64,000 nucleotides of DNA from Microlunatus soli. Its GTDB lineage: Bacteria; Actinomycetota; Actinomycetes; Propionibacteriales; Propionibacteriaceae. A model generated the notes under the pieces. It worked only from the letters and a program-made list of their open reading frames with translations, ran no database searches and was not told where the DNA came from. The stretch is taken from assembly GCF_900105385.1 (NCBI RefSeq), contig NZ_LT629772.1, positions 5,022,001-5,086,000 of the forward strand, written 5' to 3'. The translations under genes were made by a program, and so were the position numbers. Of this stretch, positions 1 through 64,000 are shown one piece after another; position 1 is the stretch's first letter, and each line of letters starts with the position of its first letter.

Positions 1-2
1 AG

Positions 3-1523
3 TCCGACCAGGCGGTGGCCAACGCCAAGGTGACGTTGCCGAGCTATCGGCCGTTGTCGACGGTCAAGCCGGATCTGCCCGGCGACGATGTGATCCTGGA
101 CGGATTCCTGTCCTATCCCGCCGATCCCCGACGGTCGGTGCAGGGCACCATGGGTGACGGCAAACCGATCACCTTCATGACCAACATCCCCGGCGCCATC
201 CCGCCGTCGGTGGACAAGAACGCGTTCTGGCAGCAGCTCAACGATCGGCTCGGCAGCGAGCTGCAGATCAGCATGTCCTCCAACGACGAGTACCCGAAGA
301 AGTTCGCGACCAGGATCGCCGGAGATGATCTTCCCGACATCCTGAACATCCCTACCACCACGCCGCAGCTACCGGCGCTGGTCAAGGCCAAGTGTGTCGA
401 CCTGACCGAGCAACTCAGCGGGGACGCGATCAAGAAGTATCCGAATCTGGCCAACCTCCCGACCGAGGCATGGCGCGGCTGTGTCTTCAACGGCGCGATC
501 TACGGAGTGCCGGTGGTGCGGTTGATGTCGCGTACGTCCGGACCGCTGTACCGGGAGGATCTGCTGGCCGAACACGGCATCACCGATCCGGCGCCGAAGG
601 ACTTCGCCGCCTTCCGCGACATCTGCGTGGAGATGACCGACACCAAACGGAACCGCTGGTCCTGGGCAGTGCCGCCGACGAACTACGTCAAGCAGATGCT
701 GGGGATCGGGCCGGGCTGGACCGAGAAGGGCGGCACCTTCACCCACGCCAACGAGTCCGACAAGGTGCCGCAGGCGTTGGAGGCGGTGCGCACGATGTAC
801 GCCGACAATCTGATCAATCCCGACGCCCTGACCTCCGGTGCCAGCGCACAGAAGGAGTGGTTCGGCGGCGGGATCGTCAGCTTCGTCTACGACTCCTACG
901 TCGCCTGGAACCAGTTCTACGCCGACAACACCTCGGTGAAGGGATTCGAGGTCAACATGCTCGACGTACCGGGCTTCGACGGCGGCGACGGTACGCCGTG
1001 GATGGGTGCTGCGCTGAACAATCTGACCGCCTTCACCCAGGGATCCGACCACAAGATCGACACCCTGCTGGCGTTGGCCGACTGGATGGCCGCACCGTTC
1101 GGCACCGAGGAATACCTGTTTCGCAAGTACGGCGTGCCGGGCACCGATTTTTCCTTGCAGGGCAGCGATCCGGTCCCCAACGCCAAGGGAGTCCTGGAGA
1201 CCGGGATCGGATTGCAGTACATCTGCGACTCCCGGATGGCGCTCTACCTGGCCGGCAAGCCCGAGGTGCCGAAGAAGCAGCAGCAGCGCCAGCGTTCGGT
1301 CAAGCCGCGACTGGTCCGCGACGAGTCGTACGGGCTGTACTCGGAGACGATGTCGAAGACGGGGCCGACGATCGACGGCACCCTGAACGACCTGCAGACC
1401 CAGATCATCGCCGGCCGGAAACCGGTGTCGGCCTGGAAACAGGGTGTACAGGACTGGCTGGCCGGCGGTGGTGAAAGGATCCGCGCCGAGCTGCAGAAGG
1501 CCCACGCCGATGTCGCTGGCTAG
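3..1523 (+). CDS. ABC transporter extracellular solute-binding protein (5' end cut by window)
   Basis: The frame is open from the left edge, so the signal peptide lies outside the window; about 506 residues are visible and end at a TAG at 1521. A GTG at 15 is an internal codon, not a convincing start. The protein resembles the large LplA/YtcQ-type sugar- or oligosaccharide-binding lipoproteins of Gram-positives, and is alignable by eye with the complete paralogue at 35531-37201. Both share a proline-rich linker, then the fold starting near 'TFMTNIPGAIPP', and both end in a basic helix. It is followed by two permeases with overlapping or near-overlapping starts, so it is the substrate receptor of that importer. 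The substrate cannot be read from sequence; the sulfatase downstream hints at a sulfated or otherwise decorated glycan (inference). Confidence 0.85.
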   Translation, partial: SDQAVANAKVTLPSYRPLSTVKPDLPGDDVILDGFLSYPADPRRSVQGTMGDGKPITFMTNIPGAIPPSVDKNAFWQQLNDRLGSELQISMSSNDEYPKKFATRIAGDDLPDILNIPTTTPQLPALVKAKCVDLTEQLSGDAIKKYPNLANLPTEAWRGCVFNGAIYGVPVVRLMSRTSGPLYREDLLAEHGITDPAPKDFAAFRDICVEMTDTKRNRWSWAVPPTNYVKQMLGIGPGWTEKGGTFTHANESDKVPQALEAVRTMYADNLINPDALTSGASAQKEWFGGGIVSFVYDSYVAWNQFYADNTSVKGFEVNMLDVPGFDGGDGTPWMGAALNNLTAFTQGSDHKIDTLLALADWMAAPFGTEEYLFRKYGVPGTDFSLQGSDPVPNAKGVLETGIGLQYICDSRMALYLAGKPEVPKKQQQRQRSVKPRLVRDESYGLYSETMSKTGPTIDGTLNDLQTQIIAGRKPVSAWKQGVQDWLAGGGERIRAELQKAHADVAG

Positions 1524-2517
1524 CCGATCTGTTGAGCGGTCCTCGGCTCCCGATCACGACCCGGTCACAGCGTCGCCCGCGGCGAGCCGGCCCACCGCGG
1601 CCCGCCGTCGCGGCGTCTGGTCCAAGCTCTGGCGGGATCGGGTGTTGATCTTGTTCTGCCTACCAGGGTTGGCGGTGATCATCGGTTTCCACTACCTGCC
1701 GCTGCTGGGCAACGTCATCGCCTTCAAGGATTATCAGCCGTTCCTCGGCATCGCCGGCAGTGACTGGTCCGGACTGGACAACTTTGCGGTGATCTTCGGC
1801 GGCGATTCCCAGTTCCTGAACGCCCTGAAGAACACACTGATCCTGACAGCGCTGCAATCGGTGTTTGTCTTTCCGGCGCCGATCCTGCTGGCCCTGCTGC
1901 TCAACTCGCTGCTGTCGGAGTCGATCAAGCGGATCGTGCAGAGTGTGCTCTACCTGCCGCACTTCCTGTCCTGGGTGATGGTGGTCGCCCTGTTCCAGTC
2001 CGTGCTCGGCGGCAGCGGGCTACTGAACAATTTCCTCCGGGCGCATGATCTCGACACCCTGAGCATCATCGGCAACCCCGACACCTTCCGGATCCTGCTG
2101 ACCTCGCAGGTGATCTGGAAGGACACCGGCTGGGCGACCATCCTGTTCCTGGCGGCATTGTCCCAGATCGACGCACAGCTCTACGAAGCAGCCAGCGTCG
2201 ACGGGGCCGGCCGCACCCGACAGCTCTGGCACGTCACGCTGCCCGGGCTGAAACCGATCATCATCTTGCTCTTCATCCTCCGGCTCGGTGACTCCCTGAC
2301 CGTCGGCTTCGAGCAGATCATCCTGCAGCAGCAGGCGGTCGGCCGGGACGTCTCGGAGGTGTTGGACACCTATGTGTACAACAACGGCATCATCGCCGGT
2401 GACTGGGGAGCGTCGGCCGCCGTCGGTCTGGTCAAGGGGATCGTCGGCGTGGTACTGGTGCTGACCGCGAACAAGATCGCCCACATCTTCGGTGAGGAAG
2501 GGGTGTACCAGCGATGA
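1510..2517 (+). CDS. ABC sugar transporter permease, LplB type
   Basis: 335-residue inner-membrane permease. I chose the ATG at 1510, which overlaps the end of the binding-protein gene by 14 nt; the open frame continues upstream to 1444 but that part is antisense-like filler. The cytoplasmic N-terminus is arginine-rich and is followed by six predicted membrane segments starting near 'VLILFCLPGLAVIIGFHYLP'. The EAA loop that docks on the ATPase is visible as 'LYEAASVDGAGRTRQLWHVT'. The family (COG4209, LplB) imports oligosaccharides or polysaccharide fragments together with an LplC/YtcP partner, which is the next gene. It is very similar to the permease at 33560-34537. No ATPase is encoded nearby. 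Confidence 0.92.
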   Translation: MSLASRSVERSSAPDHDPVTASPAASRPTAARRRGVWSKLWRDRVLILFCLPGLAVIIGFHYLPLLGNVIAFKDYQPFLGIAGSDWSGLDNFAVIFGGDSQFLNALKNTLILTALQSVFVFPAPILLALLLNSLLSESIKRIVQSVLYLPHFLSWVMVVALFQSVLGGSGLLNNFLRAHDLDTLSIIGNPDTFRILLTSQVIWKDTGWATILFLAALSQIDAQLYEAASVDGAGRTRQLWHVTLPGLKPIIILLFILRLGDSLTVGFEQIILQQQAVGRDVSEVLDTYVYNNGIIAGDWGASAAVGLVKGIVGVVLVLTANKIAHIFGEEGVYQR

Positions 2518-3425
2518 CGACTCAAGCGCTGTCCCGACGACCGGGGCGGCCCCGGTCCCTGCGACAGGCACCACCTTGGCCGGTGCGGATCGGCAAGGGA
2601 GTCGTGCTCGCGATCGCCTGCCTACTGGTGATCTTCCCGTTCATCGGTGTGCTCGCCACATCGATTGCTCCGGCCGAACAGATCTCTGCATCCGGTGGGC
2701 TGGTGCTCTGGCCACGAGCGGTAACGCTGACGGCGTACGAGTCGATCTTTGCCGGCGGCGTGGTGACGCGTGCCCTGATCGTCAGTGTTCTGGTCACCGT
2801 GGTCGGCACCGTGCTGAGCCTGACCGTCTCCTGCCTGCTGGCCTACGCGTTGTCCCGTCGGCAGTTCGTCGCCGGCCGACCGATCCTGATCATCGTGCTG
2901 GTCAGCATGCTGTTCTCGCCGGGCATCATCCCGACCTATCTGGTCGTCAAACAGGCCGGACTGCTGGACAGCCTCTGGGCCCTGATCATCCCGACCATGG
3001 TGAACGCCTTCAACGTGGTGGTGCTGCGGGCCTTCTTCACCGGGGTGCCGGCCGAGATCACCGAGAGCGCCCGGGTGGACGGGGCAGGGGAGTTGCAGAT
3101 CTTCGGACGGATCATGCTCCCACTGTCCAAGGCGGTGCTGGCCGTCGTCGGTCTGTTCTACGCGGTGGGCTACTGGAACGCGTTCTTCAATGCCCTGCTC
3201 TACCTCAATGACTCCCGACTCTGGCCACTGCAGCTGGTGCTGCGCACCTATGTGGTCAACGACACCGCGCTGGGCAGCGCGGAGCTGGCGACCGAGCAAC
3301 TGCCACCACAGCCGGCGATCAGGATGGCCATCCTGGTCATCTCGATCGTGCCGATCCTGATCGTCTACCCCTTGCTGCAAAGGCATTTCGCCAAGGGTGT
3401 GCTGACCGGGGCGGTGAAGGGCTGA
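2514..3425 (+). CDS. ABC sugar transporter permease, YtcP/LplC type
   Basis: 303-residue second permease of the importer. Its ATG overlaps the preceding stop as ATGA, indicating translational coupling. Six membrane segments are predicted; the EAA motif is in 'ITESARVDGAGELQIFGRIM', and the C-terminus 'FAKGVLTGAVKG' is characteristic of the YtcP/LplC group. The paralogue at 34537-35475 ends almost identically ('FTKGVLTGAIKG'). It works with the LplB-type partner to form the channel, and a stand-alone MsmK-like ATPase must be supplied from elsewhere. Confidence 0.92.
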   Translation: MTTQALSRRPGRPRSLRQAPPWPVRIGKGVVLAIACLLVIFPFIGVLATSIAPAEQISASGGLVLWPRAVTLTAYESIFAGGVVTRALIVSVLVTVVGTVLSLTVSCLLAYALSRRQFVAGRPILIIVLVSMLFSPGIIPTYLVVKQAGLLDSLWALIIPTMVNAFNVVVLRAFFTGVPAEITESARVDGAGELQIFGRIMLPLSKAVLAVVGLFYAVGYWNAFFNALLYLNDSRLWPLQLVLRTYVVNDTALGSAELATEQLPPQPAIRMAILVISIVPILIVYPLLQRHFAKGVLTGAVKG

Positions 3426-3426
3426 G

Positions 3427-4785
3427 ATGGACGGCCCGCCGAACATCGTGGTGATCCTCTCCGACGAGCACGCCGCCGATGCAGCAGGATTTGCCGGACA
3501 CCCCCAGGTCCGGACACCGCAGCTGGACCGACTCAGCCGATCGGGGGTCACCTTCGACAACGCCTACTGCACCAGCCCGATGTGTGTGCCGTCCCGGCTG
3601 TCGATGCTGACCGGTCGTTACGTGCACCGGATCGGCGCCTGGGACAACGAGGTCAGTCCGTCGCCGGAATTCCCGACCTGGGGTGATCATCTCCGGCCGG
3701 CCGGCTACCGGAGCGTGCTGGACGGGCGAACGCACGTCAACGGCGACGACCGGCTGGTCGGGTTCGATGGGCGACTGGTCGATGATCATCCCGACTGGCT
3801 GGCCAGCAGTGGCCGTCCGGTGCCGCGGACAGCGGACTGGCAACGGGGCAGCAACTCCCACGTCAGTGAGGTCGCTGTCGGTCCACATCACCACACCGAC
3901 AGCGATCGGGCCACCACCCGGGCGGCGGTCGACTTCCTGCAGGGTCGGCAGCGGGCGGCGCCGTTCCTGCTCTACGTCGGCTACATGCATCCCCACTTCC
4001 CGTTCGTGGTGCCGCCGGACTACGCCGATCTGTACGACGCCGATCAGGTACCGTTGCCGACCGGATGGGACACTCCGGTGCGAATGCAGCATCCGGTGAT
4101 TGCCCAACTGCGACACAGCTTCCGTAACGACGAGCCGCTCGCGGCGGACCAGGTGCGTGCCGCAACGGCCGCCTACTGGGCGTTGATCACGCACCTCGAC
4201 GATCAGATCGGGCTGCTGCTGGCTGCCCTGGAGAACACCGGTCTGACCGACGCCACGGTCGTGATCTACACCAGTGATCATGGTGAGATGGCGGGCCGGC
4301 ACGGGATCTGGCAGAAACAGTGCTTCTACGAACCGGCGGTCCGGGTGCCCATGATCATCCGCGACGGCCGATCGCCCGATGGCGCGGGACGACGGGAGTC
4401 CACCCCGGTCAGCACCGTCGACCTACTGCCGACGCTTCGTGATCTCGCCGGACTGCCCGGCGACCCGGAGCTGCCGGGGCGGAGCCTGCTGGGTCCGTTG
4501 TCCCCGGTCCCGGTCTTCGCGGAGTATCACGCCCAGGGCCAGCTCACCGGCGGCTTCATGCTGCGCTCCGGTTGCTACAAACTGTGTGCCTACGCGGGCC
4601 GATCGCCGCAACTCTTCGACCTCGTCGATGATCCGGAGGAGCTGACCGACCTGGCCGGAGATGCTGCCTACGCCGAGGTGTTGGACCGGCTGCAGACCGA
4701 ATTGGCGATGATCATCGACATCGACGAGGTCGACCGACGGGCCCGGGCGGACCAGGCCGAGCGGACCGTCGTCGCCCGACGATGA
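3427..4785 (+). CDS. Sulfatase, type I formylglycine-dependent
   Basis: 452-residue alkaline-phosphatase-superfamily sulfatase starting one base after the permease stop, so it is operonic with the importer. The active-site signature is CVPSR at residues 53-57, whose cysteine should be converted to formylglycine. The second metal and active-site block is 'TSDHGEMAGRHG' near residue 282. There is no signal peptide, so it probably acts in the cytoplasm on sulfated sugars after import, or on a choline-sulfate-like ester; the substrate is unknown. Formylglycine-generating enzyme is not encoded in the window. The 3' end abuts the convergent gene at 4786 with no spacer. The family assignment is firm, the substrate is inference. 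Confidence 0.88.
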   Translation: MDGPPNIVVILSDEHAADAAGFAGHPQVRTPQLDRLSRSGVTFDNAYCTSPMCVPSRLSMLTGRYVHRIGAWDNEVSPSPEFPTWGDHLRPAGYRSVLDGRTHVNGDDRLVGFDGRLVDDHPDWLASSGRPVPRTADWQRGSNSHVSEVAVGPHHHTDSDRATTRAAVDFLQGRQRAAPFLLYVGYMHPHFPFVVPPDYADLYDADQVPLPTGWDTPVRMQHPVIAQLRHSFRNDEPLAADQVRAATAAYWALITHLDDQIGLLLAALENTGLTDATVVIYTSDHGEMAGRHGIWQKQCFYEPAVRVPMIIRDGRSPDGAGRRESTPVSTVDLLPTLRDLAGLPGDPELPGRSLLGPLSPVPVFAEYHAQGQLTGGFMLRSGCYKLCAYAGRSPQLFDLVDDPEELTDLAGDAAYAEVLDRLQTELAMIIDIDEVDRRARADQAERTVVARR

Positions 4786-5934
4786 TCACCCCGGCGGCAG
4801 GATCCGGACGTCGGTGACGGTGAGATCGAGCGCGGTGGCCGCGGCCGTGATCTGTTCGGAGGCGCGTTCGGCGGTCAGGCCCGAACCGGCGGTGAAGGGG
4901 CGCAACTCGATCACGGTGTCGGCGGAGGGGCGACCGGGCATCGTCCGCCAGCCGCCGACGATCCGGCCGTCCAGCAGGATCATCGGCAGGAACATCCCGT
5001 TGGCCCGGGTCCAGATCCGGTCCAGGTGCTCGCGGTCGATGAAGCGGTCCCGGTTGGCCGGTGCATAGCCGAGCAGCAGTCCGTCGAACTCGGGCAACAG
5101 CCGGAGGCCTGGGTCGCTGCCCCGACGCTGCGGCAGCTCGGCCAGGTCGATCAGGTCCTCACCGTTCGACACCGGATGCCGAACCAGCTCGTCGGTCATG
5201 CTCGCCAGTGCGCGGTCCACCGGTGTCAACGCACTGCCGGCCCACCAGGCGATGTCCCGGCGGGTGGCCGGGCCGTAGGCGGACAGGTGGACCCGGACCA
5301 ACTCGATCATCGCCTGCTCAGCGGAACGCGGCGCGAGTTCCGGTCCGACGACATCAATCGCGGTCCGATGCAGGGTGTCGATGCGTCGTTCCCAGTGGTC
5401 ATCACGAGGCCGTCGCAGCAGACCACTGTGGCCCCAGATCAGATTGCCGGCCTGGCTGGAACTGGCGCCCGGTCGGACGGACGCTCCACGGTCGGCCAGC
5501 CAGCCGAAGATCTGCTCAGTCAGCTCGGCGCGGGGCCGCCAGTTACCGGTGCAGAATGCCTCGATCTCGGTGATCAGATCCGGAACGGTCAGCCCCGCGT
5601 CGGTGAGCCCGAGGACTCGCCGCAGATCGACCGCCCGGGCCTGACGGGAGACCGCGTCCAGTGCACCGAACGGCGCCGGCCGACTGGTGTGCACGGTGCC
5701 GCGGAGATTGGTGGTCTTGATCAGATCGCCGTCGACGAACCCATCCCGTACGGTCGCGTAGCTCACTCCGGGCAGCCGCGCGGCCGCAGTCAGGAACGGC
5801 GCCCGTGGCACCTGCGACTGGATCGGTCCGACCCGATCGAACAGCTCCCGGACCGCTGCCCGTCCTCGCCCTCGGATCGTCGGGAACTGCCGCCCCAGCG
5901 TGATCCCAGCCAGCCGCTCCCGAGTCAGTTTCAT
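4786..5934 (-). CDS. Winged-helix DNA-binding domain protein (HTH_42 / YcaQ-like)
   Basis: 382 residues from the ATG at 5934; a TTG three codons upstream (5943) is the only longer start. The N-terminal pattern 'GRAAVRELFDRVGPIQSQVP' and the central 'DRFIDREHLDRIWTRANG' are typical of the HTH_42 (DUF1006) family of stacked winged helices. Some members are DNA glycosylases that unhook interstrand crosslinks (AlkX/YcaQ), but many actinobacterial members are uncharacterised. It is the last gene of a three-gene minus-strand operon with an ArsR-type regulator and a DHA2 efflux pump, which would suit a response to DNA-damaging or toxic small molecules (inference). The stop is directly adjacent to the sulfatase stop. 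Confidence 0.8.
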   Translation of the reverse strand: MKLTRERLAGITLGRQFPTIRGRGRAAVRELFDRVGPIQSQVPRAPFLTAAARLPGVSYATVRDGFVDGDLIKTTNLRGTVHTSRPAPFGALDAVSRQARAVDLRRVLGLTDAGLTVPDLITEIEAFCTGNWRPRAELTEQIFGWLADRGASVRPGASSSQAGNLIWGHSGLLRRPRDDHWERRIDTLHRTAIDVVGPELAPRSAEQAMIELVRVHLSAYGPATRRDIAWWAGSALTPVDRALASMTDELVRHPVSNGEDLIDLAELPQRRGSDPGLRLLPEFDGLLLGYAPANRDRFIDREHLDRIWTRANGMFLPMILLDGRIVGGWRTMPGRPSADTVIELRPFTAGSGLTAERASEQITAAATALDLTVTDVRILPPG

Positions 5935-5945
5935 GATCGACAACC

Positions 5946-6713
5946 CTAGTGTTCCCGACCGCTGTCGGGTGCGGAGAGCAGGTCCAGGCCGAATTCGGTG
6001 CGGAGGACGGTCGTCCCGCTGCCGGTGAGGCGCAGCGCACGATGGGTGTCGCGTGGTTCGAGCCAGCCGGCGTCCAGGAACCGGTCCCGGATGCCGCGTC
6101 CCAGTTGGCCGGCCAAGTGATGACGGGTCTCGGTCCAGTCGACGCAGTAGCGCACCAGCCGGCGGCGTCCGCCGGGCAACGTGATCCGAAGTCGATCAAG
6201 GAACCGTCGCCCGTCGGCGGTGAGTTCGTAGTCGATGTCCTGACCGGACCCGGCCGGATGATCGGCCTCGGCGTGCTGCCGGTCGAAGGTCCCGTCGCCA
6301 CCGACGATCAGACCGCGATCCAGCATGCTGCGCATGATGCCGACGCCGACCCGGCCGGCGATGTGGTCGTAGCAGGTGCGGGCCAGGCGCAGTTGGCCGG
6401 CGCGGGTGCTGGATCGCAAGGAGGTGATCGGCTCGGCAGGGGAGAGTTGGGTCAGCCGCTCCAGGATGTCGGCCACCTGCGGACCGGCCAGCCGGAAATG
6501 TCGGTTCCGTCCGTCGGCGCGGACGGTGATCAGTCCGCCCTCGGTGAGTCTGCGCAGGTGGGCGCTGGCCGTCGACCGACTGACTCCGGCCTCGGTGGCC
6601 AACAGACTGGCCGACAGCTCGCGTCCGGAACTGAGGGCCAGCAGGATCCTGCTCCGGGCGCGATCGGCGAGGAGTTCACCGATCCGGGACAGGTCAGCGT
6701 CGCCGGTCATCAT
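5946..6713 (-). CDS. ArsR-family winged-helix transcriptional regulator
   Basis: 255 residues. The first of two adjacent ATGs, at 6713, overlaps the stop of the upstream MFS gene as ATGA, so it is preferred over 6710. Residues about 5-75 form an ArsR/SmtB-like winged helix, with the recognition helix in 'LLATEAGVSRSTASAHLRRL'. No CxCxC-type metal site is seen in the DNA-binding helix, so a metal inducer is not supported. The C-terminal half is an extra domain seen in some larger ArsR-like proteins and may bind the inducer. The 20-bp perfect palindrome at 8151-8170 upstream of the operon is its obvious candidate operator. The open frame extends far upstream, but only as a shadow of the pump gene. 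Confidence 0.85.
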   Translation of the reverse strand: MMTGDADLSRIGELLADRARSRILLALSSGRELSASLLATEAGVSRSTASAHLRRLTEGGLITVRADGRNRHFRLAGPQVADILERLTQLSPAEPITSLRSSTRAGQLRLARTCYDHIAGRVGVGIMRSMLDRGLIVGGDGTFDRQHAEADHPAGSGQDIDYELTADGRRFLDRLRITLPGGRRRLVRYCVDWTETRHHLAGQLGRGIRDRFLDAGWLEPRDTHRALRLTGSGTTVLRTEFGLDLLSAPDSGREH

Positions 6714-8128
6714 CGTGCCCTCCCTGCGGATTCGTCGTCGGTGGTGGCCCGGACCGCACTGACGACGGCGAGCCCGCACACCATTGTCCCCACCAACAGC
6801 GCAACCGTCGCGCCGTCGCGGGGACCGCCTGCATTCAGCAACGCACCGAGGACCGCGACACCGATCGCGCCGCCGAGTTGTCGAGCAGTGTTCAGAGCGC
6901 CACCGGCCAGCCCGGCATGATCCGCCGGTGCTGCATTCAACGCGACCGACGTCATCGCCGGCATCGCCAGGGAACACAGGCCGATCACGGTCAGCCCGGT
7001 GATGATCAACACCGGTGAGCGCTGCCAGGTGCCGAGCGCGATCACGACGCTGCCGGCGGCGGCGAGCCCGAAGCCGGCGAGCATCGGTCGGCGCGGGCCG
7101 AGGCGGGCGGCGAGGAAGCCGCTGCCGGTCGCCCCGATGCTCACCACCAGCGCCATCGGCAGCACCGCCAGGCCGCCGTCCAAGGCGGAGAAGCCGAAGT
7201 CGCTCTGCAGCACCAGCGATACGCACAACAATGCGCCGTACATCGCGAAGTTGAAGCCGAAGCCGGTGACGATCGCCCAACGGAACCCGGCTGGCCGGAA
7301 CAAGCCGGGCGGCATCGTCGGACCGGCGCTGCGGCGTTCGACGGCGACGAAGCCGGTGGCGGTGATCACCGCCAGGACGAGCAGCCCGAGACCGACAGCC
7401 GGCCGTCCCTGACCGCTTTCGATGATGGCTCCGGCCAACGCTGCAAGGCTTCCGGTGCCGAGCAGTGTGCCGACCGGATCGAGTCGACGCGGCCGAGGCC
7501 GGTCCGGCGGTGCGGTGATCGCGATCGCCGCACCGACCAAGATCACGATCGGGATGTTGATCAAGAAGATCGCCGGCCAGCCGGCGTGTGTGATCAACAG
7601 ACCGCCGACGATCGGACCGGCGGCAAAGCCCGAGGTCGCCACCCCGCCCCAGATCCCCAGGGCCCGCGAACGGGACCGGCGCTCGGGATAGAGTCGGCCG
7701 ATCATCGCCAGTGACGGTGGCAGCATGATCGCCGCTGCGACCCCCTGCAGTACTCGGCCGATGATCAACAACTGCCACCCGGCGGCCAGCCCGGAGAGTA
7801 GCGAGGACAGTCCGAAGAGGCCGAAGCCGATCAGGCAGCTGCGCCGGTGGCCGATGCGGTCGCCCCAGGCGCCGGCGGCCAGCATGCAGGCCGCGAACGG
7901 TACGGCGTAGCCGTCGACCACCCACTGCGCGGCTCCGATGCTGCCGCCCAGGTCGCGGCGCAGGGTCGGCAACGCGACGTTGACGACCGTGGCGTCGAAC
8001 TGCACCAGCCCGAAGGTGAGGGACAGGGCGATCAGTGCGGTCGACCGGAGCACCCCGGTGGCCGGCGGGCCCCCGGGCTCCATCGAGGTCCCGTCCTCGG
8101 CTGCTGCTGGTGTGGCGTCGTACGGCAT
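6710..8128 (-). CDS. MFS drug-efflux transporter, DHA2 (EmrB/QacA) family
   Basis: 472 residues from the ATG at 8128; a GTG at 8143 would add five residues. About 14 hydrophobic segments are predicted. The first carries 'VQFDATVVNVALPTL', the DHA2 signature, and is followed by the loop 2-3 motif 'GAWGDRIGHRR'. It is a proton-driven exporter of toxic small molecules. It is the first gene of a translationally coupled operon with the ArsR regulator and the winged-helix protein, the usual arrangement for a self-regulated resistance pump. The cargo cannot be deduced. Confidence 0.9.
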   Translation of the reverse strand: MPYDATPAAAEDGTSMEPGGPPATGVLRSTALIALSLTFGLVQFDATVVNVALPTLRRDLGGSIGAAQWVVDGYAVPFAACMLAAGAWGDRIGHRRSCLIGFGLFGLSSLLSGLAAGWQLLIIGRVLQGVAAAIMLPPSLAMIGRLYPERRSRSRALGIWGGVATSGFAAGPIVGGLLITHAGWPAIFLINIPIVILVGAAIAITAPPDRPRPRRLDPVGTLLGTGSLAALAGAIIESGQGRPAVGLGLLVLAVITATGFVAVERRSAGPTMPPGLFRPAGFRWAIVTGFGFNFAMYGALLCVSLVLQSDFGFSALDGGLAVLPMALVVSIGATGSGFLAARLGPRRPMLAGFGLAAAGSVVIALGTWQRSPVLIITGLTVIGLCSLAMPAMTSVALNAAPADHAGLAGGALNTARQLGGAIGVAVLGALLNAGGPRDGATVALLVGTMVCGLAVVSAVRATTDDESAGRAR

Positions 8129-8150
8129 GGCGCCAGCCTGCACCGGGAAT

Positions 8151-8170
8151 GATTCGTCGGCCGACGAATC
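8151..8170. promoter_or_regulatory. Perfect 20-bp palindrome, candidate operator of the MFS/ArsR operon
   Basis: The sequence GATTCGTCGGCCGACGAATC is fully self-complementary with no spacer. It lies 22 bp upstream of the pump's ATG and 68 bp upstream of the oxidoreductase ATG, within the divergent intergenic region. It is a plausible binding site for the ArsR-type dimer encoded in the operon. Function is inference; the symmetry is directly visible. Confidence 0.7.
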
Positions 8171-8208
8171 GAGCGGGGCACAGTCGATGCCGAATCGAAG
8201 GGTTGACT

Positions 8209-8223
8209 ATGCATAATGTGCAT
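8209..8223. promoter_or_regulatory. 15-bp interrupted palindrome upstream of the FAD oxidoreductase/IclR operon
   Basis: ATGCA-TAATG-TGCAT: 5-bp arms with a 5-bp spacer, beginning 30 bp before the ATG at 8239. IclR-family operators are commonly about 15-bp imperfect palindromes, and an IclR gene is co-transcribed downstream, so this is a candidate autoregulatory site. A TTGACT immediately precedes it. If the ATG at 8209 were the true start, the site would fall inside the gene, which is one reason to prefer 8239. Confidence 0.5.
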
Positions 8224-8238
8224 GGCCATACTGCCTGC

Positions 8239-10647
8239 ATGCGCACTGACCAACGACGGTCGACAGCATCTCAGTCGTCCGGCACCGACTCACCCGCCAT
8301 CGACGCCCCAGCTACCGACGTTTCGGACCCGGGACGCCCGCGGCTGCTGGTGGAGCCGGCAACCGGCTCCCGCAGCTACCGGACCGAGCAGCTCACCGCC
8401 GGCCTGGCCATCGTCGGCGGTGGTCTGGCAGGCACTTGTGCTGCGATCACGGCTGCTCGGGCCGGCGTCGAGGTGGTGTTGGTGCAGGATCGTCCGGTGC
8501 TCGGCGGCAACTCCTCCTCCGAGGTCCGGCTGTGGGTACTCGGCGCGACCGCCCACATGACCAACAACAATCGGTTTGCCCGCGAAGGTGGCGTGGTCGA
8601 CGAGATCCTGGTCGAGAACACCTACCGCAATCCCGACGGCAACCCGTTGATCTTCGACACCATCCTGCTGGAGAAGGTCGTGCAGGAGCCCAATATCAGG
8701 CTGTTGCTGAACACCGCGCTGACCGAGGTCACGATGAAGGAGCGGGCGATCGGGGCGGTGGCCGCGTTCTGCAGCCAGAACTCCACCCGTTACGAGGTCA
8801 GCGCCGACCTGTTCCTCGACTCCAGTGGTGACGGCGCGCTGGCGTTCCTGGCCGGCGCCGGTTTCCGGATGGGCGCCGAGGCGTCAGCGGAGTACGGCGA
8901 ACTGTTCGCTCCGAGCGAGGAGTTCGGCGACCTGCTGGGCCACTCGATGTACTTCTACACCAAGGATGTCGGTCATCCGGTGAAGTTCGTCGCGCCGTCC
9001 TACGCTCTGTCCGACCTGAGCGACATCCCGCGAGCCCGCAGCTTCAACACCAAGGAGGACGGCTGCCGGCTGTGGTGGATCGAGTGGGGCGGTCGGCTGG
9101 ACACGGTGCACGAGACCGAGACGATCAAATGGAAGCTCTGGCAGGTCGTCTACGGGGTCTGGGACCACCTGAAGAATTCCGGTGAGTTCCCCGATGCGGA
9201 GAACCTGACCCTGGAGTGGGTGGGCACCATCCCCGGCAAGCGGGAGAGTCGCCGCTTCGACGGTCTCTACCGGCTGCGGCAGAGTGACGTCATCGATCAG
9301 GCTCAGCATGACGATGCGGTCGCATTCGGCGGCTGGTCGATCGATCTGCATCCCGCCGACGGCGTGTTCAGCGAGAAGCCCGGCTCCACCCACCTGCACT
9401 CCCGCGGCACCTACCAGATCCCGTACCGCTGCCTGGTCAGCAAGGACGTGCAGAATCTGTTCTTCGCCGGCCGGATCATCAGCGCCAGCCACGTCGCCTT
9501 CGGTTCGACCAGGGTGATGGCGACCTCGGCACACGGTGCTCAGGCCGTGGCGCTGGCGGCCGCGCTCTGCCTGCGGGACGGCAGACGGCCTGCGGAGTTG
9601 CTCGACCCGACGGCGATGGCGGAGCTGCAGCGGGCCTTGCTGCGCGCCGGTCAGCACATCCCGCAGCGATCGCTGGACGATCCCGATGATCTTGCTCGGA
9701 CCGCGACGGCCAGTGCCTCCTCCGAACTCTCCCTCGGGGCACTCGCGGCATCGGGACCGGTCGGGTTGGATACCGACCGCGGCCAACTGTTGCCGCTGCC
9801 GGCCGGGCCGGTTCCGCAGGTCCTGCTGCGGGTCGACGTGACCGCCGCGACCGAGCTGCGGGCCGAACTGCGGCGCGGCGCCCGCGCCGATGACTACACA
9901 CCCGACGTAGTCCTCGGCCACTGCCGGGTGCCGCTCGATCCCGGCGATGATCAACTGATCAAACTCGACTTCGACGCCGAGCTGACCGAGGACGCGTACA
10001 CCGTGCTCTGCCTGCTGGCCAACGACGCGGTGAGCGTCCACACGACGGAAACGATCATCACCGGGCTGATCCCGCTGCAGCACAGCAAGGACCAGCTGGC
10101 CGATCCCTCGATCGGCTGGCCGGGCCTGGAGTTCTGGACGCCGGTCCGGCGGCCGGCGGGCCGCAATCTCGCTCTCACCCTCGACCCGCCGATCGTGCCC
10201 GGACCGGCAGCATCGGTGCTCAACGGACTCGACCGGCCGACCGACCGGACCAACGCCTGGATCGCAGCACTCGACGACGAACTCCCGACGCTGCGACTGA
10301 CCTGGCCGAGTCCACAGCGGATCGGTCGGATCGAGTTGCGGTTCGACACCGATTTCGATCATGCGATGGAGTCGGTCCTCTACACCCAGCCCGAGTCACC
10401 GATGCCGCAGTGCGTCCGGGACTTCACCGTCCTCGGCGACGGACGCGTGCTCGGCGCGGTCCATGATCATCACCAGTCCGCCTACACCCTGGTGCTGGAT
10501 CAGCCGACGCTGCTGTCGGAGGTGGTGATCACCGTGCAGGCCGTCAACGGGAACGCGCCGGCCGCGATCATGGCCGTCCGCTGCTACGCCGATCCCGACA
10601 GCCGGATCCTTCGCTCCGCCGGACCGGAACGGGACGGCGATGGCTGA
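8239..10647 (+). CDS. FAD-dependent oxidoreductase (FAD_oxidored family)
   Basis: 802 residues from the ATG at 8239; another in-frame ATG is at 8209, and the frame is open further upstream without support. After a flexible N-terminus there is a dinucleotide-binding motif 'LAIVGGGLAGTCAAITAARA' near residue 55, then 'VLGGNSSSEVRLW', and a late FAD motif 'LFFAGRIISASHVAFGSTR'. These are typical of the FAD_oxidored family found in carbohydrate loci of soil actinobacteria and sometimes called xanthan-lyase-related. The last 250 residues look like beta-sandwich material. There is no export signal. It probably oxidises a sugar or sugar acid. The gene overlaps iclR by 8 nt and lies near an ABC sugar importer at 11534. 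Confidence 0.82.
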   Translation: MRTDQRRSTASQSSGTDSPAIDAPATDVSDPGRPRLLVEPATGSRSYRTEQLTAGLAIVGGGLAGTCAAITAARAGVEVVLVQDRPVLGGNSSSEVRLWVLGATAHMTNNNRFAREGGVVDEILVENTYRNPDGNPLIFDTILLEKVVQEPNIRLLLNTALTEVTMKERAIGAVAAFCSQNSTRYEVSADLFLDSSGDGALAFLAGAGFRMGAEASAEYGELFAPSEEFGDLLGHSMYFYTKDVGHPVKFVAPSYALSDLSDIPRARSFNTKEDGCRLWWIEWGGRLDTVHETETIKWKLWQVVYGVWDHLKNSGEFPDAENLTLEWVGTIPGKRESRRFDGLYRLRQSDVIDQAQHDDAVAFGGWSIDLHPADGVFSEKPGSTHLHSRGTYQIPYRCLVSKDVQNLFFAGRIISASHVAFGSTRVMATSAHGAQAVALAAALCLRDGRRPAELLDPTAMAELQRALLRAGQHIPQRSLDDPDDLARTATASASSELSLGALAASGPVGLDTDRGQLLPLPAGPVPQVLLRVDVTAATELRAELRRGARADDYTPDVVLGHCRVPLDPGDDQLIKLDFDAELTEDAYTVLCLLANDAVSVHTTETIITGLIPLQHSKDQLADPSIGWPGLEFWTPVRRPAGRNLALTLDPPIVPGPAASVLNGLDRPTDRTNAWIAALDDELPTLRLTWPSPQRIGRIELRFDTDFDHAMESVLYTQPESPMPQCVRDFTVLGDGRVLGAVHDHHQSAYTLVLDQPTLLSEVVITVQAVNGNAPAAIMAVRCYADPDSRILRSAGPERDGDG

Positions 10648-11446
10648 GCCGGTCGCGGCCGAGGACCAGTCCGCAGCGGTCCCGGCAACCACCGGCAGCC
10701 AAGCCCTGGCACGCGGGCTGCACATCCTGCGGATGTTGGTCGACGAGGGGGCGCCGATGACGGCGACCGAGATCGCCAGGCGGGTCGGCCTGCACCAGAG
10801 CTCGGTGTCACGGATCCTGGCGACCCTCTCCGAGGCCGGACACGTCCGTAAGAACGACGCCGGGCGCTTCGTTCCCGACTACGGTGTCCTCGCGCTGGCG
10901 TCGGCCACGACGAGGATGCCGCTGCTGCGTCGGCCGCGGAAGGTGTTCGAGGAGTTGATCGCCGAGCATCCGCAGATCGGCGTCTCGATGTGCATGCTCT
11001 GGCGCGACGAGATGATCTACCTGCTCCGGGCCCGCAGCGGCGGCGAACCGTTGAACTACTACTGGTCCGGCGGCTTCCCGCTGAACATCTCCAGCCCCGC
11101 CCTGCGCCTGTTGGTCGACCTCGATGACGCCGATGCCCGAGCGATCCTCGCCGCATCCCGTCGCCGGCACGGCTGGGGCGGGCGACCTGGCGTCGCACCG
11201 GCGACCGAGGAAGCGACCCTGCAGGCCGCCCGAGGGCTGCTGGTCGACGACGTGATCATCCTGAAGGGCTGGTACGAACCCCAGCTGACCGGCGGCGCGA
11301 TCGCGATCGAGACACCCGAACCGCATCCGGTGGCGCTCGCCCTGGTCGACGACGGCCGGCTGTCCCCGGAACGACTCACGGTGCTGCTGCATCAGGCCCG
11401 GCGACGGATCGAACGCAGCTTCGTCGAACCGGACGAGACAGGCTGA
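10640..11446 (+). CDS. IclR-family transcriptional regulator
   Basis: 268 residues. The start overlaps the end of the oxidoreductase gene by 8 nt. The N-terminal winged helix includes 'MTATEIARRVGLHQSSVSRI' (about residues 40-59), and the rest is the IclR effector-binding (GAF-like) domain. It most likely controls its own operon and perhaps the sugar importer starting 88 bp downstream. The interrupted palindrome at 8209-8223 is a candidate site. The ligand is unknown. Confidence 0.9.
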   Translation: MAEPVAAEDQSAAVPATTGSQALARGLHILRMLVDEGAPMTATEIARRVGLHQSSVSRILATLSEAGHVRKNDAGRFVPDYGVLALASATTRMPLLRRPRKVFEELIAEHPQIGVSMCMLWRDEMIYLLRARSGGEPLNYYWSGGFPLNISSPALRLLVDLDDADARAILAASRRRHGWGGRPGVAPATEEATLQAARGLLVDDVIILKGWYEPQLTGGAIAIETPEPHPVALALVDDGRLSPERLTVLLHQARRRIERSFVEPDETG

Positions 11447-11533
11447 TCAGCCCATCCACAACTCCACAAGCCACCCAGCCCAACCACGGGGCCAGGCAAG
11501 CATGCCCATCAGTTGCTCGATGAGGAGTGAACC

Positions 11534-12862
11534 ATGGTCGAACCAACCACCATCAGCCGACGTCGGATGCTCGGCGGAGCGCTCGCGACCGCCGCCGGAG
11601 CTGCCGGTCTGAGCGGATGCAACCTCGCCAAGGGAGGAGGTGGCGGTTCGGGCACGACTCTCAACGTCTGGGGCGGGGTGCCGAACGAGACCGGTCCGGA
11701 CGACCTGTGTGCGGCGTTCATGTCCGAACACCCCGACATCAAGGTGACCTACACCCGCTATGTCAACGACGACGACGGAAACATCAAGCTGGACACGGCT
11801 CTGAGCGGCGGTGTGCCGATCGACATCTACTTCAGCTACGCGCCGCAGCGGGTGGCACAGCGGGCGCACAACGGTCTCGCCCTGGACCTGACCGACAAGA
11901 TCAACGCCGAGAAGGACCTGGCGCCGTTCACCGCAGACGCATCGCCGCAGGGCAACTTCGTCTTCGACGGCAAGCTGCATTGCCTTCCGGCGGCACTGGC
12001 CCCGGTGACGGTCTACGTCAACAAGTCGATGCTGGACGACGCGGGCATCAAGCTGGGCGACAACTGGACCGTCGACGGGTTCGTCGACGTCGCCACCGAA
12101 CTGACCAGGAAGGGACGGTTCGGCACGCTCAACTCGCCGTCGCTGGCCCGGCCCGCGCTCGGCCCGGACTACCGCTACACCGACGGTGGGAAGGCCTCCA
12201 ACTTCGCCGATCCCTGGTTCAGCAAGGAACTGGAGTTGGCGCTCAAGCTGCAGAAGTCGAAGATCGCGATGGATCAGCAGACGATCATCGCCGAGAAGTT
12301 GGACGTCTTCAGCCAGGCGCCGTTCATCGCCGGACGGGTGGCGATGTTGATCTCGTCCGGACAGATCATCCGATCGATCAACGACACCAAGGGCTACCCG
12401 CACGACTTCGTCACCGTCGGGATGCCGATCCCGTCGCCGGAGAAAGGGAAGCAGGGCTGGAACACCGGCTCGATCGGTGACCTGATGGCGATCAGCCCGA
12501 AGTCGAAGCACCAGGACGAGGCCTGGGAGCTGACCAAATTCTGGATGCGGAACGCGGGCAAGTACATGGTGAAGGGCGGCCGGCTGCCGAGCATGCCCGG
12601 CTCGACCAGCGAGGACGACGTCCTGAAGCAACTGCTCACCGACAAGGCCGACACGCTGTACGACGTCCCGTCCTGGAAGAACGCGCTGCTCGGGCCCGCG
12701 GTGAAGTATCCGGTGGACACGATCTTCACCGCCGGTACCGAGATCGACTTGTTGATCAAGGACCTGAACGACGAGACGCTGCTCGGTGATCGGACCGTCA
12801 AGTCCTGGGTGAGCCAGGCCGTGAAGCAGAGCGACGCGGCGATCAAGAAGGCGGGCGCCTGA
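11534..12862 (+). CDS. ABC transporter sugar-binding lipoprotein
   Basis: 442 residues with a clear GAGGAG ribosome-binding site about 6 nt before the ATG. The N-terminus has a Tat-like 'SRRRMLGGALATAAGAAG' and a lipobox ending in LSGC (Cys28), so it is a membrane-anchored receptor. The remainder is a family 1 extracellular solute-binding fold (MalE/UgpB-like). It is followed by MalF- and MalG-type permeases one base away. The substrate is unknown, probably a mono- or oligosaccharide. Confidence 0.92.
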   Translation: MVEPTTISRRRMLGGALATAAGAAGLSGCNLAKGGGGGSGTTLNVWGGVPNETGPDDLCAAFMSEHPDIKVTYTRYVNDDDGNIKLDTALSGGVPIDIYFSYAPQRVAQRAHNGLALDLTDKINAEKDLAPFTADASPQGNFVFDGKLHCLPAALAPVTVYVNKSMLDDAGIKLGDNWTVDGFVDVATELTRKGRFGTLNSPSLARPALGPDYRYTDGGKASNFADPWFSKELELALKLQKSKIAMDQQTIIAEKLDVFSQAPFIAGRVAMLISSGQIIRSINDTKGYPHDFVTVGMPIPSPEKGKQGWNTGSIGDLMAISPKSKHQDEAWELTKFWMRNAGKYMVKGGRLPSMPGSTSEDDVLKQLLTDKADTLYDVPSWKNALLGPAVKYPVDTIFTAGTEIDLLIKDLNDETLLGDRTVKSWVSQAVKQSDAAIKKAGA

Positions 12863-12863
12863 G

Positions 12864-13793
12864 GTGGCGGTCGCGTTGGCGGGGGTGCGGACCCGAGGTC
12901 GGCCGCGCGGTCCCGGCGGGATGTCGACCCGCGCGGGCTGGTTGTTCATCCTGCCCAACCTGGTCGGATTTCTCGCCTTCACCCTGGTGCCGCTGATCAG
13001 TGGGGTCGGGATCTCCTTCACCAGTTGGAATGTCGTGTCCGGCCTGTCCGGTATCCAGTTCGTCGGCTTCGACAATTTCGTCGCGTTGATCAACAGCGGT
13101 GCCTTCTGGCGCGCGGTCGGTCGGACGATCGTGTACGCCGGCGTCGGCGTCCCGCTGACGATGGCCGGCGGGTTGGTGCTCGCGATGCTGCTCAACGGTC
13201 CGGTCTTCGGCAGGGCAGCACTGCGGGTGATCTTCTTCATCCCGCACATCGTCAGCTCGATCGCGCTCGGGTTCGTCTGGTTGATCCTGCTGCATCCGAC
13301 CAGCGGCCTGGTCAATCTGGTGTTGCGGACCGTCGGCTTCGGGCATCCGCCGGCCTGGTTGGTGTCGCAGGACTGGAGCCTGATCTCCCTGGTGTTCATC
13401 ACGTCCTGGGCCGGGATGGGCTTCCACGCGGTGATCTTCCTGTCCGCACTGCAGGCGATGCCGACCGAGCTGTACGAGGCCGCCGAGCTCGACGGCGCCG
13501 GCAGCTGGACCCGGTTCGTGACCATCACCTGGCGGGCGTTGATGCCGACGACGACATTCCTGTTCATCATGTCGTTGATTGGGCATTCGCAGGGATTCGG
13601 CCTGATCGCGTTCCTGACGCGGGGCGGTCCCGGCGAGTCATCGACGACGCTGTCGTACCTGATGTACAAGACCGGCTTCCAGAACTACCAGTTCGGGTCG
13701 GCGGCGGCGATGGGGATGATGAGCTTCGTCGGCGTGCTGTTGCTCAGCGCGGTGTTCTGGCGGTTCCAGCGCGGCAGGGGGCTGCACTCATGA
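12864..13793 (+). CDS. ABC sugar transporter permease, MalF/UgpA type
   Basis: 309 residues with a GTG start one base after the binding-protein stop; an ATG at 12921 is an alternative that would remove 19 basic residues. Six membrane segments start at 'GWLFILPNLVGFLAFTLVPL'. The EAA loop reads 'LYEAAELDGAGSWTRFVTIT'. It pairs with the next gene to form the channel. There is no ATPase in the operon. Confidence 0.92.
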   Translation: MAVALAGVRTRGRPRGPGGMSTRAGWLFILPNLVGFLAFTLVPLISGVGISFTSWNVVSGLSGIQFVGFDNFVALINSGAFWRAVGRTIVYAGVGVPLTMAGGLVLAMLLNGPVFGRAALRVIFFIPHIVSSIALGFVWLILLHPTSGLVNLVLRTVGFGHPPAWLVSQDWSLISLVFITSWAGMGFHAVIFLSALQAMPTELYEAAELDGAGSWTRFVTITWRALMPTTTFLFIMSLIGHSQGFGLIAFLTRGGPGESSTTLSYLMYKTGFQNYQFGSAAAMGMMSFVGVLLLSAVFWRFQRGRGLHS

Positions 13794-14734
13794 CCGCATC
13801 GACCGCACCCGAAGCAGTGTCGACGACGTCGGACGCAACCGCCGACCGGCGTCGCGTCTCGACCGGCGCGGTCGGGGAGAATCGGCCCCGGCTGTCGCTG
13901 CGCCGGCGCCGAGCGCGTCGCCGCTATCTGATCAAGTCGGTGGCGTTGTGGCTGTTGGCGGTGCTGTTCATCCTGCCGTTCGTCTGGATGCTCTCCTCGT
14001 CGTTGAAGCAGAACCTGGCGGTCTTCGCGATCCCGATGCAGTGGTTGCCGCATCCGGTGGAGTGGCTGAACTACGCCGAGGTGTGGCTCAACGGGTCGCC
14101 CTCGATGGCGGTCTTCTTCTCCAACTCGATCACCGTCTCGCTGCTCGGCGTGGTCGGCGACCTGACGACGTCGGCGATGGCCGGTTATGCCTTCGCCCGG
14201 CTCAGCTTCGCCGGTCGGGACAAGGTGTTCCTGCTCTACCTGGCAACGGCGATCGTGCCCAACCAGTTGCTGCTGGTGCCCCGGTTCATGTTCTTCCAGC
14301 AGGTCGGCCTGTACAACACCCTGTGGGCGCTGATCCTGCCCGGCATCTTCACCGTGTTCGGCACCTTCCTGATGCGGCAGACGTTCCTGTCGCTGCCGGC
14401 CGAATACGGTGAGGCGGCCCGGATCGACGGGGCAGGGGAGTGGCGGGTCTTCACCCGGGTCTACCTGCCTCAGGCCAAGGCGACGCTGGCCGCCCTGGGC
14501 ATCATCAGCTTCGTCGGATCCTGGAACGACTACGAGAGCCCGTTGATCATGCTGTCGGACAAGGAACTGTTCACCGTGCCGCTCGGGCTGACCCGATTCG
14601 TCGATGCCGACGGTGGTCTGTCCGCCGGCTACGCGATGGCCGGCTCGGTGTCCTCGGTGATCCCGATCATGATCATCTTCCTGCTCTTCCAGCGGCACTT
14701 CATCGCGGCGCTGGCGAGCTCCGGTCTGAAGTGA
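13790..14734 (+). CDS. ABC sugar transporter permease, MalG/UgpE type
   Basis: 314 residues; the ATG overlaps the preceding stop as ATGA. A 50-residue arginine-rich cytoplasmic N-terminus precedes six membrane segments; the EAA loop is 'YGEAARIDGAGEWRVFTRVY', and the C-terminus 'QRHFIAALASSGLK' is typical of the family. Its last 35 nt overlap the end of the convergent HAD gene. The open frame continues upstream but only as a shadow of the partner permease. Confidence 0.92.
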   Translation: MTASTAPEAVSTTSDATADRRRVSTGAVGENRPRLSLRRRRARRRYLIKSVALWLLAVLFILPFVWMLSSSLKQNLAVFAIPMQWLPHPVEWLNYAEVWLNGSPSMAVFFSNSITVSLLGVVGDLTTSAMAGYAFARLSFAGRDKVFLLYLATAIVPNQLLLVPRFMFFQQVGLYNTLWALILPGIFTVFGTFLMRQTFLSLPAEYGEAARIDGAGEWRVFTRVYLPQAKATLAALGIISFVGSWNDYESPLIMLSDKELFTVPLGLTRFVDADGGLSAGYAMAGSVSSVIPIMIIFLLFQRHFIAALASSGLK

Positions 14735-15416
14735 GGTAGCGCGACATCTCGGCCAGCTCCCGTACATGATCATGGTCGCCGGCGGCGTCGCAGTCGTCGA
14801 ACGGGTCGTAGTGCACGGCCAGGATGCCCGCATTGCGGGCGCCGACGACGTCGGCGGGCACGGTGTCGCCGACATGCACGGCCTGGTCCGGGGTGACGCC
14901 AAGAGCGGTGGTCGCGTGCAGGAAGAACCGCGGGTCGGGTTTGTTCAATCCGACCACAGCGCTGTCGAACACTTGGTCGACCTCGACCCCGGGACCGGGG
15001 CCCTGTTGACACATCCGAGCCGTCCGCAGCATGTCGGCGATCCGACCGTCGGCCTGCGAGACGATCGCCACCTTCACGCCGCCGGCGGTGAAGTCGGCCA
15101 GCGCGGCCTTCGACTGCGGGTCCGGGTCGTGCCACATGTTGCGGGTGGCGCAGGCGGCCCGGTAGGCGCGGCTGCACTCCGATCGGCGATCCTCCGGCAC
15201 ACCGGCATACTCGGGCAGGATCTCGTAGTAGTCGCGAGAGTCTCCGTGCGCCGGGTGCGCCGCATTGTGCGCGGCACAGTGGGCACGATAGAAGTCCTCG
15301 GACGTCCGGACGCCGCCGAAGTCGGCGATCACCGGCGCCAACTCACGGCGGTTCAGCAGCAGCAGAACGCCGCCGACATCGACCAACAACGCTGACTTCG
15401 ACGAACTCGCTGACAT
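14700..15416 (-). CDS. HAD-superfamily hydrolase
   Basis: 238 residues from an ATG at 15416; the open frame extends 30 codons further without support. The N-terminal HAD motif I is degenerate: 'ALLVDVGGVLLLLNRREL' has the nucleophile Asp but lacks the usual second Asp (DxGG instead of DxDGT). Motif II is 'VAIVSQADGR', the motif III lysine is in 'VVGLNKPDPRFFLHA', and motif IV is 'HVGDTVPADVVGARNAG'. It is a cytosolic phosphatase-like enzyme of unknown substrate. Its 3' end overlaps the convergent permease gene by 35 nt, and it is divergent from leuS. Confidence 0.82.
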   Translation of the reverse strand: MSASSSKSALLVDVGGVLLLLNRRELAPVIADFGGVRTSEDFYRAHCAAHNAAHPAHGDSRDYYEILPEYAGVPEDRRSECSRAYRAACATRNMWHDPDPQSKAALADFTAGGVKVAIVSQADGRIADMLRTARMCQQGPGPGVEVDQVFDSAVVGLNKPDPRFFLHATTALGVTPDQAVHVGDTVPADVVGARNAGILAVHYDPFDDCDAAGDHDHVRELAEMSRYLTSDRSSPAPR

Positions 15417-15504
15417 CGGGACTCCTGGTCGCTGGACGGCAGGGCCCACCGTAGCCGTGGCCGAGGCCGTAGCTGCGGGCGGCGCCGTACCGAGCTGCGG
15501 TAGC

Positions 15505-15540
15505 ATGAGTGCTATGTATCGTCAGGAGCTCCTTAGTTAG
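15505..15540 (+). CDS. Predicted leuS leader peptide with tandem Leu codons
   Basis: A very short frame ends in MYRQELLS followed by TAG (ATG at 15514), extendable to MSAMYRQELLS from an in-frame ATG at 15505. Two consecutive leucine codons (CTC CTT) sit three codons before the stop. A TAGCAT at 15501-15506 could be a -10 box, which would make the 15514 ATG leaderless. The frame ends exactly at the first base of the hairpins described next and lies 133 nt before leuS, so it fits a ribosome-stalling sensor of charged tRNA-Leu. This is inferred from architecture. Confidence 0.6.
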   Translation: MSAMYRQELLS

Positions 15541-15597
15541 CCGCACGGACCCGGTCTGTGCGGCTGCCCCTCATGCCTTCGGGCCGAGGGGTCTTTT
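15540..15597 (+). terminator. Attenuator of leuS: hairpin plus intrinsic terminator
   Basis: The first stem pairs GCCGCAC (15540-15546) with GTGCGGC (15558-15564). The second stem pairs CCCCTC (15567-15572) with GAGGGG (15586-15591), contains an inner GCC-TTCG-GGC tetraloop hairpin, and is followed by TCTTTT (15592-15597), i.e. an intrinsic terminator. It lies between a leader peptide with two Leu codons and leuS. A ribosome paused at those codons would cover the base of the first stem and could alter folding. I did not find a full-length antiterminator pairing by eye. Confidence 0.65.
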
Positions 15598-15672
15598 CAT
15601 GTCTGGGAGTCCGACCTCGAAGGGTCGGCGGTTCATGGTCGAGGACGATGCAGTGATCGAGGAGTGAGAGCA

Positions 15673-18195
15673 GTGACGCAGGTCGCAGAGGGAGCCGGCG
15701 CCGCGAGTCCGGTTGCCGACGAGAGAGCGGTTGCCGACGAGCGAGCGCGGTACGACGCCGGTGCCGCCCAGGAACGCTGGCAGCAGTACTGGGACGAGCA
15801 CCAGACGTTCAAGGCCCGCGATGACGGGTCGAAGGAACGCCGGTACGTCCTCGACATGTTCCCCTACCCGTCCGGTGACCTGCACATGGGGCACGCCGAG
15901 GCGTTCGCGATGGGTGACGTGGTCGCCCGCTACCAGCGGTTCCGCGGCTTCGACGTGATGCATCCGATCGGCTGGGACTCCTTCGGGCTGCCGGCCGAGA
16001 ATGCCGCGATCAAGCGCAACTCGCACCCGGCGGAGTGGACCTATGCCAACATCGACACCCAGGCCAACTCGTTCCGGCGCTACGGGCTGAGCCTGGACTG
16101 GTCCCGAGAGCTGCACACCTCCGACCCGGAGTACTACAGGTGGACCCAGTGGCTGTTCCTGAAGTTCCGGGAGCAGGGTCTGGCCTATCGCAAGGCGAGC
16201 TACGTCAACTGGTGCCCCAAGGACCAGACGGTGCTGGCCAACGAACAGGTCGTCCAGGGGCTGTGCGAGCGCTGCGGCACCCAGGTCACCAAGCGCGAGC
16301 TGACCCAGTGGTTCTTCAAGGTCACCCAGTACGCCGACCGGCTGTTGGACGACATGGAGCAGCTGGAAGGCGGTTGGCCCGAGCGGGTGCTGACCATGCA
16401 GCGCAACTGGATCGGCCGGTCCTCCGGCGCCTATGTCGACTTCCGGATCGAGGGCCGGGAGGAGCCGGTGACGGTGTTCACCACCCGACCCGACACCCTG
16501 TACGGCGCCACCTTCTTCGTCGTCGCTCCCGACGGTGCGCTGGCCTCGCAGATCGTCACCGATGATCGACGGGACGAGTTCGAGGCGTACCTGGAGAAGA
16601 CGAAGTCGGAGACCGAGATCGAGCGGCAGTCCACCGACCGGGAGAAGACCGGCGTCTTCCTGGGCGTGCACGCGATCAACCCGATCAACGGCGAACAGAT
16701 CCCGGTCTACGCCGCCGACTACGTGCTGGCCGACTACGGCACCGGCGCGGTGATGGCGGTCCCGGCCCATGATCAACGCGACCTGGAGTTCGCCCGGAAG
16801 TTCGGCATCGACGTCCGCGTTGTGGTCGACACCGGCGAGCCGGATCCCAACGAGACCGGGATCGCGACCGCCGGCGACGGAAGTTACGTCAATTCTCCTG
16901 CCCTGGAAGGGATCACCGACAAGGCGACCGGGGTGGCCAAGATCATCTCGGCGCTGACCGAGCAGGGCGTCGGTCGGGAAGCGATCACCTACCGGCTGCG
17001 GGACTGGCTGCTGAGCCGACAGCGGTTCTGGGGTGCCCCGATCCCGATCATCCACTGCGAAAAGTGTGGGGAGGTGCCCGTGCCCGAAGATCAGCTGCCG
17101 GTCGAGTTGCCGTATCTGACGGGCACGGACCTCAACCCCAAGGGAACCTCGCCGCTGGCCGCGGCGACCGACTGGGTGAATGTCGACTGCCCGCAATGCG
17201 GGGGACCGGGGACCCGGGACACCGACACGATGGACACCTTCGTCGACTCGTCCTGGTACTTCTTCCGCTACTGCTCGCCGACCGATGATCACCAGGCGTT
17301 CGACCCCGAGGCCGTTGCCCGGTGGATGCCGGTCGCGCAGTACGTCGGCGGCGTCGAGCACGCGATCCTGCACCTGCTGTACATGCGCTTCTTCACCAAG
17401 GTGCTGTACGACATGGGGCTGATCACCTTCACCGAACCGATGAAGCGGCTGCTGAATCAGGGCCAGGTGATCAACAAGGGCAAGTCGATGAGCAAGTCGC
17501 TGGGCAACGGGGTCGACCTGGGTGCGCAGATCGACGAATTCGGTGTCGACGCCGTCCGGCTGACCGTCGTCTTCGCCAGCCCGCCGGAGGAGGACGTCGA
17601 CTGGGCCGACGTGTCACCTGGTGGTTCGCTGCGCTTCCTGCAGCGCGCGTACCGGCTGGCCGCCGACGTGACCAGCGATCCGGGCGTCGACTTCGCGGCC
17701 GGTGACGCCGGCCTGCGGTCGACCGCGCACAAGCTGTTCGCCGACATCACCGACTGTATCGAGGGCCAGCGGTTCAACGTCGCCATCGCCCGCATCATGG
17801 AGCTGGTGAACGCCACCCGCAAGGTGATCGACAACGGTTCCGGGGGCGACGATCCGGCCGTTCGTGAGTCGGCCGAGATGATCACCAAGGCGCTGAGCCT
17901 GTTCGCGCCGTACGTCACCGAGGAGATGTGGGAGCTGCTGGGACACCGGCCGTCGGTCGCGGACTCCGGCTGGCCGGAGGTCGACCAGAGCCTGCTGGTC
18001 ACCGAGCAGGTCACCTGCGTGGTCCAGGTCAAGGGCAAGGTCCGGGCCCGGCTGGAGGTCTCCCCGACGATCAGCGAGGACGACCTGCGCGAGCTGGCGC
18101 TGGCGGACGAGAACGTCCAACGCACTCTGGACGGCCGTGAGATCGCCAAGATCATCGTCCGGGCGCCCAAGCTGGTCAGCATCGTCCCCGCCTAG
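15673..18195 (+). CDS. leuS: Leucine--tRNA ligase
   Basis: 840 residues. I prefer the GTG at 15673 because GAGGAG at 15659-15664 is correctly spaced for it; the upstream GTG at 15664 overlaps that site. Class I aminoacyl-tRNA synthetase: the HIGH motif is HMGH at residues 71-74 within '[12 protein letters not shown]', and the KMSKS motif is 'KSMSKS' near residue 602. The editing (CP1) domain lies between them and contains '[13 protein letters not shown]'. A zinc-like C-x2-C pair is at 'CEKCGE'. It charges tRNA-Leu in the cytoplasm. Near the N-terminus VADERA is tandemly duplicated. Expression is probably controlled by the leader attenuator upstream. Confidence 0.98.
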
Positions 18196-18212
18196 CCTGG
18201 CCGACCTGCTTC

Positions 18213-18288
18213 CCAACAGCCGCACCATTTGCGTACGTCCGCACCAGGTATACCCGGTGCGGAGGTACGGAACCGGTGCGGCTGTTGG
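18213..18288 (+). terminator. Large two-tier inverted repeat after leuS
   Basis: A perfect 14-bp outer stem (18213-18226 with 18275-18288, core CAACAGCCGCACC) encloses a second stem (18232-18245 with 18256-18269; 8 bp, a G-G mismatch, then 5 bp). Both stems reuse the CCGCACC/GGTGCGG heptamer. It starts 17 nt after the leuS stop and probably acts as a terminator or RNA-stabilising structure. There is no strong U-tract, so it may work by another route. Confidence 0.6.
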
Positions 18289-18393
18289 CTTTGCGCGCAC
18301 AAAAGCGGGTGCACGCGCACGGGGAGCGGCGTACAGTCGTGGGCTGCTGTGGAACGTCAGACCAACGACATCGGGGGAAGGAGGCGATCGGCC

Positions 18394-18429
18394 ATGAAGT
18401 CCCCGATCTAGCCGACAGTCCTTGTCGGC
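18394..18429 (+). promoter_or_regulatory. Mini-ORF MKSPI and hairpin in the leader of the 97-residue gene
   Basis: A GGAGG about 8 nt upstream serves an ATG at 18394 encoding MKSPI and a TAG at 18409-18411. The G of this stop begins a perfect 7-bp hairpin, GCCGACA/TGTCGGC (18411-18417 with 18423-18429). This is followed directly by GGAAGGAG, the ribosome-binding site of the gene at 18445. The tight nesting of stop, hairpin and next ribosome-binding site suggests translational control, but it is unproven. Confidence 0.45.
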
Positions 18430-18444
18430 GGAAGGAGCTTCATC

Positions 18445-18738
18445 ATGGCTACTCGCCGTTTCTACCGCCGCCGGTTCCTCAACCGGCGGGGCTATCACGC
18501 GGGCGCATACGTGCTCGCCGACCTTCAGATCCTCAAGGACACCTCCGGCGAACGCACGGTCGACGCCGATCTGACGATCGCCGACTGCTCCCGTGTCACC
18601 TCGCTCGATCTGAGCGCCTACAACGTCGGTGACGCCCGCAATGCGCTGCACAAGGCGCGGCTGCTGCGCGCCATCGTGAACGATTTCACTGACGCCTTCG
18701 AGGAAACGCTCGCCGAGGTGTACCCCAAGCTGAAGTGA
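18445..18738 (+). CDS. Conserved-looking small basic protein, function unknown
   Basis: 97 residues from an ATG with a strong GGAAGGAG site. The N-terminus is very basic ('TRRFYRRRFLNRRGYH'). The body is predicted beta strand then helix, and I recognise no enzymatic motif or membrane segment. Codon use matches the core genes around it, so I regard it as a real gene. The basic head suggests nucleic-acid or ribosome contact, which is only a guess. Its leader has the mini-ORF and hairpin described separately. Confidence 0.7.
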   Translation: MATRRFYRRRFLNRRGYHAGAYVLADLQILKDTSGERTVDADLTIADCSRVTSLDLSAYNVGDARNALHKARLLRAIVNDFTDAFEETLAEVYPKLK

Positions 18739-18859
18739 TCATCGCCTGGCCGAAGCCACTGACAAGCGGGTCAGAAACACCGACATACCGCTGTCGTCCC
18801 GGGACGCCAGGATCGGTTCCGGGCCCGTACCGAGCGTGCCCGGAACCGAGGAGATGATC

Positions 18860-19219
18860 ATGAGCAATCTGGATACCCTGGCCCGTTGGACCCGGCTGTG
18901 GAACGGCGATCTCGATCAGGCCGAGCAGATCTGCCGCCCGGACTTCAGCATCCACTTCGGTGGTCTGGGCATCGCTGACGAGGCGGACACGATCAGGACA
19001 CCAGCGGGACTCCGTCGACTCATCGGCTCGTTCCGTGCGGACCGCCCCGGTTTGGGCTACGGCCACGTCCGACTGATCGACGGCGGTGATCATGGTGTCT
19101 CGATCTGGAACGCCGACCGGAACGATCTCCATGTCGGTGGGATCGATGTCTTCGACTTCGACGACGGGTTGATCAGCCACGTCTACTCTGTGACCGGGCA
19201 GCGTCCGATGTCCGGTTGA
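18860..19219 (+). CDS. SnoaL-like / NTF2-fold protein
   Basis: 119 residues. GAGGAG at 18848-18853 fits the ATG at 18860; ATG 18854 and GTG 18836 are less well placed. The pattern of an N-terminal helix 'LDTLARWTRLWNGDLDQAEQ' followed by strands ending in 'DVFDFDDGLISHVYSV' is the SnoaL/NTF2 cone fold, used as a small ligand pocket by many polyketide-related isomerases and unknown proteins. It sits 36 bp before a WYL regulator in the same direction, which may control it. Confidence 0.75.
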   Translation: MSNLDTLARWTRLWNGDLDQAEQICRPDFSIHFGGLGIADEADTIRTPAGLRRLIGSFRADRPGLGYGHVRLIDGGDHGVSIWNADRNDLHVGGIDVFDFDDGLISHVYSVTGQRPMSG

Positions 19220-19255
19220 TCCGGGCGGACCCAGAAGTCGAGGATCGGAGATGCG

Positions 19256-19957
19256 GTGAAACGTTCGGAACGGTTGTACGCCCTTGTCGATCATCTCCGC
19301 GCGCGGTCGCCGCGCCCGATCCCGGGCCGGACACTGGCGGACACGTTCGAGGTGACCGTCCGGACCATCGAACGGGACATCCTGGCCCTGCAGCAGTCGG
19401 GAGTCCCGATCTATGCCGAGCCGGGGCGCACCGGAGGCTATGTGATCGATCGGGAGTTCTCGCTGCCCCCACTGCAGTTCAGTGCGACCGAAGCCACGGC
19501 GATCATCGCCGGGCTCTCGCTGCTCGCCGGGTCACCCTTCGGCGGCGAGACACAGGCTGCGATCGACAAGATCATCTCGGCGCTGCCCGAACGCCGACAC
19601 CGGAAGGCGACAGAGCTGTTGTCCCGCACCTATCTGATCGGGGCCGGGCGGGACCTCCTCACCCGGGATCGCGTCCTGCCGCGGGCGATCGTCGATGGCG
19701 CGGTGCTGTGGATCAGCTACAGCGATGCGAACGGTGCGATCTCCGAGAGGTCGGTCGAGCCGCTCGGACTGCTGCACGGCGGCGACCAGTGGTATCTGAT
19801 CGGCTGGTGTCGCGCCCGGGGCGGAGTACGAGGTTTCCGCACCGATCGGATCCGGTCGGTCGACGTGACTGACGAGCATGCGCCGCAACGACCCGAGGCG
19901 GTGATCGCCGCGGACCTGGAGCGATGGGCAGCCCACAATCTCGCCGACGACCGATGA
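19256..19957 (+). CDS. YafY-type HTH/WYL-domain transcriptional regulator
   Basis: 233 residues, GTG start with GGAG nearby. The N-terminal HTH_11 reads 'RTLADTFEVTVRTIERDILA' (about residues 26-45), followed by 'GVPIYAEPGRTGGYVID', the standard wing. The C-terminal half is a WYL domain ('GLLHGGDQWYLIGWCRARGG') thought to sense nucleotide-like ligands. The target is unknown and may be the preceding SnoaL-like gene. Confidence 0.9.
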   Translation: MKRSERLYALVDHLRARSPRPIPGRTLADTFEVTVRTIERDILALQQSGVPIYAEPGRTGGYVIDREFSLPPLQFSATEATAIIAGLSLLAGSPFGGETQAAIDKIISALPERRHRKATELLSRTYLIGAGRDLLTRDRVLPRAIVDGAVLWISYSDANGAISERSVEPLGLLHGGDQWYLIGWCRARGGVRGFRTDRIRSVDVTDEHAPQRPEAVIAADLERWAAHNLADDR

Positions 19958-19981
19958 GGACTGCCGGACGTCACCAGCTGT

Positions 19982-20986
19982 TCAGGCGCCGGCCAACCGG
20001 GTGATCAGCCCGAGGTGATCGGTGCCGTCGATCGGGAAGGTGTCGATCGCGGTGACGGTGAGTCGTCGGTTGACCAACACATGATCGATCTGGATCAGCG
20101 GTGGCAGCAGCCGCACGTTCGCCGGATAGGTCGGCAGCCAGCCGCGGCCGACGATGTCGGTGGCGGAGACGAAACCGTGGCGTTCGAGCCGGCGCAGTGG
20201 CCGGTGGTCGCTGGTGGCGTTGAAGTCACCGGCAATCACCTCGGGGCGACCGTCGAGCTGCTCAGCACGGCTCAGCAGCGACCGATGCTCGGTGACCCAC
20301 AGATCCCCGCCACAGAAGGGATTGCACGGATGGGCGGCGATCAGGTTCACCGGGCCGATACCGGGCACCGCCACAGTTGCCGACCACTGCGGGCTGGTCG
20401 ATCGCAACTCCTTCGCGTCGGTCAACGTAAACCGGGACAGGATCATCGACTGGTTGCCCGACGAGATACCCGCCGGGACCACCGAGTCCAACCTGTCGGC
20501 GGTCGCGTCCCGGACTGCGGTGTAGGCGGTCGGCGTCACCTCGACCAGGATCAGGATGTCGACCCGCTCGGCGATGCTGCGGATCTGATCCACATCGGCC
20601 GACCCGATCTTCATGTTGAGACTGGCCACCGTGAACGGTGCCGTCCGGGCCGGACGCCGGTCCGCGACGAACTGTGGGCCGATCCAGATCAGCTGCATGA
20701 TCAACAGCAGCGCGCTGACGCCGGTCAACAGCGCCAATGCGAGTCGCCGGCGTGCACGCACCAGAGCGATCGCAAAACAGACGGTCGCGATCAGATCGGC
20801 CACCAGGCCGTACGGGATGAACGCCGCCACCATCGCCGCGGTGTTGTTCTCCGGCGGCACCAGATACAGGAATCCGGCGGCGATCCCGGGCAGGATCGTG
20901 AGGATGCCGATCGACACCCAGAGCGACTGCAGTGGACGTGCCTCGGGCGAGCGGTAGACGCTGACAGGTGGGGGCGGTCCCGTCAT
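19982..20986 (-). CDS. Membrane-anchored endonuclease/exonuclease/phosphatase-family protein
   Basis: 334 residues. The ATG at 20986 overlaps the upstream gene's stop as ATGA. Three hydrophobic segments in the first 110 residues anchor it ('VSIGILTILPGIAAGFLYLV' is the first). The remainder is an EEP fold: 'VASLNMKIGSADVDQIRSIA', 'ILILVEVTP', 'GDFNATSDHRPLRRL' and the terminal 'IDGTDHLGLITRLAG' supply the expected Asn, Glu, Asp-Asn and Asp-His active-site residues. The catalytic domain is probably outside the cell. Similar proteins are annotated as phosphodiesterases of unknown substrate. It is translationally coupled to the PH-GNAT protein. Confidence 0.85.
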   Translation of the reverse strand: MTGPPPPVSVYRSPEARPLQSLWVSIGILTILPGIAAGFLYLVPPENNTAAMVAAFIPYGLVADLIATVCFAIALVRARRRLALALLTGVSALLLIMQLIWIGPQFVADRRPARTAPFTVASLNMKIGSADVDQIRSIAERVDILILVEVTPTAYTAVRDATADRLDSVVPAGISSGNQSMILSRFTLTDAKELRSTSPQWSATVAVPGIGPVNLIAAHPCNPFCGGDLWVTEHRSLLSRAEQLDGRPEVIAGDFNATSDHRPLRRLERHGFVSATDIVGRGWLPTYPANVRLLPPLIQIDHVLVNRRLTVTAIDTFPIDGTDHLGLITRLAGA

Positions 20987-22632
20987 CGGCCGCGACGGGC
21001 CAGGTGCGGGTTGCGGCGGAGCATCCGGATCTCGTTGGGGTAGGGCGGGAACTCGGCGTCGCGTTCGTCCTCGGTGTCGGTCCACCCGTGAGCCCGGTAG
21101 AAGCCGCGGGCGACCTCGTTGTCCTCCAGCACCCACAGCTCGATCTCCGGGGTCGAGACGTCGGCGAACAGCTCGTCCTCGGCGGCCGCCATCAACTCCG
21201 ATCCGATGCCCTGACGCTGATAACCCTCGCCGACCCCCATGTGGTGGATGGTGTCGATGCCGATGCTGACGTAGCCCGCCGGTTCGCCGTTGACCTCGGC
21301 GATCATGGTCTGTCGGGTGCGATCGTCGAGCACGGCCTGCCACCGTTCACGAATGTCGTCCTCGGGGAACCCGTAGCGATCCGGCGGGAAGATGTGACCG
21401 AGCCGAGCAAGACTGGCCGATCGTTCGAGTTGGGTCAGCAGTTCGGCATCGTCCTGATGGGCGAACCGGATCTCGGCCGGATGGGGTTCGTCGACCGCGG
21501 GCTCGACCGGCCGGTGGTAGCCGTCGCGGATCCTCCAGAGCTCCTCGGTGATCTTGTCGGCCCGGGTGTGTCGCTCCGCCTTGATCGCTCCGGTCGGCTT
21601 CTGGATACACCAGGCGTCGATCTCCTGCTCGGCTGTCCCGACCATCAGGCCGTCACCACCGGGCGCGAAATGGGTCACGTCGGCGAAGTCCAGCCGATGG
21701 GTACGGAAGGGATTGACGATGGTGAGTTCCGCGCCGTCGGCGATCAACCGGGGATGCAGCCCCAGCCGCCAGCCGAAGAACAAGGTCAGCAACGCCAGCC
21801 CACCGATCACCGACAGCACCAGCACCTGCTGGTCGCCGAATCCGGTCACACCGAGCCAGAGGCTGAGTGCGGCCGCGGCCGGGATCGCGATGCCGATCAC
21901 CACCATCAGGACGATGACCAGGACGATCGTGCTGCGGGTACAACGCCAGACCCGACGGGGCTCGGTCGCGGACGGGTCGACCGGGACGCTCGGTGCGGCC
22001 TGTTCGGCAGGCTTCGGGTTGTCGGCGCCGGACGGTACGACCGTGTCGTCGTCGCTCTCGCCGGCATCGGTCTGCGAGCTTCGGTCGCCCGCACCGGCGG
22101 CGACCTTCGCGATCTCGGCGGTGTCGTCGCCGGCTTCGGACTCGCTCTCCTCAGCGGCGTCAGTCCTGTTGTCGGCCGACTCGGGGTCGGCTGCGGTGTC
22201 TCGGGCAGCGGCGGGTGCCGGCTCCTCGTTGGCCGGCTGCGCCTTGAACGGCGCGTCCGTCGTGGACTTCGTGGTCGGCTGGTCCTTGGTTGCCTGGTCC
22301 TTGGTTGCCTGGTCCTTGGTCGCCTGATCGCTGGACGTGTCGTGGTCGGCTCGTCCGTCCGAGGCAGGCTCCGCCGGCTTCGGGGCGCCTGCCGTCGCTG
22401 CTGTCTCGTCGGCGGCAGCAGGCTGGTCCACGGGCGCCTGACCACGTCGCTTGGTGCGCTTGAGCAGCCGGCCGAGGCCGGACCGCCTTGTGTCGTCGGG
22501 GTGCGCGGGAGGAGTGCTGTTGTTTGCGGCGCTTGCGGGGACAGCGGATGCGTCGGGCGCGGTCGGCTCGATCTGCATCGTCGGCTCGTCCACCGTCGGG
22601 TCCGACGGTTTGCGTCCGGTCTCGGCTGGCAT
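20983..22632 (-). CDS. Disordered-TM-PH-GNAT fusion protein
   Basis: 549 residues. Residues 1-230 are acidic and low-complexity (Ala/Asp/Glu/Thr/Pro), including three tandem DQATK repeats. Two membrane segments follow ('IVLVIVLMVVIGIAIPAAAA' and 'VLVLSVIGGLALLTLFFGWR'). Then comes a bacterial PH-like segment ('GLHPRLIADGAELTIVNPFR'), as in actinobacterial PF10756-type proteins. The last 160 residues are a GNAT acetyltransferase with an acetyl-CoA loop-like 'MGVGEGYQRQGIGSELMAAA'. This combination in one chain is unusual. The acetyl-acceptor is unknown; the topology should keep the GNAT part cytoplasmic. It is coupled to the EEP-family gene. Confidence 0.75.
   Translation of the reverse strand: MPAETGRKPSDPTVDEPTMQIEPTAPDASAVPASAANNSTPPAHPDDTRRSGLGRLLKRTKRRGQAPVDQPAAADETAATAGAPKPAEPASDGRADHDTSSDQATKDQATKDQATKDQPTTKSTTDAPFKAQPANEEPAPAAARDTAADPESADNRTDAAEESESEAGDDTAEIAKVAAGAGDRSSQTDAGESDDDTVVPSGADNPKPAEQAAPSVPVDPSATEPRRVWRCTRSTIVLVIVLMVVIGIAIPAAAALSLWLGVTGFGDQQVLVLSVIGGLALLTLFFGWRLGLHPRLIADGAELTIVNPFRTHRLDFADVTHFAPGGDGLMVGTAEQEIDAWCIQKPTGAIKAERHTRADKITEELWRIRDGYHRPVEPAVDEPHPAEIRFAHQDDAELLTQLERSASLARLGHIFPPDRYGFPEDDIRERWQAVLDDRTRQTMIAEVNGEPAGYVSIGIDTIHHMGVGEGYQRQGIGSELMAAAEDELFADVSTPEIELWVLEDNEVARGFYRAHGWTDTEDERDAEFPPYPNEIRMLRRNPHLARRGR
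22281..22325. repeat. Three tandem 15-bp repeats inside the PH-GNAT gene
   Basis: Unit GGTCCTTGGTTGCCT is present three times, the third with one T-to-C change. On the coding strand it gives DQATK repeats in the disordered N-terminal region. Unit length is a multiple of three, so expansion or contraction would keep frame. Confidence 0.9.
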
Positions 22633-22850
22633 GCGGTGGTCCTCGGTTGCAGGTACGACGAACTCGTACGCCCGCCGGCCAGCAGGTCGCAGAGCGAAGC
22701 CAACCTACCCCGGCTGAGGGCGAAGAACCGAGATTACAACTCGGTGATCTGTCCACAGGTTGACGAAACACTTGTCGCGGTCTCCGACAGCAGTTCGAAG
22801 CGTCATCCACAGGGCGAACGGCCCGTCCTTCGACTCCTTAGTGTTCGGTT

Positions 22851-23963
22851 GTGGGAGGACAACGACGGACGACGACCGACCGACAGGTCGAGGAGCGTCT
22901 GGCCGTGCTGTTGCGACCCGGCCCGCGGCGGGCGAGGCCCGGCCCCGACGACGCCGACGATGACACCCTGATCGGCGACCGGGCAGCGGACCTGCCCGCG
23001 GTCCGCGCCGACGCCGACGAGCAGCCGGACGCAACCGGCGACGACCGGCGCGAGCCCGACGACGGGTTCCTGCGTCCTGCTCTGGACCCGACGTCTGAGG
23101 TGCAAGAGCGGGGGACTGCCCGTGATCCGAGGTTCGACGGGGTGCAACGGGCCGGCGCGGCTGGCGCGGTTGCCGGTCTCGGAGGCCGGTTGCGAGCGAT
23201 GCTCCGGCTCGACCAGTTCGGTGCCTTCGGACGCCCACAGCTGCTGGTGATCGTCGTCATCGTGCTGCTCGGACTCGGATTCGGCGGCTGGGCCGTGCTG
23301 CGGGCCCGGCCGGTCGCGATCGCGGCCCCGCAGCCGGTGCAGAAGGCGTCGGCCGAACCGTCGGGCTCGAAACCGGCGCCCACGCCAGAAGCGTCCGCGG
23401 CACCCTCCGGTACGCCCACTGCCACACCCGGCGCATCCGATCCGGCCGGCGGCCGGTCGACCACGATCAAGGTCCACGTCCTGGGAGCCGTGCACGACCC
23501 CGGGGTCGTCACGCTGACGTCCGGCGCCAGGGTGCAGGACAGCCTGGACAAGGCCGGCGGCGTCAAGAAAACCGCCCACCTCGGCGATCTCAACCTCGCA
23601 CAGCAACTGGTGGACGGTCAGCAGGTCTTCATCGGCCGTGGTGATCACGGCAGCGAGGTGCGCGGGCCCGGCCCTGACGCCGGCTCGAACCCGCCGAATC
23701 CGGTGCCGTCGGGTGCTGCCTCGTCGGGTGGTGCCCCGTCGGGTGGTGCGTCGCCGGTCGGTCCGGCCTCGGGACCGGTCGATCTCAATACCGCGACTCT
23801 CGACCAACTCGATGCACTGTCCGGCGTCGGACCGGTCACGGCGCAGAAGATCCTCGACTGGCGGACCGAGCACGGCCGCTTCAGCTCCACCGAGGAGTTG
23901 CAAGAGATCGACGGAATCGGCCCGAAGACCTACGCCGATCTTGCACCGCAGGTGACGGTATGA
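22851..23963 (+). CDS. comEA: Competence protein ComEA (SLBB plus helix-hairpin-helix)
   Basis: 370 residues from a GTG at 22851. A 120-residue charged cytoplasmic head leads to a single membrane segment ('LLVIVVIVLLGLGFGGWAVL'), then a Pro/Ala-rich linker, a SLBB domain ('KVHVLGAVHDPGVVTLTSGA'), a Gly/Ser-rich linker, and a C-terminal helix-hairpin-helix DNA-binding domain ('DLNTATLDQLDALSGVGPVT', then 'EIDGIGPKTYADL'). It is the surface DNA receptor for uptake. comEC follows with an ATGA overlap. In many actinobacteria leuS, comEA and comEC are neighbours; here about 4.6 kb separates leuS from comEA. Confidence 0.93.
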   Translation: MGGQRRTTTDRQVEERLAVLLRPGPRRARPGPDDADDDTLIGDRAADLPAVRADADEQPDATGDDRREPDDGFLRPALDPTSEVQERGTARDPRFDGVQRAGAAGAVAGLGGRLRAMLRLDQFGAFGRPQLLVIVVIVLLGLGFGGWAVLRARPVAIAAPQPVQKASAEPSGSKPAPTPEASAAPSGTPTATPGASDPAGGRSTTIKVHVLGAVHDPGVVTLTSGARVQDSLDKAGGVKKTAHLGDLNLAQQLVDGQQVFIGRGDHGSEVRGPGPDAGSNPPNPVPSGAASSGGAPSGGASPVGPASGPVDLNTATLDQLDALSGVGPVTAQKILDWRTEHGRFSSTEELQEIDGIGPKTYADLAPQVTV

Positions 23964-26317
23964 CGGAGCCGACCGCGTCGGCAGAGCAATCTCCGCGTTC
24001 CGATCTTCGGCTGGTGCCGATCGCTGCGGCCGGCTGGGCCGGTAGTTGGTTGGGGACCGCGGGCAGGCCGCTGATGATCATGATCGGCGGCGCTCTCCTG
24101 GTGGTCGTCGTCCTGACGGCAACGCTTCGGCGGTCCTGGCTGCTGGCGGCCACCGCACTGATGCTGGCAGGAGCGCTCGGGCTCGGTTGGCTGCAGGCGT
24201 TCGCGTTGACCGGGTCGGCGGTCGGCCGGCTGGCCGGCTCCGGAGCCATCGCCCGGATCCACCTGGTCACCAAGGCGGATCCGATGATCAGGCCGCCCGA
24301 GGGCGTCCGCGGCGAGTATCTGACGGTCCGTGCGGTCCTGACCCAGGGCGACGGCAGGGGCCTGCAGTGGCGGGAACGGACACCGATCCTGCTGACGGCC
24401 AGTGGTGACGCGGTGCCCGGGTGGCGCGGCATGATCGCCGGCAGTTCGATGGTTGCGACGGTCAAACTGCAGACTCCGCAGCCGGGTTCGGACTTCGCCG
24501 CCGTGGCCCGTGCGGTCGGGCCGCCGAGGGAGGTCAAGCAGCCAGGACCGGTCGGTCTCTTCGTCGAACGGGTCCGGAGCGGACTGCGGCAGGCCGTCGC
24601 GCGCGGATCGCCGGAGCAGCGAGCGCTCGTTCCGTCCCTGGTGCTGGGCGACACCGCCGGGATCACCGACGACATCAAGGCCGACTTCCTGACCACCGGC
24701 CTGACCCATCTGACTGCCGTCTCCGGTGCCAATCTGGCGATCTTGATCGCGTTCTTGATGGTGTTGGCGCGGTGGGGCGGGGTGCGGGGTTGGTGGTTGC
24801 GGGTGGTGGGGTTGGCGGCGGTGGTGGTTTTCGTCCTGTTGTGTCGGACCGAGCCGTCGGTGTTGCGGGCGGCGGCGATGGGTTTGGTCGCGTTGGCGGC
24901 GTTGGGGATGTCTGGTCGGGCGGCCGGGCTGCGCAGTCTGTCGGTGGCGACGATCGTGTTGATCATGGTCGATCCGTGGTTGGGTCGGTCGTTGGGATTT
25001 GCGCTGTCGGTGCTGGCCACCGGTGGGATCGTGTGGTGGGCGCGGCGTTGGGTCCAGGCGATGCAGCGGTGGTTGCCGGTGATCTTCGCTGAGGCGGTGG
25101 CGGTGCCGTTGGCTGCGCATCTGGCGACACTGCCGGTGGCGGCGGCGATCTCGGGGCAGGTCAGCATGGTGGGGATCCTGACCAATGCGATCGCCGGACC
25201 GTTCGTCGGGCCGGCCACGGTGCTGGGGTTTGCGGCGGCCGGGCTGTCGCTGATGAGTGGCATGATCGCCGGCTGGGTCGGTCTGGTGGCCTGCTGGGCG
25301 GCGCAGCCGATTTTGTGGACGGCGCATTTCGGGTCGGCCCTGCCGGGTGCGTCGTGGAGTTGGCCGTCGAGTGCGGTCGCCTTGCTGGTGTTGGGTGCCG
25401 GTTGTCTGGCCGTCGCGTTGGTGATGCCGTGGGTGTTGCGGAGTCGGTGGTTGGCGCTGGGTGTCGCGGTGTTTATGGTCGTTGCGGTGGTCCGGGCGCC
25501 GGTGCAGCCGGGTTGGCCGCCGAAGGATTGGCTGTTGGTGGCTTGTGATGTCGGTCAGGGGGACGGACTGGCGGTGCGGGTGGGTGATCGGCAGGCGATC
25601 GTGATCGATACCGGTCCGGATCCGGCTCCGATCAGGCGCTGCCTGGACCAGCTCGGCATCCGCCGGGTTCCGTTGTTGATCTTGAGTCATTACCACGCTG
25701 ATCATGTCGGTGGCCTGGAGGGTGTGTTGGCGGGCAGGCGGGTGGAGCGGGTATGGACCTCGCCCTATCCGTCGCCGCCGCAGGAGGCCGCCGGGGTCGC
25801 GGATGTGGCCGGCGAGCTCGGGATCCCGTCGACGGTTCCCGAGGTCGGCGTCCGGGCGACCGTGGGGGCGGCAACGGTGGCCGTGCTGGGTCCGTCCGAT
25901 CGTGCCCCGACACCGACGCTGGCTGCGGACGGGGAGTCGTCGACGGAGAACGATCTGTGCCTGGTGGTCAAGATCACGATTGGCGGCGTACGGCTGCTGT
26001 TGACCGGTGATGTGGAGCCGGCGGAGCAGGAGCGGGTGTTGGCGTCGGGTGTTGATCTTGGTGCTGATGTGTTGAAGGTGCCGCATCATGGGTCGTCGCG
26101 GCAGGATGCTGGGTTTGTGGCGGCGACGGGTGCGCGGGTGGCGATCGCCAGTGCCGGGGTGGACAACGATTATGGTCATCCGGCGCCGCGGACGATGCAG
26201 CTGTTGCGTGGTGATGGGATGACCGCGTTGTGCACCTGTCAGCGGGGGTCGATCGCGGTCGCGGCGGCGAAGGCTGGGGGAGGTGATCTGGTGGTGATCA
26301 CCCAACGAACACCATGA
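23960..26317 (+). CDS. comEC: Competence protein ComEC/Rec2, DNA channel
   Basis: 785 residues; start coupled to comEA by ATGA. The N-terminal membrane segments and OB-like part (DUF4131) are followed by the Competence domain with 'HLTAVSGANLAILIAFLMVL'. The C-terminal metallo-beta-lactamase domain has the HxHxDH motif in 'LILSHYHADHVGGLEGVLA' near residue 575 and 'VLKVPHHGSSRQ'. It forms the inner-membrane channel for transforming DNA. Several blocks (roughly 24740-25110, 25300-25600 and 26030-26290) favour TTG, GTG and GGT codons, unlike flanking genes. The usual downstream neighbour holA is absent, and a dispersed repeat begins at the 3' end. Confidence 0.93.
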   Translation: MTEPTASAEQSPRSDLRLVPIAAAGWAGSWLGTAGRPLMIMIGGALLVVVVLTATLRRSWLLAATALMLAGALGLGWLQAFALTGSAVGRLAGSGAIARIHLVTKADPMIRPPEGVRGEYLTVRAVLTQGDGRGLQWRERTPILLTASGDAVPGWRGMIAGSSMVATVKLQTPQPGSDFAAVARAVGPPREVKQPGPVGLFVERVRSGLRQAVARGSPEQRALVPSLVLGDTAGITDDIKADFLTTGLTHLTAVSGANLAILIAFLMVLARWGGVRGWWLRVVGLAAVVVFVLLCRTEPSVLRAAAMGLVALAALGMSGRAAGLRSLSVATIVLIMVDPWLGRSLGFALSVLATGGIVWWARRWVQAMQRWLPVIFAEAVAVPLAAHLATLPVAAAISGQVSMVGILTNAIAGPFVGPATVLGFAAAGLSLMSGMIAGWVGLVACWAAQPILWTAHFGSALPGASWSWPSSAVALLVLGAGCLAVALVMPWVLRSRWLALGVAVFMVVAVVRAPVQPGWPPKDWLLVACDVGQGDGLAVRVGDRQAIVIDTGPDPAPIRRCLDQLGIRRVPLLILSHYHADHVGGLEGVLAGRRVERVWTSPYPSPPQEAAGVADVAGELGIPSTVPEVGVRATVGAATVAVLGPSDRAPTPTLAADGESSTENDLCLVVKITIGGVRLLLTGDVEPAEQERVLASGVDLGADVLKVPHHGSSRQDAGFVAATGARVAIASAGVDNDYGHPAPRTMQLLRGDGMTALCTCQRGSIAVAAAKAGGGDLVVITQRTP

Positions 26318-26337
26318 TTGTTGGTACTGGGCAGGAT

Positions 26338-26377
26338 ACCGAGGAGTCGCTCAGGGTGGGCTGTGACTCCATGACCG
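26338..26377. repeat. Dispersed direct repeat, copy 1
   Basis: 40-nt element, identical at 38 of 40 positions and in the same orientation as 61395-61434. A 12-nt block GAACACCATGAT precedes both copies (26307-26318 here, 19 nt away; 16 nt away in copy 2). It can fold as GGAGTC-GCTCA-GGG-TGGGC-TGT-GACTCC. On the minus strand both copies begin a short frame MxSxPTLSDSSV. It lies in the 173-bp gap between comEC and the ParB-like gene. Confidence 0.85.
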
Positions 26378-26490
26378 GTCGCGCTCCGGATGGTTGCGAT
26401 GACTGGTGTGTCGGGATGAGTTCGTTACCGCGGCTGCTACCCGGTTTCGTGGCGCCGGCTTGCTGTGCCGGCCTCCGTGAGGGACCATCT

Positions 26491-27312
26491 ATGTTTATGC
26501 GGAGCCGCGTTCAGACCATCACGCCAGCGAAGGCGGCAGAATTGTTGGAGGCGAACACCTCCAACCGGCCGTTGTCGCGTTCGACCGTTCAGTCGTTTGC
26601 CGAAGCGATGAAGCGAGGTGATTGGAAGGTCACGCACCAGGGCGTCGCTATCGACACCAACGGTGTGCTGGTTGATGGACAGCACCGGCTCGCTGCCATC
26701 GTCGAGGCTGATATGCCTGTCGAGCTGACGGTTTTCACCGACGTGCCCGCCGACACCTTCGATGTCCTCGACACCGGCAAGAAGCGCAATGCAGCTGACG
26801 TGCTGGCGATCGAGGGGGAGCGGTCGACGTTGCAGCTGGCTTCCATGGTGCGCACGGTGTGGCTTTACGACCACCGGCCCGATCTCAGCTGGTCCGGCGG
26901 GGCGGCCGCTGTTACCAATCACCAGATCTTGGCGACACTCGAGGCCAACCCGAAGCTCCGTGACTATGTCGTCCTCGGCGAGCAGCTTTCGCAGGAGGTC
27001 GGCATGATCAAGAGCGCCGCCGGGGCCGTTAGCTACCTGTTGTCGCGGGTGAACACGCAGCGGAAGCTGCAGCCGTGGTTCGACGGCATCATTGATGGCG
27101 CAGGGTTGACCCGTACCGATGCCCGTCTGAAGTTCCGCAACCTGATGCTGAACATGGCACGCCGGCAGGCCGGCGAGGTGCGGCGGCGACGCGACACTCG
27201 CGAGCATGTCGGCCTTTACCTGACGGCATTCAACGCCTGGGCCGCTGGGGAGAGCGTGTCCCGCTTGAGGTACGCAACTCGCGACCCGATGCCTGTCATC
27301 TCCAAGATCTAG
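26491..27312 (+). CDS. ParB/Srx-like domain protein, orphan
   Basis: 273 residues from the ATG at 26491, chosen because GAGGGA lies 6 nt upstream; the frame is open back to the end of comEC but lacks support there. The visible core, 'LSRSTVQSFAEAMKRGDWKV' then 'LVDGQHRLAAIVEADMPVEL', is the ParB/Srx-like fold seen in many phage- and mobile-element-borne proteins. A DNA-binding helix-turn-helix is not obvious, and the C-terminal half is helical and basic ('ARRQAGEVRRRRDTRE'). No ParA partner is nearby. This kind of gene usually marks mobile DNA, and it is the first gene inside the repeat-bracketed region. Confidence 0.72.
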   Translation: MFMRSRVQTITPAKAAELLEANTSNRPLSRSTVQSFAEAMKRGDWKVTHQGVAIDTNGVLVDGQHRLAAIVEADMPVELTVFTDVPADTFDVLDTGKKRNAADVLAIEGERSTLQLASMVRTVWLYDHRPDLSWSGGAAAVTNHQILATLEANPKLRDYVVLGEQLSQEVGMIKSAAGAVSYLLSRVNTQRKLQPWFDGIIDGAGLTRTDARLKFRNLMLNMARRQAGEVRRRRDTREHVGLYLTAFNAWAAGESVSRLRYATRDPMPVISKI

Positions 27313-27405
27313 GAGCCCCGCTGCATGAACAAGATGCCCCGAAGCCGGGTGACCGAGTCGGCGGGTTGGTCGACTCTCTCATCTGGCACCCCCTAAACCC
27401 TGCCT

Positions 27406-28079
27406 CTACTTGTTGAGTGCATCGGCCGCCGACGGTGGCCACGGCAATTGCCAGGCGTATCTGTTGCCGGTCAGCGTGTCGGCTGCTGCGGGCCCCCAGC
27501 TTCCGGGCGCATACCGGTGAACCGGCGGAGGATAAGCGATCAATGGCTGGAGAATGCGCCAGCTTTCCTCGATTGCGTCGTCGCGTGCGAAGTATCGGTT
27601 GTCTCCGTTCAGCGCCGCATGGAGCAACCGTTCGTACGGTGGCAGGGGCTCGCCCAGGTCGCCGCTGAAGGTGCTGATCAGTGGTACTTCACGCCAGGTG
27701 AGGTCTCGGTCCAAAGCGGAGATCCGCAGTTGCATCCCGGCATCGGGGTCGATCCGTAGCACGATCTGATTGGCGGGTACATGCGACGGGGCGGGAAGGA
27801 ACGCGGGTCGAGGTGGTTCGCGAAGAATCAGCCGGACCTCGGTTGCCCGGACCGGAAGTTCCTTGCCGGCCCGGATCAGGACGGGCACGCCCGCCCAGCG
27901 CCAGTTGTCGATCTCCAGACGAACGGCTGCATAGGTTTTCGGTTGTCGAGTTGGGAGCGACTCCAGTGGTCCCGCGATAACCCTCGTATTGGCCACGCAC
28001 GTAGTGCTGAACCTCGGCTGTGAGGATCGCGCGCAACACCTCGACCTTCTTGTCCCATCGCCTACTCTCGGAGTCCCCG
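27406..28079 (-). pseudogene. Broken C-terminal fragment of glucose-6-phosphate dehydrogenase
   Basis: Read on the minus strand, 'DKKVEVLRAILTAEVQHYVR' (upstream part) and 'TYAAVRLEIDNWRWAGVPVL' through 'RYAPGSWGPAAADTL' are unmistakable zwf C-terminal sequence, about 220 residues. Two defects are visible. The first ~270 residues, including the NADP site and catalytic His, are missing. The frame also shifts at 27936-27939, where one extra T in a TTTT run (plus strand) separates 'APNSTTE' from 'TYAAV'. The downstream 196 codons stay open from 27996. No function is expected; it looks like debris from a recombination or deletion. Confidence 0.85.
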
Positions 28080-28604
28080 GCCGGAAGTCTTGCCGTGTGG
28101 AGATCTGCCTGGTGTCAGGCGTGGTGTAGACGTTGACATAGCGGGGCAGCAGCGAGCTGGACGTTCGATCCGGTCCGAGTGGTCGAAGACGAGCGACTCA
28201 CCGACCGCTGTAGGGTGCCTGTCGCCGATCCTGTCCGACAGTGCCGATCCTCCGCTCGGCTGGATGGTGCCCGGCGAGGTCGGGGTGTCTGCCCGCCGAC
28301 GGGCCTACCATCGGGAGCTTGCCGAGTGTGGCAGTCCGCGAGCCTCTCAGCTGACGCGATTGATTGGCGATCCGTGTCGCAGGTGGGCCGGCGGAACGTG
28401 TTCGCAAAACCATCAGAAGTGTCGCGACGGCAGGACGCCATGACCGCGAAGGTCAACTTCGGATATCAATAGGTCATCTTCGGCCATGGTGGTCACGGCT
28501 TCGACCCGCGACGGTAGGTGCACGGCCGAACCCGTCAACGTGCGGAGACTGCCGACCTGACTGCACCGGGATGAACCCGGTGTCCGTAGCGCACCGGGAG
28601 AGCC
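28080..28604. other. 525-bp stretch without a recognisable gene
   Basis: Lies between the zwf fragment and the GH20 gene. Short open frames exist on both strands, but none shows a family signature, a good ribosome-binding site, or the codon bias of its neighbours. It probably contains further decayed sequence plus the GH20 promoter. Confidence 0.5.
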
Positions 28605-31600
28605 ATGGGCACCATCGACGCTGCCATTCGATCATCCTCACGCCGGATCCTTCCACTGCTCGCCGCTGCTGTCGTGCTGACGACGGTGGCCACGGTAGGT
28701 GTCACCCCCGCAACGGCAGGGCCCGCCGTGCGGCCACCGGCGCCCACAAGCGCGCCGGTCGTGATCCCATCGCTCAGCAACTGGCAGCCCGCACCTGGAA
28801 CCTTCGAGTTCGGCGAGCGCACCCGGATCGTGCTGGGTCCCAGCGCGCCAGCTCTGAAACGAACCGCTCGGACCCTCGCCGAAGACCTCGCGTCACGCTT
28901 CAGGACAACGACGCCCGTGGTCGAGCGGTCCAAACCGCAGAAGGGCGACATCGTCCTCGGTGTAGACGGGCACCGTGATGACCTGGGGGCCGAAGGCTAC
29001 GAGATGGTGGTGAGCGACATCGTGTACATCACCGGAGCAACAGACGACGGTGCGTTCTACGGCACTCGGACCTTGATCCAAGCGCTCGCGCCGAACCACC
29101 AGATCGCCGCAGGACGGACGGTCGATGTGCCGCGCTTTCCTGAGCGGGGAGTCGAAATCTGCCCGTGCATGGTCAAGTTGTCAATGGCGAGAATGCAGCG
29201 ACTGTTTCGCGAGATGGCGTTTCTTAAGCTCAACTACATGCTGCTGCCCTTGAAGATGATCAGCACCTCGCATCCCGAAACCAACCAGTGGAGCTACTAC
29301 ACCCGAGCTGAGGCCGAAGAACTCGCCGCGTTGGGAATGAAGTACCACGTCGAGGTGATACCGGAGATCAACGCGCCGGGTCACATGGAGCCGTACCTGT
29401 TCGATCGCCCTGATCTGCAGCTCACGGATCGGAACGGCAACCATAGCCCAGCACGCATGGATATCACCAAACCCGCGGCGTTCGACTTCTACACCGATCT
29501 CATCGACGAGTACGTCGGCGTCTTCCCCGGCCGTTACTGGCATCTCGGTGCCGATGAGTACATGACGTTCTCATCCTACGATTCCTACCCACAGATTGGC
29601 GCATACGCCCGCGAGAAGTTCGGACCAGACGCACGTCCGGAGGATGCATTCATCGACTTCATCAACAGGGTCGACGCCCACGTCAGGGGCACCCACGGGC
29701 GTACCATCCGCATCTGGAATGACGGCCTCCCCAGACGCAACGTCATCCCCGCTGAGCAAGGATCGCACCCAGGCCTGAACACCGATATCGTCATCGAACA
29801 CTGGCTTCCGAGCGAGGTGCTGCCTGAGGATTTCGTCGCCGCGGGATACACCATCATGAACGCTGCAAGCTCTCTGTACGAGGATCGCGGCTCCCGACCT
29901 TCTCCGCACTCGCTCTGCCCCCTGGACGCGACGCTGCATGACTGCGTTCAAACGCTCTGGAATGATGGGTGGGGGCCAACGACGTTCGAAGACGGGTCGA
30001 GCATTGCCGCGGGACCGCAGCTGACCGGGGCGCATCTCAGTCTTTGGCAGACCGATCCCGCCGCTGAAACCGAGCGCCAGATGGAGCAGGCAACCGCGTT
30101 GGCGCTGCGGTTCATCGCCGAGCGGACCTGGGGAGACGCGACATCTTTCATTTCTTACCGCGACTTCGTCGACAGGTCCCAAGCGCTCGGCAGAGCGCCG
30201 GGTTTCGCTGACTCCCTGGCGTTGCCGTTGGCCAGTGATGGAACCTACACCGTCCGCAGCGTTGGAGCCGGACCTCGCGGGTTCCTCACCGCCGAGAACG
30301 AGGAACCCGACAGTCACCTGCGCGTGGGAGACGCTCCCGCGGCATGGCAGCTCAGACGGACCGATGACGGCTACTACCAAGTCGAATCACCAACCAGCGG
30401 CCTCTGCATGGGCATGGATCTGCCCGGAGGCATCGCGCTATTGGAGTCAGATCCCGGCGTCGGGGCAGAGCCAAATCAGCAACCCTGCGACTCCCGCGCA
30501 AACGCTCAGAAGTGGGAGATCACCCGCAATGGCCGATCGCTCTACACGATCACCAATGCACTATCCCAGCTGGTCACCCGGGGCGAGGCCGACGGGACCG
30601 TCGTGCAGGACGTTCCCAATAAACCGCGCGCGAGTTGGGACATCCAGCTCGAGGTCGCCGCCACCTTGAGGGTCGAGTCCGAAACGCGGCTGCTCGAACC
30701 GAACCAGCCGAACACAGTACAGCTGAGGTTGGAGAACCACGGCAGCCACGACCTGCACAACGTCGAACTCAACCTAATTGCACCAGATCATTGGAGAGTG
30801 CGTTCCGCGGGTGGCGTCTCGTTCGACACAGTGGCTGCCGGCACGACCGTGCGAACCAACTTCGAGGTCATTCCACCCGACATGTCGAGGGGCACAGGTG
30901 CAGCATCTCTGCTGCGTGGCGCCGCGTACTTCGCTGGGGATGGCGGGCGGAGGTCCGTCGAGGGGACTGAACGAGTCCGCGTAGACCCTGTTGCCTGCGC
31001 CGATCCCGACACTCAACCGGTCCCAGCGGACGACGAGTTCGACGGCACACAACTGGATGGTTGTCGATGGACACGTGTGATCAATCCTGACCTGCAGACC
31101 ATGAGCGTCGGTGACGGGAGGCTGCATATCATCACAGAACCTGGGGATCTGGTGGGAGGACCACCCGACGGCGCGAAGAATGTCGTGCTACAGCGGGCCC
31201 CGACAGGCGACTGGACAATCGAGACCAAGATGCAGGCACACCTGATGGAGTCCTACCAGCAGGGCGGACTGATGGTGCACGATGACGATGACAACTACGT
31301 CGAGTTCGTGCTGGCCACCGAGAATCCTCCGGGTGCGACCCCCAACCTTTACCTGTCGTTGGTCTCTGAGATGGATGGTGAGTTCCGAAAGGGTGGAGCG
31401 GTCAACCTCTTCGGACCCCCAGGGGACTCCGACGAGGTCTGCTGGCTCCGACTGAGCAAGACCGGCAGTGCCTACACCGCAGCCTTCAGTACCGATGGTG
31501 AGTCGTGGCGCCCGATGCCTGGCAATGTGACCAATCCCCAACTCCCGGACCCATACGTCGGGCTGGTGGCCGTCGGCCCGATGCAGCAGGCAGCGACCGA

Positions 31601-31634
31601 CGTCTGGTTCGACTACTTCCGCAGTCACCGATGA
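28605..31634 (+). CDS. Secreted GH20 beta-N-acetylhexosaminidase, multidomain
   Basis: 1009 residues, ATG preceded by GGGAGAG. The signal peptide is 'RILPLLAAAVVLTTVATVGV' ending near Ala-Gly at 38. Residues ~55-180 are the GH20b domain. The GH20 barrel follows, with the catalytic Asp-Glu pair in HLGADEY (D317-E318). After ~540 come a ricin-like lectin segment ('QLRRTDDGYYQVESPTSGLC'), a NEW3/CARDB-like sandwich ('NTVQLRLENHGSHDLHNVEL'), and a C-terminal concanavalin-like DUF1349/GH43_C2 module ('ADDEFDGTQLDGCRWTRV'). It should release GlcNAc or GalNAc from chitin, glycoprotein or peptidoglycan fragments outside the cell. It has its own transcript and the AraC gene is convergent with it. Confidence 0.9.
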   Translation: MGTIDAAIRSSSRRILPLLAAAVVLTTVATVGVTPATAGPAVRPPAPTSAPVVIPSLSNWQPAPGTFEFGERTRIVLGPSAPALKRTARTLAEDLASRFRTTTPVVERSKPQKGDIVLGVDGHRDDLGAEGYEMVVSDIVYITGATDDGAFYGTRTLIQALAPNHQIAAGRTVDVPRFPERGVEICPCMVKLSMARMQRLFREMAFLKLNYMLLPLKMISTSHPETNQWSYYTRAEAEELAALGMKYHVEVIPEINAPGHMEPYLFDRPDLQLTDRNGNHSPARMDITKPAAFDFYTDLIDEYVGVFPGRYWHLGADEYMTFSSYDSYPQIGAYAREKFGPDARPEDAFIDFINRVDAHVRGTHGRTIRIWNDGLPRRNVIPAEQGSHPGLNTDIVIEHWLPSEVLPEDFVAAGYTIMNAASSLYEDRGSRPSPHSLCPLDATLHDCVQTLWNDGWGPTTFEDGSSIAAGPQLTGAHLSLWQTDPAAETERQMEQATALALRFIAERTWGDATSFISYRDFVDRSQALGRAPGFADSLALPLASDGTYTVRSVGAGPRGFLTAENEEPDSHLRVGDAPAAWQLRRTDDGYYQVESPTSGLCMGMDLPGGIALLESDPGVGAEPNQQPCDSRANAQKWEITRNGRSLYTITNALSQLVTRGEADGTVVQDVPNKPRASWDIQLEVAATLRVESETRLLEPNQPNTVQLRLENHGSHDLHNVELNLIAPDHWRVRSAGGVSFDTVAAGTTVRTNFEVIPPDMSRGTGAASLLRGAAYFAGDGGRRSVEGTERVRVDPVACADPDTQPVPADDEFDGTQLDGCRWTRVINPDLQTMSVGDGRLHIITEPGDLVGGPPDGAKNVVLQRAPTGDWTIETKMQAHLMESYQQGGLMVHDDDDNYVEFVLATENPPGATPNLYLSLVSEMDGEFRKGGAVNLFGPPGDSDEVCWLRLSKTGSAYTAAFSTDGESWRPMPGNVTNPQLPDPYVGLVAVGPMQQAATDVWFDYFRSHR

Positions 31635-31675
31635 TTCACCGGCGATCCTCGTGGACACGGTTCTGCAACTATTCG

Positions 31676-32566
31676 TTATAATTCGTCACTCGCTCGGAGC
31701 AGCATGCGTGCGACCGCCAGTAGTTGTGCGTCCCGCACCGGCCACAGCGGATCGGTCAACGGCTGACGGCAGCGGAACGCCTTCGGCGGGGCGCCGTAGG
31801 TCTGATGGAACCGACGCGAGAAGTGGTACGGGTTACAGAATCCACTTCTGGCTGCAATCTCACTGATGGTGTCGTTGCTGCGCTGCAGCGCGGTCGCCGC
31901 CTGACTCAGCCTGATGAGTTCCAAGGCCCGTGATGGCCCACAGCCGTACGCGTGCTTGAAAGTCCGATGCAGGTAGCCGATGGACACGTGCGCGGAAGCA
32001 GCTAGATCGGACACCGGTACCTGCCGCTGTCCGTCCGTCGCCCAGAGTCGGGCAACATACTCACTCATCCGGCCGACCGGTGCCGGAACCTCTTCGCGGT
32101 CACTGCGGTGTGGGCCGCTGACGAACAGGTCCAGCACCAGCTGGACGATCTGATCACTGCGACGCTTGCTCTGTGCCGAGGGCTGGCCGGCCAACTCCAG
32201 CAGATAATCACACAGACCCTCCAACACAGGAGCATCGGCCAAAGTCCGCACCGATGGCCACGATGCCGGGGTGCCGAGGTGGCCAGCATCGAGCAGTTCG
32301 AAATGGACATAGGCATGTCGCGACGGGCCAGCTGTGTCCCACCGATAGCAATCGCGATTGCCCTGACGCGACAAGGCCACCGTCCCCGGACGCAGCAGCT
32401 GCGACTCCGTACCGCGGTGCTGCCCATCCGCATCCAGGATCTCGGTGCACAACTGGGCGGACCCCCGCAACAACCAGACCAGCTCGAAGTTCGGCAACAG
32501 CCGGGGGCCGTACACCGACCCCGGTGAATAGTCGGCCACCTGTACCGGGTTCTGAACGAAGATCAT
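31676..32566 (-). CDS. AraC-family transcriptional regulator
   Basis: 296 residues from the ATG at 32566 (GGAG just upstream); an in-frame ATG at 32644 would add 26 residues but leave almost no room for the divergent promoter. The N-terminal cupin-like sensing domain ('NFELVWLLRGSAQLC') is followed by two AraC helix-turn-helices, 'VSDLAASAHVSIGYLHRTFK' and 'ISEIAARSGFCNPYHFSRRF'. It is divergent from the PhyH/ABC importer/GH172/sialidase-like operon, which it most likely activates in response to a sugar. Confidence 0.88.
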   Translation of the reverse strand: MIFVQNPVQVADYSPGSVYGPRLLPNFELVWLLRGSAQLCTEILDADGQHRGTESQLLRPGTVALSRQGNRDCYRWDTAGPSRHAYVHFELLDAGHLGTPASWPSVRTLADAPVLEGLCDYLLELAGQPSAQSKRRSDQIVQLVLDLFVSGPHRSDREEVPAPVGRMSEYVARLWATDGQRQVPVSDLAASAHVSIGYLHRTFKHAYGCGPSRALELIRLSQAATALQRSNDTISEIAARSGFCNPYHFSRRFHQTYGAPPKAFRCRQPLTDPLWPVRDAQLLAVARMLLRASDEL

Positions 32567-32672
32567 CAACTCCGATGAGGTCACTTTTGGATAGTAACGC
32601 GTTCGGTCTGTGTATGGGCTAACCCCGGTGTCAACTGCGAGCATGAGCCATCACCGAGCAACGGAGCACGAG

Positions 32673-33563
32673 ATGACCACCGAGATCGCCCGCCTCCCGA
32701 CCTTCGAGACCGTGACCGATGCGCTGGTCGACGCCTACCAGGAGTCCGGCTGCGTCATCCTGCGCGAGGCGATCGGGACCGATCTCGTCCGAGCGCTGAA
32801 CATCGACGTGGAACGGCTGTGCCGCGGTGAACTCGGCACCATCGCCCGGGCCTCCGAACCTGCGGGTAAGGAGATGGACGCAGCAGATGGGTTGCGGGAG
32901 TTCTTGTGCATCCACTACCCGCACAAGGTCTCCGCGGCGGCATGTCAGGCACTGAGCACACCGTCCGTCATCGATGTTCTGACCCGGGTGATCGGACCGA
33001 ATGTCAAGGTGATGCAATCGATGCTCTTCGTCAAAGCGGAGGGCAAACCCGGACAACCTTGGCATCAGGACGAGTACGTCATCCCAACCCGAGACCGGTC
33101 CTTGACCGCCGTGTGGATCGCCTTGGACGACGCCACCGTGGACAACGGCTGCCTGTGGGTGCTTCCCGGGTCGCATCGGCGCGGCGTTCTTTATCCAGAC
33201 CGCGTCCAGAATGATCCGGGATTTGACTGCTCGATCGAGGCATTCAACCTTCCCTATGCGGACCAGGACGCGGTGCCCGTCGAGATTCCCGCCGGGGCAG
33301 CAGTCATCTTCAACGGCTACCTTCTACATAGGTCGCTGCGGAACTCCGGCCGGCACGGCTACCGGCGTGGGTTGGCTAACCACTACATGAGTGCAGAGTC
33401 GCTATTGCCCTGGCAGGCTCTTCCTGACGGGTCGCGTGTCGGCAAGCACGATTACCGCGACATCGTCCTGGTTGCCGGTCAGGATCCTTATGCTTACAAG
33501 GGGAGTGCCGATATTGCGGAGCCGCACTCCCGGCCTGACATTGACGGTGGCTGCGATCGATGA
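32673..33563 (+). CDS. Phytanoyl-CoA dioxygenase (PhyH) family Fe(II)/2-oxoglutarate oxygenase
   Basis: 296 residues from the ATG at 32673; earlier ATGs at 32610 and 32643 fall in the regulatory gap. The iron facial triad is visible: His and Asp in 'WHQDEYVI' (about 131 and 133) and the distal His in 'FNGYLLHRSLRNSGRHGYRR' (about 219), with the 2-oxoglutarate-binding Arg in the same stretch. The family hydroxylates many small molecules. It is first in an operon with an LplBC-type importer and two glycan enzymes (ATGA overlap with the permease), so a role on an imported sugar derivative is likely, but the substrate is unknown. Confidence 0.88.
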   Translation: MTTEIARLPTFETVTDALVDAYQESGCVILREAIGTDLVRALNIDVERLCRGELGTIARASEPAGKEMDAADGLREFLCIHYPHKVSAAACQALSTPSVIDVLTRVIGPNVKVMQSMLFVKAEGKPGQPWHQDEYVIPTRDRSLTAVWIALDDATVDNGCLWVLPGSHRRGVLYPDRVQNDPGFDCSIEAFNLPYADQDAVPVEIPAGAAVIFNGYLLHRSLRNSGRHGYRRGLANHYMSAESLLPWQALPDGSRVGKHDYRDIVLVAGQDPYAYKGSADIAEPHSRPDIDGGCDR

Positions 33564-34537
33564 CATCCAGAACCATAGAACGAACGCCACTTCGGAGCCA
33601 CCATCCGCCGGCGACGATGACCTCTGCCCGAGGTCGTCGCAGTCTGCTACGCCGGATCGCCTACTATCGGTGGAGTTATCTGTTCGTCCTGCCGGGCGCC
33701 GCGTTCTTCGTGGTCTTCGCTTACATCCCGCTCGCCGGGAACGTGGTCGCCTTCCAGGACTACTCGCCATTTCGTGGGGTTGAGAGCTCGCCGTTCGTCG
33801 GATGGAGCAACTTCGCGGCCATGTTCACCGATCCTGAGGTGATCACCGCACTGACCAACACCATCATAATCAGCGCTCTACAGATCCTGTTCGCCTTTCC
33901 CGCGCCGGTGGCTCTGGCGCTGCTGCTCAACAGCCTTTTGTCGGTCCGTGTCCAACGGGTGGTCCAAGCGATCGTCTACCTTCCGCATTTCATCAGCTGG
34001 GTGGTCGTGATCGCCATTTGGCAACAAGTACTCGGCGGAGCAGGAATCATCAACGACGTTCTGGCTCTGATCGGGCTCGGCCCACAGAACGTGATGGCCG
34101 ACCCCGACGCGTTCAAGCCGCTGGTCACGGCACAGGTCATCTGGAAGGAGATCGGCTGGGGCACCATCATCTTCTTCGCGGCCATCTCGACAATTCCTCA
34201 TGATCGCTACGAGTCTGCGGCCATCGACGGGGCAGGGGCTTGGCGGCGAATCTGGCATGTCACGCTCCCGGGCATCATGCCCGTGATCGTGCTCTTGCTG
34301 ATCCTGCGACTCGGTGCGGTCCTGACCGTCGGCTTCGAACAGATCCTGCTGCAGCAAGACTCCGTGGGCAAGGGCGCTGCACAGGTGCTCGACACCTTCG
34401 TTTACTTCCGCGGCGTCATCGGCGGCGATTGGGGACTGGCAGCCGCGGCCGGCTTGTTCAAGGGCGCAGTTGGCACTGTCATGGTCATCGGTGCCAACTG
34501 GCTGTCCAAGCGTCTCGGCAGCGAGGGGTTGTTCTGA
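33560..34537 (+). CDS. ABC sugar transporter permease, LplB type
   Basis: 325 residues with ATGA overlap to the PhyH gene. A basic head is followed by 'WSYLFVLPGAAFFVVFAYIP' and six membrane segments. The EAA loop is 'RYESAAIDGAGAWRRIWHVT'. It closely resembles the permease at 1510 (both have 'LTVGFEQI' followed by a Leu-Gln-Gln stretch and end near a Gly-Asp-Trp-Gly segment). It forms the channel with the next gene. Confidence 0.92.
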   Translation: MTSRTIERTPLRSHHPPATMTSARGRRSLLRRIAYYRWSYLFVLPGAAFFVVFAYIPLAGNVVAFQDYSPFRGVESSPFVGWSNFAAMFTDPEVITALTNTIIISALQILFAFPAPVALALLLNSLLSVRVQRVVQAIVYLPHFISWVVVIAIWQQVLGGAGIINDVLALIGLGPQNVMADPDAFKPLVTAQVIWKEIGWGTIIFFAAISTIPHDRYESAAIDGAGAWRRIWHVTLPGIMPVIVLLLILRLGAVLTVGFEQILLQQDSVGKGAAQVLDTFVYFRGVIGGDWGLAAAAGLFKGAVGTVMVIGANWLSKRLGSEGLF

Positions 34538-35475
34538 TGTCGATCGACGACCTCTCCGCAGACTCCGCCGGCGCAGGCCTTGCAACGAAATCGGGACCTG
34601 CGCACCATTCCGATCCGCCATGGCAGGAGCCGGCGCCGCGTCCGATCCAGGTCCTCAAGGTCGTGATCATCTCCCTTATCGTGCTGCTGATGGCAGGACC
34701 GTTCGTCTATGTGATCCTGACCAGCCTGGCCTCCAGATCCTCCAGTGGACATGGCGTGCTTCCGAGCGATTACTCATTCGACGCGTACCGGTCGCTCCTC
34801 GCAGGTGGTGTCGTCACCCGTGCTCTGCTGGTTTCGATCGGTGTCACCGTTGTCGGGACGGTGCTCTCGGTCCTATTCACGGTCCTTCTCGCGTTCGGGC
34901 TGGTGAGAACCCGGGAGATGCCGGGTGGTCGAGCGATCCTCTTTCTGATCTTGGCCACGATGCTCTTCAACGCCGGGATCATCCCCAACTATCTACTGGT
35001 CAAGCAGCTCGGCCTGCTGAACTCCTATTGGTCCCTGATCCTGCCGACCTTGATCTCGGCCTTCAACCTGGTCGTCGTCCGTAGCTTCTTCATGCAGCTT
35101 CCGACGGAGCTCTACGACGCCGCTCGGATCGACGGGGCAAGTGAGTGGAGGTTGTTGTGGCAGGTGGTGATGCCGCTGTCCAAAGCTGTCATTGCCGTGA
35201 TCGGACTGTTCTATGCCGTCGGGTACTGGAACAGCTTCTTCACTGCCCTGCTGTACATCAACGACACATCCAAGTGGCCGATCCAGCTCGTGCTCAACAC
35301 CTACGTGCTACAGGGATCACCCCTCAGTCAGATCCAGAATCCCGACATCCAGCCACCGGCACGGGCAATCCAGATGGCGGTGGTCGTGATGGCTACCCTG
35401 CCGGTCCTTATCGTGTATCCGTTCGTCCAGCGTTTCTTCACCAAGGGGGTGCTGACCGGTGCCATCAAGGGGTGA
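34537..35475 (+). CDS. ABC sugar transporter permease, YtcP/LplC type
   Basis: 312 residues; the ATG at 34537 shares its A with the preceding TGA. Six membrane segments start at 'QVLKVVIISLIVLLMAGPFV'. The EAA loop is 'LYDAARIDGASEWRLLWQVV', and the family C-terminus 'FFTKGVLTGAIKG' is present. It pairs with the LplB-type permease. The binding protein follows after 55 bp. Confidence 0.92.
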   Translation: MSIDDLSADSAGAGLATKSGPAHHSDPPWQEPAPRPIQVLKVVIISLIVLLMAGPFVYVILTSLASRSSSGHGVLPSDYSFDAYRSLLAGGVVTRALLVSIGVTVVGTVLSVLFTVLLAFGLVRTREMPGGRAILFLILATMLFNAGIIPNYLLVKQLGLLNSYWSLILPTLISAFNLVVVRSFFMQLPTELYDAARIDGASEWRLLWQVVMPLSKAVIAVIGLFYAVGYWNSFFTALLYINDTSKWPIQLVLNTYVLQGSPLSQIQNPDIQPPARAIQMAVVVMATLPVLIVYPFVQRFFTKGVLTGAIKG

Positions 35476-35530
35476 CCGCGAGGCACGTCCCTTGCTCGAT
35501 CGCCACTACTGCCCAACGGAGAGTTCCCTC

Positions 35531-37201
35531 ATGATCGTTTCCCCACGTTCGCTGTCGTCGCGGCCGCTGACCCGTCGCTCCTTGCTTGGGGTCACCGCAA
35601 CCGCTGCGGTCAGCACCGTCAGCGCTTGTGGCGGCACGACGAAGCCGAGCAGCACCTTCGGTGGGAGGTCGGCTCTCGACCTCCCCGCTCATGTCGATCC
35701 GCCGCCAGTGCCCGGCGCCCTGGTGAGTGACGTCCCCGGAGTACCAGTGGGGTTGACCGAGATGCCCGAGCCACTGCCGCGCTCGACGTCTGGCACCCCG
35801 GGCTCAGGGGGCCCGTTCACGACCTTCCAAGTGAACTGGGGATCCCCGCCACGACCGTTGAAGCAGAACGAGTACTGGCAGGCCTTCAACAAGCGGGTAG
35901 GCGTTGACTATCAGCCGACGCTGGTGCCGGCCGACGCCTACGAAACCAAGCTGGCCACGATGCTGTCCGGCGGGTCTGTGCCAGACATGGTCTTCCTGCA
36001 CACCGACTCGGCCAACGCTCAGCGCGCGATCAAAGATGGCGCCTTTGCGGAGCTCTCGAGCGTGCTGGGCGGTGACAAGATCAAGAAGTACCCCAACATC
36101 GCCGCGGTGCCTACCTACCAATGGGAGGTGTCCGCTGTCAACAACGGCATCTACGGTGTCCCGGTAGATCTGGCTTACGTCAACGCGCTCCATGTCTACC
36201 GGCGGGACTGGGCGCGCAGTATCGGCCTCGAGAACGGGCCGCAGAACGCTGACGAGTTCTACACGCTGATGACCGAGATGAGTAAGTTGCGGCAGGACCA
36301 GTACGGGTTCGGTGGGTACAGCGACGGGGTAGCCGCCTATCTCAACGCCGCATTTCGGGTGCCCAACAACTGGAGCAACACCGGTGGGAAGCTGATCAAC
36401 GCCATCGAGACCGACGAGTTCGAGGCCGCACTCGAGTACACTCGACGCCTCTGGAAGGGCGGCGCGTTCCATCCCGACGCGCTCAGTCTCGGTTCCAAGG
36501 GTGCCGAGGACCGCGCGCTCTTCGACTCCGGCGTGACAGGCTGGCAGGTGGCCTCGGCCGACAACTGGTATCTCGCCGGAGCGCTCAACGCCGTTCGAGT
36601 GAAGAACAAGGGTGCCGAGCCGGAGCTGTTGATGCCGTTCGGACACGATGGTGGCAAGTTCGCCTACCCGGCAAGCCCTGGCTTCTACGCAGTCGTCGCG
36701 ATCTCCGCGTCCGCCGCCGAGAACGAGGACCGATTGGATGAGATCCTCCGCATCTTCAACTATCTTCGGGCGCCCATACCCAGCGAGGAAGGCTTCTTCC
36801 TCCGGTACGGCATCGAGGGCGTGCACTTCACATACGGAAAGAACCGAGTGCCGGTGTCTATCCCGGACTCTCCGGCACCGGCGGACCGAGACGCGATGTT
36901 CTACACGGGTCTGGTGCCTGGCGTCCTCTACTATCCCGACCCGTCGGACGTGAAAGCCAGCATCGACTACACCGAAGCAGTGACCAAGCAGAGCGTCAAG
37001 GACCCTACAGTCGGCCTCTACGCAGCGTCGTCGGCAGACTCATCGGCCAAACTCGACCAGTTGCGTGCCGACTACGTCAACGGCATCGTCTCAGGTCGCA
37101 GGCCGGCAGGCGACCTGCGAAAGCTCCGTGCTGACTGGAAGATGCAGGGCGGCGACAAAGTCCGCAGTGAATTGCAGACAGCGCTGGAGAAGGTCAGATG
37201 A
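35531..37201 (+). CDS. ABC transporter oligosaccharide-binding lipoprotein, LplA/YtcQ type
   Basis: 556 residues from the ATG at 35531. The Tat motif region is 'LTRRSLLGVTATAAVSTVSA' followed by Cys, the lipidated residue of the lipobox. A 70-residue Pro/Gly-rich tether separates the anchor from the binding fold, which begins near 'FTTFQVNWGSPPRP'. It is paralogous to the truncated protein at the left edge of the window. It captures the glycan fragment delivered to the two preceding permeases. The next gene, GH172, starts 45 bp later. Confidence 0.92.
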   Translation: MIVSPRSLSSRPLTRRSLLGVTATAAVSTVSACGGTTKPSSTFGGRSALDLPAHVDPPPVPGALVSDVPGVPVGLTEMPEPLPRSTSGTPGSGGPFTTFQVNWGSPPRPLKQNEYWQAFNKRVGVDYQPTLVPADAYETKLATMLSGGSVPDMVFLHTDSANAQRAIKDGAFAELSSVLGGDKIKKYPNIAAVPTYQWEVSAVNNGIYGVPVDLAYVNALHVYRRDWARSIGLENGPQNADEFYTLMTEMSKLRQDQYGFGGYSDGVAAYLNAAFRVPNNWSNTGGKLINAIETDEFEAALEYTRRLWKGGAFHPDALSLGSKGAEDRALFDSGVTGWQVASADNWYLAGALNAVRVKNKGAEPELLMPFGHDGGKFAYPASPGFYAVVAISASAAENEDRLDEILRIFNYLRAPIPSEEGFFLRYGIEGVHFTYGKNRVPVSIPDSPAPADRDAMFYTGLVPGVLYYPDPSDVKASIDYTEAVTKQSVKDPTVGLYAASSADSSAKLDQLRADYVNGIVSGRRPAGDLRKLRADWKMQGGDKVRSELQTALEKVR

Positions 37202-37245
37202 CCCAGGCACCGAAGCCGATCATCATCCAGAGAGGGGGCTGAGCC

Positions 37246-38244
37246 GTGCTGGAGTTGCCCGAACCGCGCTCGACCCATCAGCTCACGACCTTTGATCGCC
37301 GCACCGGGGTGAAGGTCATGATGGTCGAGCCAGGGGAATCCCGGATAGTTGGCGAAGCAACAGGACCCGGGTACCTTGCGCGTCTGTGGCTCACTTTCCC
37401 GGGGTGGTTCTGGGCGCATTGGGAGCCAGACAGGCTCGTGGATCAGCAGATCCTGAAGAATCTGATCATCCGGATCCATGTCGACGGGAGTCCCGAACCA
37501 CAGATCGCGGCTCCCGTCGCAGATCTGTTCGGAATCGGCTTGGGACGGGTCCAAAACTTCAGCTCGCTGTGGATCGGTATGTCATCCGGCGGCTTCTATC
37601 TCGCGTTGCCGATGCCATTTCACGAGTCGCTGCGCATCGAGGTGGATAACCGCGACCCGGAGCAGCGGGTCGACCTGTTTCTCAACGCTTTGTACCAACG
37701 GGCCGCGCTTGGTTCCGATGTCCCTACGTTGCATGCCGCGTTCTCGACCGGCCGCCATCGGGGAGACGAACCGTTGGAACTGGCCGACATCCACGGCACC
37801 GGCCGCTATGTCGGCTGCACGCTCTCATGTCAAGCCGAGCCTCGAAACTACCTGGGGTTCCTCGAAGCACCCGAGCATATCTGGATCGACGGTGCCGACG
37901 ACGCGCAGATCGTCGGCACCGGCATGGAGGACTACTTCCTCGGAGGCTGGTACTTCCGCGAGGGCCCGTTTACCGGTCCAGAGCATGGTCTGCCGGTCAA
38001 GAACGCCCTGGACAGCGCAGTCGCGATGTATCGCTTCCACAACCGTGACGCCATCTGGTTTCAATCCCGGCTGAGGATGGCGTTCGTCAATCCGTGGAGT
38101 CAGGATCGAGTGCGACCCTACGCGCACTCCTCGGTCGCCTTTTACTACCTCGACCGACCAACTCCCGTTCCGACTGTGGCAAACATCGCCAGCTTGGACT
38201 GCTGGTACCGGACCTCATCAACCGACCACCAGTCCTGGCCGTAA
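37246..38244 (+). CDS. DUF2961 / GH172-family protein
   Basis: 332 residues, GTG start with GAGGGGG upstream. The sequence is typical of DUF2961: 'RLWLTFPG' near the start, 'GRYVGCTLSCQ', and the hallmark 'GTGMEDYFLGGWYFREGPF' carrying acidic residues near position 225. Characterised GH172 members act on alpha-D-fructofuranosides and on D-arabinofuranose-containing glycans such as mycobacterial arabinogalactan, often as oligomers. There is no signal peptide, so it should act on imported fragments. It lies directly behind the LplABC-type importer, which argues for a furanoside-containing substrate (inference). Confidence 0.85.
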   Translation: MLELPEPRSTHQLTTFDRRTGVKVMMVEPGESRIVGEATGPGYLARLWLTFPGWFWAHWEPDRLVDQQILKNLIIRIHVDGSPEPQIAAPVADLFGIGLGRVQNFSSLWIGMSSGGFYLALPMPFHESLRIEVDNRDPEQRVDLFLNALYQRAALGSDVPTLHAAFSTGRHRGDEPLELADIHGTGRYVGCTLSCQAEPRNYLGFLEAPEHIWIDGADDAQIVGTGMEDYFLGGWYFREGPFTGPEHGLPVKNALDSAVAMYRFHNRDAIWFQSRLRMAFVNPWSQDRVRPYAHSSVAFYYLDRPTPVPTVANIASLDCWYRTSSTDHQSWP

Positions 38245-38306
38245 ATCGACCTGACGATCATCTGGACGCCCCCTCTCGGGCCCGTTTCCTAAGGACTGTG
38301 ACCGCC

Positions 38307-40142
38307 ATGCGATCCCGAATCCGTACGTTTGCGGCGCTGATTGCCGCCGCGCTCGTCGTCGTCACACTGCACATGACCGACTCGGTGGCCTCGTCGCCGA
38401 CACAGACGTGGGATTTCGAATCCGACGCCGTCGGTGAGTTGCCTGCCGGCTGCCGGCCAACCGACTCCGCGCAACCCGGGCGCGTCACCGACGCCATCGC
38501 TTACCGAGGCCAGCAGGCACTGGACCTCACCGATCGCAGTCCCGAAGCGCAGACGGCTGTCGCTTGTCGATCCGATGTGAGTTCCGGGATCGACTTGAGG
38601 ATGGCTGTCCGGCCCGAGTCGCTCACCGACGGCGTCACCGTCAGTCTGCTGGGCAGCTTCTTGGACATCGACCAGGTAGACACACCGGTCTTCAAGATCT
38701 GGATCAAGCCGGACGGCTCGGTGTTCTGGTTCGACGGTCTGGCGCAGGACGCGCTCGGTTGGACGCAGATCGGGCGAGCGCACACGATGCCGACTGGCAC
38801 CTGGTCGACGCTAGCCATTCAGGTGCCAACTAACCTCACGACGGCCTTCATCCACGCTTCGACCGACGCCGAAGCATCCGTTCCGGGAGCCAGGTTCGAC
38901 AACAGTACCTACGTCGGGGCCGCTGGTCCGGTCGGCATCAGTCCGGTGGCGACGATCAGTGGATTCCAGATCGGTACTGGACAAACCGTGACAGGAGTCG
39001 ACCGAGTCCAGATCGATGACGTGCATGTCGGCACCGGCAGCGGCCTCACACCACCTGCACCGGATCCGACCTTCGTGATCGGGCAGCGTACCGTGATCGA
39101 TGCCACCAGCGACGGGCTCGTGCAGATGCCCAACAGTTCGACGACCCGTCGGCTCCCGGGTGGAGGTCAGGAAGCCCTGGTTACTTATCCGGTGCACGGA
39201 GACGCCACTCATGACACCGGGACGGCGATGGCCTCGTCCATCGACGGCGGACATACCTGGAGCGACGTCTCCGAACGCAACCCCTTCCCCGACGAGCAAT
39301 CGTTCTATCTCACTGCGCTGCGCAACGGTGACCTTTTGGCGGTCAACTACCACACATTCATGACCGCCGGAACCGACAACCACCAGGCGGCAGTACCTAC
39401 CGCCATCTCCACCGACGGAGGCCGAACGTGGATCCACCGCGAAGGCCAGATGACCGCACCGCAACGGATGCGACCAATATCGACGGCGACCAGCCGGCCC
39501 GGTTTCCCACTCGGCGGGTTCGTCCTCGTCCACAGCGTCCTGGAAGACGCCAACGGCACCTTGTACCAGTCGGGATATGGTTACTACGCCACCGACAAGC
39601 ATTATCGCAGCATCGTGATGACATCAACGGACCGTGGCGAAAACTGGCAGGTCCGCAGCACTATCGCCGTCAACGACCAACTGTCGAGTCACCCACGCTT
39701 CGAAGGTTTCGGTGAACCCGCCCTGGCCTTCGCCGCGGATGGATCCCTGGTGGCGGTTATGCGGACTGGCAACTACCAACCGCTCTATCAGTCCCGCTCG
39801 GCCAACGCTGGCTATGCCTGGACCACCCCGACGGTCGTGACGGCCTCCGACGGCATTCCCGTCACGGGAGTCTTTCCCGATCTGAAGCTGATGGGCAACG
39901 GCACCCTTGTGCTCTGGGCCGGACGTCCGGGCCAGTTCCTGCTGGCCTCACGGGACGGCACCGGCAGGTCGTGGTCGCCGACGAGGATGGTTGACTACCG
40001 CAACTCCGGCAACGGAACACTCACTCCGGTGGGCCGCAACCGGCTTGTCGTGTTCGGTGATCGCGGCGCCGACTGGACACCCAACACAAACCGTCGCAAA
40101 GAGATCTGGTCCCGGCCTGTGGTCGTTGCCGGCCGGGGCTGA
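38307..40142 (+). CDS. Secreted sialidase-like BNR-repeat protein
   Basis: 611 residues from the ATG at 38307. The signal peptide is 'FAALIAAALVVVTLHMTDSV'. Residues ~35-245 form a concanavalin-like jelly-roll. The C-terminal ~350 residues are a six-bladed propeller with several Asp-boxes (SIDGGHTW, STDGGRTW, STDRGENW and a diverged SRDGTGRSW). This is the exo-alpha-sialidase-like fold, though many relatives act on other sugars and a full sialidase Arg triad cannot be assigned by eye. It probably trims a polysaccharide outside the cell for the importer of the same locus. Confidence 0.83.
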   Translation: MRSRIRTFAALIAAALVVVTLHMTDSVASSPTQTWDFESDAVGELPAGCRPTDSAQPGRVTDAIAYRGQQALDLTDRSPEAQTAVACRSDVSSGIDLRMAVRPESLTDGVTVSLLGSFLDIDQVDTPVFKIWIKPDGSVFWFDGLAQDALGWTQIGRAHTMPTGTWSTLAIQVPTNLTTAFIHASTDAEASVPGARFDNSTYVGAAGPVGISPVATISGFQIGTGQTVTGVDRVQIDDVHVGTGSGLTPPAPDPTFVIGQRTVIDATSDGLVQMPNSSTTRRLPGGGQEALVTYPVHGDATHDTGTAMASSIDGGHTWSDVSERNPFPDEQSFYLTALRNGDLLAVNYHTFMTAGTDNHQAAVPTAISTDGGRTWIHREGQMTAPQRMRPISTATSRPGFPLGGFVLVHSVLEDANGTLYQSGYGYYATDKHYRSIVMTSTDRGENWQVRSTIAVNDQLSSHPRFEGFGEPALAFAADGSLVAVMRTGNYQPLYQSRSANAGYAWTTPTVVTASDGIPVTGVFPDLKLMGNGTLVLWAGRPGQFLLASRDGTGRSWSPTRMVDYRNSGNGTLTPVGRNRLVVFGDRGADWTPNTNRRKEIWSRPVVVAGRG

Positions 40143-40191
40143 ATGTGCCGCGGTCGGAGTATGTGGCTGCTTGCTATCTCGCGGCAACGGA

Positions 40192-41451
40192 TCAGGCGGG
40201 GCGTGCGGCAATGTGCAGTATCGTGTCGACGTCCTGGTCCGGATTCACGGTTGTCGGCTGTGCCGTTAGGTCTGCGGTGCGCCAACGTCCGGTGACAGTG
40301 CTCCACCAGCGACCGGAGGGCGCACAGCCGAGATCTTCGGTGTCGATGGTCGCGGTCGCCCCCGGGGGCAGATAGACCAAGACCTCTGTGGGGGTGTTCC
40401 GATCCAGAACCATGACCCTGCCACTGAGGAATCCTGGAGCGGACCGAAGCCGATGCGGTGCGGGTGTCCAGCCGGGGCCCAGTTCTCGGAGCAGGTGGGC
40501 ACCGTGCGTTGCCTGGGAGGCCCCCGGTAGGTCGAGAGCCGCGCGCCACGACGTCGCGCGGCCGTGCACCGGATCGGGGGTGTCGGAGTCAAGCATTTGG
40601 TAGACGCCGTTGGCGCCGTAGACGAAGCCTGCGGCGCCGGCGAAGATCGCGTGGTACAGGGAGCGTCGGACGTCTGTGGCGCCGAACACCCATCCGGGGA
40701 CCGGCAACCAGTCCGGCGTCATGACCGGGTGGTCCTCGTAGTTTGGTTCGCCCTCCAGCACCGGGCGCAGCGGGGGGCGGTCGTAGTCGGCCGCGATGAG
40801 TGCGTCGTTGGGTGTGTGCCAGCCGACGTGTCCGGACTGCACCAGGTCGAAGTCGATCCATGTTGCGTCGGAAAGGTCATTTTTTGAGGACGCGTGGCCC
40901 CTGGGATGGACGGTGATCAGTTGCCGGTGCCCGACCGTTTCGCGAATCCCTTTGGCCAGCGCGTCCAGCGTTGCGCGATGACGCGAGGTCTCGATGTAGC
41001 GGTCGCCGCCCAGGACCCAGATCAGGTCCGAATCGCGGTACCGGGCGGCAATCCAGCTGCCGAATTGCGCAGCATTGCCGGGATGGAGGATCGCCTCGCC
41101 CGCATCGGCCCAGTACGTTCCCCAGGTGGGCAGAAGTGCCACGACAAGTCCGTACTGGTTAGCCATGGTGATGATCGTGTCGACGTGGTGCCAGTAACGT
41201 TCGTCGGGCTGGTCCGGTCGTCGATCGATGAACGGCACCTGACCGTTGGCGTTCGGCTCGTCCAGTCCGCCGAACTCGGCGACGCCGACCGCGAAGACGG
41301 TGTTGAAGCCCTGCTCGGCACGCGTTCGCAGATAGTGATCAGCATCGTCGAGGTCGAGCCGGTGGAACAGTTCCCAGGCCGTGTCTCCCAGAAGGAACCA
41401 GGGGTCGTGATCACGTTCGAGCCAGCGGCCGGACGGTGCGACGGTAAGCAT
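40192..41451 (-). CDS. GH140-like (DUF4038) glycoside hydrolase
   Basis: 419 residues, no signal peptide. The N-terminus 'WFLLGDTAWELFHRLDLDDA' and 'RAEQGFNTVFAVGVAEFGG' mark the DUF4038 barrel; 'DLIWVLGGDRY' and 'EGEPNYE' provide the candidate acid/base and nucleophile carboxylates. Characterised GH140 enzymes release apiose from rhamnogalacturonan II, but the family is broad and the substrate here is not proven. It is the last gene of the minus-strand operon behind the MalFGE-type importer, 18 bp after the permease. Confidence 0.85.
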   Translation of the reverse strand: MLTVAPSGRWLERDHDPWFLLGDTAWELFHRLDLDDADHYLRTRAEQGFNTVFAVGVAEFGGLDEPNANGQVPFIDRRPDQPDERYWHHVDTIITMANQYGLVVALLPTWGTYWADAGEAILHPGNAAQFGSWIAARYRDSDLIWVLGGDRYIETSRHRATLDALAKGIRETVGHRQLITVHPRGHASSKNDLSDATWIDFDLVQSGHVGWHTPNDALIAADYDRPPLRPVLEGEPNYEDHPVMTPDWLPVPGWVFGATDVRRSLYHAIFAGAAGFVYGANGVYQMLDSDTPDPVHGRATSWRAALDLPGASQATHGAHLLRELGPGWTPAPHRLRSAPGFLSGRVMVLDRNTPTEVLVYLPPGATATIDTEDLGCAPSGRWWSTVTGRWRTADLTAQPTTVNPDQDVDTILHIAARPA

Positions 41452-41469
41452 GTGGTGGACACCCTTCTG

Positions 41470-42297
41470 TCATTTGAGACCCGAGGTCGCGAACCCTTGG
41501 ACGAAGTAGCGTTGCAGGAGAAGGAAGATCACGATCACTGGCAGTGCGAAGAGAAGCGCGCCGGCGGCCAACAGAGTGTTGATGATCTGGCCTTGCTGGT
41601 TGACGTAGCCACTGGTGATGGCGACCGCGAGTGTTGTGGTGTCCTGCTGGAGCAGGAGCTTGGGTGTGATGTAGTCGCCCCAGATCGCTACGAAGGTGAG
41701 CAGGAAGACTGCCGCCGAGGTTGCTTTGGAAAGCGGGAGATAGATCCGCCACCAGATTTGCAGATAGTTGCAGCCGTCAAGGATGGCGGAGTCCTCAAGC
41801 TCGAGGGGAATGCCGCGAAAGGTCTGCCGGAACAGGAAGATCATGAAGGCGGACCCGCCGAGCCCCCATAGAACCCAGGGGATATAGGTGTTCACCAGGT
41901 TCAGCCGGGCAAAGATGATGTAGGACGGGATTACGGTGATGATGGTCGGCAGCATCATGGTTCCGATCAGGATGGCAAAGGCGAGCTTGCTGCCGCGAGC
42001 ACGGAGGCGAGCGAAACCGAATCCCACGAATGCCGACGACAGTGTGGTGAGTACCGCCGAGATGGTGGCGATGATCATACTGTTCCGAGCATAGGCCAGG
42101 AAGTTGATCATCGTCATCGCGTCGGTGAAATTGTGCCACTGGGGCGACCGGGGGAGCCAGCGGACCGGAAGCGCGGACACTTCCGACTGGTCCTTCAACG
42201 CGGTCAGTGCGAGCCACCCGATCGGTGCGAGGAAGAGGAGTGACACCACGATCGCGACGACCTGAGAGACAATCCGCTCGCGGGTGCGATGCTTCAT
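41470..42297 (-). CDS. ABC sugar transporter permease, MalG type
   Basis: 275 residues from the ATG at 42297, two bases after the stop of the partner permease. Six membrane segments begin at 'VVAIVVSLLFLAPIGWLALT'; the EAA loop reads 'ELEDSAILDGCNYLQIWWRI', and the C-terminus 'QRYFVQGFATSGLK' is typical. It belongs to the minus-strand operon of binding protein, MalF-type permease, this permease and the GH140-like enzyme, controlled by the LacI operators at 44701-44741. Confidence 0.92.
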   Translation of the reverse strand: MKHRTRERIVSQVVAIVVSLLFLAPIGWLALTALKDQSEVSALPVRWLPRSPQWHNFTDAMTMINFLAYARNSMIIATISAVLTTLSSAFVGFGFARLRARGSKLAFAILIGTMMLPTIITVIPSYIIFARLNLVNTYIPWVLWGLGGSAFMIFLFRQTFRGIPLELEDSAILDGCNYLQIWWRIYLPLSKATSAAVFLLTFVAIWGDYITPKLLLQQDTTTLAVAITSGYVNQQGQIINTLLAAGALLFALPVIVIFLLLQRYFVQGFATSGLK

Positions 42298-42299
42298 GG

Positions 42300-43277
42300 T
42301 CAGCCCTCCCCGCCACCGTAGAAGACGAAGGATCGCGTGATGCCGAAAACGGCCGCGGTGAAGGCCACGATGACGATGAACAGCAGCCACAGCAGCGCTG
42401 AAGCGTATCCGAATTCGCCGAGGCCGAAGTACGTCTGGTAGACGTACACCATGTAGACACGCAGCCCCTCGGGAATGCCGACAGCCACAGAGACGCCATT
42501 GGCGTTCGCTGTGCCGAGCAGCACTGCGGGCACGAAAAGTTGGATCGCTCCGATCACGCCGGTCACGAGCTGAAACAACAGGAACGGCGAGATGAGCGGG
42601 ACCGTGATGGACATGAACCGCTGCCAGGTGCCCGCGCCGTCCACCATTGCGGCCTCGATCAGCTCGGCTGGCACAGCTTGCAGTCCGGCCAACGAGATCA
42701 CCATGCTGGCTCCGACGCCCCAAAGCATGAACGCAAGTAACACGACTAGGGATCGGCTGCCGGTCAGCCACTGAATCGGGGTGACGTTGATCAGGTCCAA
42801 GATCCCGTTGACCGCTCCCGCGTCATGGTCGAAGAGCAGCCGAAACGTGAGTGACCCTGCGACGACCGGGATCACGGCCGGTAGGTAGATCACTGTCCGA
42901 TAGACGGCCCGCAATCGTATCCGGGCGTTGAGGAGAACGGCCAGCGCCAGTCCGACACATACGGTAAGCGGAACTACGATGACCATCAAGATCACCGTCT
43001 GCAGCAGCGATGTCCACATCTGACCGTCACCGAATGCACGACGGTAGTTCGCCCACCCCACGGACCTCGTGGTGGGCGAGATGCCGTCGTAGTTGGTGAA
43101 CGACATCCACAACGCGAAAATCATCGGCCCGACTGTGAGCAACAGGAAGCCCAGGATCCAGGGTGCGGCGAACAGCCAGAAGGTGAGTGGACGGTATCGC
43201 CGCCATGGTCGACGGGCCTGCGTGGACCGAGCGCGGTGGGCTGCTCTCTGTCCCGGCAGCGACTCAGTTCTTGCCAC
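42300..43277 (-). CDS. ABC sugar transporter permease, MalF type
   Basis: 325 residues with a GTG start overlapping the end of the binding-protein gene by 14 nt. A basic head precedes 'FWLFAAPWILGFLLLTVGPM' and five more membrane segments. The EAA loop is 'LIEAAMVDGAGTWQRFMSIT'. It is the channel partner of the MalG-type permease. No ATPase is encoded nearby. Confidence 0.92.
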   Translation of the reverse strand: MARTESLPGQRAAHRARSTQARRPWRRYRPLTFWLFAAPWILGFLLLTVGPMIFALWMSFTNYDGISPTTRSVGWANYRRAFGDGQMWTSLLQTVILMVIVVPLTVCVGLALAVLLNARIRLRAVYRTVIYLPAVIPVVAGSLTFRLLFDHDAGAVNGILDLINVTPIQWLTGSRSLVVLLAFMLWGVGASMVISLAGLQAVPAELIEAAMVDGAGTWQRFMSITVPLISPFLLFQLVTGVIGAIQLFVPAVLLGTANANGVSVAVGIPEGLRVYMVYVYQTYFGLGEFGYASALLWLLFIVIVAFTAAVFGITRSFVFYGGGEG

Positions 43278-44643
43278 GTTTGATCGCTGCGTTCAGTGCC
43301 GTCGTGATCGCGGCTGCGGTGTCTTTGATCGGACGGTGGGCGCGAACGGCGTCCTCGAACGTTGTGGCCAGAGCCGTGCCGAGTGCGTCAGCCTTCGCAT
43401 ACGGGGTGAAGGGCAGCACCTTGAAATACTTCTGCTCGTCCCGCTGGACGGCCAACGCTCGCTTCTGGTAGGGCTCGTTGTCGGGAAGGTACTTCGCCAG
43501 AGACTTCAAACCAGGAATGCCCCAGCCGGACTTGGCCCGTTCGACCGCCGGTTTGGCTGCGAAGTAGTACTCCATGAACGCCCAAGCAGCTTCCTTGTGC
43601 GCTGCGGTCTTCGGGATCCAGAACCCAGTACCGGCAACGCATGGGCTGACCCGCGTCGTTCCCATCATCGGAGCGGGGAGCAGGTACGACGCCTGCTGGA
43701 CCTGCGGTTTCGCCGTAGCGATAAGGCCACTGGTCCAGTAGCCCGACAACAGGGTTGCGACCCGGCTCGCGACATAGAGGTCAGCATCAGCGGTGGCCTG
43801 CGGGTCCAGGAAACTCGACGTCGTTCGGGACTTGACCAGATCCACGAACCACTGCAACGCCTCGACACCGGCGTCGCTGGTGAGGTCGATCTGAGTCAGG
43901 TCGTCATTGAACAACGCAGCGTCAGCGGTGGCTAGCATCCCCTGGAGCCACGCAAGATCGGGTTTGCCTCCGAAGACACAGCCGAACCCCAGGACGCGGG
44001 TGCGGCCGGACTTGCGCTGGACTGTCTCCTCCGACAGTTTCAGCACCTGCTTGTAGGTGAGGGGACGATCAGAGCTTGGGACCTTCAGGCCGGCGGCCTT
44101 CAGATGCTGGGAGTTGACCCATAGCGTCAGATCGGAGGAGTAGTCCTTCACCAGGCCGTACAGCGGTCCGGTGCCCTGGGTCGTACCGTCATAGCGCCAC
44201 AGGTCGTTGATCGGATCGAGATCGTCAGCGGTGATCGTCTTGCTGGATTTGAGGTAGTCGTCCAGTGGTTCGGCCAGCGAACGATGAACCAGATACGGCG
44301 TGTCGGTGGCGCCGGCGCCTCGAACGAGGTCGGGAGGCGTCTTGGCTGCCAACATCGACACCAGGGCGTCCCAGCTGTATTCGGTGATACTGAGCTTGAT
44401 GTCAGGCCGCTGCTCCGTGAAACCGGCGATCACATCCTTGTCGATCTCATTCGCCTGCCCGAGGAGCTTCAGTGTCACCTGCTTCTTGCCGTTCTTCGCC
44501 GGCTGGCTGGCCGAGACCGCGCAGCCGGAGGTAAGACTGCCGGCTGCGATGGCACCCGCACCACCCAGAAGGGTGCGACGCCGAAGCCGCCACGGCACGA
44601 CAGTGGTCTGCTCGGGATTCGTTTCGGGTTTCGTTGTCGGCAT
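43264..44643 (-). CDS. ABC transporter sugar-binding lipoprotein
   Basis: 459 residues from the ATG at 44643 (ribosome-binding region AGGGGCGATC upstream). Tat-type signal 'LRRRTLLGGAGAIAAGSLTS' and lipobox ending in GC near residue 41. The rest is a family 1 solute-binding fold ('VTLKLLGQANEIDKDVIAGF'). It is the first gene of the operon and lies 57 bp from the first of two LacI operators. Confidence 0.92.
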   Translation of the reverse strand: MPTTKPETNPEQTTVVPWRLRRRTLLGGAGAIAAGSLTSGCAVSASQPAKNGKKQVTLKLLGQANEIDKDVIAGFTEQRPDIKLSITEYSWDALVSMLAAKTPPDLVRGAGATDTPYLVHRSLAEPLDDYLKSSKTITADDLDPINDLWRYDGTTQGTGPLYGLVKDYSSDLTLWVNSQHLKAAGLKVPSSDRPLTYKQVLKLSEETVQRKSGRTRVLGFGCVFGGKPDLAWLQGMLATADAALFNDDLTQIDLTSDAGVEALQWFVDLVKSRTTSSFLDPQATADADLYVASRVATLLSGYWTSGLIATAKPQVQQASYLLPAPMMGTTRVSPCVAGTGFWIPKTAAHKEAAWAFMEYYFAAKPAVERAKSGWGIPGLKSLAKYLPDNEPYQKRALAVQRDEQKYFKVLPFTPYAKADALGTALATTFEDAVRAHRPIKDTAAAITTALNAAIKRGKN

Positions 44644-44700
44644 CGTGATCGCCCCTTCGCTTCCTCGAGAAGGTCTGTTGCATGCCCTCACCAACACGGC

Positions 44701-44716
44701 GGTAAACTAGTAAACC
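44701..44716. promoter_or_regulatory. LacI-type operator 1
   Basis: GGTAAACTAGTAAACC fits the palindromic pattern GGTnnAC-yr-GTnnACC shared by four sites in this module. It lies between the divergent binding-protein gene and lacI. Confidence 0.8.
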
Positions 44717-44725
44717 TGATGTCAA

Positions 44726-44741
44726 GGTACACCAGTCAACC
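44726..44741. promoter_or_regulatory. LacI-type operator 2
   Basis: GGTACACCAGTCAACC fits the same 16-bp pattern, 25 bp from operator 1. On the minus strand it includes TTGACT, a possible -35 element of the importer operon. Confidence 0.75.
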
Positions 44742-44786
44742 TGAATCAGACAAGGGATCCAGGCCCTCGAGCGATAGGGTGTTGCC

Positions 44787-45818
44787 ATGACTGAGCGGCG
44801 ACCGAAGCGTCCGACGATTTCCGATGTGGCAGAACTGGCAGGGGTGTCCAAGGGCGCGGTCTCACGGTCCTTCAACGGTGCTGCTCGGCTGAGTCCCGCG
44901 ACGGTGGAACGCATCCGAGCAGCGGCCGCTGAACTGGGCTGGATGCCCAGCGCGGCAGCGCGAGCGATCAACGGAGCGCCAGCTCATGCAATCGGCGTGG
45001 TGCTGCGGCGTCCGCCCGAGCTGCTCGAACTCGATCCGTTCTTCGCGGCGTTCCTGGCCGGCGCGGAGGGCGTGTTTGCCGCACAGGGATATGCCGTCAT
45101 CCTACGGTTCGTCGACACCGCCGAAGACGAGCGGGACTGCTATCGACAGCTGGTTGCCGAGCGTCGTGTCGACGGCTTCTTGATCAACGATCTCCGACAG
45201 CCGGACTTTCGGTTCAAACTGCTGGAGGAGATGGGTCAGTCCGCAGTTGTCGTCGGGCGACCCGGGGCCCGCTGCCCCTTTCCCAGCGTCGACTCCGACA
45301 GCGATGCCGCGGTGGAATCGCTCCTGCAACACCTCATTGAATCGGGCCACCGGATCATAGGCCACGTCAGCGGGTCGCCGAGCCTCCAGCACTCCCGGCA
45401 CCGTGTTCGACTCTGGCGCGACACCCTGCAGGCGAACGGTCTACCCGCGGGCCCGCTGGCCGTAGGACACTTCACCGCTGCCGGCGGCGCGGCCGCGACC
45501 GACGAATTGCTGAGACAACAGGAACGACCGACGGCGATCTTCTACGGAAACGATGTGATGGCCGTTGCCGGATTGGCGATGATGAGTGACCGCGGTCTCG
45601 TAGTGCCCGACGATGTCGCTGTCGCCGGCTTCGACGGCGTGAGCATCGCCTCCTACACCTCGCCGCCGTTGACCACCGTGCAGTGCAACTACCGCGCTGT
45701 CGGCCATGCCGCCGCAGACCTGCTACTGAATCAGATCGCAGGGGAGCGGGCCCCGCACCGGGTCCTGGTCCCTGCCGAGTTGCGGCTGCGTCGCAGCACC
45801 GGCGCCAGCGCGCAGTGA
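44787..45818 (+). CDS. LacI-family transcriptional repressor
   Basis: 343 residues. The HTH is 'TISDVAELAGVSKGAVSRSF' (residues 10-29), followed by the hinge helix 'PSAAARAING' and the periplasmic-binding-like core with 'PTAIFYGNDVMAVAGLAMMS' and 'AGFDGVSIASY'. It is divergent from the importer operon and convergent with the GH42 gene. Four operators of one type at both promoter regions of the module indicate that it represses the importer/GH140 operon, GH42, and GH16/DegT/GH5 genes, probably also itself, and is released by an imported saccharide. Its last 347 nt are also covered by the open frame of the GH42 gene on the other strand. Confidence 0.93.
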   Translation: MTERRPKRPTISDVAELAGVSKGAVSRSFNGAARLSPATVERIRAAAAELGWMPSAAARAINGAPAHAIGVVLRRPPELLELDPFFAAFLAGAEGVFAAQGYAVILRFVDTAEDERDCYRQLVAERRVDGFLINDLRQPDFRFKLLEEMGQSAVVVGRPGARCPFPSVDSDSDAAVESLLQHLIESGHRIIGHVSGSPSLQHSRHRVRLWRDTLQANGLPAGPLAVGHFTAAGGAAATDELLRQQERPTAIFYGNDVMAVAGLAMMSDRGLVVPDDVAVAGFDGVSIASYTSPPLTTVQCNYRAVGHAAADLLLNQIAGERAPHRVLVPAELRLRRSTGASAQ

Positions 45819-47898
45819 CGGTTACCAGGACCGCTAGGCCATCCGGTGCCGGCAGCCGAAGGATCCCCGACTGATCCACATCAAAGATGCTGCCTGACCA
45901 CAGGTCCTCATAGCTGCCCGGCAGAACGCGTAGGACCAGATCGCCGCCACCGCGAGAGCGTGACGTCGGCGCGAAGACGCCGACTCCGGATCCGACCGGA
46001 CTGAGTACGCGGACCGCAGTTGTCGCAGCGCTGAGCGCAGTTGGTCTGGCAGGGTCGGCGGGCCGGCCGACCAGACGGCGCAACACTGCTGCCGAAGCCT
46101 CATCGGTCACCAGGGCTGACCCCAGAAGGCCACTGAACATGGTGACGGTCCCGCGGCCGAGTTGCCCATGCCAGGCAGCCGGCACGTTGCCCAGCTCGGG
46201 GAGTGTCAGATCAAGATCGGCGGACCAGTTCTGGTCAAGTTCGAAATCGGTATATGAGAGCGGGAGTCGGCCGGCCGGCACACCGAGAACGGAGACGGCG
46301 TGACCATCCGGACTGCTGTGCTGGCCACGGGCCCGGACCCCTAACGTGGTCGACAATCCGCCGGGCCAAGGTCGCTGGACGTCGCCCCAAAGGTCCTTCT
46401 GCCCAGAGATCCCGTCCATGATCAGACTGGCTCCGGATTCCACGTGGGACAGAAGAGAATTCGTTGTCGCCGGATCTAAGCAGGCCAGTTGAGACATCAC
46501 GATCAGCCGGGGGACCGGCCGGAATCGGTCCAGGCAGTCCACCGGCAACGGCGCCGCGACCCATCCCAGGCGCGCGAGTTCAGCACAGATGAGTGCGACG
46601 CCCTGCATGGCATCGTCGGGATCGCGCCCCTGAGCCGGCGCACTGACCCACGAATGAGCCAGGCTGACGGCCTGGGACTCCGCGCTATACAGGACGACCG
46701 CGTCGACGGGGGTGGGGCACCAATCCGGCAGCTTTTGATCAAGCCGCTTCAATGTGGCTGCCGCACGGCACATTGCCGCCGATCGTTCGCCCGGACGGTT
46801 GTCGTCCTCGAGCAGCGACCAGTCACCGGCCTCGAAGTCCCGCTGACGAGCATTGAGCGCCCAACCGGTCGCTGATGTGGCGCCGGTGAGCAATGGCGCG
46901 AGGACCGACGCTGCAACCTCGGCCGGTTCAACATCTCGTGGGTGGGGTGATCCGTGGGTGACGTTGCCGAACTGGCACTCTGTCAGTTCGACATCACGGC
47001 TTGGCGCTGCAGCCAGCATCCGGGTCGCGACGACGAGCATCTCGAGGTGACGTGATCGAGGAGCGAACCCGAGATGCCACGGCGCATGCACACTCGCCCC
47101 GAGCACGTCCGCGCTGGCCGCGAGCCGAGACAGGTCGTAACCCATCGCGGCATGGTTGCGAAACAGGTCCGGCGGATTGATGCACGTCGGAGTGTCCGCG
47201 TCGACCCTCCGAATCACGGCCCTCACCCAGCTCAGTTCCTCCGCCAGGTTGCGAGCCCGAAGGGTCGCATCGGCCAGCCAGGGATCGAAGCTGAAGAACA
47301 CCTCGTCGCTCAGATCCGGGCGGACCACGTCGTCGGCGAACGGGATCTCCTCGAAGGTCTTGTATCCGGTGTGCCAGCGTCGATTCAACTCCGAGACGTC
47401 GCCGAGGAAGCGGTCTCGTAACAGATCCGCCCAGACTGCCTGCAGGCCCGGTGGACGACGATCCCGCGGTCCGGGACGTCCGGCCGTGTTGAAGGGCTCG
47501 TTCCATAGGATCCACTGCGCCAGAGCGGGATGGCCGACATAGCGAGCGACCGTCTGCTGCACGTATCGCTCGGCCGACTCCCGATACCGCGGTGCAGATG
47601 GCAACGTGAGGTGGCGGCCCTGGATGAGGCCGGGGCTCCCGAGATGCCACGGCGCTGTCTCGGGGGTCAAGGTCGCCTTGATCTGCAAACCGTGCGTGGC
47701 GGCGGCATCGAACACCTGATCGTAGAGCTCGAAGTCCCAGGTGTCGGGTTCGGGCTCAATCCATGGCCAGATGAGGAAGATTCTCAGCTGGCCCAGACCG
47801 GAAGCGATGGCGGCCCTCAGTAGTCCCTGCAGCTGCTCGGAGTCCGTGTCACGTTCCAGCCAGAGCTGTGCCCCGAGCCGCTGCGAAGTGTTGACCAT
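45472..47898 (-). CDS. GH42-like beta-galactosidase family protein
   Basis: 808 codons from the ATG at 47898. Residues 1-~390 form the barrel, with acid/base E134 in 'WILWNEPFN' and nucleophile E307 in 'VELTECQFG'. The next part is a GH42-type trimerisation-like domain ('VDAVVLYSAESQAVSLAHSW'), then a beta domain ending near 'LAVLVTVTAR' (residue ~690). The final ~115 residues are Arg-rich, low-complexity and antisense to lacI, so either the real stop was lost by a frameshift near 45820-45840 or the tail is a non-family extension. The N-terminus has no signal, so it is cytoplasmic. An operator sits 10 bp before the ATG. Confidence 0.8.
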   Translation of the reverse strand: MVNTSQRLGAQLWLERDTDSEQLQGLLRAAIASGLGQLRIFLIWPWIEPEPDTWDFELYDQVFDAAATHGLQIKATLTPETAPWHLGSPGLIQGRHLTLPSAPRYRESAERYVQQTVARYVGHPALAQWILWNEPFNTAGRPGPRDRRPPGLQAVWADLLRDRFLGDVSELNRRWHTGYKTFEEIPFADDVVRPDLSDEVFFSFDPWLADATLRARNLAEELSWVRAVIRRVDADTPTCINPPDLFRNHAAMGYDLSRLAASADVLGASVHAPWHLGFAPRSRHLEMLVVATRMLAAAPSRDVELTECQFGNVTHGSPHPRDVEPAEVAASVLAPLLTGATSATGWALNARQRDFEAGDWSLLEDDNRPGERSAAMCRAAATLKRLDQKLPDWCPTPVDAVVLYSAESQAVSLAHSWVSAPAQGRDPDDAMQGVALICAELARLGWVAAPLPVDCLDRFRPVPRLIVMSQLACLDPATTNSLLSHVESGASLIMDGISGQKDLWGDVQRPWPGGLSTTLGVRARGQHSSPDGHAVSVLGVPAGRLPLSYTDFELDQNWSADLDLTLPELGNVPAAWHGQLGRGTVTMFSGLLGSALVTDEASAAVLRRLVGRPADPARPTALSAATTAVRVLSPVGSGVGVFAPTSRSRGGGDLVLRVLPGSYEDLWSGSIFDVDQSGILRLPAPDGLAVLVTVTARWRRCCDAAATRQGPGPGAGPAPLRSDSVAGLRRHGRQRGSCTARWSTAARCRRRCSRRRSRRQRHRRALRDRGHSSSPIRQRPSHRFRRRSPSVVPVVSAIRRSRPRRRQR

Positions 47899-47907
47899 GA
47901 CGCCTAA

Positions 47908-47923
47908 GGTAAACTGGTAAACC
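47908..47923. promoter_or_regulatory. LacI-type operator 3
   Basis: GGTAAACTGGTAAACC differs from operator 1 at one position. It is 10 bp upstream of the GH42 ATG. Confidence 0.8.
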
Positions 47924-47973
47924 TCTTGACTGCAAGAGATTCCACAAGGTCTTGCATGCATCTCGACTACTGC

Positions 47974-47989
47974 GGTATACCAGTAAACC
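47974..47989. promoter_or_regulatory. LacI-type operator 4
   Basis: GGTATACCAGTAAACC, 22 bp before the GH16 start. It overlaps TATACC (47976-47981), which is 17 bp from TTGCAT (47953-47958), a plausible promoter; binding there would block RNA polymerase. Confidence 0.8.
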
Positions 47990-48010
47990 TCAACTCTGTG
48001 GAGGTCGACG

Positions 48011-48832
48011 ATGACTAAGGCACGTTTCAAGCTTCTCGCAAGCGTCGCATTGCTAGGAGTATTCCTCTGCACCATGATCAGCTCGCCGACGGCCCCCGCC
48101 GCGTCGAGAACGGTCGGCCCGAAGACGGCCGCACAGCGGCTGGGATGGGGCACGCCCCTTCCGGCATCGGACGAGTTCAACTACGTCGGCACCCCGGACC
48201 GGAGCCGCTGGAATGTCTACGGCGACGGCGGTTCCGAGGGAGGCGCCGGGTCCAACTGCTGGCCCGGCCACGACGGAAACGGGAGGCGCTGCGCCGACGC
48301 CAACCACGTCAACGGCGAGTACCTACGCCAGACCGGAGAAATGAACGGCGATTCCGCAGGGGTCGCTTCGGTACAGAACCTCCAGTACGGCCGATGGGAA
48401 GTGCGCGCCCGTCTTCAGCCGGCAAGAGGCGCTGCCGGGCACCCGTACCACGCAGTGCTGATCACCTGGCCGCAGAGTGACGAGTGGCCCGCTGGCGCTG
48501 AGTACGACTTCTTCGAAGTCGACGCCGGCGACACCTGCGCGGTTGCGTTCCTGCACTACCCCAATCACGAACCCAAACGGCAGGAGATGGCCCAGAAGTG
48601 CCCGGTCGACATCACCAAATGGCACGCCTACGGCTTCGAGTGGAGCCCCCAGGGGTTGACCGGTTACATCGACGGTGACGAATGGTTCACCTTCAATCAG
48701 GACTGCATCCAGTGCGCGCCCGGACCGATGCACCAAACGATCCAACTCGACAACTTCTTCGGCGCCGGAGGCATGCAACGCGCCAACTTCGACATCGACT
48801 GGGCACGCGTCTACAACCTCCAACAGCGATGA
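48011..48832 (+). CDS. Secreted GH16-like glycoside hydrolase
   Basis: 273 residues, GGAGG before the ATG. Signal peptide 'LLASVALLGVFLCTMISSPT' with cleavage near Ala-Ala-Ser. The single domain is a GH16 jelly-roll: 'PASDEFNYVGTPDRSRWNVY' at the start and the catalytic ExDxxE as E164-Y-D-F-F-E169. Family members cleave beta-1,3/1,4-glucans, agars, carrageenans or beta-1,3-galactans; the unusual Tyr in the motif prevents a confident choice. It is first in an operon with a DegT-type aminotransferase and a GH5-like enzyme, under LacI operator 4. Confidence 0.85.
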   Translation: MTKARFKLLASVALLGVFLCTMISSPTAPAASRTVGPKTAAQRLGWGTPLPASDEFNYVGTPDRSRWNVYGDGGSEGGAGSNCWPGHDGNGRRCADANHVNGEYLRQTGEMNGDSAGVASVQNLQYGRWEVRARLQPARGAAGHPYHAVLITWPQSDEWPAGAEYDFFEVDAGDTCAVAFLHYPNHEPKRQEMAQKCPVDITKWHAYGFEWSPQGLTGYIDGDEWFTFNQDCIQCAPGPMHQTIQLDNFFGAGGMQRANFDIDWARVYNLQQR

Positions 48833-50154
48833 CACGGCCCTCACAGATCACGCAGGAGCCAGCCACCGTGGACGAACCCGTCCGCACCCGGCCGTGGACG
48901 TTCGGTGCCGCGCTGAGTGTCGACGCCATCGGCTCCGTCGAGCGCGAGTACGTTTCGCGCGTCCTCGATAAGCGCCGGGTGTTCCGCTACACCCGCGACG
49001 GCATCCACGACTCCGAAGCAGCAGCTCTGGAAGATGTGTACCGAAAGCGTCTAGGTGTCAGGCACTGTCTGGCCGTCAACGGCGGGACCTCGGCGCTGGT
49101 CTGTGCGCTCGTAGCAGCCGGCATCGGGCCCGGCGACGAGGTCGTGATTCCCAGCTACACCTACATTGCGACCGCATCAGCGGTCATCCTCGCAGGCGCC
49201 GTCCCGGTGATCGTCGACATCGACGAGACCCTGACCATCGATCCCAAGGCACTCGAGAACTCCATCACCAAGCACACCAAGGCCGTCATCCCTGTCCATA
49301 TGCGTGGAGTTCCATGCCAAATGGATGAGATCAGCACGATCGCAGCCAGGCACGGACTCATCGTCATCGAGGACGCGGCCCAAGCCAACGGGGGAAGCTA
49401 TCACGGCCGGCCGCTAGGATCCTTCGGGCACCTAGGATGCTTCAGCTTCCAGCAATACAAGATCGTCACCGCCGGCGAAGGTGGCCTCGTCGCAACCAAC
49501 GACGATCACCTGTTCGAACGTGCCTGTGTGTACCACGACGGCGCCTTCGCCATGTGGGATACGGGCACCGGGGGAGAGGTCGAAACGTTCCCCGGACAGA
49601 ACTACCGCATCAGCGAGATCAGTGCAGCGGTCGCCCTTGCGCAGTCTCAGCGACTCGACGATCTGCTCGCCCGGCTGCGTCGAAACAAGGCCCACATCAT
49701 TGAAGCGCTCGCCACGGTCGACGGCATCGAGCTGCAACCCATCCCGGACCCCGCCGGCGACGTCGCATACAGCTTGATCCTCTTCCTGCCCGTGAACGCA
49801 GACATCCGAGCATTCTCCGAGCGGCTGGCTTGGGAAGGCATCCCCAACGGGACCGTGTACAACAAGGGATTCCCCGACCGACACATCTTCACCAACTGGG
49901 ACTACGTCCTCGCCAAACGCGGCGTATCACCGACCAATAATCCATGGACGTCGCCGTACTACCACGGCAACATCGACTACCCGCCCGACCTGTGCCAGAC
50001 GAGCCTTGACCTTCTCGGCCGAGCGATACAGATCAATCTGCACCAAGACATGGATAGCACCGACTGCGCCGACATCGTCACGGCCATCCGTCGTACGGCC
50101 CGACGCGTCAGCGCCAGACCATCGACCGCACCGTCCCCAGGAACGATGCCGTGA
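48829..50154 (+). CDS. DegT/DnrJ/EryC1 family PLP-dependent sugar aminotransferase
   Basis: 441 residues; the ATG overlaps the GH16 stop as ATGA. It has the aspartate-aminotransferase fold with 'LAVNGGTSALVCALVAAGIG', 'VIEDAAQANGGSYHG' and the Schiff-base lysine K211 in 'FSFQQYKIVTAGEGGL'. Family members aminate keto-sugars or inosose derivatives. Its position between two glycosidases in a catabolic, LacI-controlled operon is unusual; it may run in the deaminating direction on an amino sugar, or have a dehydratase-like role as some relatives do (inference). Confidence 0.88.
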   Translation: MTRPSQITQEPATVDEPVRTRPWTFGAALSVDAIGSVEREYVSRVLDKRRVFRYTRDGIHDSEAAALEDVYRKRLGVRHCLAVNGGTSALVCALVAAGIGPGDEVVIPSYTYIATASAVILAGAVPVIVDIDETLTIDPKALENSITKHTKAVIPVHMRGVPCQMDEISTIAARHGLIVIEDAAQANGGSYHGRPLGSFGHLGCFSFQQYKIVTAGEGGLVATNDDHLFERACVYHDGAFAMWDTGTGGEVETFPGQNYRISEISAAVALAQSQRLDDLLARLRRNKAHIIEALATVDGIELQPIPDPAGDVAYSLILFLPVNADIRAFSERLAWEGIPNGTVYNKGFPDRHIFTNWDYVLAKRGVSPTNNPWTSPYYHGNIDYPPDLCQTSLDLLGRAIQINLHQDMDSTDCADIVTAIRRTARRVSARPSTAPSPGTMP

Positions 50155-51569
50155 TCAATCCGCCGCTCGACCTCTGGCCGAGGAACCCTCGCTACCTACG
50201 GTTCCGCGGCCTGCCGACCTTTCTGCTCACCTCGGCGGAGCACTACGGCGCCGTCTTCAACCTCGACGTCGACTACCACGCCTACCTCGGCGAACTGACC
50301 CGGTGTCGCTTCAACTACACCCGGACAGCCTCCGGAACCTTCGTGGAACACGAGTCCACGATCGAGGGCTCCGGCTGGGAGAACACCCAGGCGCCCCGGC
50401 CACTGCGCTACCTCGCACCCTGGGCGAGAACAGACATCGACGGCTACCACCACGGCGGTACCAAGTTCGACCTCGGCGAAATCAGCGGAGCCTACCTCGA
50501 CCGCCTCATCGACTTCGTGTATCAAGCGGCGCTGCGCGGCATCATCGTCGAGCTCACCCTCTTCACCGCGCAATACAGTCCCGGGCATTGGCTGATGAGT
50601 CCGATGCACCCGGCGAACAACATCAACGACCTGGCCATGATCGACCACCAGTCGGTCTACCACCTCGACAACGGCGGACTGCTGCACCATCAGCTCGCCT
50701 TCGTACGCACCATCGTGGATGCACTGATCAACTACGACAACGTGATCATCGAGCTGATCAATGAGCCGTACTTCTCCGGCGTCGAGCGCGCCTGGATCGA
50801 CACCGTCCTCGACGCGATCGAGCACAGGTTCAATCACCATCGACGACGTCTCCTCGTCGCCTGGAACTATGCCAACGTAGATGGCCGCATCACCGGCATG
50901 AGTCCGGGGATCGATCTCTTCACCTTCCACTACGCCAACCCGCCCAGCGTGATCGAACAGAACTTCGATCTGGCAATCCCCGTCGTCTACGACGAGACGG
51001 GCTACGACGGCGTCGATGACTCGCAGTACCGCAGCCACGCCTGGGAGTTCATGCTCGCCGGCGGAGCCGGCTTCAATCATCTCGACTACAGCTTCGCGCC
51101 GTCCGGCGACGACACCGGTACGCGGACCTTACCCGGGAACGCATCCGGAGGCGGTGGACGCCGACTCCGCGACCAACTGACGATCCTGCGTGACTTTCTC
51201 GCCGATCTCCCGTTCGCCAACACAGCCCCGGTGACAATGACAGCCCGATCCGGTACGGATACGCGAACCATCCGCGGACTCGCCGACCCCGGCAAAGCGT
51301 ATGCGTTCTATCTCAACGGCATCGCCGTCGACAGCGTCGAACTCATGGCTGTGGCCGGCGACTATGTCGTGCGCTGGGTCGACCCGTTGACGGGCTACGC
51401 AACGTCAAGCGTACAAACCATCACGGCAGACGGCGCCGTGCGGCTCCAGGTGCCTGCACGCCGTCGAGAAGTCGCCTGCTCGATTCTGCAGCTACAGCCG
51501 GAGACCCAGCGCGAAGTCGGCGACTTCGATTTTGTCGAGGCCGCTAAGAGCACGACGTTCTCCAGCTGA
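50151..51569 (+). CDS. GH5-like (clan GH-A) glycoside hydrolase
   Basis: 472 residues, GTG start overlapping the previous stop. No signal peptide. Clan GH-A residues are clear: acid/base E205 after Asn in 'VIIELINEPYF' and nucleophile E282 in 'VVYDETGYDG'. The N-terminus 'PRYLRFRGLPTFLLTSAEHY' is shared with several uncharacterised cellulase-like families. The C-terminal ~90 residues form a small beta domain ('GKAYAFYLNGIAVDSVELMA'). It is the last gene of the GH16 operon and probably acts on imported oligosaccharide. Confidence 0.8.
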   Translation: MINPPLDLWPRNPRYLRFRGLPTFLLTSAEHYGAVFNLDVDYHAYLGELTRCRFNYTRTASGTFVEHESTIEGSGWENTQAPRPLRYLAPWARTDIDGYHHGGTKFDLGEISGAYLDRLIDFVYQAALRGIIVELTLFTAQYSPGHWLMSPMHPANNINDLAMIDHQSVYHLDNGGLLHHQLAFVRTIVDALINYDNVIIELINEPYFSGVERAWIDTVLDAIEHRFNHHRRRLLVAWNYANVDGRITGMSPGIDLFTFHYANPPSVIEQNFDLAIPVVYDETGYDGVDDSQYRSHAWEFMLAGGAGFNHLDYSFAPSGDDTGTRTLPGNASGGGGRRLRDQLTILRDFLADLPFANTAPVTMTARSGTDTRTIRGLADPGKAYAFYLNGIAVDSVELMAVAGDYVVRWVDPLTGYATSSVQTITADGAVRLQVPARRREVACSILQLQPETQREVGDFDFVEAAKSTTFSS

Positions 51570-51696
51570 TCCGACCAGGATGGCAGCACCGAACCCGTCG
51601 ACACCGTCATCCTCGCCACCTACTACCGCCCGCATCTTCTCTTCGGACCGACCAACTGCACGCGCCCGCGAACACGAGCTATGCGGTAGGCCCCTT

Positions 51697-52827
51697 CTAT
51701 CTGAACGGCGTAGCTCGCTCGGTGAAGGTGGCTTGCTCACCGTAGCTGTTGCTGTACAGCATGCCTTCAGGGAACCCGTTGCCGCTGGTGTCGTAGGTCA
51801 ACCAGCCGGACACGCACTCATCCTCAGCCAGCAGGGACTCGGCAGGAAGCACCTTGCCGAATGTGCCGAGAGGGTCAACGGTGTTGGCGGGAACACCTGC
51901 ACCCTGTGTGCCGTAGGCGAAGCTCCACGGGTCACGTGAGACGCGGGTCTTGTTGCCCTGAGGATCGGGACCGAGCTTGACAACGCAGGTCTCTACCTCT
52001 GCCCCGTACAGCGCACCCGACTTCTTCTCATCCAGCAGGGAGACCTTGAAGTGCTCAAAGGTTTTGGAGTCCAGGGCCTTTGCGCTGGCCGACTCAGCCG
52101 GTTCCTCGTCGCTGGTGTCGGAGGCCTTGTCAACCTGCTCAGCAGGTGCATCGTTGATGTACATCGAAACGAACGGCTTCAACTCGCCACGGTAGACTGT
52201 GTAGCTCTTGCCCTTGGCGCCCGGCAAGACCTCTGTGTCTCCAATGAGCTTGTCATTGACCTCTAGGAAGTCAGAGTAATCATCGTCGGCAGGAATTTCT
52301 TCGGGGTCACCATCAAGCCAGAACTGAATTCCCTGAAATTCAACTTGCTCTTGGTCCTCTGTGACAACGGACGGCTCACCAGCAGAGCAGGTCTCAGACC
52401 CCTTGGTGTTGTCAATGCTGACCTTCCAATAGCTGAAAGGTCCGTCAAAGAACTTGGAGACGAACGCCTGGTAGGTCTGGATGTTGTGGGTTGCGCTGCT
52501 GGTCGGCGCGTAGGTCACCACACAGCCTGAGTAGTCGGTGTACTGCCACGTCTTGTCCGTGCTGGCGGGGTAGCTGGTTGGCGTGGACGCTTGGGCCTGG
52601 TCGCTGCAGTACTTCATCCAGTCCTCTTGGCTCAGATCTGGGTCATCGCAGTTAACAGACGGTACGGCAGATGACGGCTCAACCGAAGGGGATTCCTTGG
52701 GGGCGGGTTTGGTGACTGCTGGCTTAGAGCCCGTCTGAGTGTCACCGGCGCAGCCGGCCAGCCCTAGAACGGCAACCGTTCCCATGGCGAGAGCGGGAAG
52801 GGCTAAGGTGCGGTAGCGCAAGCTCAT
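51697..52827 (-). CDS. Putative lipoprotein of unknown function
   Basis: 376 residues from the ATG at 52827. Signal peptide 'LALPALAMGTVAVLGLAG' leads to a lipobox Cys. A Thr/Pro/Ser/Lys linker is followed by an acidic domain with several cysteines ('DLSQEDWMKYCSDQ', 'DYSGCVVTYAP', 'ETCVVKLGP'). I recognise no family. Codons are visibly less GC-ending than in the flanking genes (many AAG/GAA, TCA, TTG), suggesting separate acquisition. No operon partner is seen, and the neighbours are the GH operon and a pseudogene. Confidence 0.75.
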   Translation of the reverse strand: MSLRYRTLALPALAMGTVAVLGLAGCAGDTQTGSKPAVTKPAPKESPSVEPSSAVPSVNCDDPDLSQEDWMKYCSDQAQASTPTSYPASTDKTWQYTDYSGCVVTYAPTSSATHNIQTYQAFVSKFFDGPFSYWKVSIDNTKGSETCSAGEPSVVTEDQEQVEFQGIQFWLDGDPEEIPADDDYSDFLEVNDKLIGDTEVLPGAKGKSYTVYRGELKPFVSMYINDAPAEQVDKASDTSDEEPAESASAKALDSKTFEHFKVSLLDEKKSGALYGAEVETCVVKLGPDPQGNKTRVSRDPWSFAYGTQGAGVPANTVDPLGTFGKVLPAESLLAEDECVSGWLTYDTSGNGFPEGMLYSNSYGEQATFTERATPFR

Positions 52828-53092
52828 TACAGGACCGCCTGTATAGGTCAATTGTGGGCGAGGGTTGACTGAGTGCTGGTAGCACTTGGTCAGTCCGCCC
52901 TTAAGGTTTGCCAGATTTCATAGGTTTAATGACGAGTCAAACTCAAGCCTTGACAGGTTAGGGGAGACGCTCGTAGTACCACTAGGGCCAAAAGTCTCTA
53001 ATTCATTGCTGGCCGTCGTAGAGGTCATAACCCTCTTGCGGGGTGCCACCACGATCGGCGGGCGACCGCCAGAAGGCTTCTCCCAGTTCTGA

Positions 53093-53346
53093 GCCTGCGC
53101 TGGCGCCGATCGATATACCCGACGGCTCGACTGCATGGTCGATCTGATCGAGCGTGGACACCTCGACCAGATCCTGATCTCGCAGGACATCTGTCACAAG
53201 ACGAACCTGCGCAGGTGCGGCGGTGAGGGCTACACCCACATCCTGCGGCATGTGGTGCCACTGATGCGACGTAAGGGTTCACCGAGGATCAGATCCGGAC
53301 GATCACGTTCGATAATCCTTGTCGGGCGCTGTCGTTTGGCCGCTGA
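53093..53346 (+). pseudogene. C-terminal remnant of a phosphotriesterase-family amidohydrolase
   Basis: The frame reads 'IERGHLDQILISQDICHKTN', then 'GYTHILRHVVPLMRR'. After a one-base loss in the GGG run at 53275-53277 it continues in another frame as 'GFTEDQIRTITFDNPCRALS' to a TGA at 53344. This is the last ~80 residues of a PTE-like enzyme, including the conserved metal-ligand Asp (in the position of the family's SHD motif, here SQD). Everything upstream is missing. It overlaps the 3' end of the GntR gene by 44 nt on the opposite strand. Confidence 0.75.
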
Positions 53347-54031
53347 GCAGGTCGGGCCGCTGACCGGGCCGGACGCCTCGGCTGTCGGTCGCGGCAATCT
53401 GAGCGATGACGCTGTCCAGATGCGCCCGCATGGCGGCCTCCGCCTCGGCAGGTTCGCCGGCGCGGATGGCCTCGATGATCGCGAGATGTTGTGGCAGTGA
53501 TTCCTGCGGTCGACCGGGGCGACGGGCGAGTCGGAACTGGAATCGAACCGTTTGCGCGTTCAGGCGCTCCAGCTGGCGCGCAGCCACGTATTGGCCGCTC
53601 ATCTCGATCACCAGTGAGTGCAGCTCACGGTTCAGGGCTGAGTAGCCTTCGAGGTCTGCCTGCTCGACTGCTGTGCGCATGCTGTCCGCGATCGATGCGA
53701 GTGTCTCGCGCTGAGCGGCGGTGCCACCCTCGGCGGCCTTCCGGGCGCAGAGACACTCCAGGGCCGAACGGCATTCGGTGACCTGGATGGCTTCCTCGAC
53801 CGAGACCACTCGGATCCGCGCGCCGCGGTTGGGGATGAGCTCGACGAGCCCGTCGCTGGCCAGGTCCGACAGGGCTTCCCGCACCGCACTGCGGCTGACC
53901 TCGTAGGCCTCGGAGAGGTCGAGTTCGACGAGCCGCTGTCCGGGTACGAGATCTCCCTCGCGCAAGGCTTCGCGGATCTGTTCTGTCACCCGTTCCCGGG
54001 CCACCCGTCCTGCCAGCTGTTTGGCCGCCAC
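53303..54031 (-). CDS. GntR-family regulator, FadR/FCD subfamily
   Basis: 242 residues. The GTG at 54031 has an ideal GGAAGGAG six bases upstream; the longer frame to 55000 is antisense to the hydratase. The N-terminal winged helix is 'VTEQIREALREGDLVPGQRL' then 'SEAYEVSRSAVREALSDLAS'. The helical FCD effector domain follows ('NRELHSLVIEMSGQYVAARQ') and probably binds a carboxylic acid. It is divergent from the ligJ-type gene and likely controls that operon in response to a pathway intermediate. Confidence 0.9.
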   Translation of the reverse strand: MAAKQLAGRVARERVTEQIREALREGDLVPGQRLVELDLSEAYEVSRSAVREALSDLASDGLVELIPNRGARIRVVSVEEAIQVTECRSALECLCARKAAEGGTAAQRETLASIADSMRTAVEQADLEGYSALNRELHSLVIEMSGQYVAARQLERLNAQTVRFQFRLARRPGRPQESLPQHLAIIEAIRAGEPAEAEAAMRAHLDSVIAQIAATDSRGVRPGQRPDLLSGQTTAPDKDYRT

Positions 54032-54107
54032 TCGGCGCTCCTTCCTCGACTGCGGCCCTGATTCTAGCCACGATCCGACAAGCTTTCCGAAAATATCGTT
54101 CACTAGA

Positions 54108-54117
54108 TTGTCAACAA
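54108..54117. promoter_or_regulatory. Candidate GntR operator
   Basis: TTGTCAACAA contains symmetrical TTGT/ACAA arms around a 2-bp centre. It lies in the 180-bp gap between the divergent gntR and ligJ-type genes. FCD-type GntR sites usually have GT-n-AC cores; the spacing here is similar but not identical. Confidence 0.45.
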
Positions 54118-54211
54118 CTCTGTCGACGACTATGGTGACGAAAGTCGGTGGGGTAGCTGCCACGCCGGCGCGACGTGATCGGACACCGTCGAAGGGCGAG
54201 GAGGCACACGG

Positions 54212-55237
54212 GTGATCATCGATTGTCATGGCCACTACACGACGGCTCCGTCGTCGCTGGCCGGGTGGCGCGATCGGCAGACGCTGGCCTTCGAGCAGCG
54301 GACCGACGCCCCGTCCGCGGCGGACCTGGTGATCTCCGATGACGAAGTACGGGCCAGCATCGAGGACAATCAGTTGCGACTGATGGACGAGCGTGGAGTC
54401 GACGTGACGATCTTCTCGCCCCGGGCATCCTTCATGGCTCACCACATCGGCGACCTCGCAACCTCCGAAGCCTGGGCACGCGTCTGCAACGATCTGTGTG
54501 CCCGTGTCGGCCAGCTGTTCCCGGGGCGGTTCAGTCCGGCCGCGATGTTGCCGCAGTCCCCGGGCGTGGACCCGGCGACCAGCGTTCCCGAACTTGTCCG
54601 GGCTGTCGAGGAGCTCGGCGCCGTCGCCGTCAATCTCAACCCCGATCCCTCCGGCGGCTGTTGGGACTCGCCACCACTGACCGACCGCTCGTGGTACCCG
54701 ATCTATCAGAAGCTGGTCGAGCTGGACGTGCCGGCGATGATCCATGTCAGCACGACCATCAACCCCGCCTTCCACACGACCGGATCGCACTACCTCAACG
54801 CCGACACCACCGCGTTCATGCAGTTGATCACCGGCGACCTGTTCTCCGACTTCCCGGACCTGCGATTCGTCATCCCGCACGGCGGCGGCGCGGTTCCCTA
54901 CCACTGGGGCAGGTTCCGTGGCCTGGCCCAGAGTCTGGGCAAGCCCGACCTGTCCGAGCACGTCCTTCGCAACGTGTATTTCGACACCTGCGTGTACCAC
55001 CAGCCGGGCATCGACACCTTGCTAAAGGTCATTCCCGCAAAGAACGTGTTGTTCGGGTCGGAGATGGTCGGCGCGGTTCGCGGCATCGATCTGGAGACCG
55101 GTTATGCCTTCGACGACACCCGTCGCTACGTCGAGGCGGCGGGCCTGTCGGCCGACGACCTCGCCGACATCGAACACCGGAACGCGCTGACGGTCTATCC
55201 CCGGCTGGCCGAACACCTTGCAGGTACTGCAGCGTGA
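54212..55237 (+). CDS. ligJ: 4-oxalomesaconate hydratase (LigJ type)
   Basis: 341 residues, GTG start. It resembles LigJ of Sphingobium throughout: 'IIDCHGHYTTAPSSL' with the metal-binding HxH (H6, H8), 'SPRASFMAHHIGDL', 'PAMIHVSTTINPAFHTTGSH', 'VIPHGGGAVPYHWGRFRGLA' and 'VLFGSEMVGAVRGID', where the Glu matches the catalytic glutamate of LigJ. The enzyme adds water to 4-oxalomesaconate (4-carboxy-2-hydroxymuconate) to give 4-carboxy-4-hydroxy-2-oxoadipate in protocatechuate 4,5-cleavage and gallate degradation. It is first in the operon under the divergent GntR regulator. Confidence 0.9.
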   Translation: MIIDCHGHYTTAPSSLAGWRDRQTLAFEQRTDAPSAADLVISDDEVRASIEDNQLRLMDERGVDVTIFSPRASFMAHHIGDLATSEAWARVCNDLCARVGQLFPGRFSPAAMLPQSPGVDPATSVPELVRAVEELGAVAVNLNPDPSGGCWDSPPLTDRSWYPIYQKLVELDVPAMIHVSTTINPAFHTTGSHYLNADTTAFMQLITGDLFSDFPDLRFVIPHGGGAVPYHWGRFRGLAQSLGKPDLSEHVLRNVYFDTCVYHQPGIDTLLKVIPAKNVLFGSEMVGAVRGIDLETGYAFDDTRRYVEAAGLSADDLADIEHRNALTVYPRLAEHLAGTAA

Positions 55238-55263
55238 GCCGACGTCGACCGGAGGAAATGATC

Positions 55264-55947
55264 ATGAACGAACTGGGTGTGGTGCACCGCAGGGTCGTCC
55301 GCGCCGATGCTGAAGTCGTCGCGCGCCTCGCCGACCTGGATGTCGCAACGATCCATGAGGTGATGGGACGGACAGGGCTGATGCGTCCGTATCTGCGGCC
55401 GGTCTACGCCGGCGCCCGGACCTGCGGAACCGCCGTCACTGTGCTGCTGCAGCCGGGGGACAACTGGATGCTGCATGTGGCCGCCGAACAGGTGCAACCG
55501 GGTGATGTCGTGGTGGCCGGCTGCACCACCGAGTCCGCGGACGGCTTCTTCGGCGAACTGCTGGCCACCTCGTTGCGGGCTCGCGGCGCGCGCGGCCTGG
55601 TCATCGACGGAGGATGCCGAGACGTGGACCAACTGCAGGAGATGGACTTTCCCGTGTTCAGCCGAGCGGTGAGCGCGAAGGGGACCGTGAAGTCGACGCT
55701 CGGGTCGGTCAATGTCCCGGTGGTCTGCGCGAATGCCCTGGTGCACCCCGGCGACGTCGTGCTGGCCGACACCGACGGCATCGTTGTCGTGCCGGCGGCT
55801 TCGGCCGAGGCCGTCGCCGAAGCCGGGGAACGGCGTCGGGACAACGAGGCCGGTAAACGCGCACGGTTGGCAGGCGGCGAACTCGGGCTCGACATGTACG
55901 ACATGCGCGGCGCGCTGGCTGCAAAAGGCCTGCGATATGTCGACTGA
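55264..55947 (+). CDS. ligK: 4-carboxy-4-hydroxy-2-oxoadipate aldolase (LigK/RraA family)
   Basis: 227 residues from the ATG at 55264, 8 nt after GGAGG (ATG 55258 is too close). RraA-fold class II aldolase with the Mg-binding Arg-Asp pair R119-D120 in 'GLVIDGGCRDVDQLQEM' and the substrate loop 'VVVAGCTTESADGFFGELLA'. In this context it should cleave 4-carboxy-4-hydroxy-2-oxoadipate to pyruvate and oxaloacetate, the step after LigJ. RraA-fold paralogues with other roles exist, but the LigJ neighbour makes the aldolase assignment strong. Confidence 0.88.
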   Translation: MNELGVVHRRVVRADAEVVARLADLDVATIHEVMGRTGLMRPYLRPVYAGARTCGTAVTVLLQPGDNWMLHVAAEQVQPGDVVVAGCTTESADGFFGELLATSLRARGARGLVIDGGCRDVDQLQEMDFPVFSRAVSAKGTVKSTLGSVNVPVVCANALVHPGDVVLADTDGIVVVPAASAEAVAEAGERRRDNEAGKRARLAGGELGLDMYDMRGALAAKGLRYVD

Positions 55948-56001
55948 TCAATGCGCCGTTCCGGTCGGCGTCCTGGCAACGTTCCACGAGGGGAGAGCAC
56001 A

Positions 56002-56859
56002 GTGAGTACAACGATCGACGCGCATACCCATGTCATCGCTGTCGACGAGGAGAGCTATCCGGTCGATCCGATCGGCGGGAAGCGTTCGACCTGGTCGACC
56101 GAGCATCCGGTCGACATCGACGGTCTGCTGCGGGCCCTCGACACCGCCGGCGTCGAGCGGTCCGTCGCGGTCCAGGCCTCCACGGTGTACGGGCACGACA
56201 ACAGCTACGTCGCCGAGGCAGTCCGCCGACACCCCGATCGCTTCATCGGCGTCTACTCGATCGATGCGATGGCGTCGGACGCCGTCCAGAAGATCCAGCA
56301 CTGGCAGGGTTTCGGGCTGTCCGGCTTCCGGCTGTTCACCACAGGCACCACGATGCCCGGACAGGCCGACTGGCTGGGCGACCCGGCCTCCTACCCGGCG
56401 TGGTCCTACGCCCAGGAGCACGGGATCCCGATCTGTTTGCAGATGACCCTCGACGGGATCCCGGCACTGCAACGCACGCTGGCGGAGTTTCCAAGGTCCC
56501 GAGTCGTCCTGGACCATTGCGCCCGCCCGGTGCTGTCCGACGGCGCTCCCTATCGCCGTGCTCAGGGCCTGTTCGATCTTGCCGAGCATCCCGGTGTGTA
56601 CCTGAAACTCACCCATCGAGCACTTCAGGCAGCAGCAGAAGGAAGGTCGACCGTCGAGGAGTTCCTCGCCGCGCTGGTGGAAACGTACGGCTCCGAGCGA
56701 CTGATGTGGGGATCCAACTACCCCGCGGCGTCGGGAGAGCTGGTGGATCTGGTCGCCGCAGCCCGTGGCGAGCTGAGCAGCCTTTCCGAGGAGGACCTGG
56801 CCAACGTGTTCGGCCGTACGGTGGCGGCGTTCTACGCTCTCGACGAGAAGGACGCCTGA
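56002..56859 (+). CDS. Amidohydrolase_2 family protein, LigI (PDC lactonase)-like
   Basis: 285 residues from the GTG at 56002, preceded by GGGGAGAG; the frame is open upstream to 55951. COG3618-type barrel with 'IDAHTHVIAVDE' at the N-terminus, 'RSVAVQASTVYGHDNSYVAE', 'RSRVVLDHCARPVLS' and 'LMWGSNYPAASGEL'. Where LigI has the base Asp in WGTDWP, this protein has Asn. LigI hydrolyses 2-pyrone-4,6-dicarboxylate to the LigJ substrate, which fits the neighbours, but lactonases of other sugar or aromatic acids share the fold, so the reaction is inferred. Confidence 0.72.
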   Translation: MSTTIDAHTHVIAVDEESYPVDPIGGKRSTWSTEHPVDIDGLLRALDTAGVERSVAVQASTVYGHDNSYVAEAVRRHPDRFIGVYSIDAMASDAVQKIQHWQGFGLSGFRLFTTGTTMPGQADWLGDPASYPAWSYAQEHGIPICLQMTLDGIPALQRTLAEFPRSRVVLDHCARPVLSDGAPYRRAQGLFDLAEHPGVYLKLTHRALQAAAEGRSTVEEFLAALVETYGSERLMWGSNYPAASGELVDLVAAARGELSSLSEEDLANVFGRTVAAFYALDEKDA

Positions 56860-56860
56860 A

Positions 56861-57754
56861 ATGAGCGATACCAGGCCGCAGCTCCGGGCTGCGTTCGGGA
56901 ATCACCCGATCGGCGACGTCCTCAGGTCGGGGGCGGTCGATGATCCCCGGGTCCGGCTGGCCCATGAGGCGGTGTCGCCGATCCACAAGGCATTCGCCCC
57001 GATGGTGACCGATCAGGCCTACGACGTGAGTGAGCTGGCGATCGTCACGGGATTGCAGGCGATCGGCTACGACCATCCGATCACCCTGATGCCGGTTGTG
57101 CTGGCGGCACGCTTCCAGCGCGGATGTCTTGTCACTCGCAGCGCCGATCCGATCGACGCCCGGCATCTTCGCGGCCGGCGGGTCGGCGTGCGTGCCTACA
57201 CGCAGACGACCGGCTTCTGGGTCCGGACACACCTGGCTGAGGACTATCGGATCGCATCCCAGGACGTCGCATGGGTCACCCAGAATCCTGCTCACGTCCC
57301 CGAATACCAGGACCCGACGTTCGTCGAACGGACCCTGCGGGGAAGTCTGGAGGATGCGCTGCGAGCAGGACAGATCGACGCAGCGATCTTCGGCAATGAT
57401 CTGCCCGTCGGCGACGAATTCGTCCCGGTCATCGACCGGCCGGACGAGCGAGACAGGGAATGGTTCGGGGCCAACGGGTACGCGCCGATCAACCATCTCG
57501 TGGCGGTGTCGACCTCGGTGATCGACGCCCACCCAGAAGCCGTCGTTGGAGCCCTCGACCTGCTCGTCCGCGCCGAGGAACTGGCCGCCGGTTGTACCGA
57601 TGGGGCACGCCTGACGATGTCCGGACTGGAACGCCTGCGTGGACCGGTGGACGCCATCGCGCGAGCCTGTTACGACCAGGGCATGCTGCCGCGGCCGCTC
57701 AGCTCCGACGAGGTCTTCGGCCCGATCACCGATCTGCTTGCCCAGCACTCCTGA
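56861..57754 (+). CDS. 4,5-dihydroxyphthalate decarboxylase-like protein (PBP2 fold)
   Basis: 297 residues starting one base after the amidohydrolase stop. The sequence 'DDPRVRLAHEAVSPIHKAFA', 'VSELAIVTGLQAIGYDHPIT' and 'RRVGVRAYTQTTGFWVRTHL' matches the pattern of the Pht5 family. This family has a periplasmic-binding-protein-like fold but decarboxylates 4,5-dihydroxyphthalate to protocatechuate. No signal peptide or lipobox is present, so it is an enzyme or cytoplasmic binder, not an ABC receptor. It would link phthalate-type acids to the 4,5-cleavage intermediates, though no phthalate dioxygenase is seen here. Confidence 0.75.
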   Translation: MSDTRPQLRAAFGNHPIGDVLRSGAVDDPRVRLAHEAVSPIHKAFAPMVTDQAYDVSELAIVTGLQAIGYDHPITLMPVVLAARFQRGCLVTRSADPIDARHLRGRRVGVRAYTQTTGFWVRTHLAEDYRIASQDVAWVTQNPAHVPEYQDPTFVERTLRGSLEDALRAGQIDAAIFGNDLPVGDEFVPVIDRPDERDREWFGANGYAPINHLVAVSTSVIDAHPEAVVGALDLLVRAEELAAGCTDGARLTMSGLERLRGPVDAIARACYDQGMLPRPLSSDEVFGPITDLLAQHS

Positions 57755-57838
57755 TCTGGCACACGCACGGCGGGATGCGTTTCCTTCCCTCCCCGCACTC
57801 GACGCACCGCAAGGAAGCACTGCAGAGAAGAGGCCGAC

Positions 57839-59179
57839 ATGTCCACATCGAAGACCACACCCCCGACAGAGCGTGATCAAGGAGCAGGCTTTCGCTGGGC
57901 CTCGCTGAGCCCGTTCGGGAAGCCGCTGCACCGGGATCTGACGTTCCAGGTCCTGGTCGGGATGATCGTCGGCGTGCTGCTGGGGATCGTCGTCCCTGCT
58001 GTTGGGGTCAATCTCAACCTGGTCAGCACCCTCTTCATCCATCTCATCCAGATGATCGTCGGGCTGGTCGTGTTCTGCACGGTCACTCTCGGGATCGCCA
58101 AGGTGCGTGACTTCGGCAAGGTCGGCAAGATCGCCATCAAGGCGATCCTCTACTTCGAGATCATCACCACCTTCGCGCTGGCGATCGGGTTGATCATGAT
58201 CAACATCCTGCAGCCGGGTGTCGGGATGCATATCAACCCGGCCGACCTCGACGGTGCCGATCAGGTCACGGCAGCGAAGCCGATGACGTTCTCCAGTTTC
58301 ATTATCGGTCTTGTCCCGACCAGCGCGGTCGGAGCATTCGCCGAAGGCAATGTGTTGCAGATCCTGGTGTTCTCCGCCCTCTTCGGGTGTGGGGTGGCAG
58401 CGGTCGGGGCCAAGGCCGACCCGCTGGTCCGGGGTATCGATTCGGTGCAACGGAGCTTGTTCTGGGTGATCGGGAGGATCATGCGACTTGCGCCGCTCGC
58501 GGCGTGCGCAGCCATCGCCTACTCGGTGTCGTCCTACGGCCTGGATTCGCTGCTGTCGTTGGGTGCTCTGGTGCTGGAGTTCTTCCTCACCGTGATCGTC
58601 TTCTTCTTGATCATCTTCTGGCCGGTCTCGCGGATCGCCGGTATCAGCCTGTGGAAGATGATGCGCTACTTCCGCGAGGAGCTGCTGCTGGTGATCGGCA
58701 CCAGCTCGTCGGAGAGTGTGTTCCCCCAGCTCACCGTCAAGCTGACCAGGCTCGGTATCAAGGAAGAGGTCGTCGGTCTCGTTCTGCCGACGTCCTACAG
58801 CTTCAACCATGACGGGACCTGCCTGTACTGGGCGGCCACCAGCGTCTTCCTGGCCCAGGCGACCGATACGCACCTCGGCCTGGGTGGACAGCTCAGCCTG
58901 ATGTTCGTACTGCTGCTGACCTCGAAGGGTGGAGCGGGCGTCTCCGGTTCCGCGATCCCGATGCTCGCGCTCACCCTCGCTGCCACCGGGACGATTCCGG
59001 TGGCCAGCGTCGCGCTCATCCTCGGTGTGCACAAGATCCTCTCCGGTGCGTTCGTCTTCACCAACATCGCCGGCAACTGCCTGGCAACGATCTTCGTGGC
59101 GAAGACGGAGAAGGCGATCGACTGGACGATCATGCGCCGTGAACTCGACTCCGGCGGAATTCGCCAGCCGACCCGTTGA
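57839..59179 (+). CDS. DctA/DAACS-type dicarboxylate:cation symporter
   Basis: 446 residues. Eight membrane segments plus two re-entrant hairpins are predicted. Signature loops are the serine-rich 'LVIGTSSSESVFPQ', the cation/substrate site 'SYSFNHDGTCLYW', and 'LTSKGGAGVSGSAIPMLALT', as in the C4-dicarboxylate and glutamate symporters. It is the last intact gene of the cassette, 84 bp after the decarboxylase-like gene, and presumably brings in the di- or tricarboxylic acid degraded by the upstream enzymes. Confidence 0.9.
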   Translation: MSTSKTTPPTERDQGAGFRWASLSPFGKPLHRDLTFQVLVGMIVGVLLGIVVPAVGVNLNLVSTLFIHLIQMIVGLVVFCTVTLGIAKVRDFGKVGKIAIKAILYFEIITTFALAIGLIMINILQPGVGMHINPADLDGADQVTAAKPMTFSSFIIGLVPTSAVGAFAEGNVLQILVFSALFGCGVAAVGAKADPLVRGIDSVQRSLFWVIGRIMRLAPLAACAAIAYSVSSYGLDSLLSLGALVLEFFLTVIVFFLIIFWPVSRIAGISLWKMMRYFREELLLVIGTSSSESVFPQLTVKLTRLGIKEEVVGLVLPTSYSFNHDGTCLYWAATSVFLAQATDTHLGLGGQLSLMFVLLLTSKGGAGVSGSAIPMLALTLAATGTIPVASVALILGVHKILSGAFVFTNIAGNCLATIFVAKTEKAIDWTIMRRELDSGGIRQPTR

Positions 59180-59239
59180 CCCCCCGGGAACCTCGGCGAC
59201 CGCCAGCTCAGCCCGCCGCGGCGAGACTGAAGGTTCTAC

Positions 59240-59904
59240 CCTCTGGGCCTTCCCCTTCATGTGGACCTGCTCGACATGGGGGCGGCGGACCATCTGGCTG
59301 CCCCTGACCCGGCTCGAACAGGAAGCTGAGAACAGCACCGGCATCCCCGGTCACCAGCTACGTTTCGACGACTTCACACCCGTGTCTGGGGCCATGCGCC
59401 GCTACTGGACTGCGACTATGAACCTGGTCAACGGCGCCGTTATCGACAAAGACACGCCCCTACAGTCTCCACTGCTGGCCGAGGAGATGACCCGGCTGGC
59501 AGCAGTTGCAGCTCTGCACACCTTTCCCAACACCGCATTGTCGCGGCATCACCTACCTACGCCCGGGCACGTGATGCCAGCCCCGATACGACGAGCAATC
59601 GCCTACATCGAGGAACACGCCACTGAACCGATCGGCCTGACCGAGATCGCCGCAGCAGCGAGTATCAGCCCCCGCGCCCTGCAATACGCCTTTCGGCGCC
59701 ATCACGAAACGACGCCGCTTACCTACCTACCTACGCCGCGTCCGGCTGGACCATGCTCGCCGTAACCTGCAAGCAGCCGATCCCACCCAAGGAGAGACGG
59801 TCAAAGCGATCGCGGCACGATGGGGATTCCCGCGGCCAGACCGCTTCGCGGCTCGCTATCAAGAGGCCTTCGGGGTGCCACCCAGCCACACATTGCGATC
59901 CTGA
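59240..59904 (+). pseudogene. AraC-family regulator, N-truncated and frameshifted at a TACC repeat
   Basis: From about 59313 the frame encodes an AraC_binding_2-like tail and the first HTH ('LTEIAAAASISPRALQYAFR'), then 'HHETTPLTYLPTPRPAG' and a stop at 59763-59765. Moving one frame after the (TACC)3 tract at 59720-59731 restores the family continuation: 'YLRRVRLDHARRNLQAADPT', 'TVKAIAARWGFPRPDRFAAR' and an end at 59902-59904. Removing one TACC unit would join the two halves exactly. The first ~130 residues are absent or scrambled. The gene sits just after the DctA-type carrier and may once have regulated it. Confidence 0.82.
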
Positions 59905-60339
59905 ACCGCCTTCCCAGCCTCGACGGCTCAGCCAGGGTCCACCGCTCAGCGACCGACGACCGCCACGATCTTCTCGATGATTTGCGATCAACTGGTGGCC
60001 CCACATCGTCCATGAGTGGCTCCCGGTCCCGTGGTTCGTGGTCCACAATCCGGTGAGGTCCTACGTGGCAGGCTCCTCGATCATGACAACCGAATATGCA
60101 GCGGAATCTGACAGAGCCCGACGAAGGCTCCGATTCGGCCCGGCGATCATGCGCTCGGTGGAAGTTGTCGTCCGGTCGGCCGTTCGTCCAAGGCCAGCGC
60201 GAAGCGCCACCGTTAAGGTGGGTGATCGTGATCGAAGTCGGCCAATTGGATTCGATCGTGGACCTGGTCCGTACATGTCCGAGACACCTCGTCGTCCTCG
60301 TGGTGCTTCGCACCGCCGACTGGAAGGTTTGATGCCGCG
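59905..60339. other. 435-bp stretch without a recognisable gene
   Basis: Short frames exist on both strands, but none has a credible start site or family similarity. It separates the AraC pseudogene from the cyclase gene and probably holds decayed sequence and the promoter of the latter. Confidence 0.5.
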
Positions 60340-61293
60340 ATGAATGCAGCGCGACCGGTGCCGACTCGAGACGACGTGGTCGGCTACTTCGACAGGCTGT
60401 CGAACTGGGGGCGATGGGGCGACGACGATGAGCTCGGCACCCTGAACCACATCACCGACGAGGTCCGGCTCACGGCGGCGCGGACGGTGCGCCACGGCAG
60501 GAGCGTGTCGTGCGCGTGGGAGGTCAAAGCACCCGAAGAGATGGAACGATCGACGAACTCATGCCCGCGCGCAGCTGACATGCCAGGGGCCGAAGCCATG
60601 CCTGCGGCGTTCCATAACGACCGGCGGTGGGGCTTCTCGAACGAGCACCTGGGCATCATGTTCCACGGCAACACCATCACCCACCTGGACTCTCCGTGCC
60701 ACATCTTCTGGGACGGCACGATGTACAACGGGCGCCCGCATTCTTTGGTCGACGCCGCAACGGGCTCGGCATGGGCAGCTGTCACGGCGGCGGGGAGCGG
60801 GATCGTCACGCGGGGTGTCTTGCTGGACGTCGCGGCGGTCCGCGATTCGCCGTGGTTGGAACCGGGTGACGGGGTGTATCCCGAGGATCTCGAGGCGGCC
60901 GAGAGCCGACAAGGCGTCCGGGTGCGGTCCGGAGACGCGGTGCTCCTCCGGACCGGTCGTGGCCGTGTCCGTCACGAGGGCGGTGAGGCGGGCGGTATGG
61001 TCCAGGCCGGTTGGCACGCGTCCTGTCTGCCGTGGCTGCACGAGCGGGAGGTCGCGCTGATCGGCGCCGACACTCCGCAGGACGTTCAGCCGTCGGGATA
61101 CGACGACATACTGATGCCGGTTCACGCCGTCAGCCTCGTGGCAATGGGGCTCTGGCTGCTTGACAACTGCGATCTGGAGCTGTGCGCGAGGACAGCTATG
61201 GCACTCGGTCAGTGGGAGTTCCAACTAGCAGTCGCGCCGGTCCGCTTCGCCGGAGTCTCCGGCAGTCCGGTCAATCCGATCGCCACCTTCTAG
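60340..61293 (+). CDS. Cyclase-family metal-dependent hydrolase (kynurenine formamidase fold)
   Basis: 317 residues, ATG. The family signature is 'GNTITHLDSPCHIFWDG' (normally HxGTHxDxPxH), giving the metal-binding His/Asp/His set, and 'RTGRGRVRHEGGEAGGMVQA' is also typical. Members hydrolyse amides, lactones or isatin-like rings. Its partner is unknown. It is transcribed away from the AraC pseudogene, and its 3' end is followed by the second copy of the dispersed repeat. It could serve aromatic catabolism with the LigJ cassette, but there is no operon link. Confidence 0.85.
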   Translation: MNAARPVPTRDDVVGYFDRLSNWGRWGDDDELGTLNHITDEVRLTAARTVRHGRSVSCAWEVKAPEEMERSTNSCPRAADMPGAEAMPAAFHNDRRWGFSNEHLGIMFHGNTITHLDSPCHIFWDGTMYNGRPHSLVDAATGSAWAAVTAAGSGIVTRGVLLDVAAVRDSPWLEPGDGVYPEDLEAAESRQGVRVRSGDAVLLRTGRGRVRHEGGEAGGMVQAGWHASCLPWLHEREVALIGADTPQDVQPSGYDDILMPVHAVSLVAMGLWLLDNCDLELCARTAMALGQWEFQLAVAPVRFAGVSGSPVNPIATF

Positions 61294-61394
61294 GCCACGG
61301 GGAAAGCGGTCGTGCGCATGCGGTCACCGCGCAATCTGGAAGGCCGGCATCGACCGCCGTACCGCGGAACACCATGATCAGCGGACGCCTGTGA

Positions 61395-61434
61395 ACCGAG
61401 GAGTCGCTCAGGGTGGGCTCTGACTGCATGACCG
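61395..61434. repeat. Dispersed direct repeat, copy 2
   Basis: Same orientation as 26338-26377, with two substitutions (G/C at 61420 and C/G at 61426). It is preceded by GAACACCATGAT at 61367-61378. It lies in the 286-bp non-coding gap between the cyclase gene and the ROK gene. Confidence 0.85.
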
Positions 61435-61579
61435 ATAGCGGTCCGATTGGCTCCAATAACCTGAATCCACCGACCGGCGACTGGAACAACCGCCGGTCGA
61501 TCGACGCCGACATGCTGGCCCGGACGGGACTGGGATCAGGGTCTGCCTCGACTGCGGTAGCGGCAGTCCTCGGATCGAG

Positions 61580-62791
61580 TCACAGCTGGCGGGCAGCGAG
61601 CAGGTGGGCGTCCACCGAAGCCGGTTGCAGGGCGTGCTCGATGACGGTCATCGCGGCGCCGTAGATACCGGCGTCCTGGCCCATCAATGCCGGCTCGATA
61701 CTCAGCGCATGGGCAGGTCCGGGTTGGGCCAGCCTGGCGATACTCTCACCGATCCCGCCGAGCAGTTGCTCCTCTGCCTCGGCCAGATAGCCCCACAGGC
61801 TGATCACCGCTGGGTTCAGCAGATTGACCGTGGAGGCCAGGGCTTCGCCGATCTGCCGTCCGGCCTCGCGTACGGCACGGCCGGCATCGACCTGACCGGA
61901 GCGGGCGAGCTGAGCGACCGCGCGCGCGTCGGGGGCGTCGATGCCGGTCGCGGTCAGTTGTGCGGCGAGTGCGCCACCGCTGGCGATGGCGTTCAGGCAG
62001 CCGACATTGCCGCAGTTGCACGGTACGTCGGAGTCGTGCACGCGGGTGTGGCCGATCTCGCCGGCCAGCTGGGAGGTCCCGCGGACGACGCGGCCGTTCA
62101 CCACGACGCCGCAGCCGATCACGGTGCCGACCTTGAGGCAGAGCAGCACCTCCGGGTCGTCGGCGCGAGCGCAGTGTTCGCCGAACGCGAGCAGGTTGAC
62201 GTCGTGGTCGACGAAGACCGGGACGTCCAGCCAGTCCAGGAGCTGGTCTCGGACGGCTTCTGGCGTCCACTGGCGGGGTGAATTGGCGGGTTGGTGAGCG
62301 CGAAGCTCCACTGGTGCAGGGATTCCGATGCCGATCCCGTGCACGCTGCCGGTATCGATGCCGCGATCGGCGAGTAGTCGCTGGAATCCATCGGTCACCA
62401 TGCCGAGGACGGCCTCGACCCCGTCATCGAGGCTGATGTCGACGACTTCGCTGACCTCGATGACCCCGGAGAGGTCGGTCACCGCGAGCCGGACGCCGCT
62501 GATGCCGAGTTGTGCGGCCAGTGCGGTTCCGGCTGCCGGATTGAAACTGAGGTGCGCCGTGGGGCGCCCGCGGCCCGTCGACATGGCCGGATCCGGCTCG
62601 CTCTGGTGCACCAGTCCGGAGTCCAGCAGGACGTCGATCCGGTCGGTGATCGTCGACCGTGCCAGACCGAGTTCGTCGGCGATCTGCCCGGTAGTGCTCG
62701 CCTGCCCGCGACGGACCAGATCCAGGACCTCGCCGGCCCGGGTGATCCGACTGGGAGTAGCCGGGCGTCTTGCCCTGGTCTGCGTGCTCAC
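61580..62791 (-). CDS. ROK-family transcriptional regulator (NagC/XylR-like)
   Basis: 403 residues from the GTG at 62791, directly after AAGGAGG; the longer frame to 62902 runs into the AT-rich promoter. A MarR-like winged helix ('TTGQIADELGLARSTITDRI') is followed by a ROK sugar-binding fold with 'VFVDHDVNLLAFGEH' and a zinc-type CxCGxxGC motif ('VPCNCGNVGCLNAIASGG'). The Glu usually following the zinc motif is replaced by Asn. It most likely represses the divergent sugar-importer operon starting at 62960 and is released by the sugar. Confidence 0.92.
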   Translation of the reverse strand: MSTQTRARRPATPSRITRAGEVLDLVRRGQASTTGQIADELGLARSTITDRIDVLLDSGLVHQSEPDPAMSTGRGRPTAHLSFNPAAGTALAAQLGISGVRLAVTDLSGVIEVSEVVDISLDDGVEAVLGMVTDGFQRLLADRGIDTGSVHGIGIGIPAPVELRAHQPANSPRQWTPEAVRDQLLDWLDVPVFVDHDVNLLAFGEHCARADDPEVLLCLKVGTVIGCGVVVNGRVVRGTSQLAGEIGHTRVHDSDVPCNCGNVGCLNAIASGGALAAQLTATGIDAPDARAVAQLARSGQVDAGRAVREAGRQIGEALASTVNLLNPAVISLWGYLAEAEEQLLGGIGESIARLAQPGPAHALSIEPALMGQDAGIYGAAMTVIEHALQPASVDAHLLAARQL

Positions 62792-62959
62792 GACCCTCCT
62801 TCGGTGACCGGATCTCAGAGTATCGGCCACGGACCCCAAATATATGTCACACACCGATCGATAATTTTCTATGATCGAACGATTTATGGCGACGATCGAC
62901 ATTAAGTGTGTACTATCCCGGTAGGTGCAGCGGCAACCGTGACCACGGAGGAATCAACG
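62792..62959. promoter_or_regulatory. Divergent promoter/operator region of ROK and sugar-importer genes
   Basis: 168 bp, clearly more AT-rich than the surroundings. GATCG occurs three times (62856-62860, 62873-62877 and 62893-62897), and the first two flank an imperfect inverted repeat, CGAT-cg-ATA-attttc-TAT-g-ATCG (62855-62877), typical in style of ROK operators. TACTAT at 62911 may be a -10 box for the + strand. Confidence 0.5.
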
Positions 62960-64000
62960 ATGACCAGACCTGACCCGATCGGCGCCCGGCGACTCACTCG
63001 TCGCGGCCTGTTGCGTACCGGGGGAGCAGCGTTGGCGACCGGCGTCGGATCGTCGGTGCTGACCGGATGTGGTGGCGGCGGCGCTGGGTCCTCGGATGCG
63101 GTCGAGTTGTCGTTCATGTACTGGGGGTCGGCGTTCGAGAAGAAGGCGATCGACTCGATGCTGCAGAAGTTCGACGACAGCCACGACAAGATCGACGCCA
63201 CCGCGAAGTTCGTGCCGACGTCGAACTACGACACCAAGATGTCCAGCATTGTCGCCGCCAAGACGCCACCGGACGTCGCCTACCTGAGTGGGTCGCAGCT
63301 CTATGACTTCGCCGGCAAGGGACTGATCCTCAACCTGTTCCCGTATCTGAAGAAGTATCCGGCGCTCGGCGATCGGCTGCCCAGCAGCTACTTCTGGTAC
63401 GGCAAGGACAAGCTGGCTGCCAACCAGCTCGCTCAGGGTGTCCAGATCCTCTATTACAACAGCGATCTCTTCGGCAAGGCCGGCCTGGATCCGGCCCCCT
63501 TCACCGTCGATACCGCGTGGAGTTGGGACGACTTCGTCGAGGCGGCGACGAAGCTGACGCTGGACGACCAGGGCCGCAATCCGTCGCAGTCCGGTTTCGA
63601 TCCCAAGAAGGTCCGGCAGTACGGCACCATCGCTCCGACTGGTGGGTCACCGTTGTATGCGTTGCTGCGGTCGGCCGGTGCGGACTTCATCAACGACGAC
63701 GGTACGAAGTATGCGATGGACTCGGCGGCAGCGATCACGGTGATCAAGAATGTCCAGGACTTGATCTACAAACACCGGGTTGCGCCGACTCCGGCGCAGC
63801 TGGGCAAGAACGCGCCGACCACATCGGTGCAGCTGCAGACCAAGCGGATCGCGATGATCATCGACGGCAATTGGCAGATGCTCGATCTGATGGAGCAGAA
63901 GGTGCCGTTCGGTGTCGCCTGCCTGCCGAAGTACGACGAACCGATCACTGTCACCGGCGGAGCCGCCGGCGCGATCTTCCAGGGCACCAAGCATCCCGAA
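62960..64000 (+). CDS. ABC transporter sugar-binding lipoprotein (3' end cut by window)
   Basis: 347 codons are visible, with no stop before the right edge. The ATG has GGAGGAA upstream. The Tat signal is 'LTRRGLLRTGGAALATGVGS', then a lipobox ending in LTGC (Cys37). The mature part is a family 1 solute-binding protein ('LSFMYWGSAFEKKAIDSMLQ', 'TPPDVAYLSGSQLYDFAGKG'). It is divergent from the ROK regulator, so it is the receptor of a fifth sugar importer whose permeases probably follow outside the window. Confidence 0.92.
   Translation, partial: MTRPDPIGARRLTRRGLLRTGGAALATGVGSSVLTGCGGGGAGSSDAVELSFMYWGSAFEKKAIDSMLQKFDDSHDKIDATAKFVPTSNYDTKMSSIVAAKTPPDVAYLSGSQLYDFAGKGLILNLFPYLKKYPALGDRLPSSYFWYGKDKLAANQLAQGVQILYYNSDLFGKAGLDPAPFTVDTAWSWDDFVEAATKLTLDDQGRNPSQSGFDPKKVRQYGTIAPTGGSPLYALLRSAGADFINDDGTKYAMDSAAAITVIKNVQDLIYKHRVAPTPAQLGKNAPTTSVQLQTKRIAMIIDGNWQMLDLMEQKVPFGVACLPKYDEPITVTGGAAGAIFQGTKHPE

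Follow-up and report, generated by a model that had tools for sequence, protein, structure and literature searches.

In the 64,000-nucleotide window of Microlunatus soli DNA (the whole stretch analysed here), two direct repeats enclose a block of 35 kb that looks foreign and consists mostly of genes for sugar use. At a probability of about 0.5, we regard this block as the decayed remnant of an ordinary genomic island that was inserted at the 3' end of comEC and whose integrase is absent. The two repeats are best read as the putative ends of that island. A literature search found nothing on this locus.

The 40-nt repeat occupies positions 26338-26377 and, in the same orientation (forward strand), 61395-61434. 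As the first-pass annotation had reported, 38 of the 40 positions are identical; the first 25 are so without exception, and similarity then fades to 17 of 26 across the next 26 nt (up to 26403 and 61460, respectively). Upstream of both copies stands the 12-nt block GAACACCATGAT (26307..26318 and 61367..61378, both on the forward strand). The placement of the first copy directly behind comEC, claimed earlier along with the shared block, is borne out by the block itself: 26307-26317 are the final 11 bases of comEC, with the TGA at 26315-26317, followed by one further base. The spacer from block to core is longer in copy 1 (19 nt) than in copy 2 (16 nt), and the two show no recognisable similarity; the element has a block-spacer-block layout in which similarity is complete in the 25-nt core and fades rightward. 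Given the base composition, the expectation for an exact 25-mer in 64 kb is ca. 1.6e-5, and for a 38/40 match ca. 3e-10; for a 12-nt block lying at most 40 nt upstream and 5 diagonals off, it is ca. 5e-5. A coding origin of the repeat was rejected, since the open frames of both copies, compared by eye, gave no clear coding signature; the difference in spacer length says nothing on this point because 3 nt keeps all frames.

In the search of the whole genome the two copies stand out and are not scattered in dozens. Five other places, each with 3 mismatches in 19, compare with three control matches, and in a similarity search the next-best match after the two copies had an E-value of 1.29. This copy number, two per genome rather than many, is not that of a REP-like dispersed repeat. 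In 390 further genomes from the order, matches stay at the level of the controls. A 524-kb sample of the same genome has other exact intergenic repeats of at least 22 nt, so the length of the repeat is by itself unexceptional; it is the placement and the copy number of the pair that count.

The left anchor, comEC (23960..26317, forward strand; PF03772 and PF00753), is intact and has a match in each of the 19 congeners, split into two pieces in G010 and G014. Copy 2 carries GAACACCATGA, which matches the end of the organism's own comEC at 11 of 11 positions; comEC of the nearest relative, 70% identical, ends in GATCACCGTGA. The regions behind comEC were compared in 15 of the 19 congeners, and in the 12 of these with holA within reach the two genes lie 0.1-12 kb apart, versus 77 kb here. 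Gene content between these two core genes differs across the relatives: the comEC 3' region is one in which related species, too, differ from one another. The block is absent at the comEC locus from the congeners examined, and none of the 19 carries the 35 kb in conserved order among the best 15 candidates scored per genome, a search that weaker matches may escape. The comparison of comEC-to-holA junctions proposed at first pass yields relatives without the block, but the nearest ones lack 26.3-93.4 kb or more at this locus, and not merely 26.3-61.4 kb. Because the next 32 kb is missing there as well, no empty site is seen for exactly this 35 kb.

Codon use inside the block, formerly called relaxed by eye, has now been measured: the mean synonymous score is 0.176 for 19 genes at 26.3-55.1 kb versus 0.396 in the background of 259 genes (p 8e-11), with low scores also in 2 of 20 background stretches. 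The GC content is 63.4% in the block versus 67.2% upstream. The best two-point codon segmentation (109 genes, 124 kb) is 26497-55216, and the segment bounded by the repeats ranks 22 of 5777. The left change-point coincides exactly with repeat 1, the segment starting with the first gene behind it, whereas the right change-point lies at ca. 55.2 kb, 6 kb short of repeat 2. The profile suggested at first pass thus shows the drop and the left edge, but not a right edge at the second repeat. In composition the block is unlike its host, although its rightmost 6 kb departs weakly, the genes at 55258..59179 being nearer to host codon use. The first gene outside the block, encoding a ROK repressor (61580..62791, reverse strand), scores 0.310, the 15th percentile of the background.

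Genes were called with a simple in-house caller. Adjoining repeat 1 is a ParB-like gene of a family known in phages and plasmids (26497..27312, forward strand; its open frame extends up to 26314), which matches phrog_5931 (function unknown) and phrog_12305 (ParB-like, E 0.007) and no Pfam or NCBIfam model. Its surroundings differ in relatives. In G003, G004 and G012, the three relatives with close ParB-like proteins, no repeat lies right beside it as it does here (100-120 kb each): in G003 the gene is straddled by three pairs, an exact one of 22 nt and two of 18 nt, whose nearest copies are ca. 6 kb or more away; in G004 no pair straddles it, and in G012 none among 14 of the 23 repeat pairs.

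The remnants of zwf, a phosphotriesterase gene and an AraC gene noticed earlier were all recovered by Pfam. The first is a C-terminal zwf pseudogene fragment (27406..27888, reverse strand; PF02781, model positions 145-295 of 296), of which a longer open piece is also present. It is followed by genes for a GH20 multidomain protein (28605..31634, forward), an AraC-type regulator (31676..32566, reverse), a PhyH dioxygenase (32673..33563, forward), and sugar ABC permeases with a solute-binding protein (33617..37201, forward), the last resembling a cluster at 2.90 Mb of the same genome. DUF2961 and BNR-repeat proteins (forward) and an apiosidase-like protein (reverse) are encoded at 37438..41451, and a second sugar ABC system (reverse) with a LacI-type sensor (forward) at 41470..45818. 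Next come a GH42-like frame with a partial match (45472..48180, reverse; PF02449, model positions 34-188 of 376, 44 bits versus a cut-off of 21); a GH16-like protein, a DegT aminotransferase and a 472-aa protein (48074..51569, forward); the phosphotriesterase remnant (53093..53308, forward; PF02126, model positions 224-279 of 298, 33.9 bits versus a cut-off of 22.4); and a GntR/FCD regulator (53303..55000, reverse), behind which the right codon change-point falls. Beyond it lie genes for an RraA-like protein, an amidohydrolase, a 297-aa protein and an SDF symporter (55258..59179, forward), the AraC remnant in two frames (59172..59901, forward; PF12833, the second piece above and the first below the cut-off), and, at the right edge, a cyclase (60340..61293, forward). 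A 96% copy of the cyclase gene lies at 6351009-6351988 of the same genome, and its relatives in G009 and G019 have other surroundings (judged by eye over ca. 1.5 kb on each side). The DNA of the BNR protein has ca. 70% matches in the same two congeners (among the best 15 candidates scored per genome); the donor search with this protein in genome_contigs, which returned no relative, is for that reason a sensitivity miss.

Neither an integrase nor a remnant of one was found among the block proteins and gap pieces scanned with Pfam (eight pieces, plus three references covering such pieces), in agreement with the first-pass annotation, and the Pfam matches in the block include no conjugation or replication genes of the ICE/AICE kind. 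Genome-wide, the PF00589 hits are two Xer-like proteins, the sole tyrosine recombinases found, which score just under the XerC/XerD equivalog cut-offs and above NF001399 (the general tyrosine recombinase model); the single resolvase above its cut-off is ca. 1 Mb distant. Islands commonly insert at a tRNA or tmRNA gene, although this is not required; the window holds neither, and the putative insertion point is the 3' end of a protein gene. As a phage or plasmid att site the repeat was rejected, having no match in phages, plasmids, viral contigs or genome contigs (own records possibly excluded).

The course of events that we infer would be integration as one unit, with the transfer directed into this chromosome, followed by loss of the recombinase. 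The DNA would have entered directly behind the comEC stop codon, with the two repeats (38/40, candidate attL and attR) as its ends, keeping comEC intact and placing a second comEC 3' terminus, together with adjacent sequence, at the opposite end, as happens in att-type integration or the Campbell-type single crossover of a circle. Since then the block may have decayed, several of its genes now being pseudogenes; the recombinase may have been lost or may have acted in trans, and the 6 kb beside the right end probably came in later, as a replacement or an addition. In favour of an island we count the two unscattered, same-oriented copies that bracket the block, the left codon edge at the first, the comEC end in the second, the lower codon score and GC content inside, the gene order not seen in any of the 19 congeners, the phage/plasmid-family gene beside repeat 1, and the gene remnants inside. 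Against it stand the unrelated spacers (16-19 nt), which plain duplication does not predict, the missing integrase, tRNA and dif-like motif, the right codon edge 6 kb inside repeat 2, the relatives' gap that reaches beyond the block, the other intergenic repeats, and the low codon scores in the background.

The main rival, which we consider possible but less probable than an island, is piecemeal, integrase-free turnover at a hotspot, in which the 35 kb never entered as a single unit and the two repeats are an incidental private duplication. It draws on the variable comEC-holA interval, on the further 32 kb missing at this locus in the nearest relatives, on the other surroundings of the ParB-like and cyclase edge genes in relatives, and on the other intergenic repeats; moreover, half of horizontal-transfer hotspots are reported to be without evidence of mobile elements (PMC5635113). 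It leaves unexplained, however, why a two-copy repeat lies exactly at the left codon boundary and why copy 2 includes the comEC end. An unlikely alternative makes the element a functional signal between genes (an operator, a terminator hairpin or a ParB-like binding site) that occurs at two places and has nothing to do with insertion. The complete core fading rightward and the layout would suit such a signal, as would copy 1, which can form a GGAGTC...GACTCC hairpin near the ParB-like gene. Folding was not clearly better than in shuffles (z -1.32 and -0.20), though, and Rfam gave no family over threshold in the whole window and two weak matches, far under thresholds, for the copy 1 region alone, so that a riboswitch or other RNA was rejected as well. 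A ParB-like binding site is contradicted by three relatives whose ParB-like proteins are 72-86% identical and whose genomes lack the element at up to 3 mismatches; furthermore, the ROK gene after copy 2 points toward that copy. More doubtful still is a bipartite recombination site of unrecognised kind (12-nt block, 16-19-nt spacer, 25-nt core) that would insert cargo exactly behind the comEC stop without an encoded integrase, a host recombinase acting in trans. Least credible is IMEX-like integration through host XerCD: elements of this kind would account for the absence of an own integrase, the two Xer-like proteins and the dif-like site 336 bp from the sister cyclase fit them, but against the dif consensus the repeat core reaches at best 13 of 34 ungapped matches, and across the window with 20 kb added on its left and 40 kb on its right, the best dif-like match (4 mismatches) is at 73.9 kb, outside the block.

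An island remnant such as the one proposed here is known in kind. The Streptomyces islands PAISt, PAISs1 and PAISa1 offer a comparison: PAISt has an 8-bp palindrome, one copy of it inside a 141-bp bacA duplication, and carries intSt, whereas PAISs1 and PAISa1 have an integrase remnant only and degenerate ends (PMC4057263). The block would share with PAISt its large size, its actinobacterial host, its position at a protein gene's 3' end and the copy of that gene end at the opposite border; unlike in PAISt, the gene-end duplicate is 11-12 nt long, the 40-nt repeat is separate, and no integrase remnant was found. With hotspots devoid of mobile elements (PMC5635113), the locus shares a variable core-gene interval, differing content, and no integrase or tRNA found, while bracketing direct repeats are not their defining feature. 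A candidate pair of island ends is now available for testing. It also illustrates that island calls based on repeats have a limit: here the left end is well supported and the right end is not. The comparison suggests that the comEC-holA interval has gained genes repeatedly in the genus.

The two direct repeats that bracket the 35-kb block behind comEC lie where the first-pass annotation had placed them (26338-26377 and 61395-61434). Their identity is 38/40, with no mismatch among the first 25; in the next 26 nt, 17 positions still agree (p 5.5e-5). Base composition alone would give an exact 25-mer 1.6e-5 times in 64 kb and a 38/40 match 3e-10 times. Each copy is preceded by the block GAACACCATGAT, which at copy 1 is the end of comEC (TGA at 26315-26317), separated from the repeat by 19 nt in copy 1 versus 16 nt in copy 2. 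These spacers are unrelated; an unrelated spacer within a conserved element is the oddest detail here, and plain duplication does not explain it. Intergenic exact repeats of at least 22 nt, many palindromic or tandem, also occur elsewhere in the genome (400 kb plus the 124-kb neighbourhood sampled), so that repeat length alone is unremarkable; copy number and placement are remarkable. The genome also holds a dispersed intergenic family of palindromic REP-like repeats with core TTTCTCCCCGACACGCC or variants (fetched stretches L151:10130-10200; L158:5887-5952, 9780-9845 and 11687-11747; L146:6674-6738), and the window a loopless 38-nt inverted repeat with 87% complementary arms (18213-18288) and a 15-nt tandem repeat within a called coding frame (22272-22331).

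The element is not scattered in dozens of copies: its own genome, a single contig of 6,732,914 bp, carries two, and other genomes stand near the level of reversed controls. In the own genome a 19-nt core at up to 3 mismatches hits five other places, none with fewer than 3 mismatches (reversed control, three), and a 221-nt query finds nothing beyond the two copies better than E 1.29. A 21-nt core is matched in 14 of 19 congeners, each time with 2-3 mismatches, and is without a match in G003, G004 and G012, the three nearest relatives. Of 391 genomes from the order, one of them the own, 19 match a 23-nt core (reversed control, 13), with 3 mismatches in 17 of the 18 non-own genomes and 2 in one. 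The exact 23-mer has no match in genome_contigs, the exact 19-mer none in viral_contigs, and plasmids and phages contain no stretch similar to the repeat, the own record possibly being left out of these collections.

comEC is matched in all 19 congeners, in G019 with one internal TGA and in G010 (C1:3720772-3724393, L072) as two pieces that have a called 296-aa frame between them. Among 15 fetched comEC regions, 12 have a holA match, about 0.1, 2.3, 2.3, 2.4, 2.4, 2.4, 4.2, 4.6, 7.3, 7.8, 8.7 and 12.0 kb behind comEC; the stretches fetched from G009, G018 and G019 have none. In G003 holA carries the Pfam delta-subunit C-terminal domain and adjoins S20. The own-genome distance is 77 kb, measured on the first part of holA only. 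Behind comEC, after 1-4 kb, come orthologues of genes from 93.4 kb onwards in G003 and from 97.6 kb onwards in G004 and G012. What the three nearest relatives lack here is thus 26.3-93.4 kb or more, beyond the bracketed 35 kb. The right-hand segment is partly present elsewhere in congeners (e.g. G004 and G012 match 81.1-83.1 kb at 86-87%). With 15 candidates scored per genome, some matching segment occurs in at least 13 of 19 congeners for 27.3-47.0 kb and in at least 4 of 19 for 47.0-62.9 kb, and none of the matches listed preserves the order of the 35 kb. A cluster at 2.90 Mb of the own genome matches 33.67-38.15 kb at 68-73%.

The relaxed codon use formerly judged by eye is measurable. The background consists of 259 own-genome genes, each 200 aa or longer, taken from 20 spread stretches of 20 kb (mean synonymous score 0.396). 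Against it, the mean score is 0.404 upstream (33 genes, p 0.67), 0.176 at 26.3-55.1 kb (19 genes, p 8e-11), 0.299 at 55.1-61.4 kb (five genes, p 0.0095), 0.354 at 61.4-93.4 kb (25 genes, p 0.002) and 0.438 at 93.4-104 kb (eight genes, p 0.26). GC is 67.2% upstream, 63.4% in the block and 65.7% at 61.4-93.4 kb. Among two-point segmentations of the 109 genes across 124 kb, 26497-55216 is the best and the segment bounded by the repeats ranks 22 of 5777; the left repeat therefore sits exactly at a change-point, whereas the right repeat lies 6 kb past the other. Two of the 20 background stretches also score low (L147, G000:C1:430001-450000, mean 0.23; L164, 0.29), so such blocks are not unique in the genome.

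From left to right the block encodes a ParB-like gene, zwf fragment, GH20 protein, AraC regulator, PhyH, sugar ABC proteins, DUF2961, BNR protein, apiosidase-like protein, second sugar ABC system, LacI-type sensor, GH42-like frame, GH16-like protein, DegT aminotransferase, phosphotriesterase remnant, GntR regulator, RraA-like protein, amidohydrolase, SDF symporter, AraC remnant and cyclase, including the zwf, phosphotriesterase and AraC remnants reported at first pass. The proteins and pieces scanned gave no match to conjugation, replication, integrase or transposase functions, in agreement with the first reading, which had found no integrase. The ParB-like protein (26497-27312) has a match to phrog_5931, whose function is unknown, and reaches a ParB-like phrog only at E 0.007. 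Records that match it number 90 for phages and 20 for plasmids, none reaching 60% identity, and it is also matched in 10 of 145 other genomes. Its orthologues in G003, G004 and G012 (72-86%) share no neighbours within 20 kb; this phage/plasmid-family gene (also L089, L090, L091) has four surroundings in four related species, homology stopping near the gene edges. The right-edge cyclase resembles the ParB-like edge gene in its changing surroundings. A 96% copy elsewhere in the own genome differs from it at 28 codons synonymously and at 10 non-synonymously, and G009 and G019 have relatives of it at 81-83%; all stand in different surroundings, and homology stops no farther than 26 nt from the edges of the gene. 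The sister copy (G000:C1:6351009-6351988; L142, L164) lies 336 bp from a chromosomal dif-like site (6350652-6350673), one mismatch from the dif consensus. The repeat itself does not resemble dif (13 of 34 positions). The own genome encodes two PF00589 proteins, which both score above NF001399, the general model for tyrosine recombinases, and fall slightly short of the XerC and XerD equivalog cut-offs, and one PF00239 match over cut-off (6.11 Mb) besides three weak ones.

The best-supported account, at roughly even odds, is that an island entered the chromosome at the 3' end of comEC, with the two repeats as its ends; it would have arrived in a single event, and its recombinase would since have been lost. 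The first-pass proposal of possible island ends is partly supported: the repeats, their two copies, the left boundary and the absence at the comEC place in the congeners examined are established; the right boundary, the single insertion and the loss of the recombinase are presumptive. The main rival, an integrase-free hotspot as presented in PMC5635113, would account for the comEC-holA interval as a whole but leaves the repeat placement unexplained, and we regard it as possible, if somewhat doubtful. The proposed insertion of an island at comEC has a parallel in PAISt, which likewise lies at the 3' end of a protein gene, there bacA: according to PMC4057263, one att is at the bacA 3' end while a duplication of that end contains the second, and related islands, with which the present block also compares, retain only an integrase remnant. 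The island and hotspot readings can both be true in part, and the repeat-bracketed block is known in kind.
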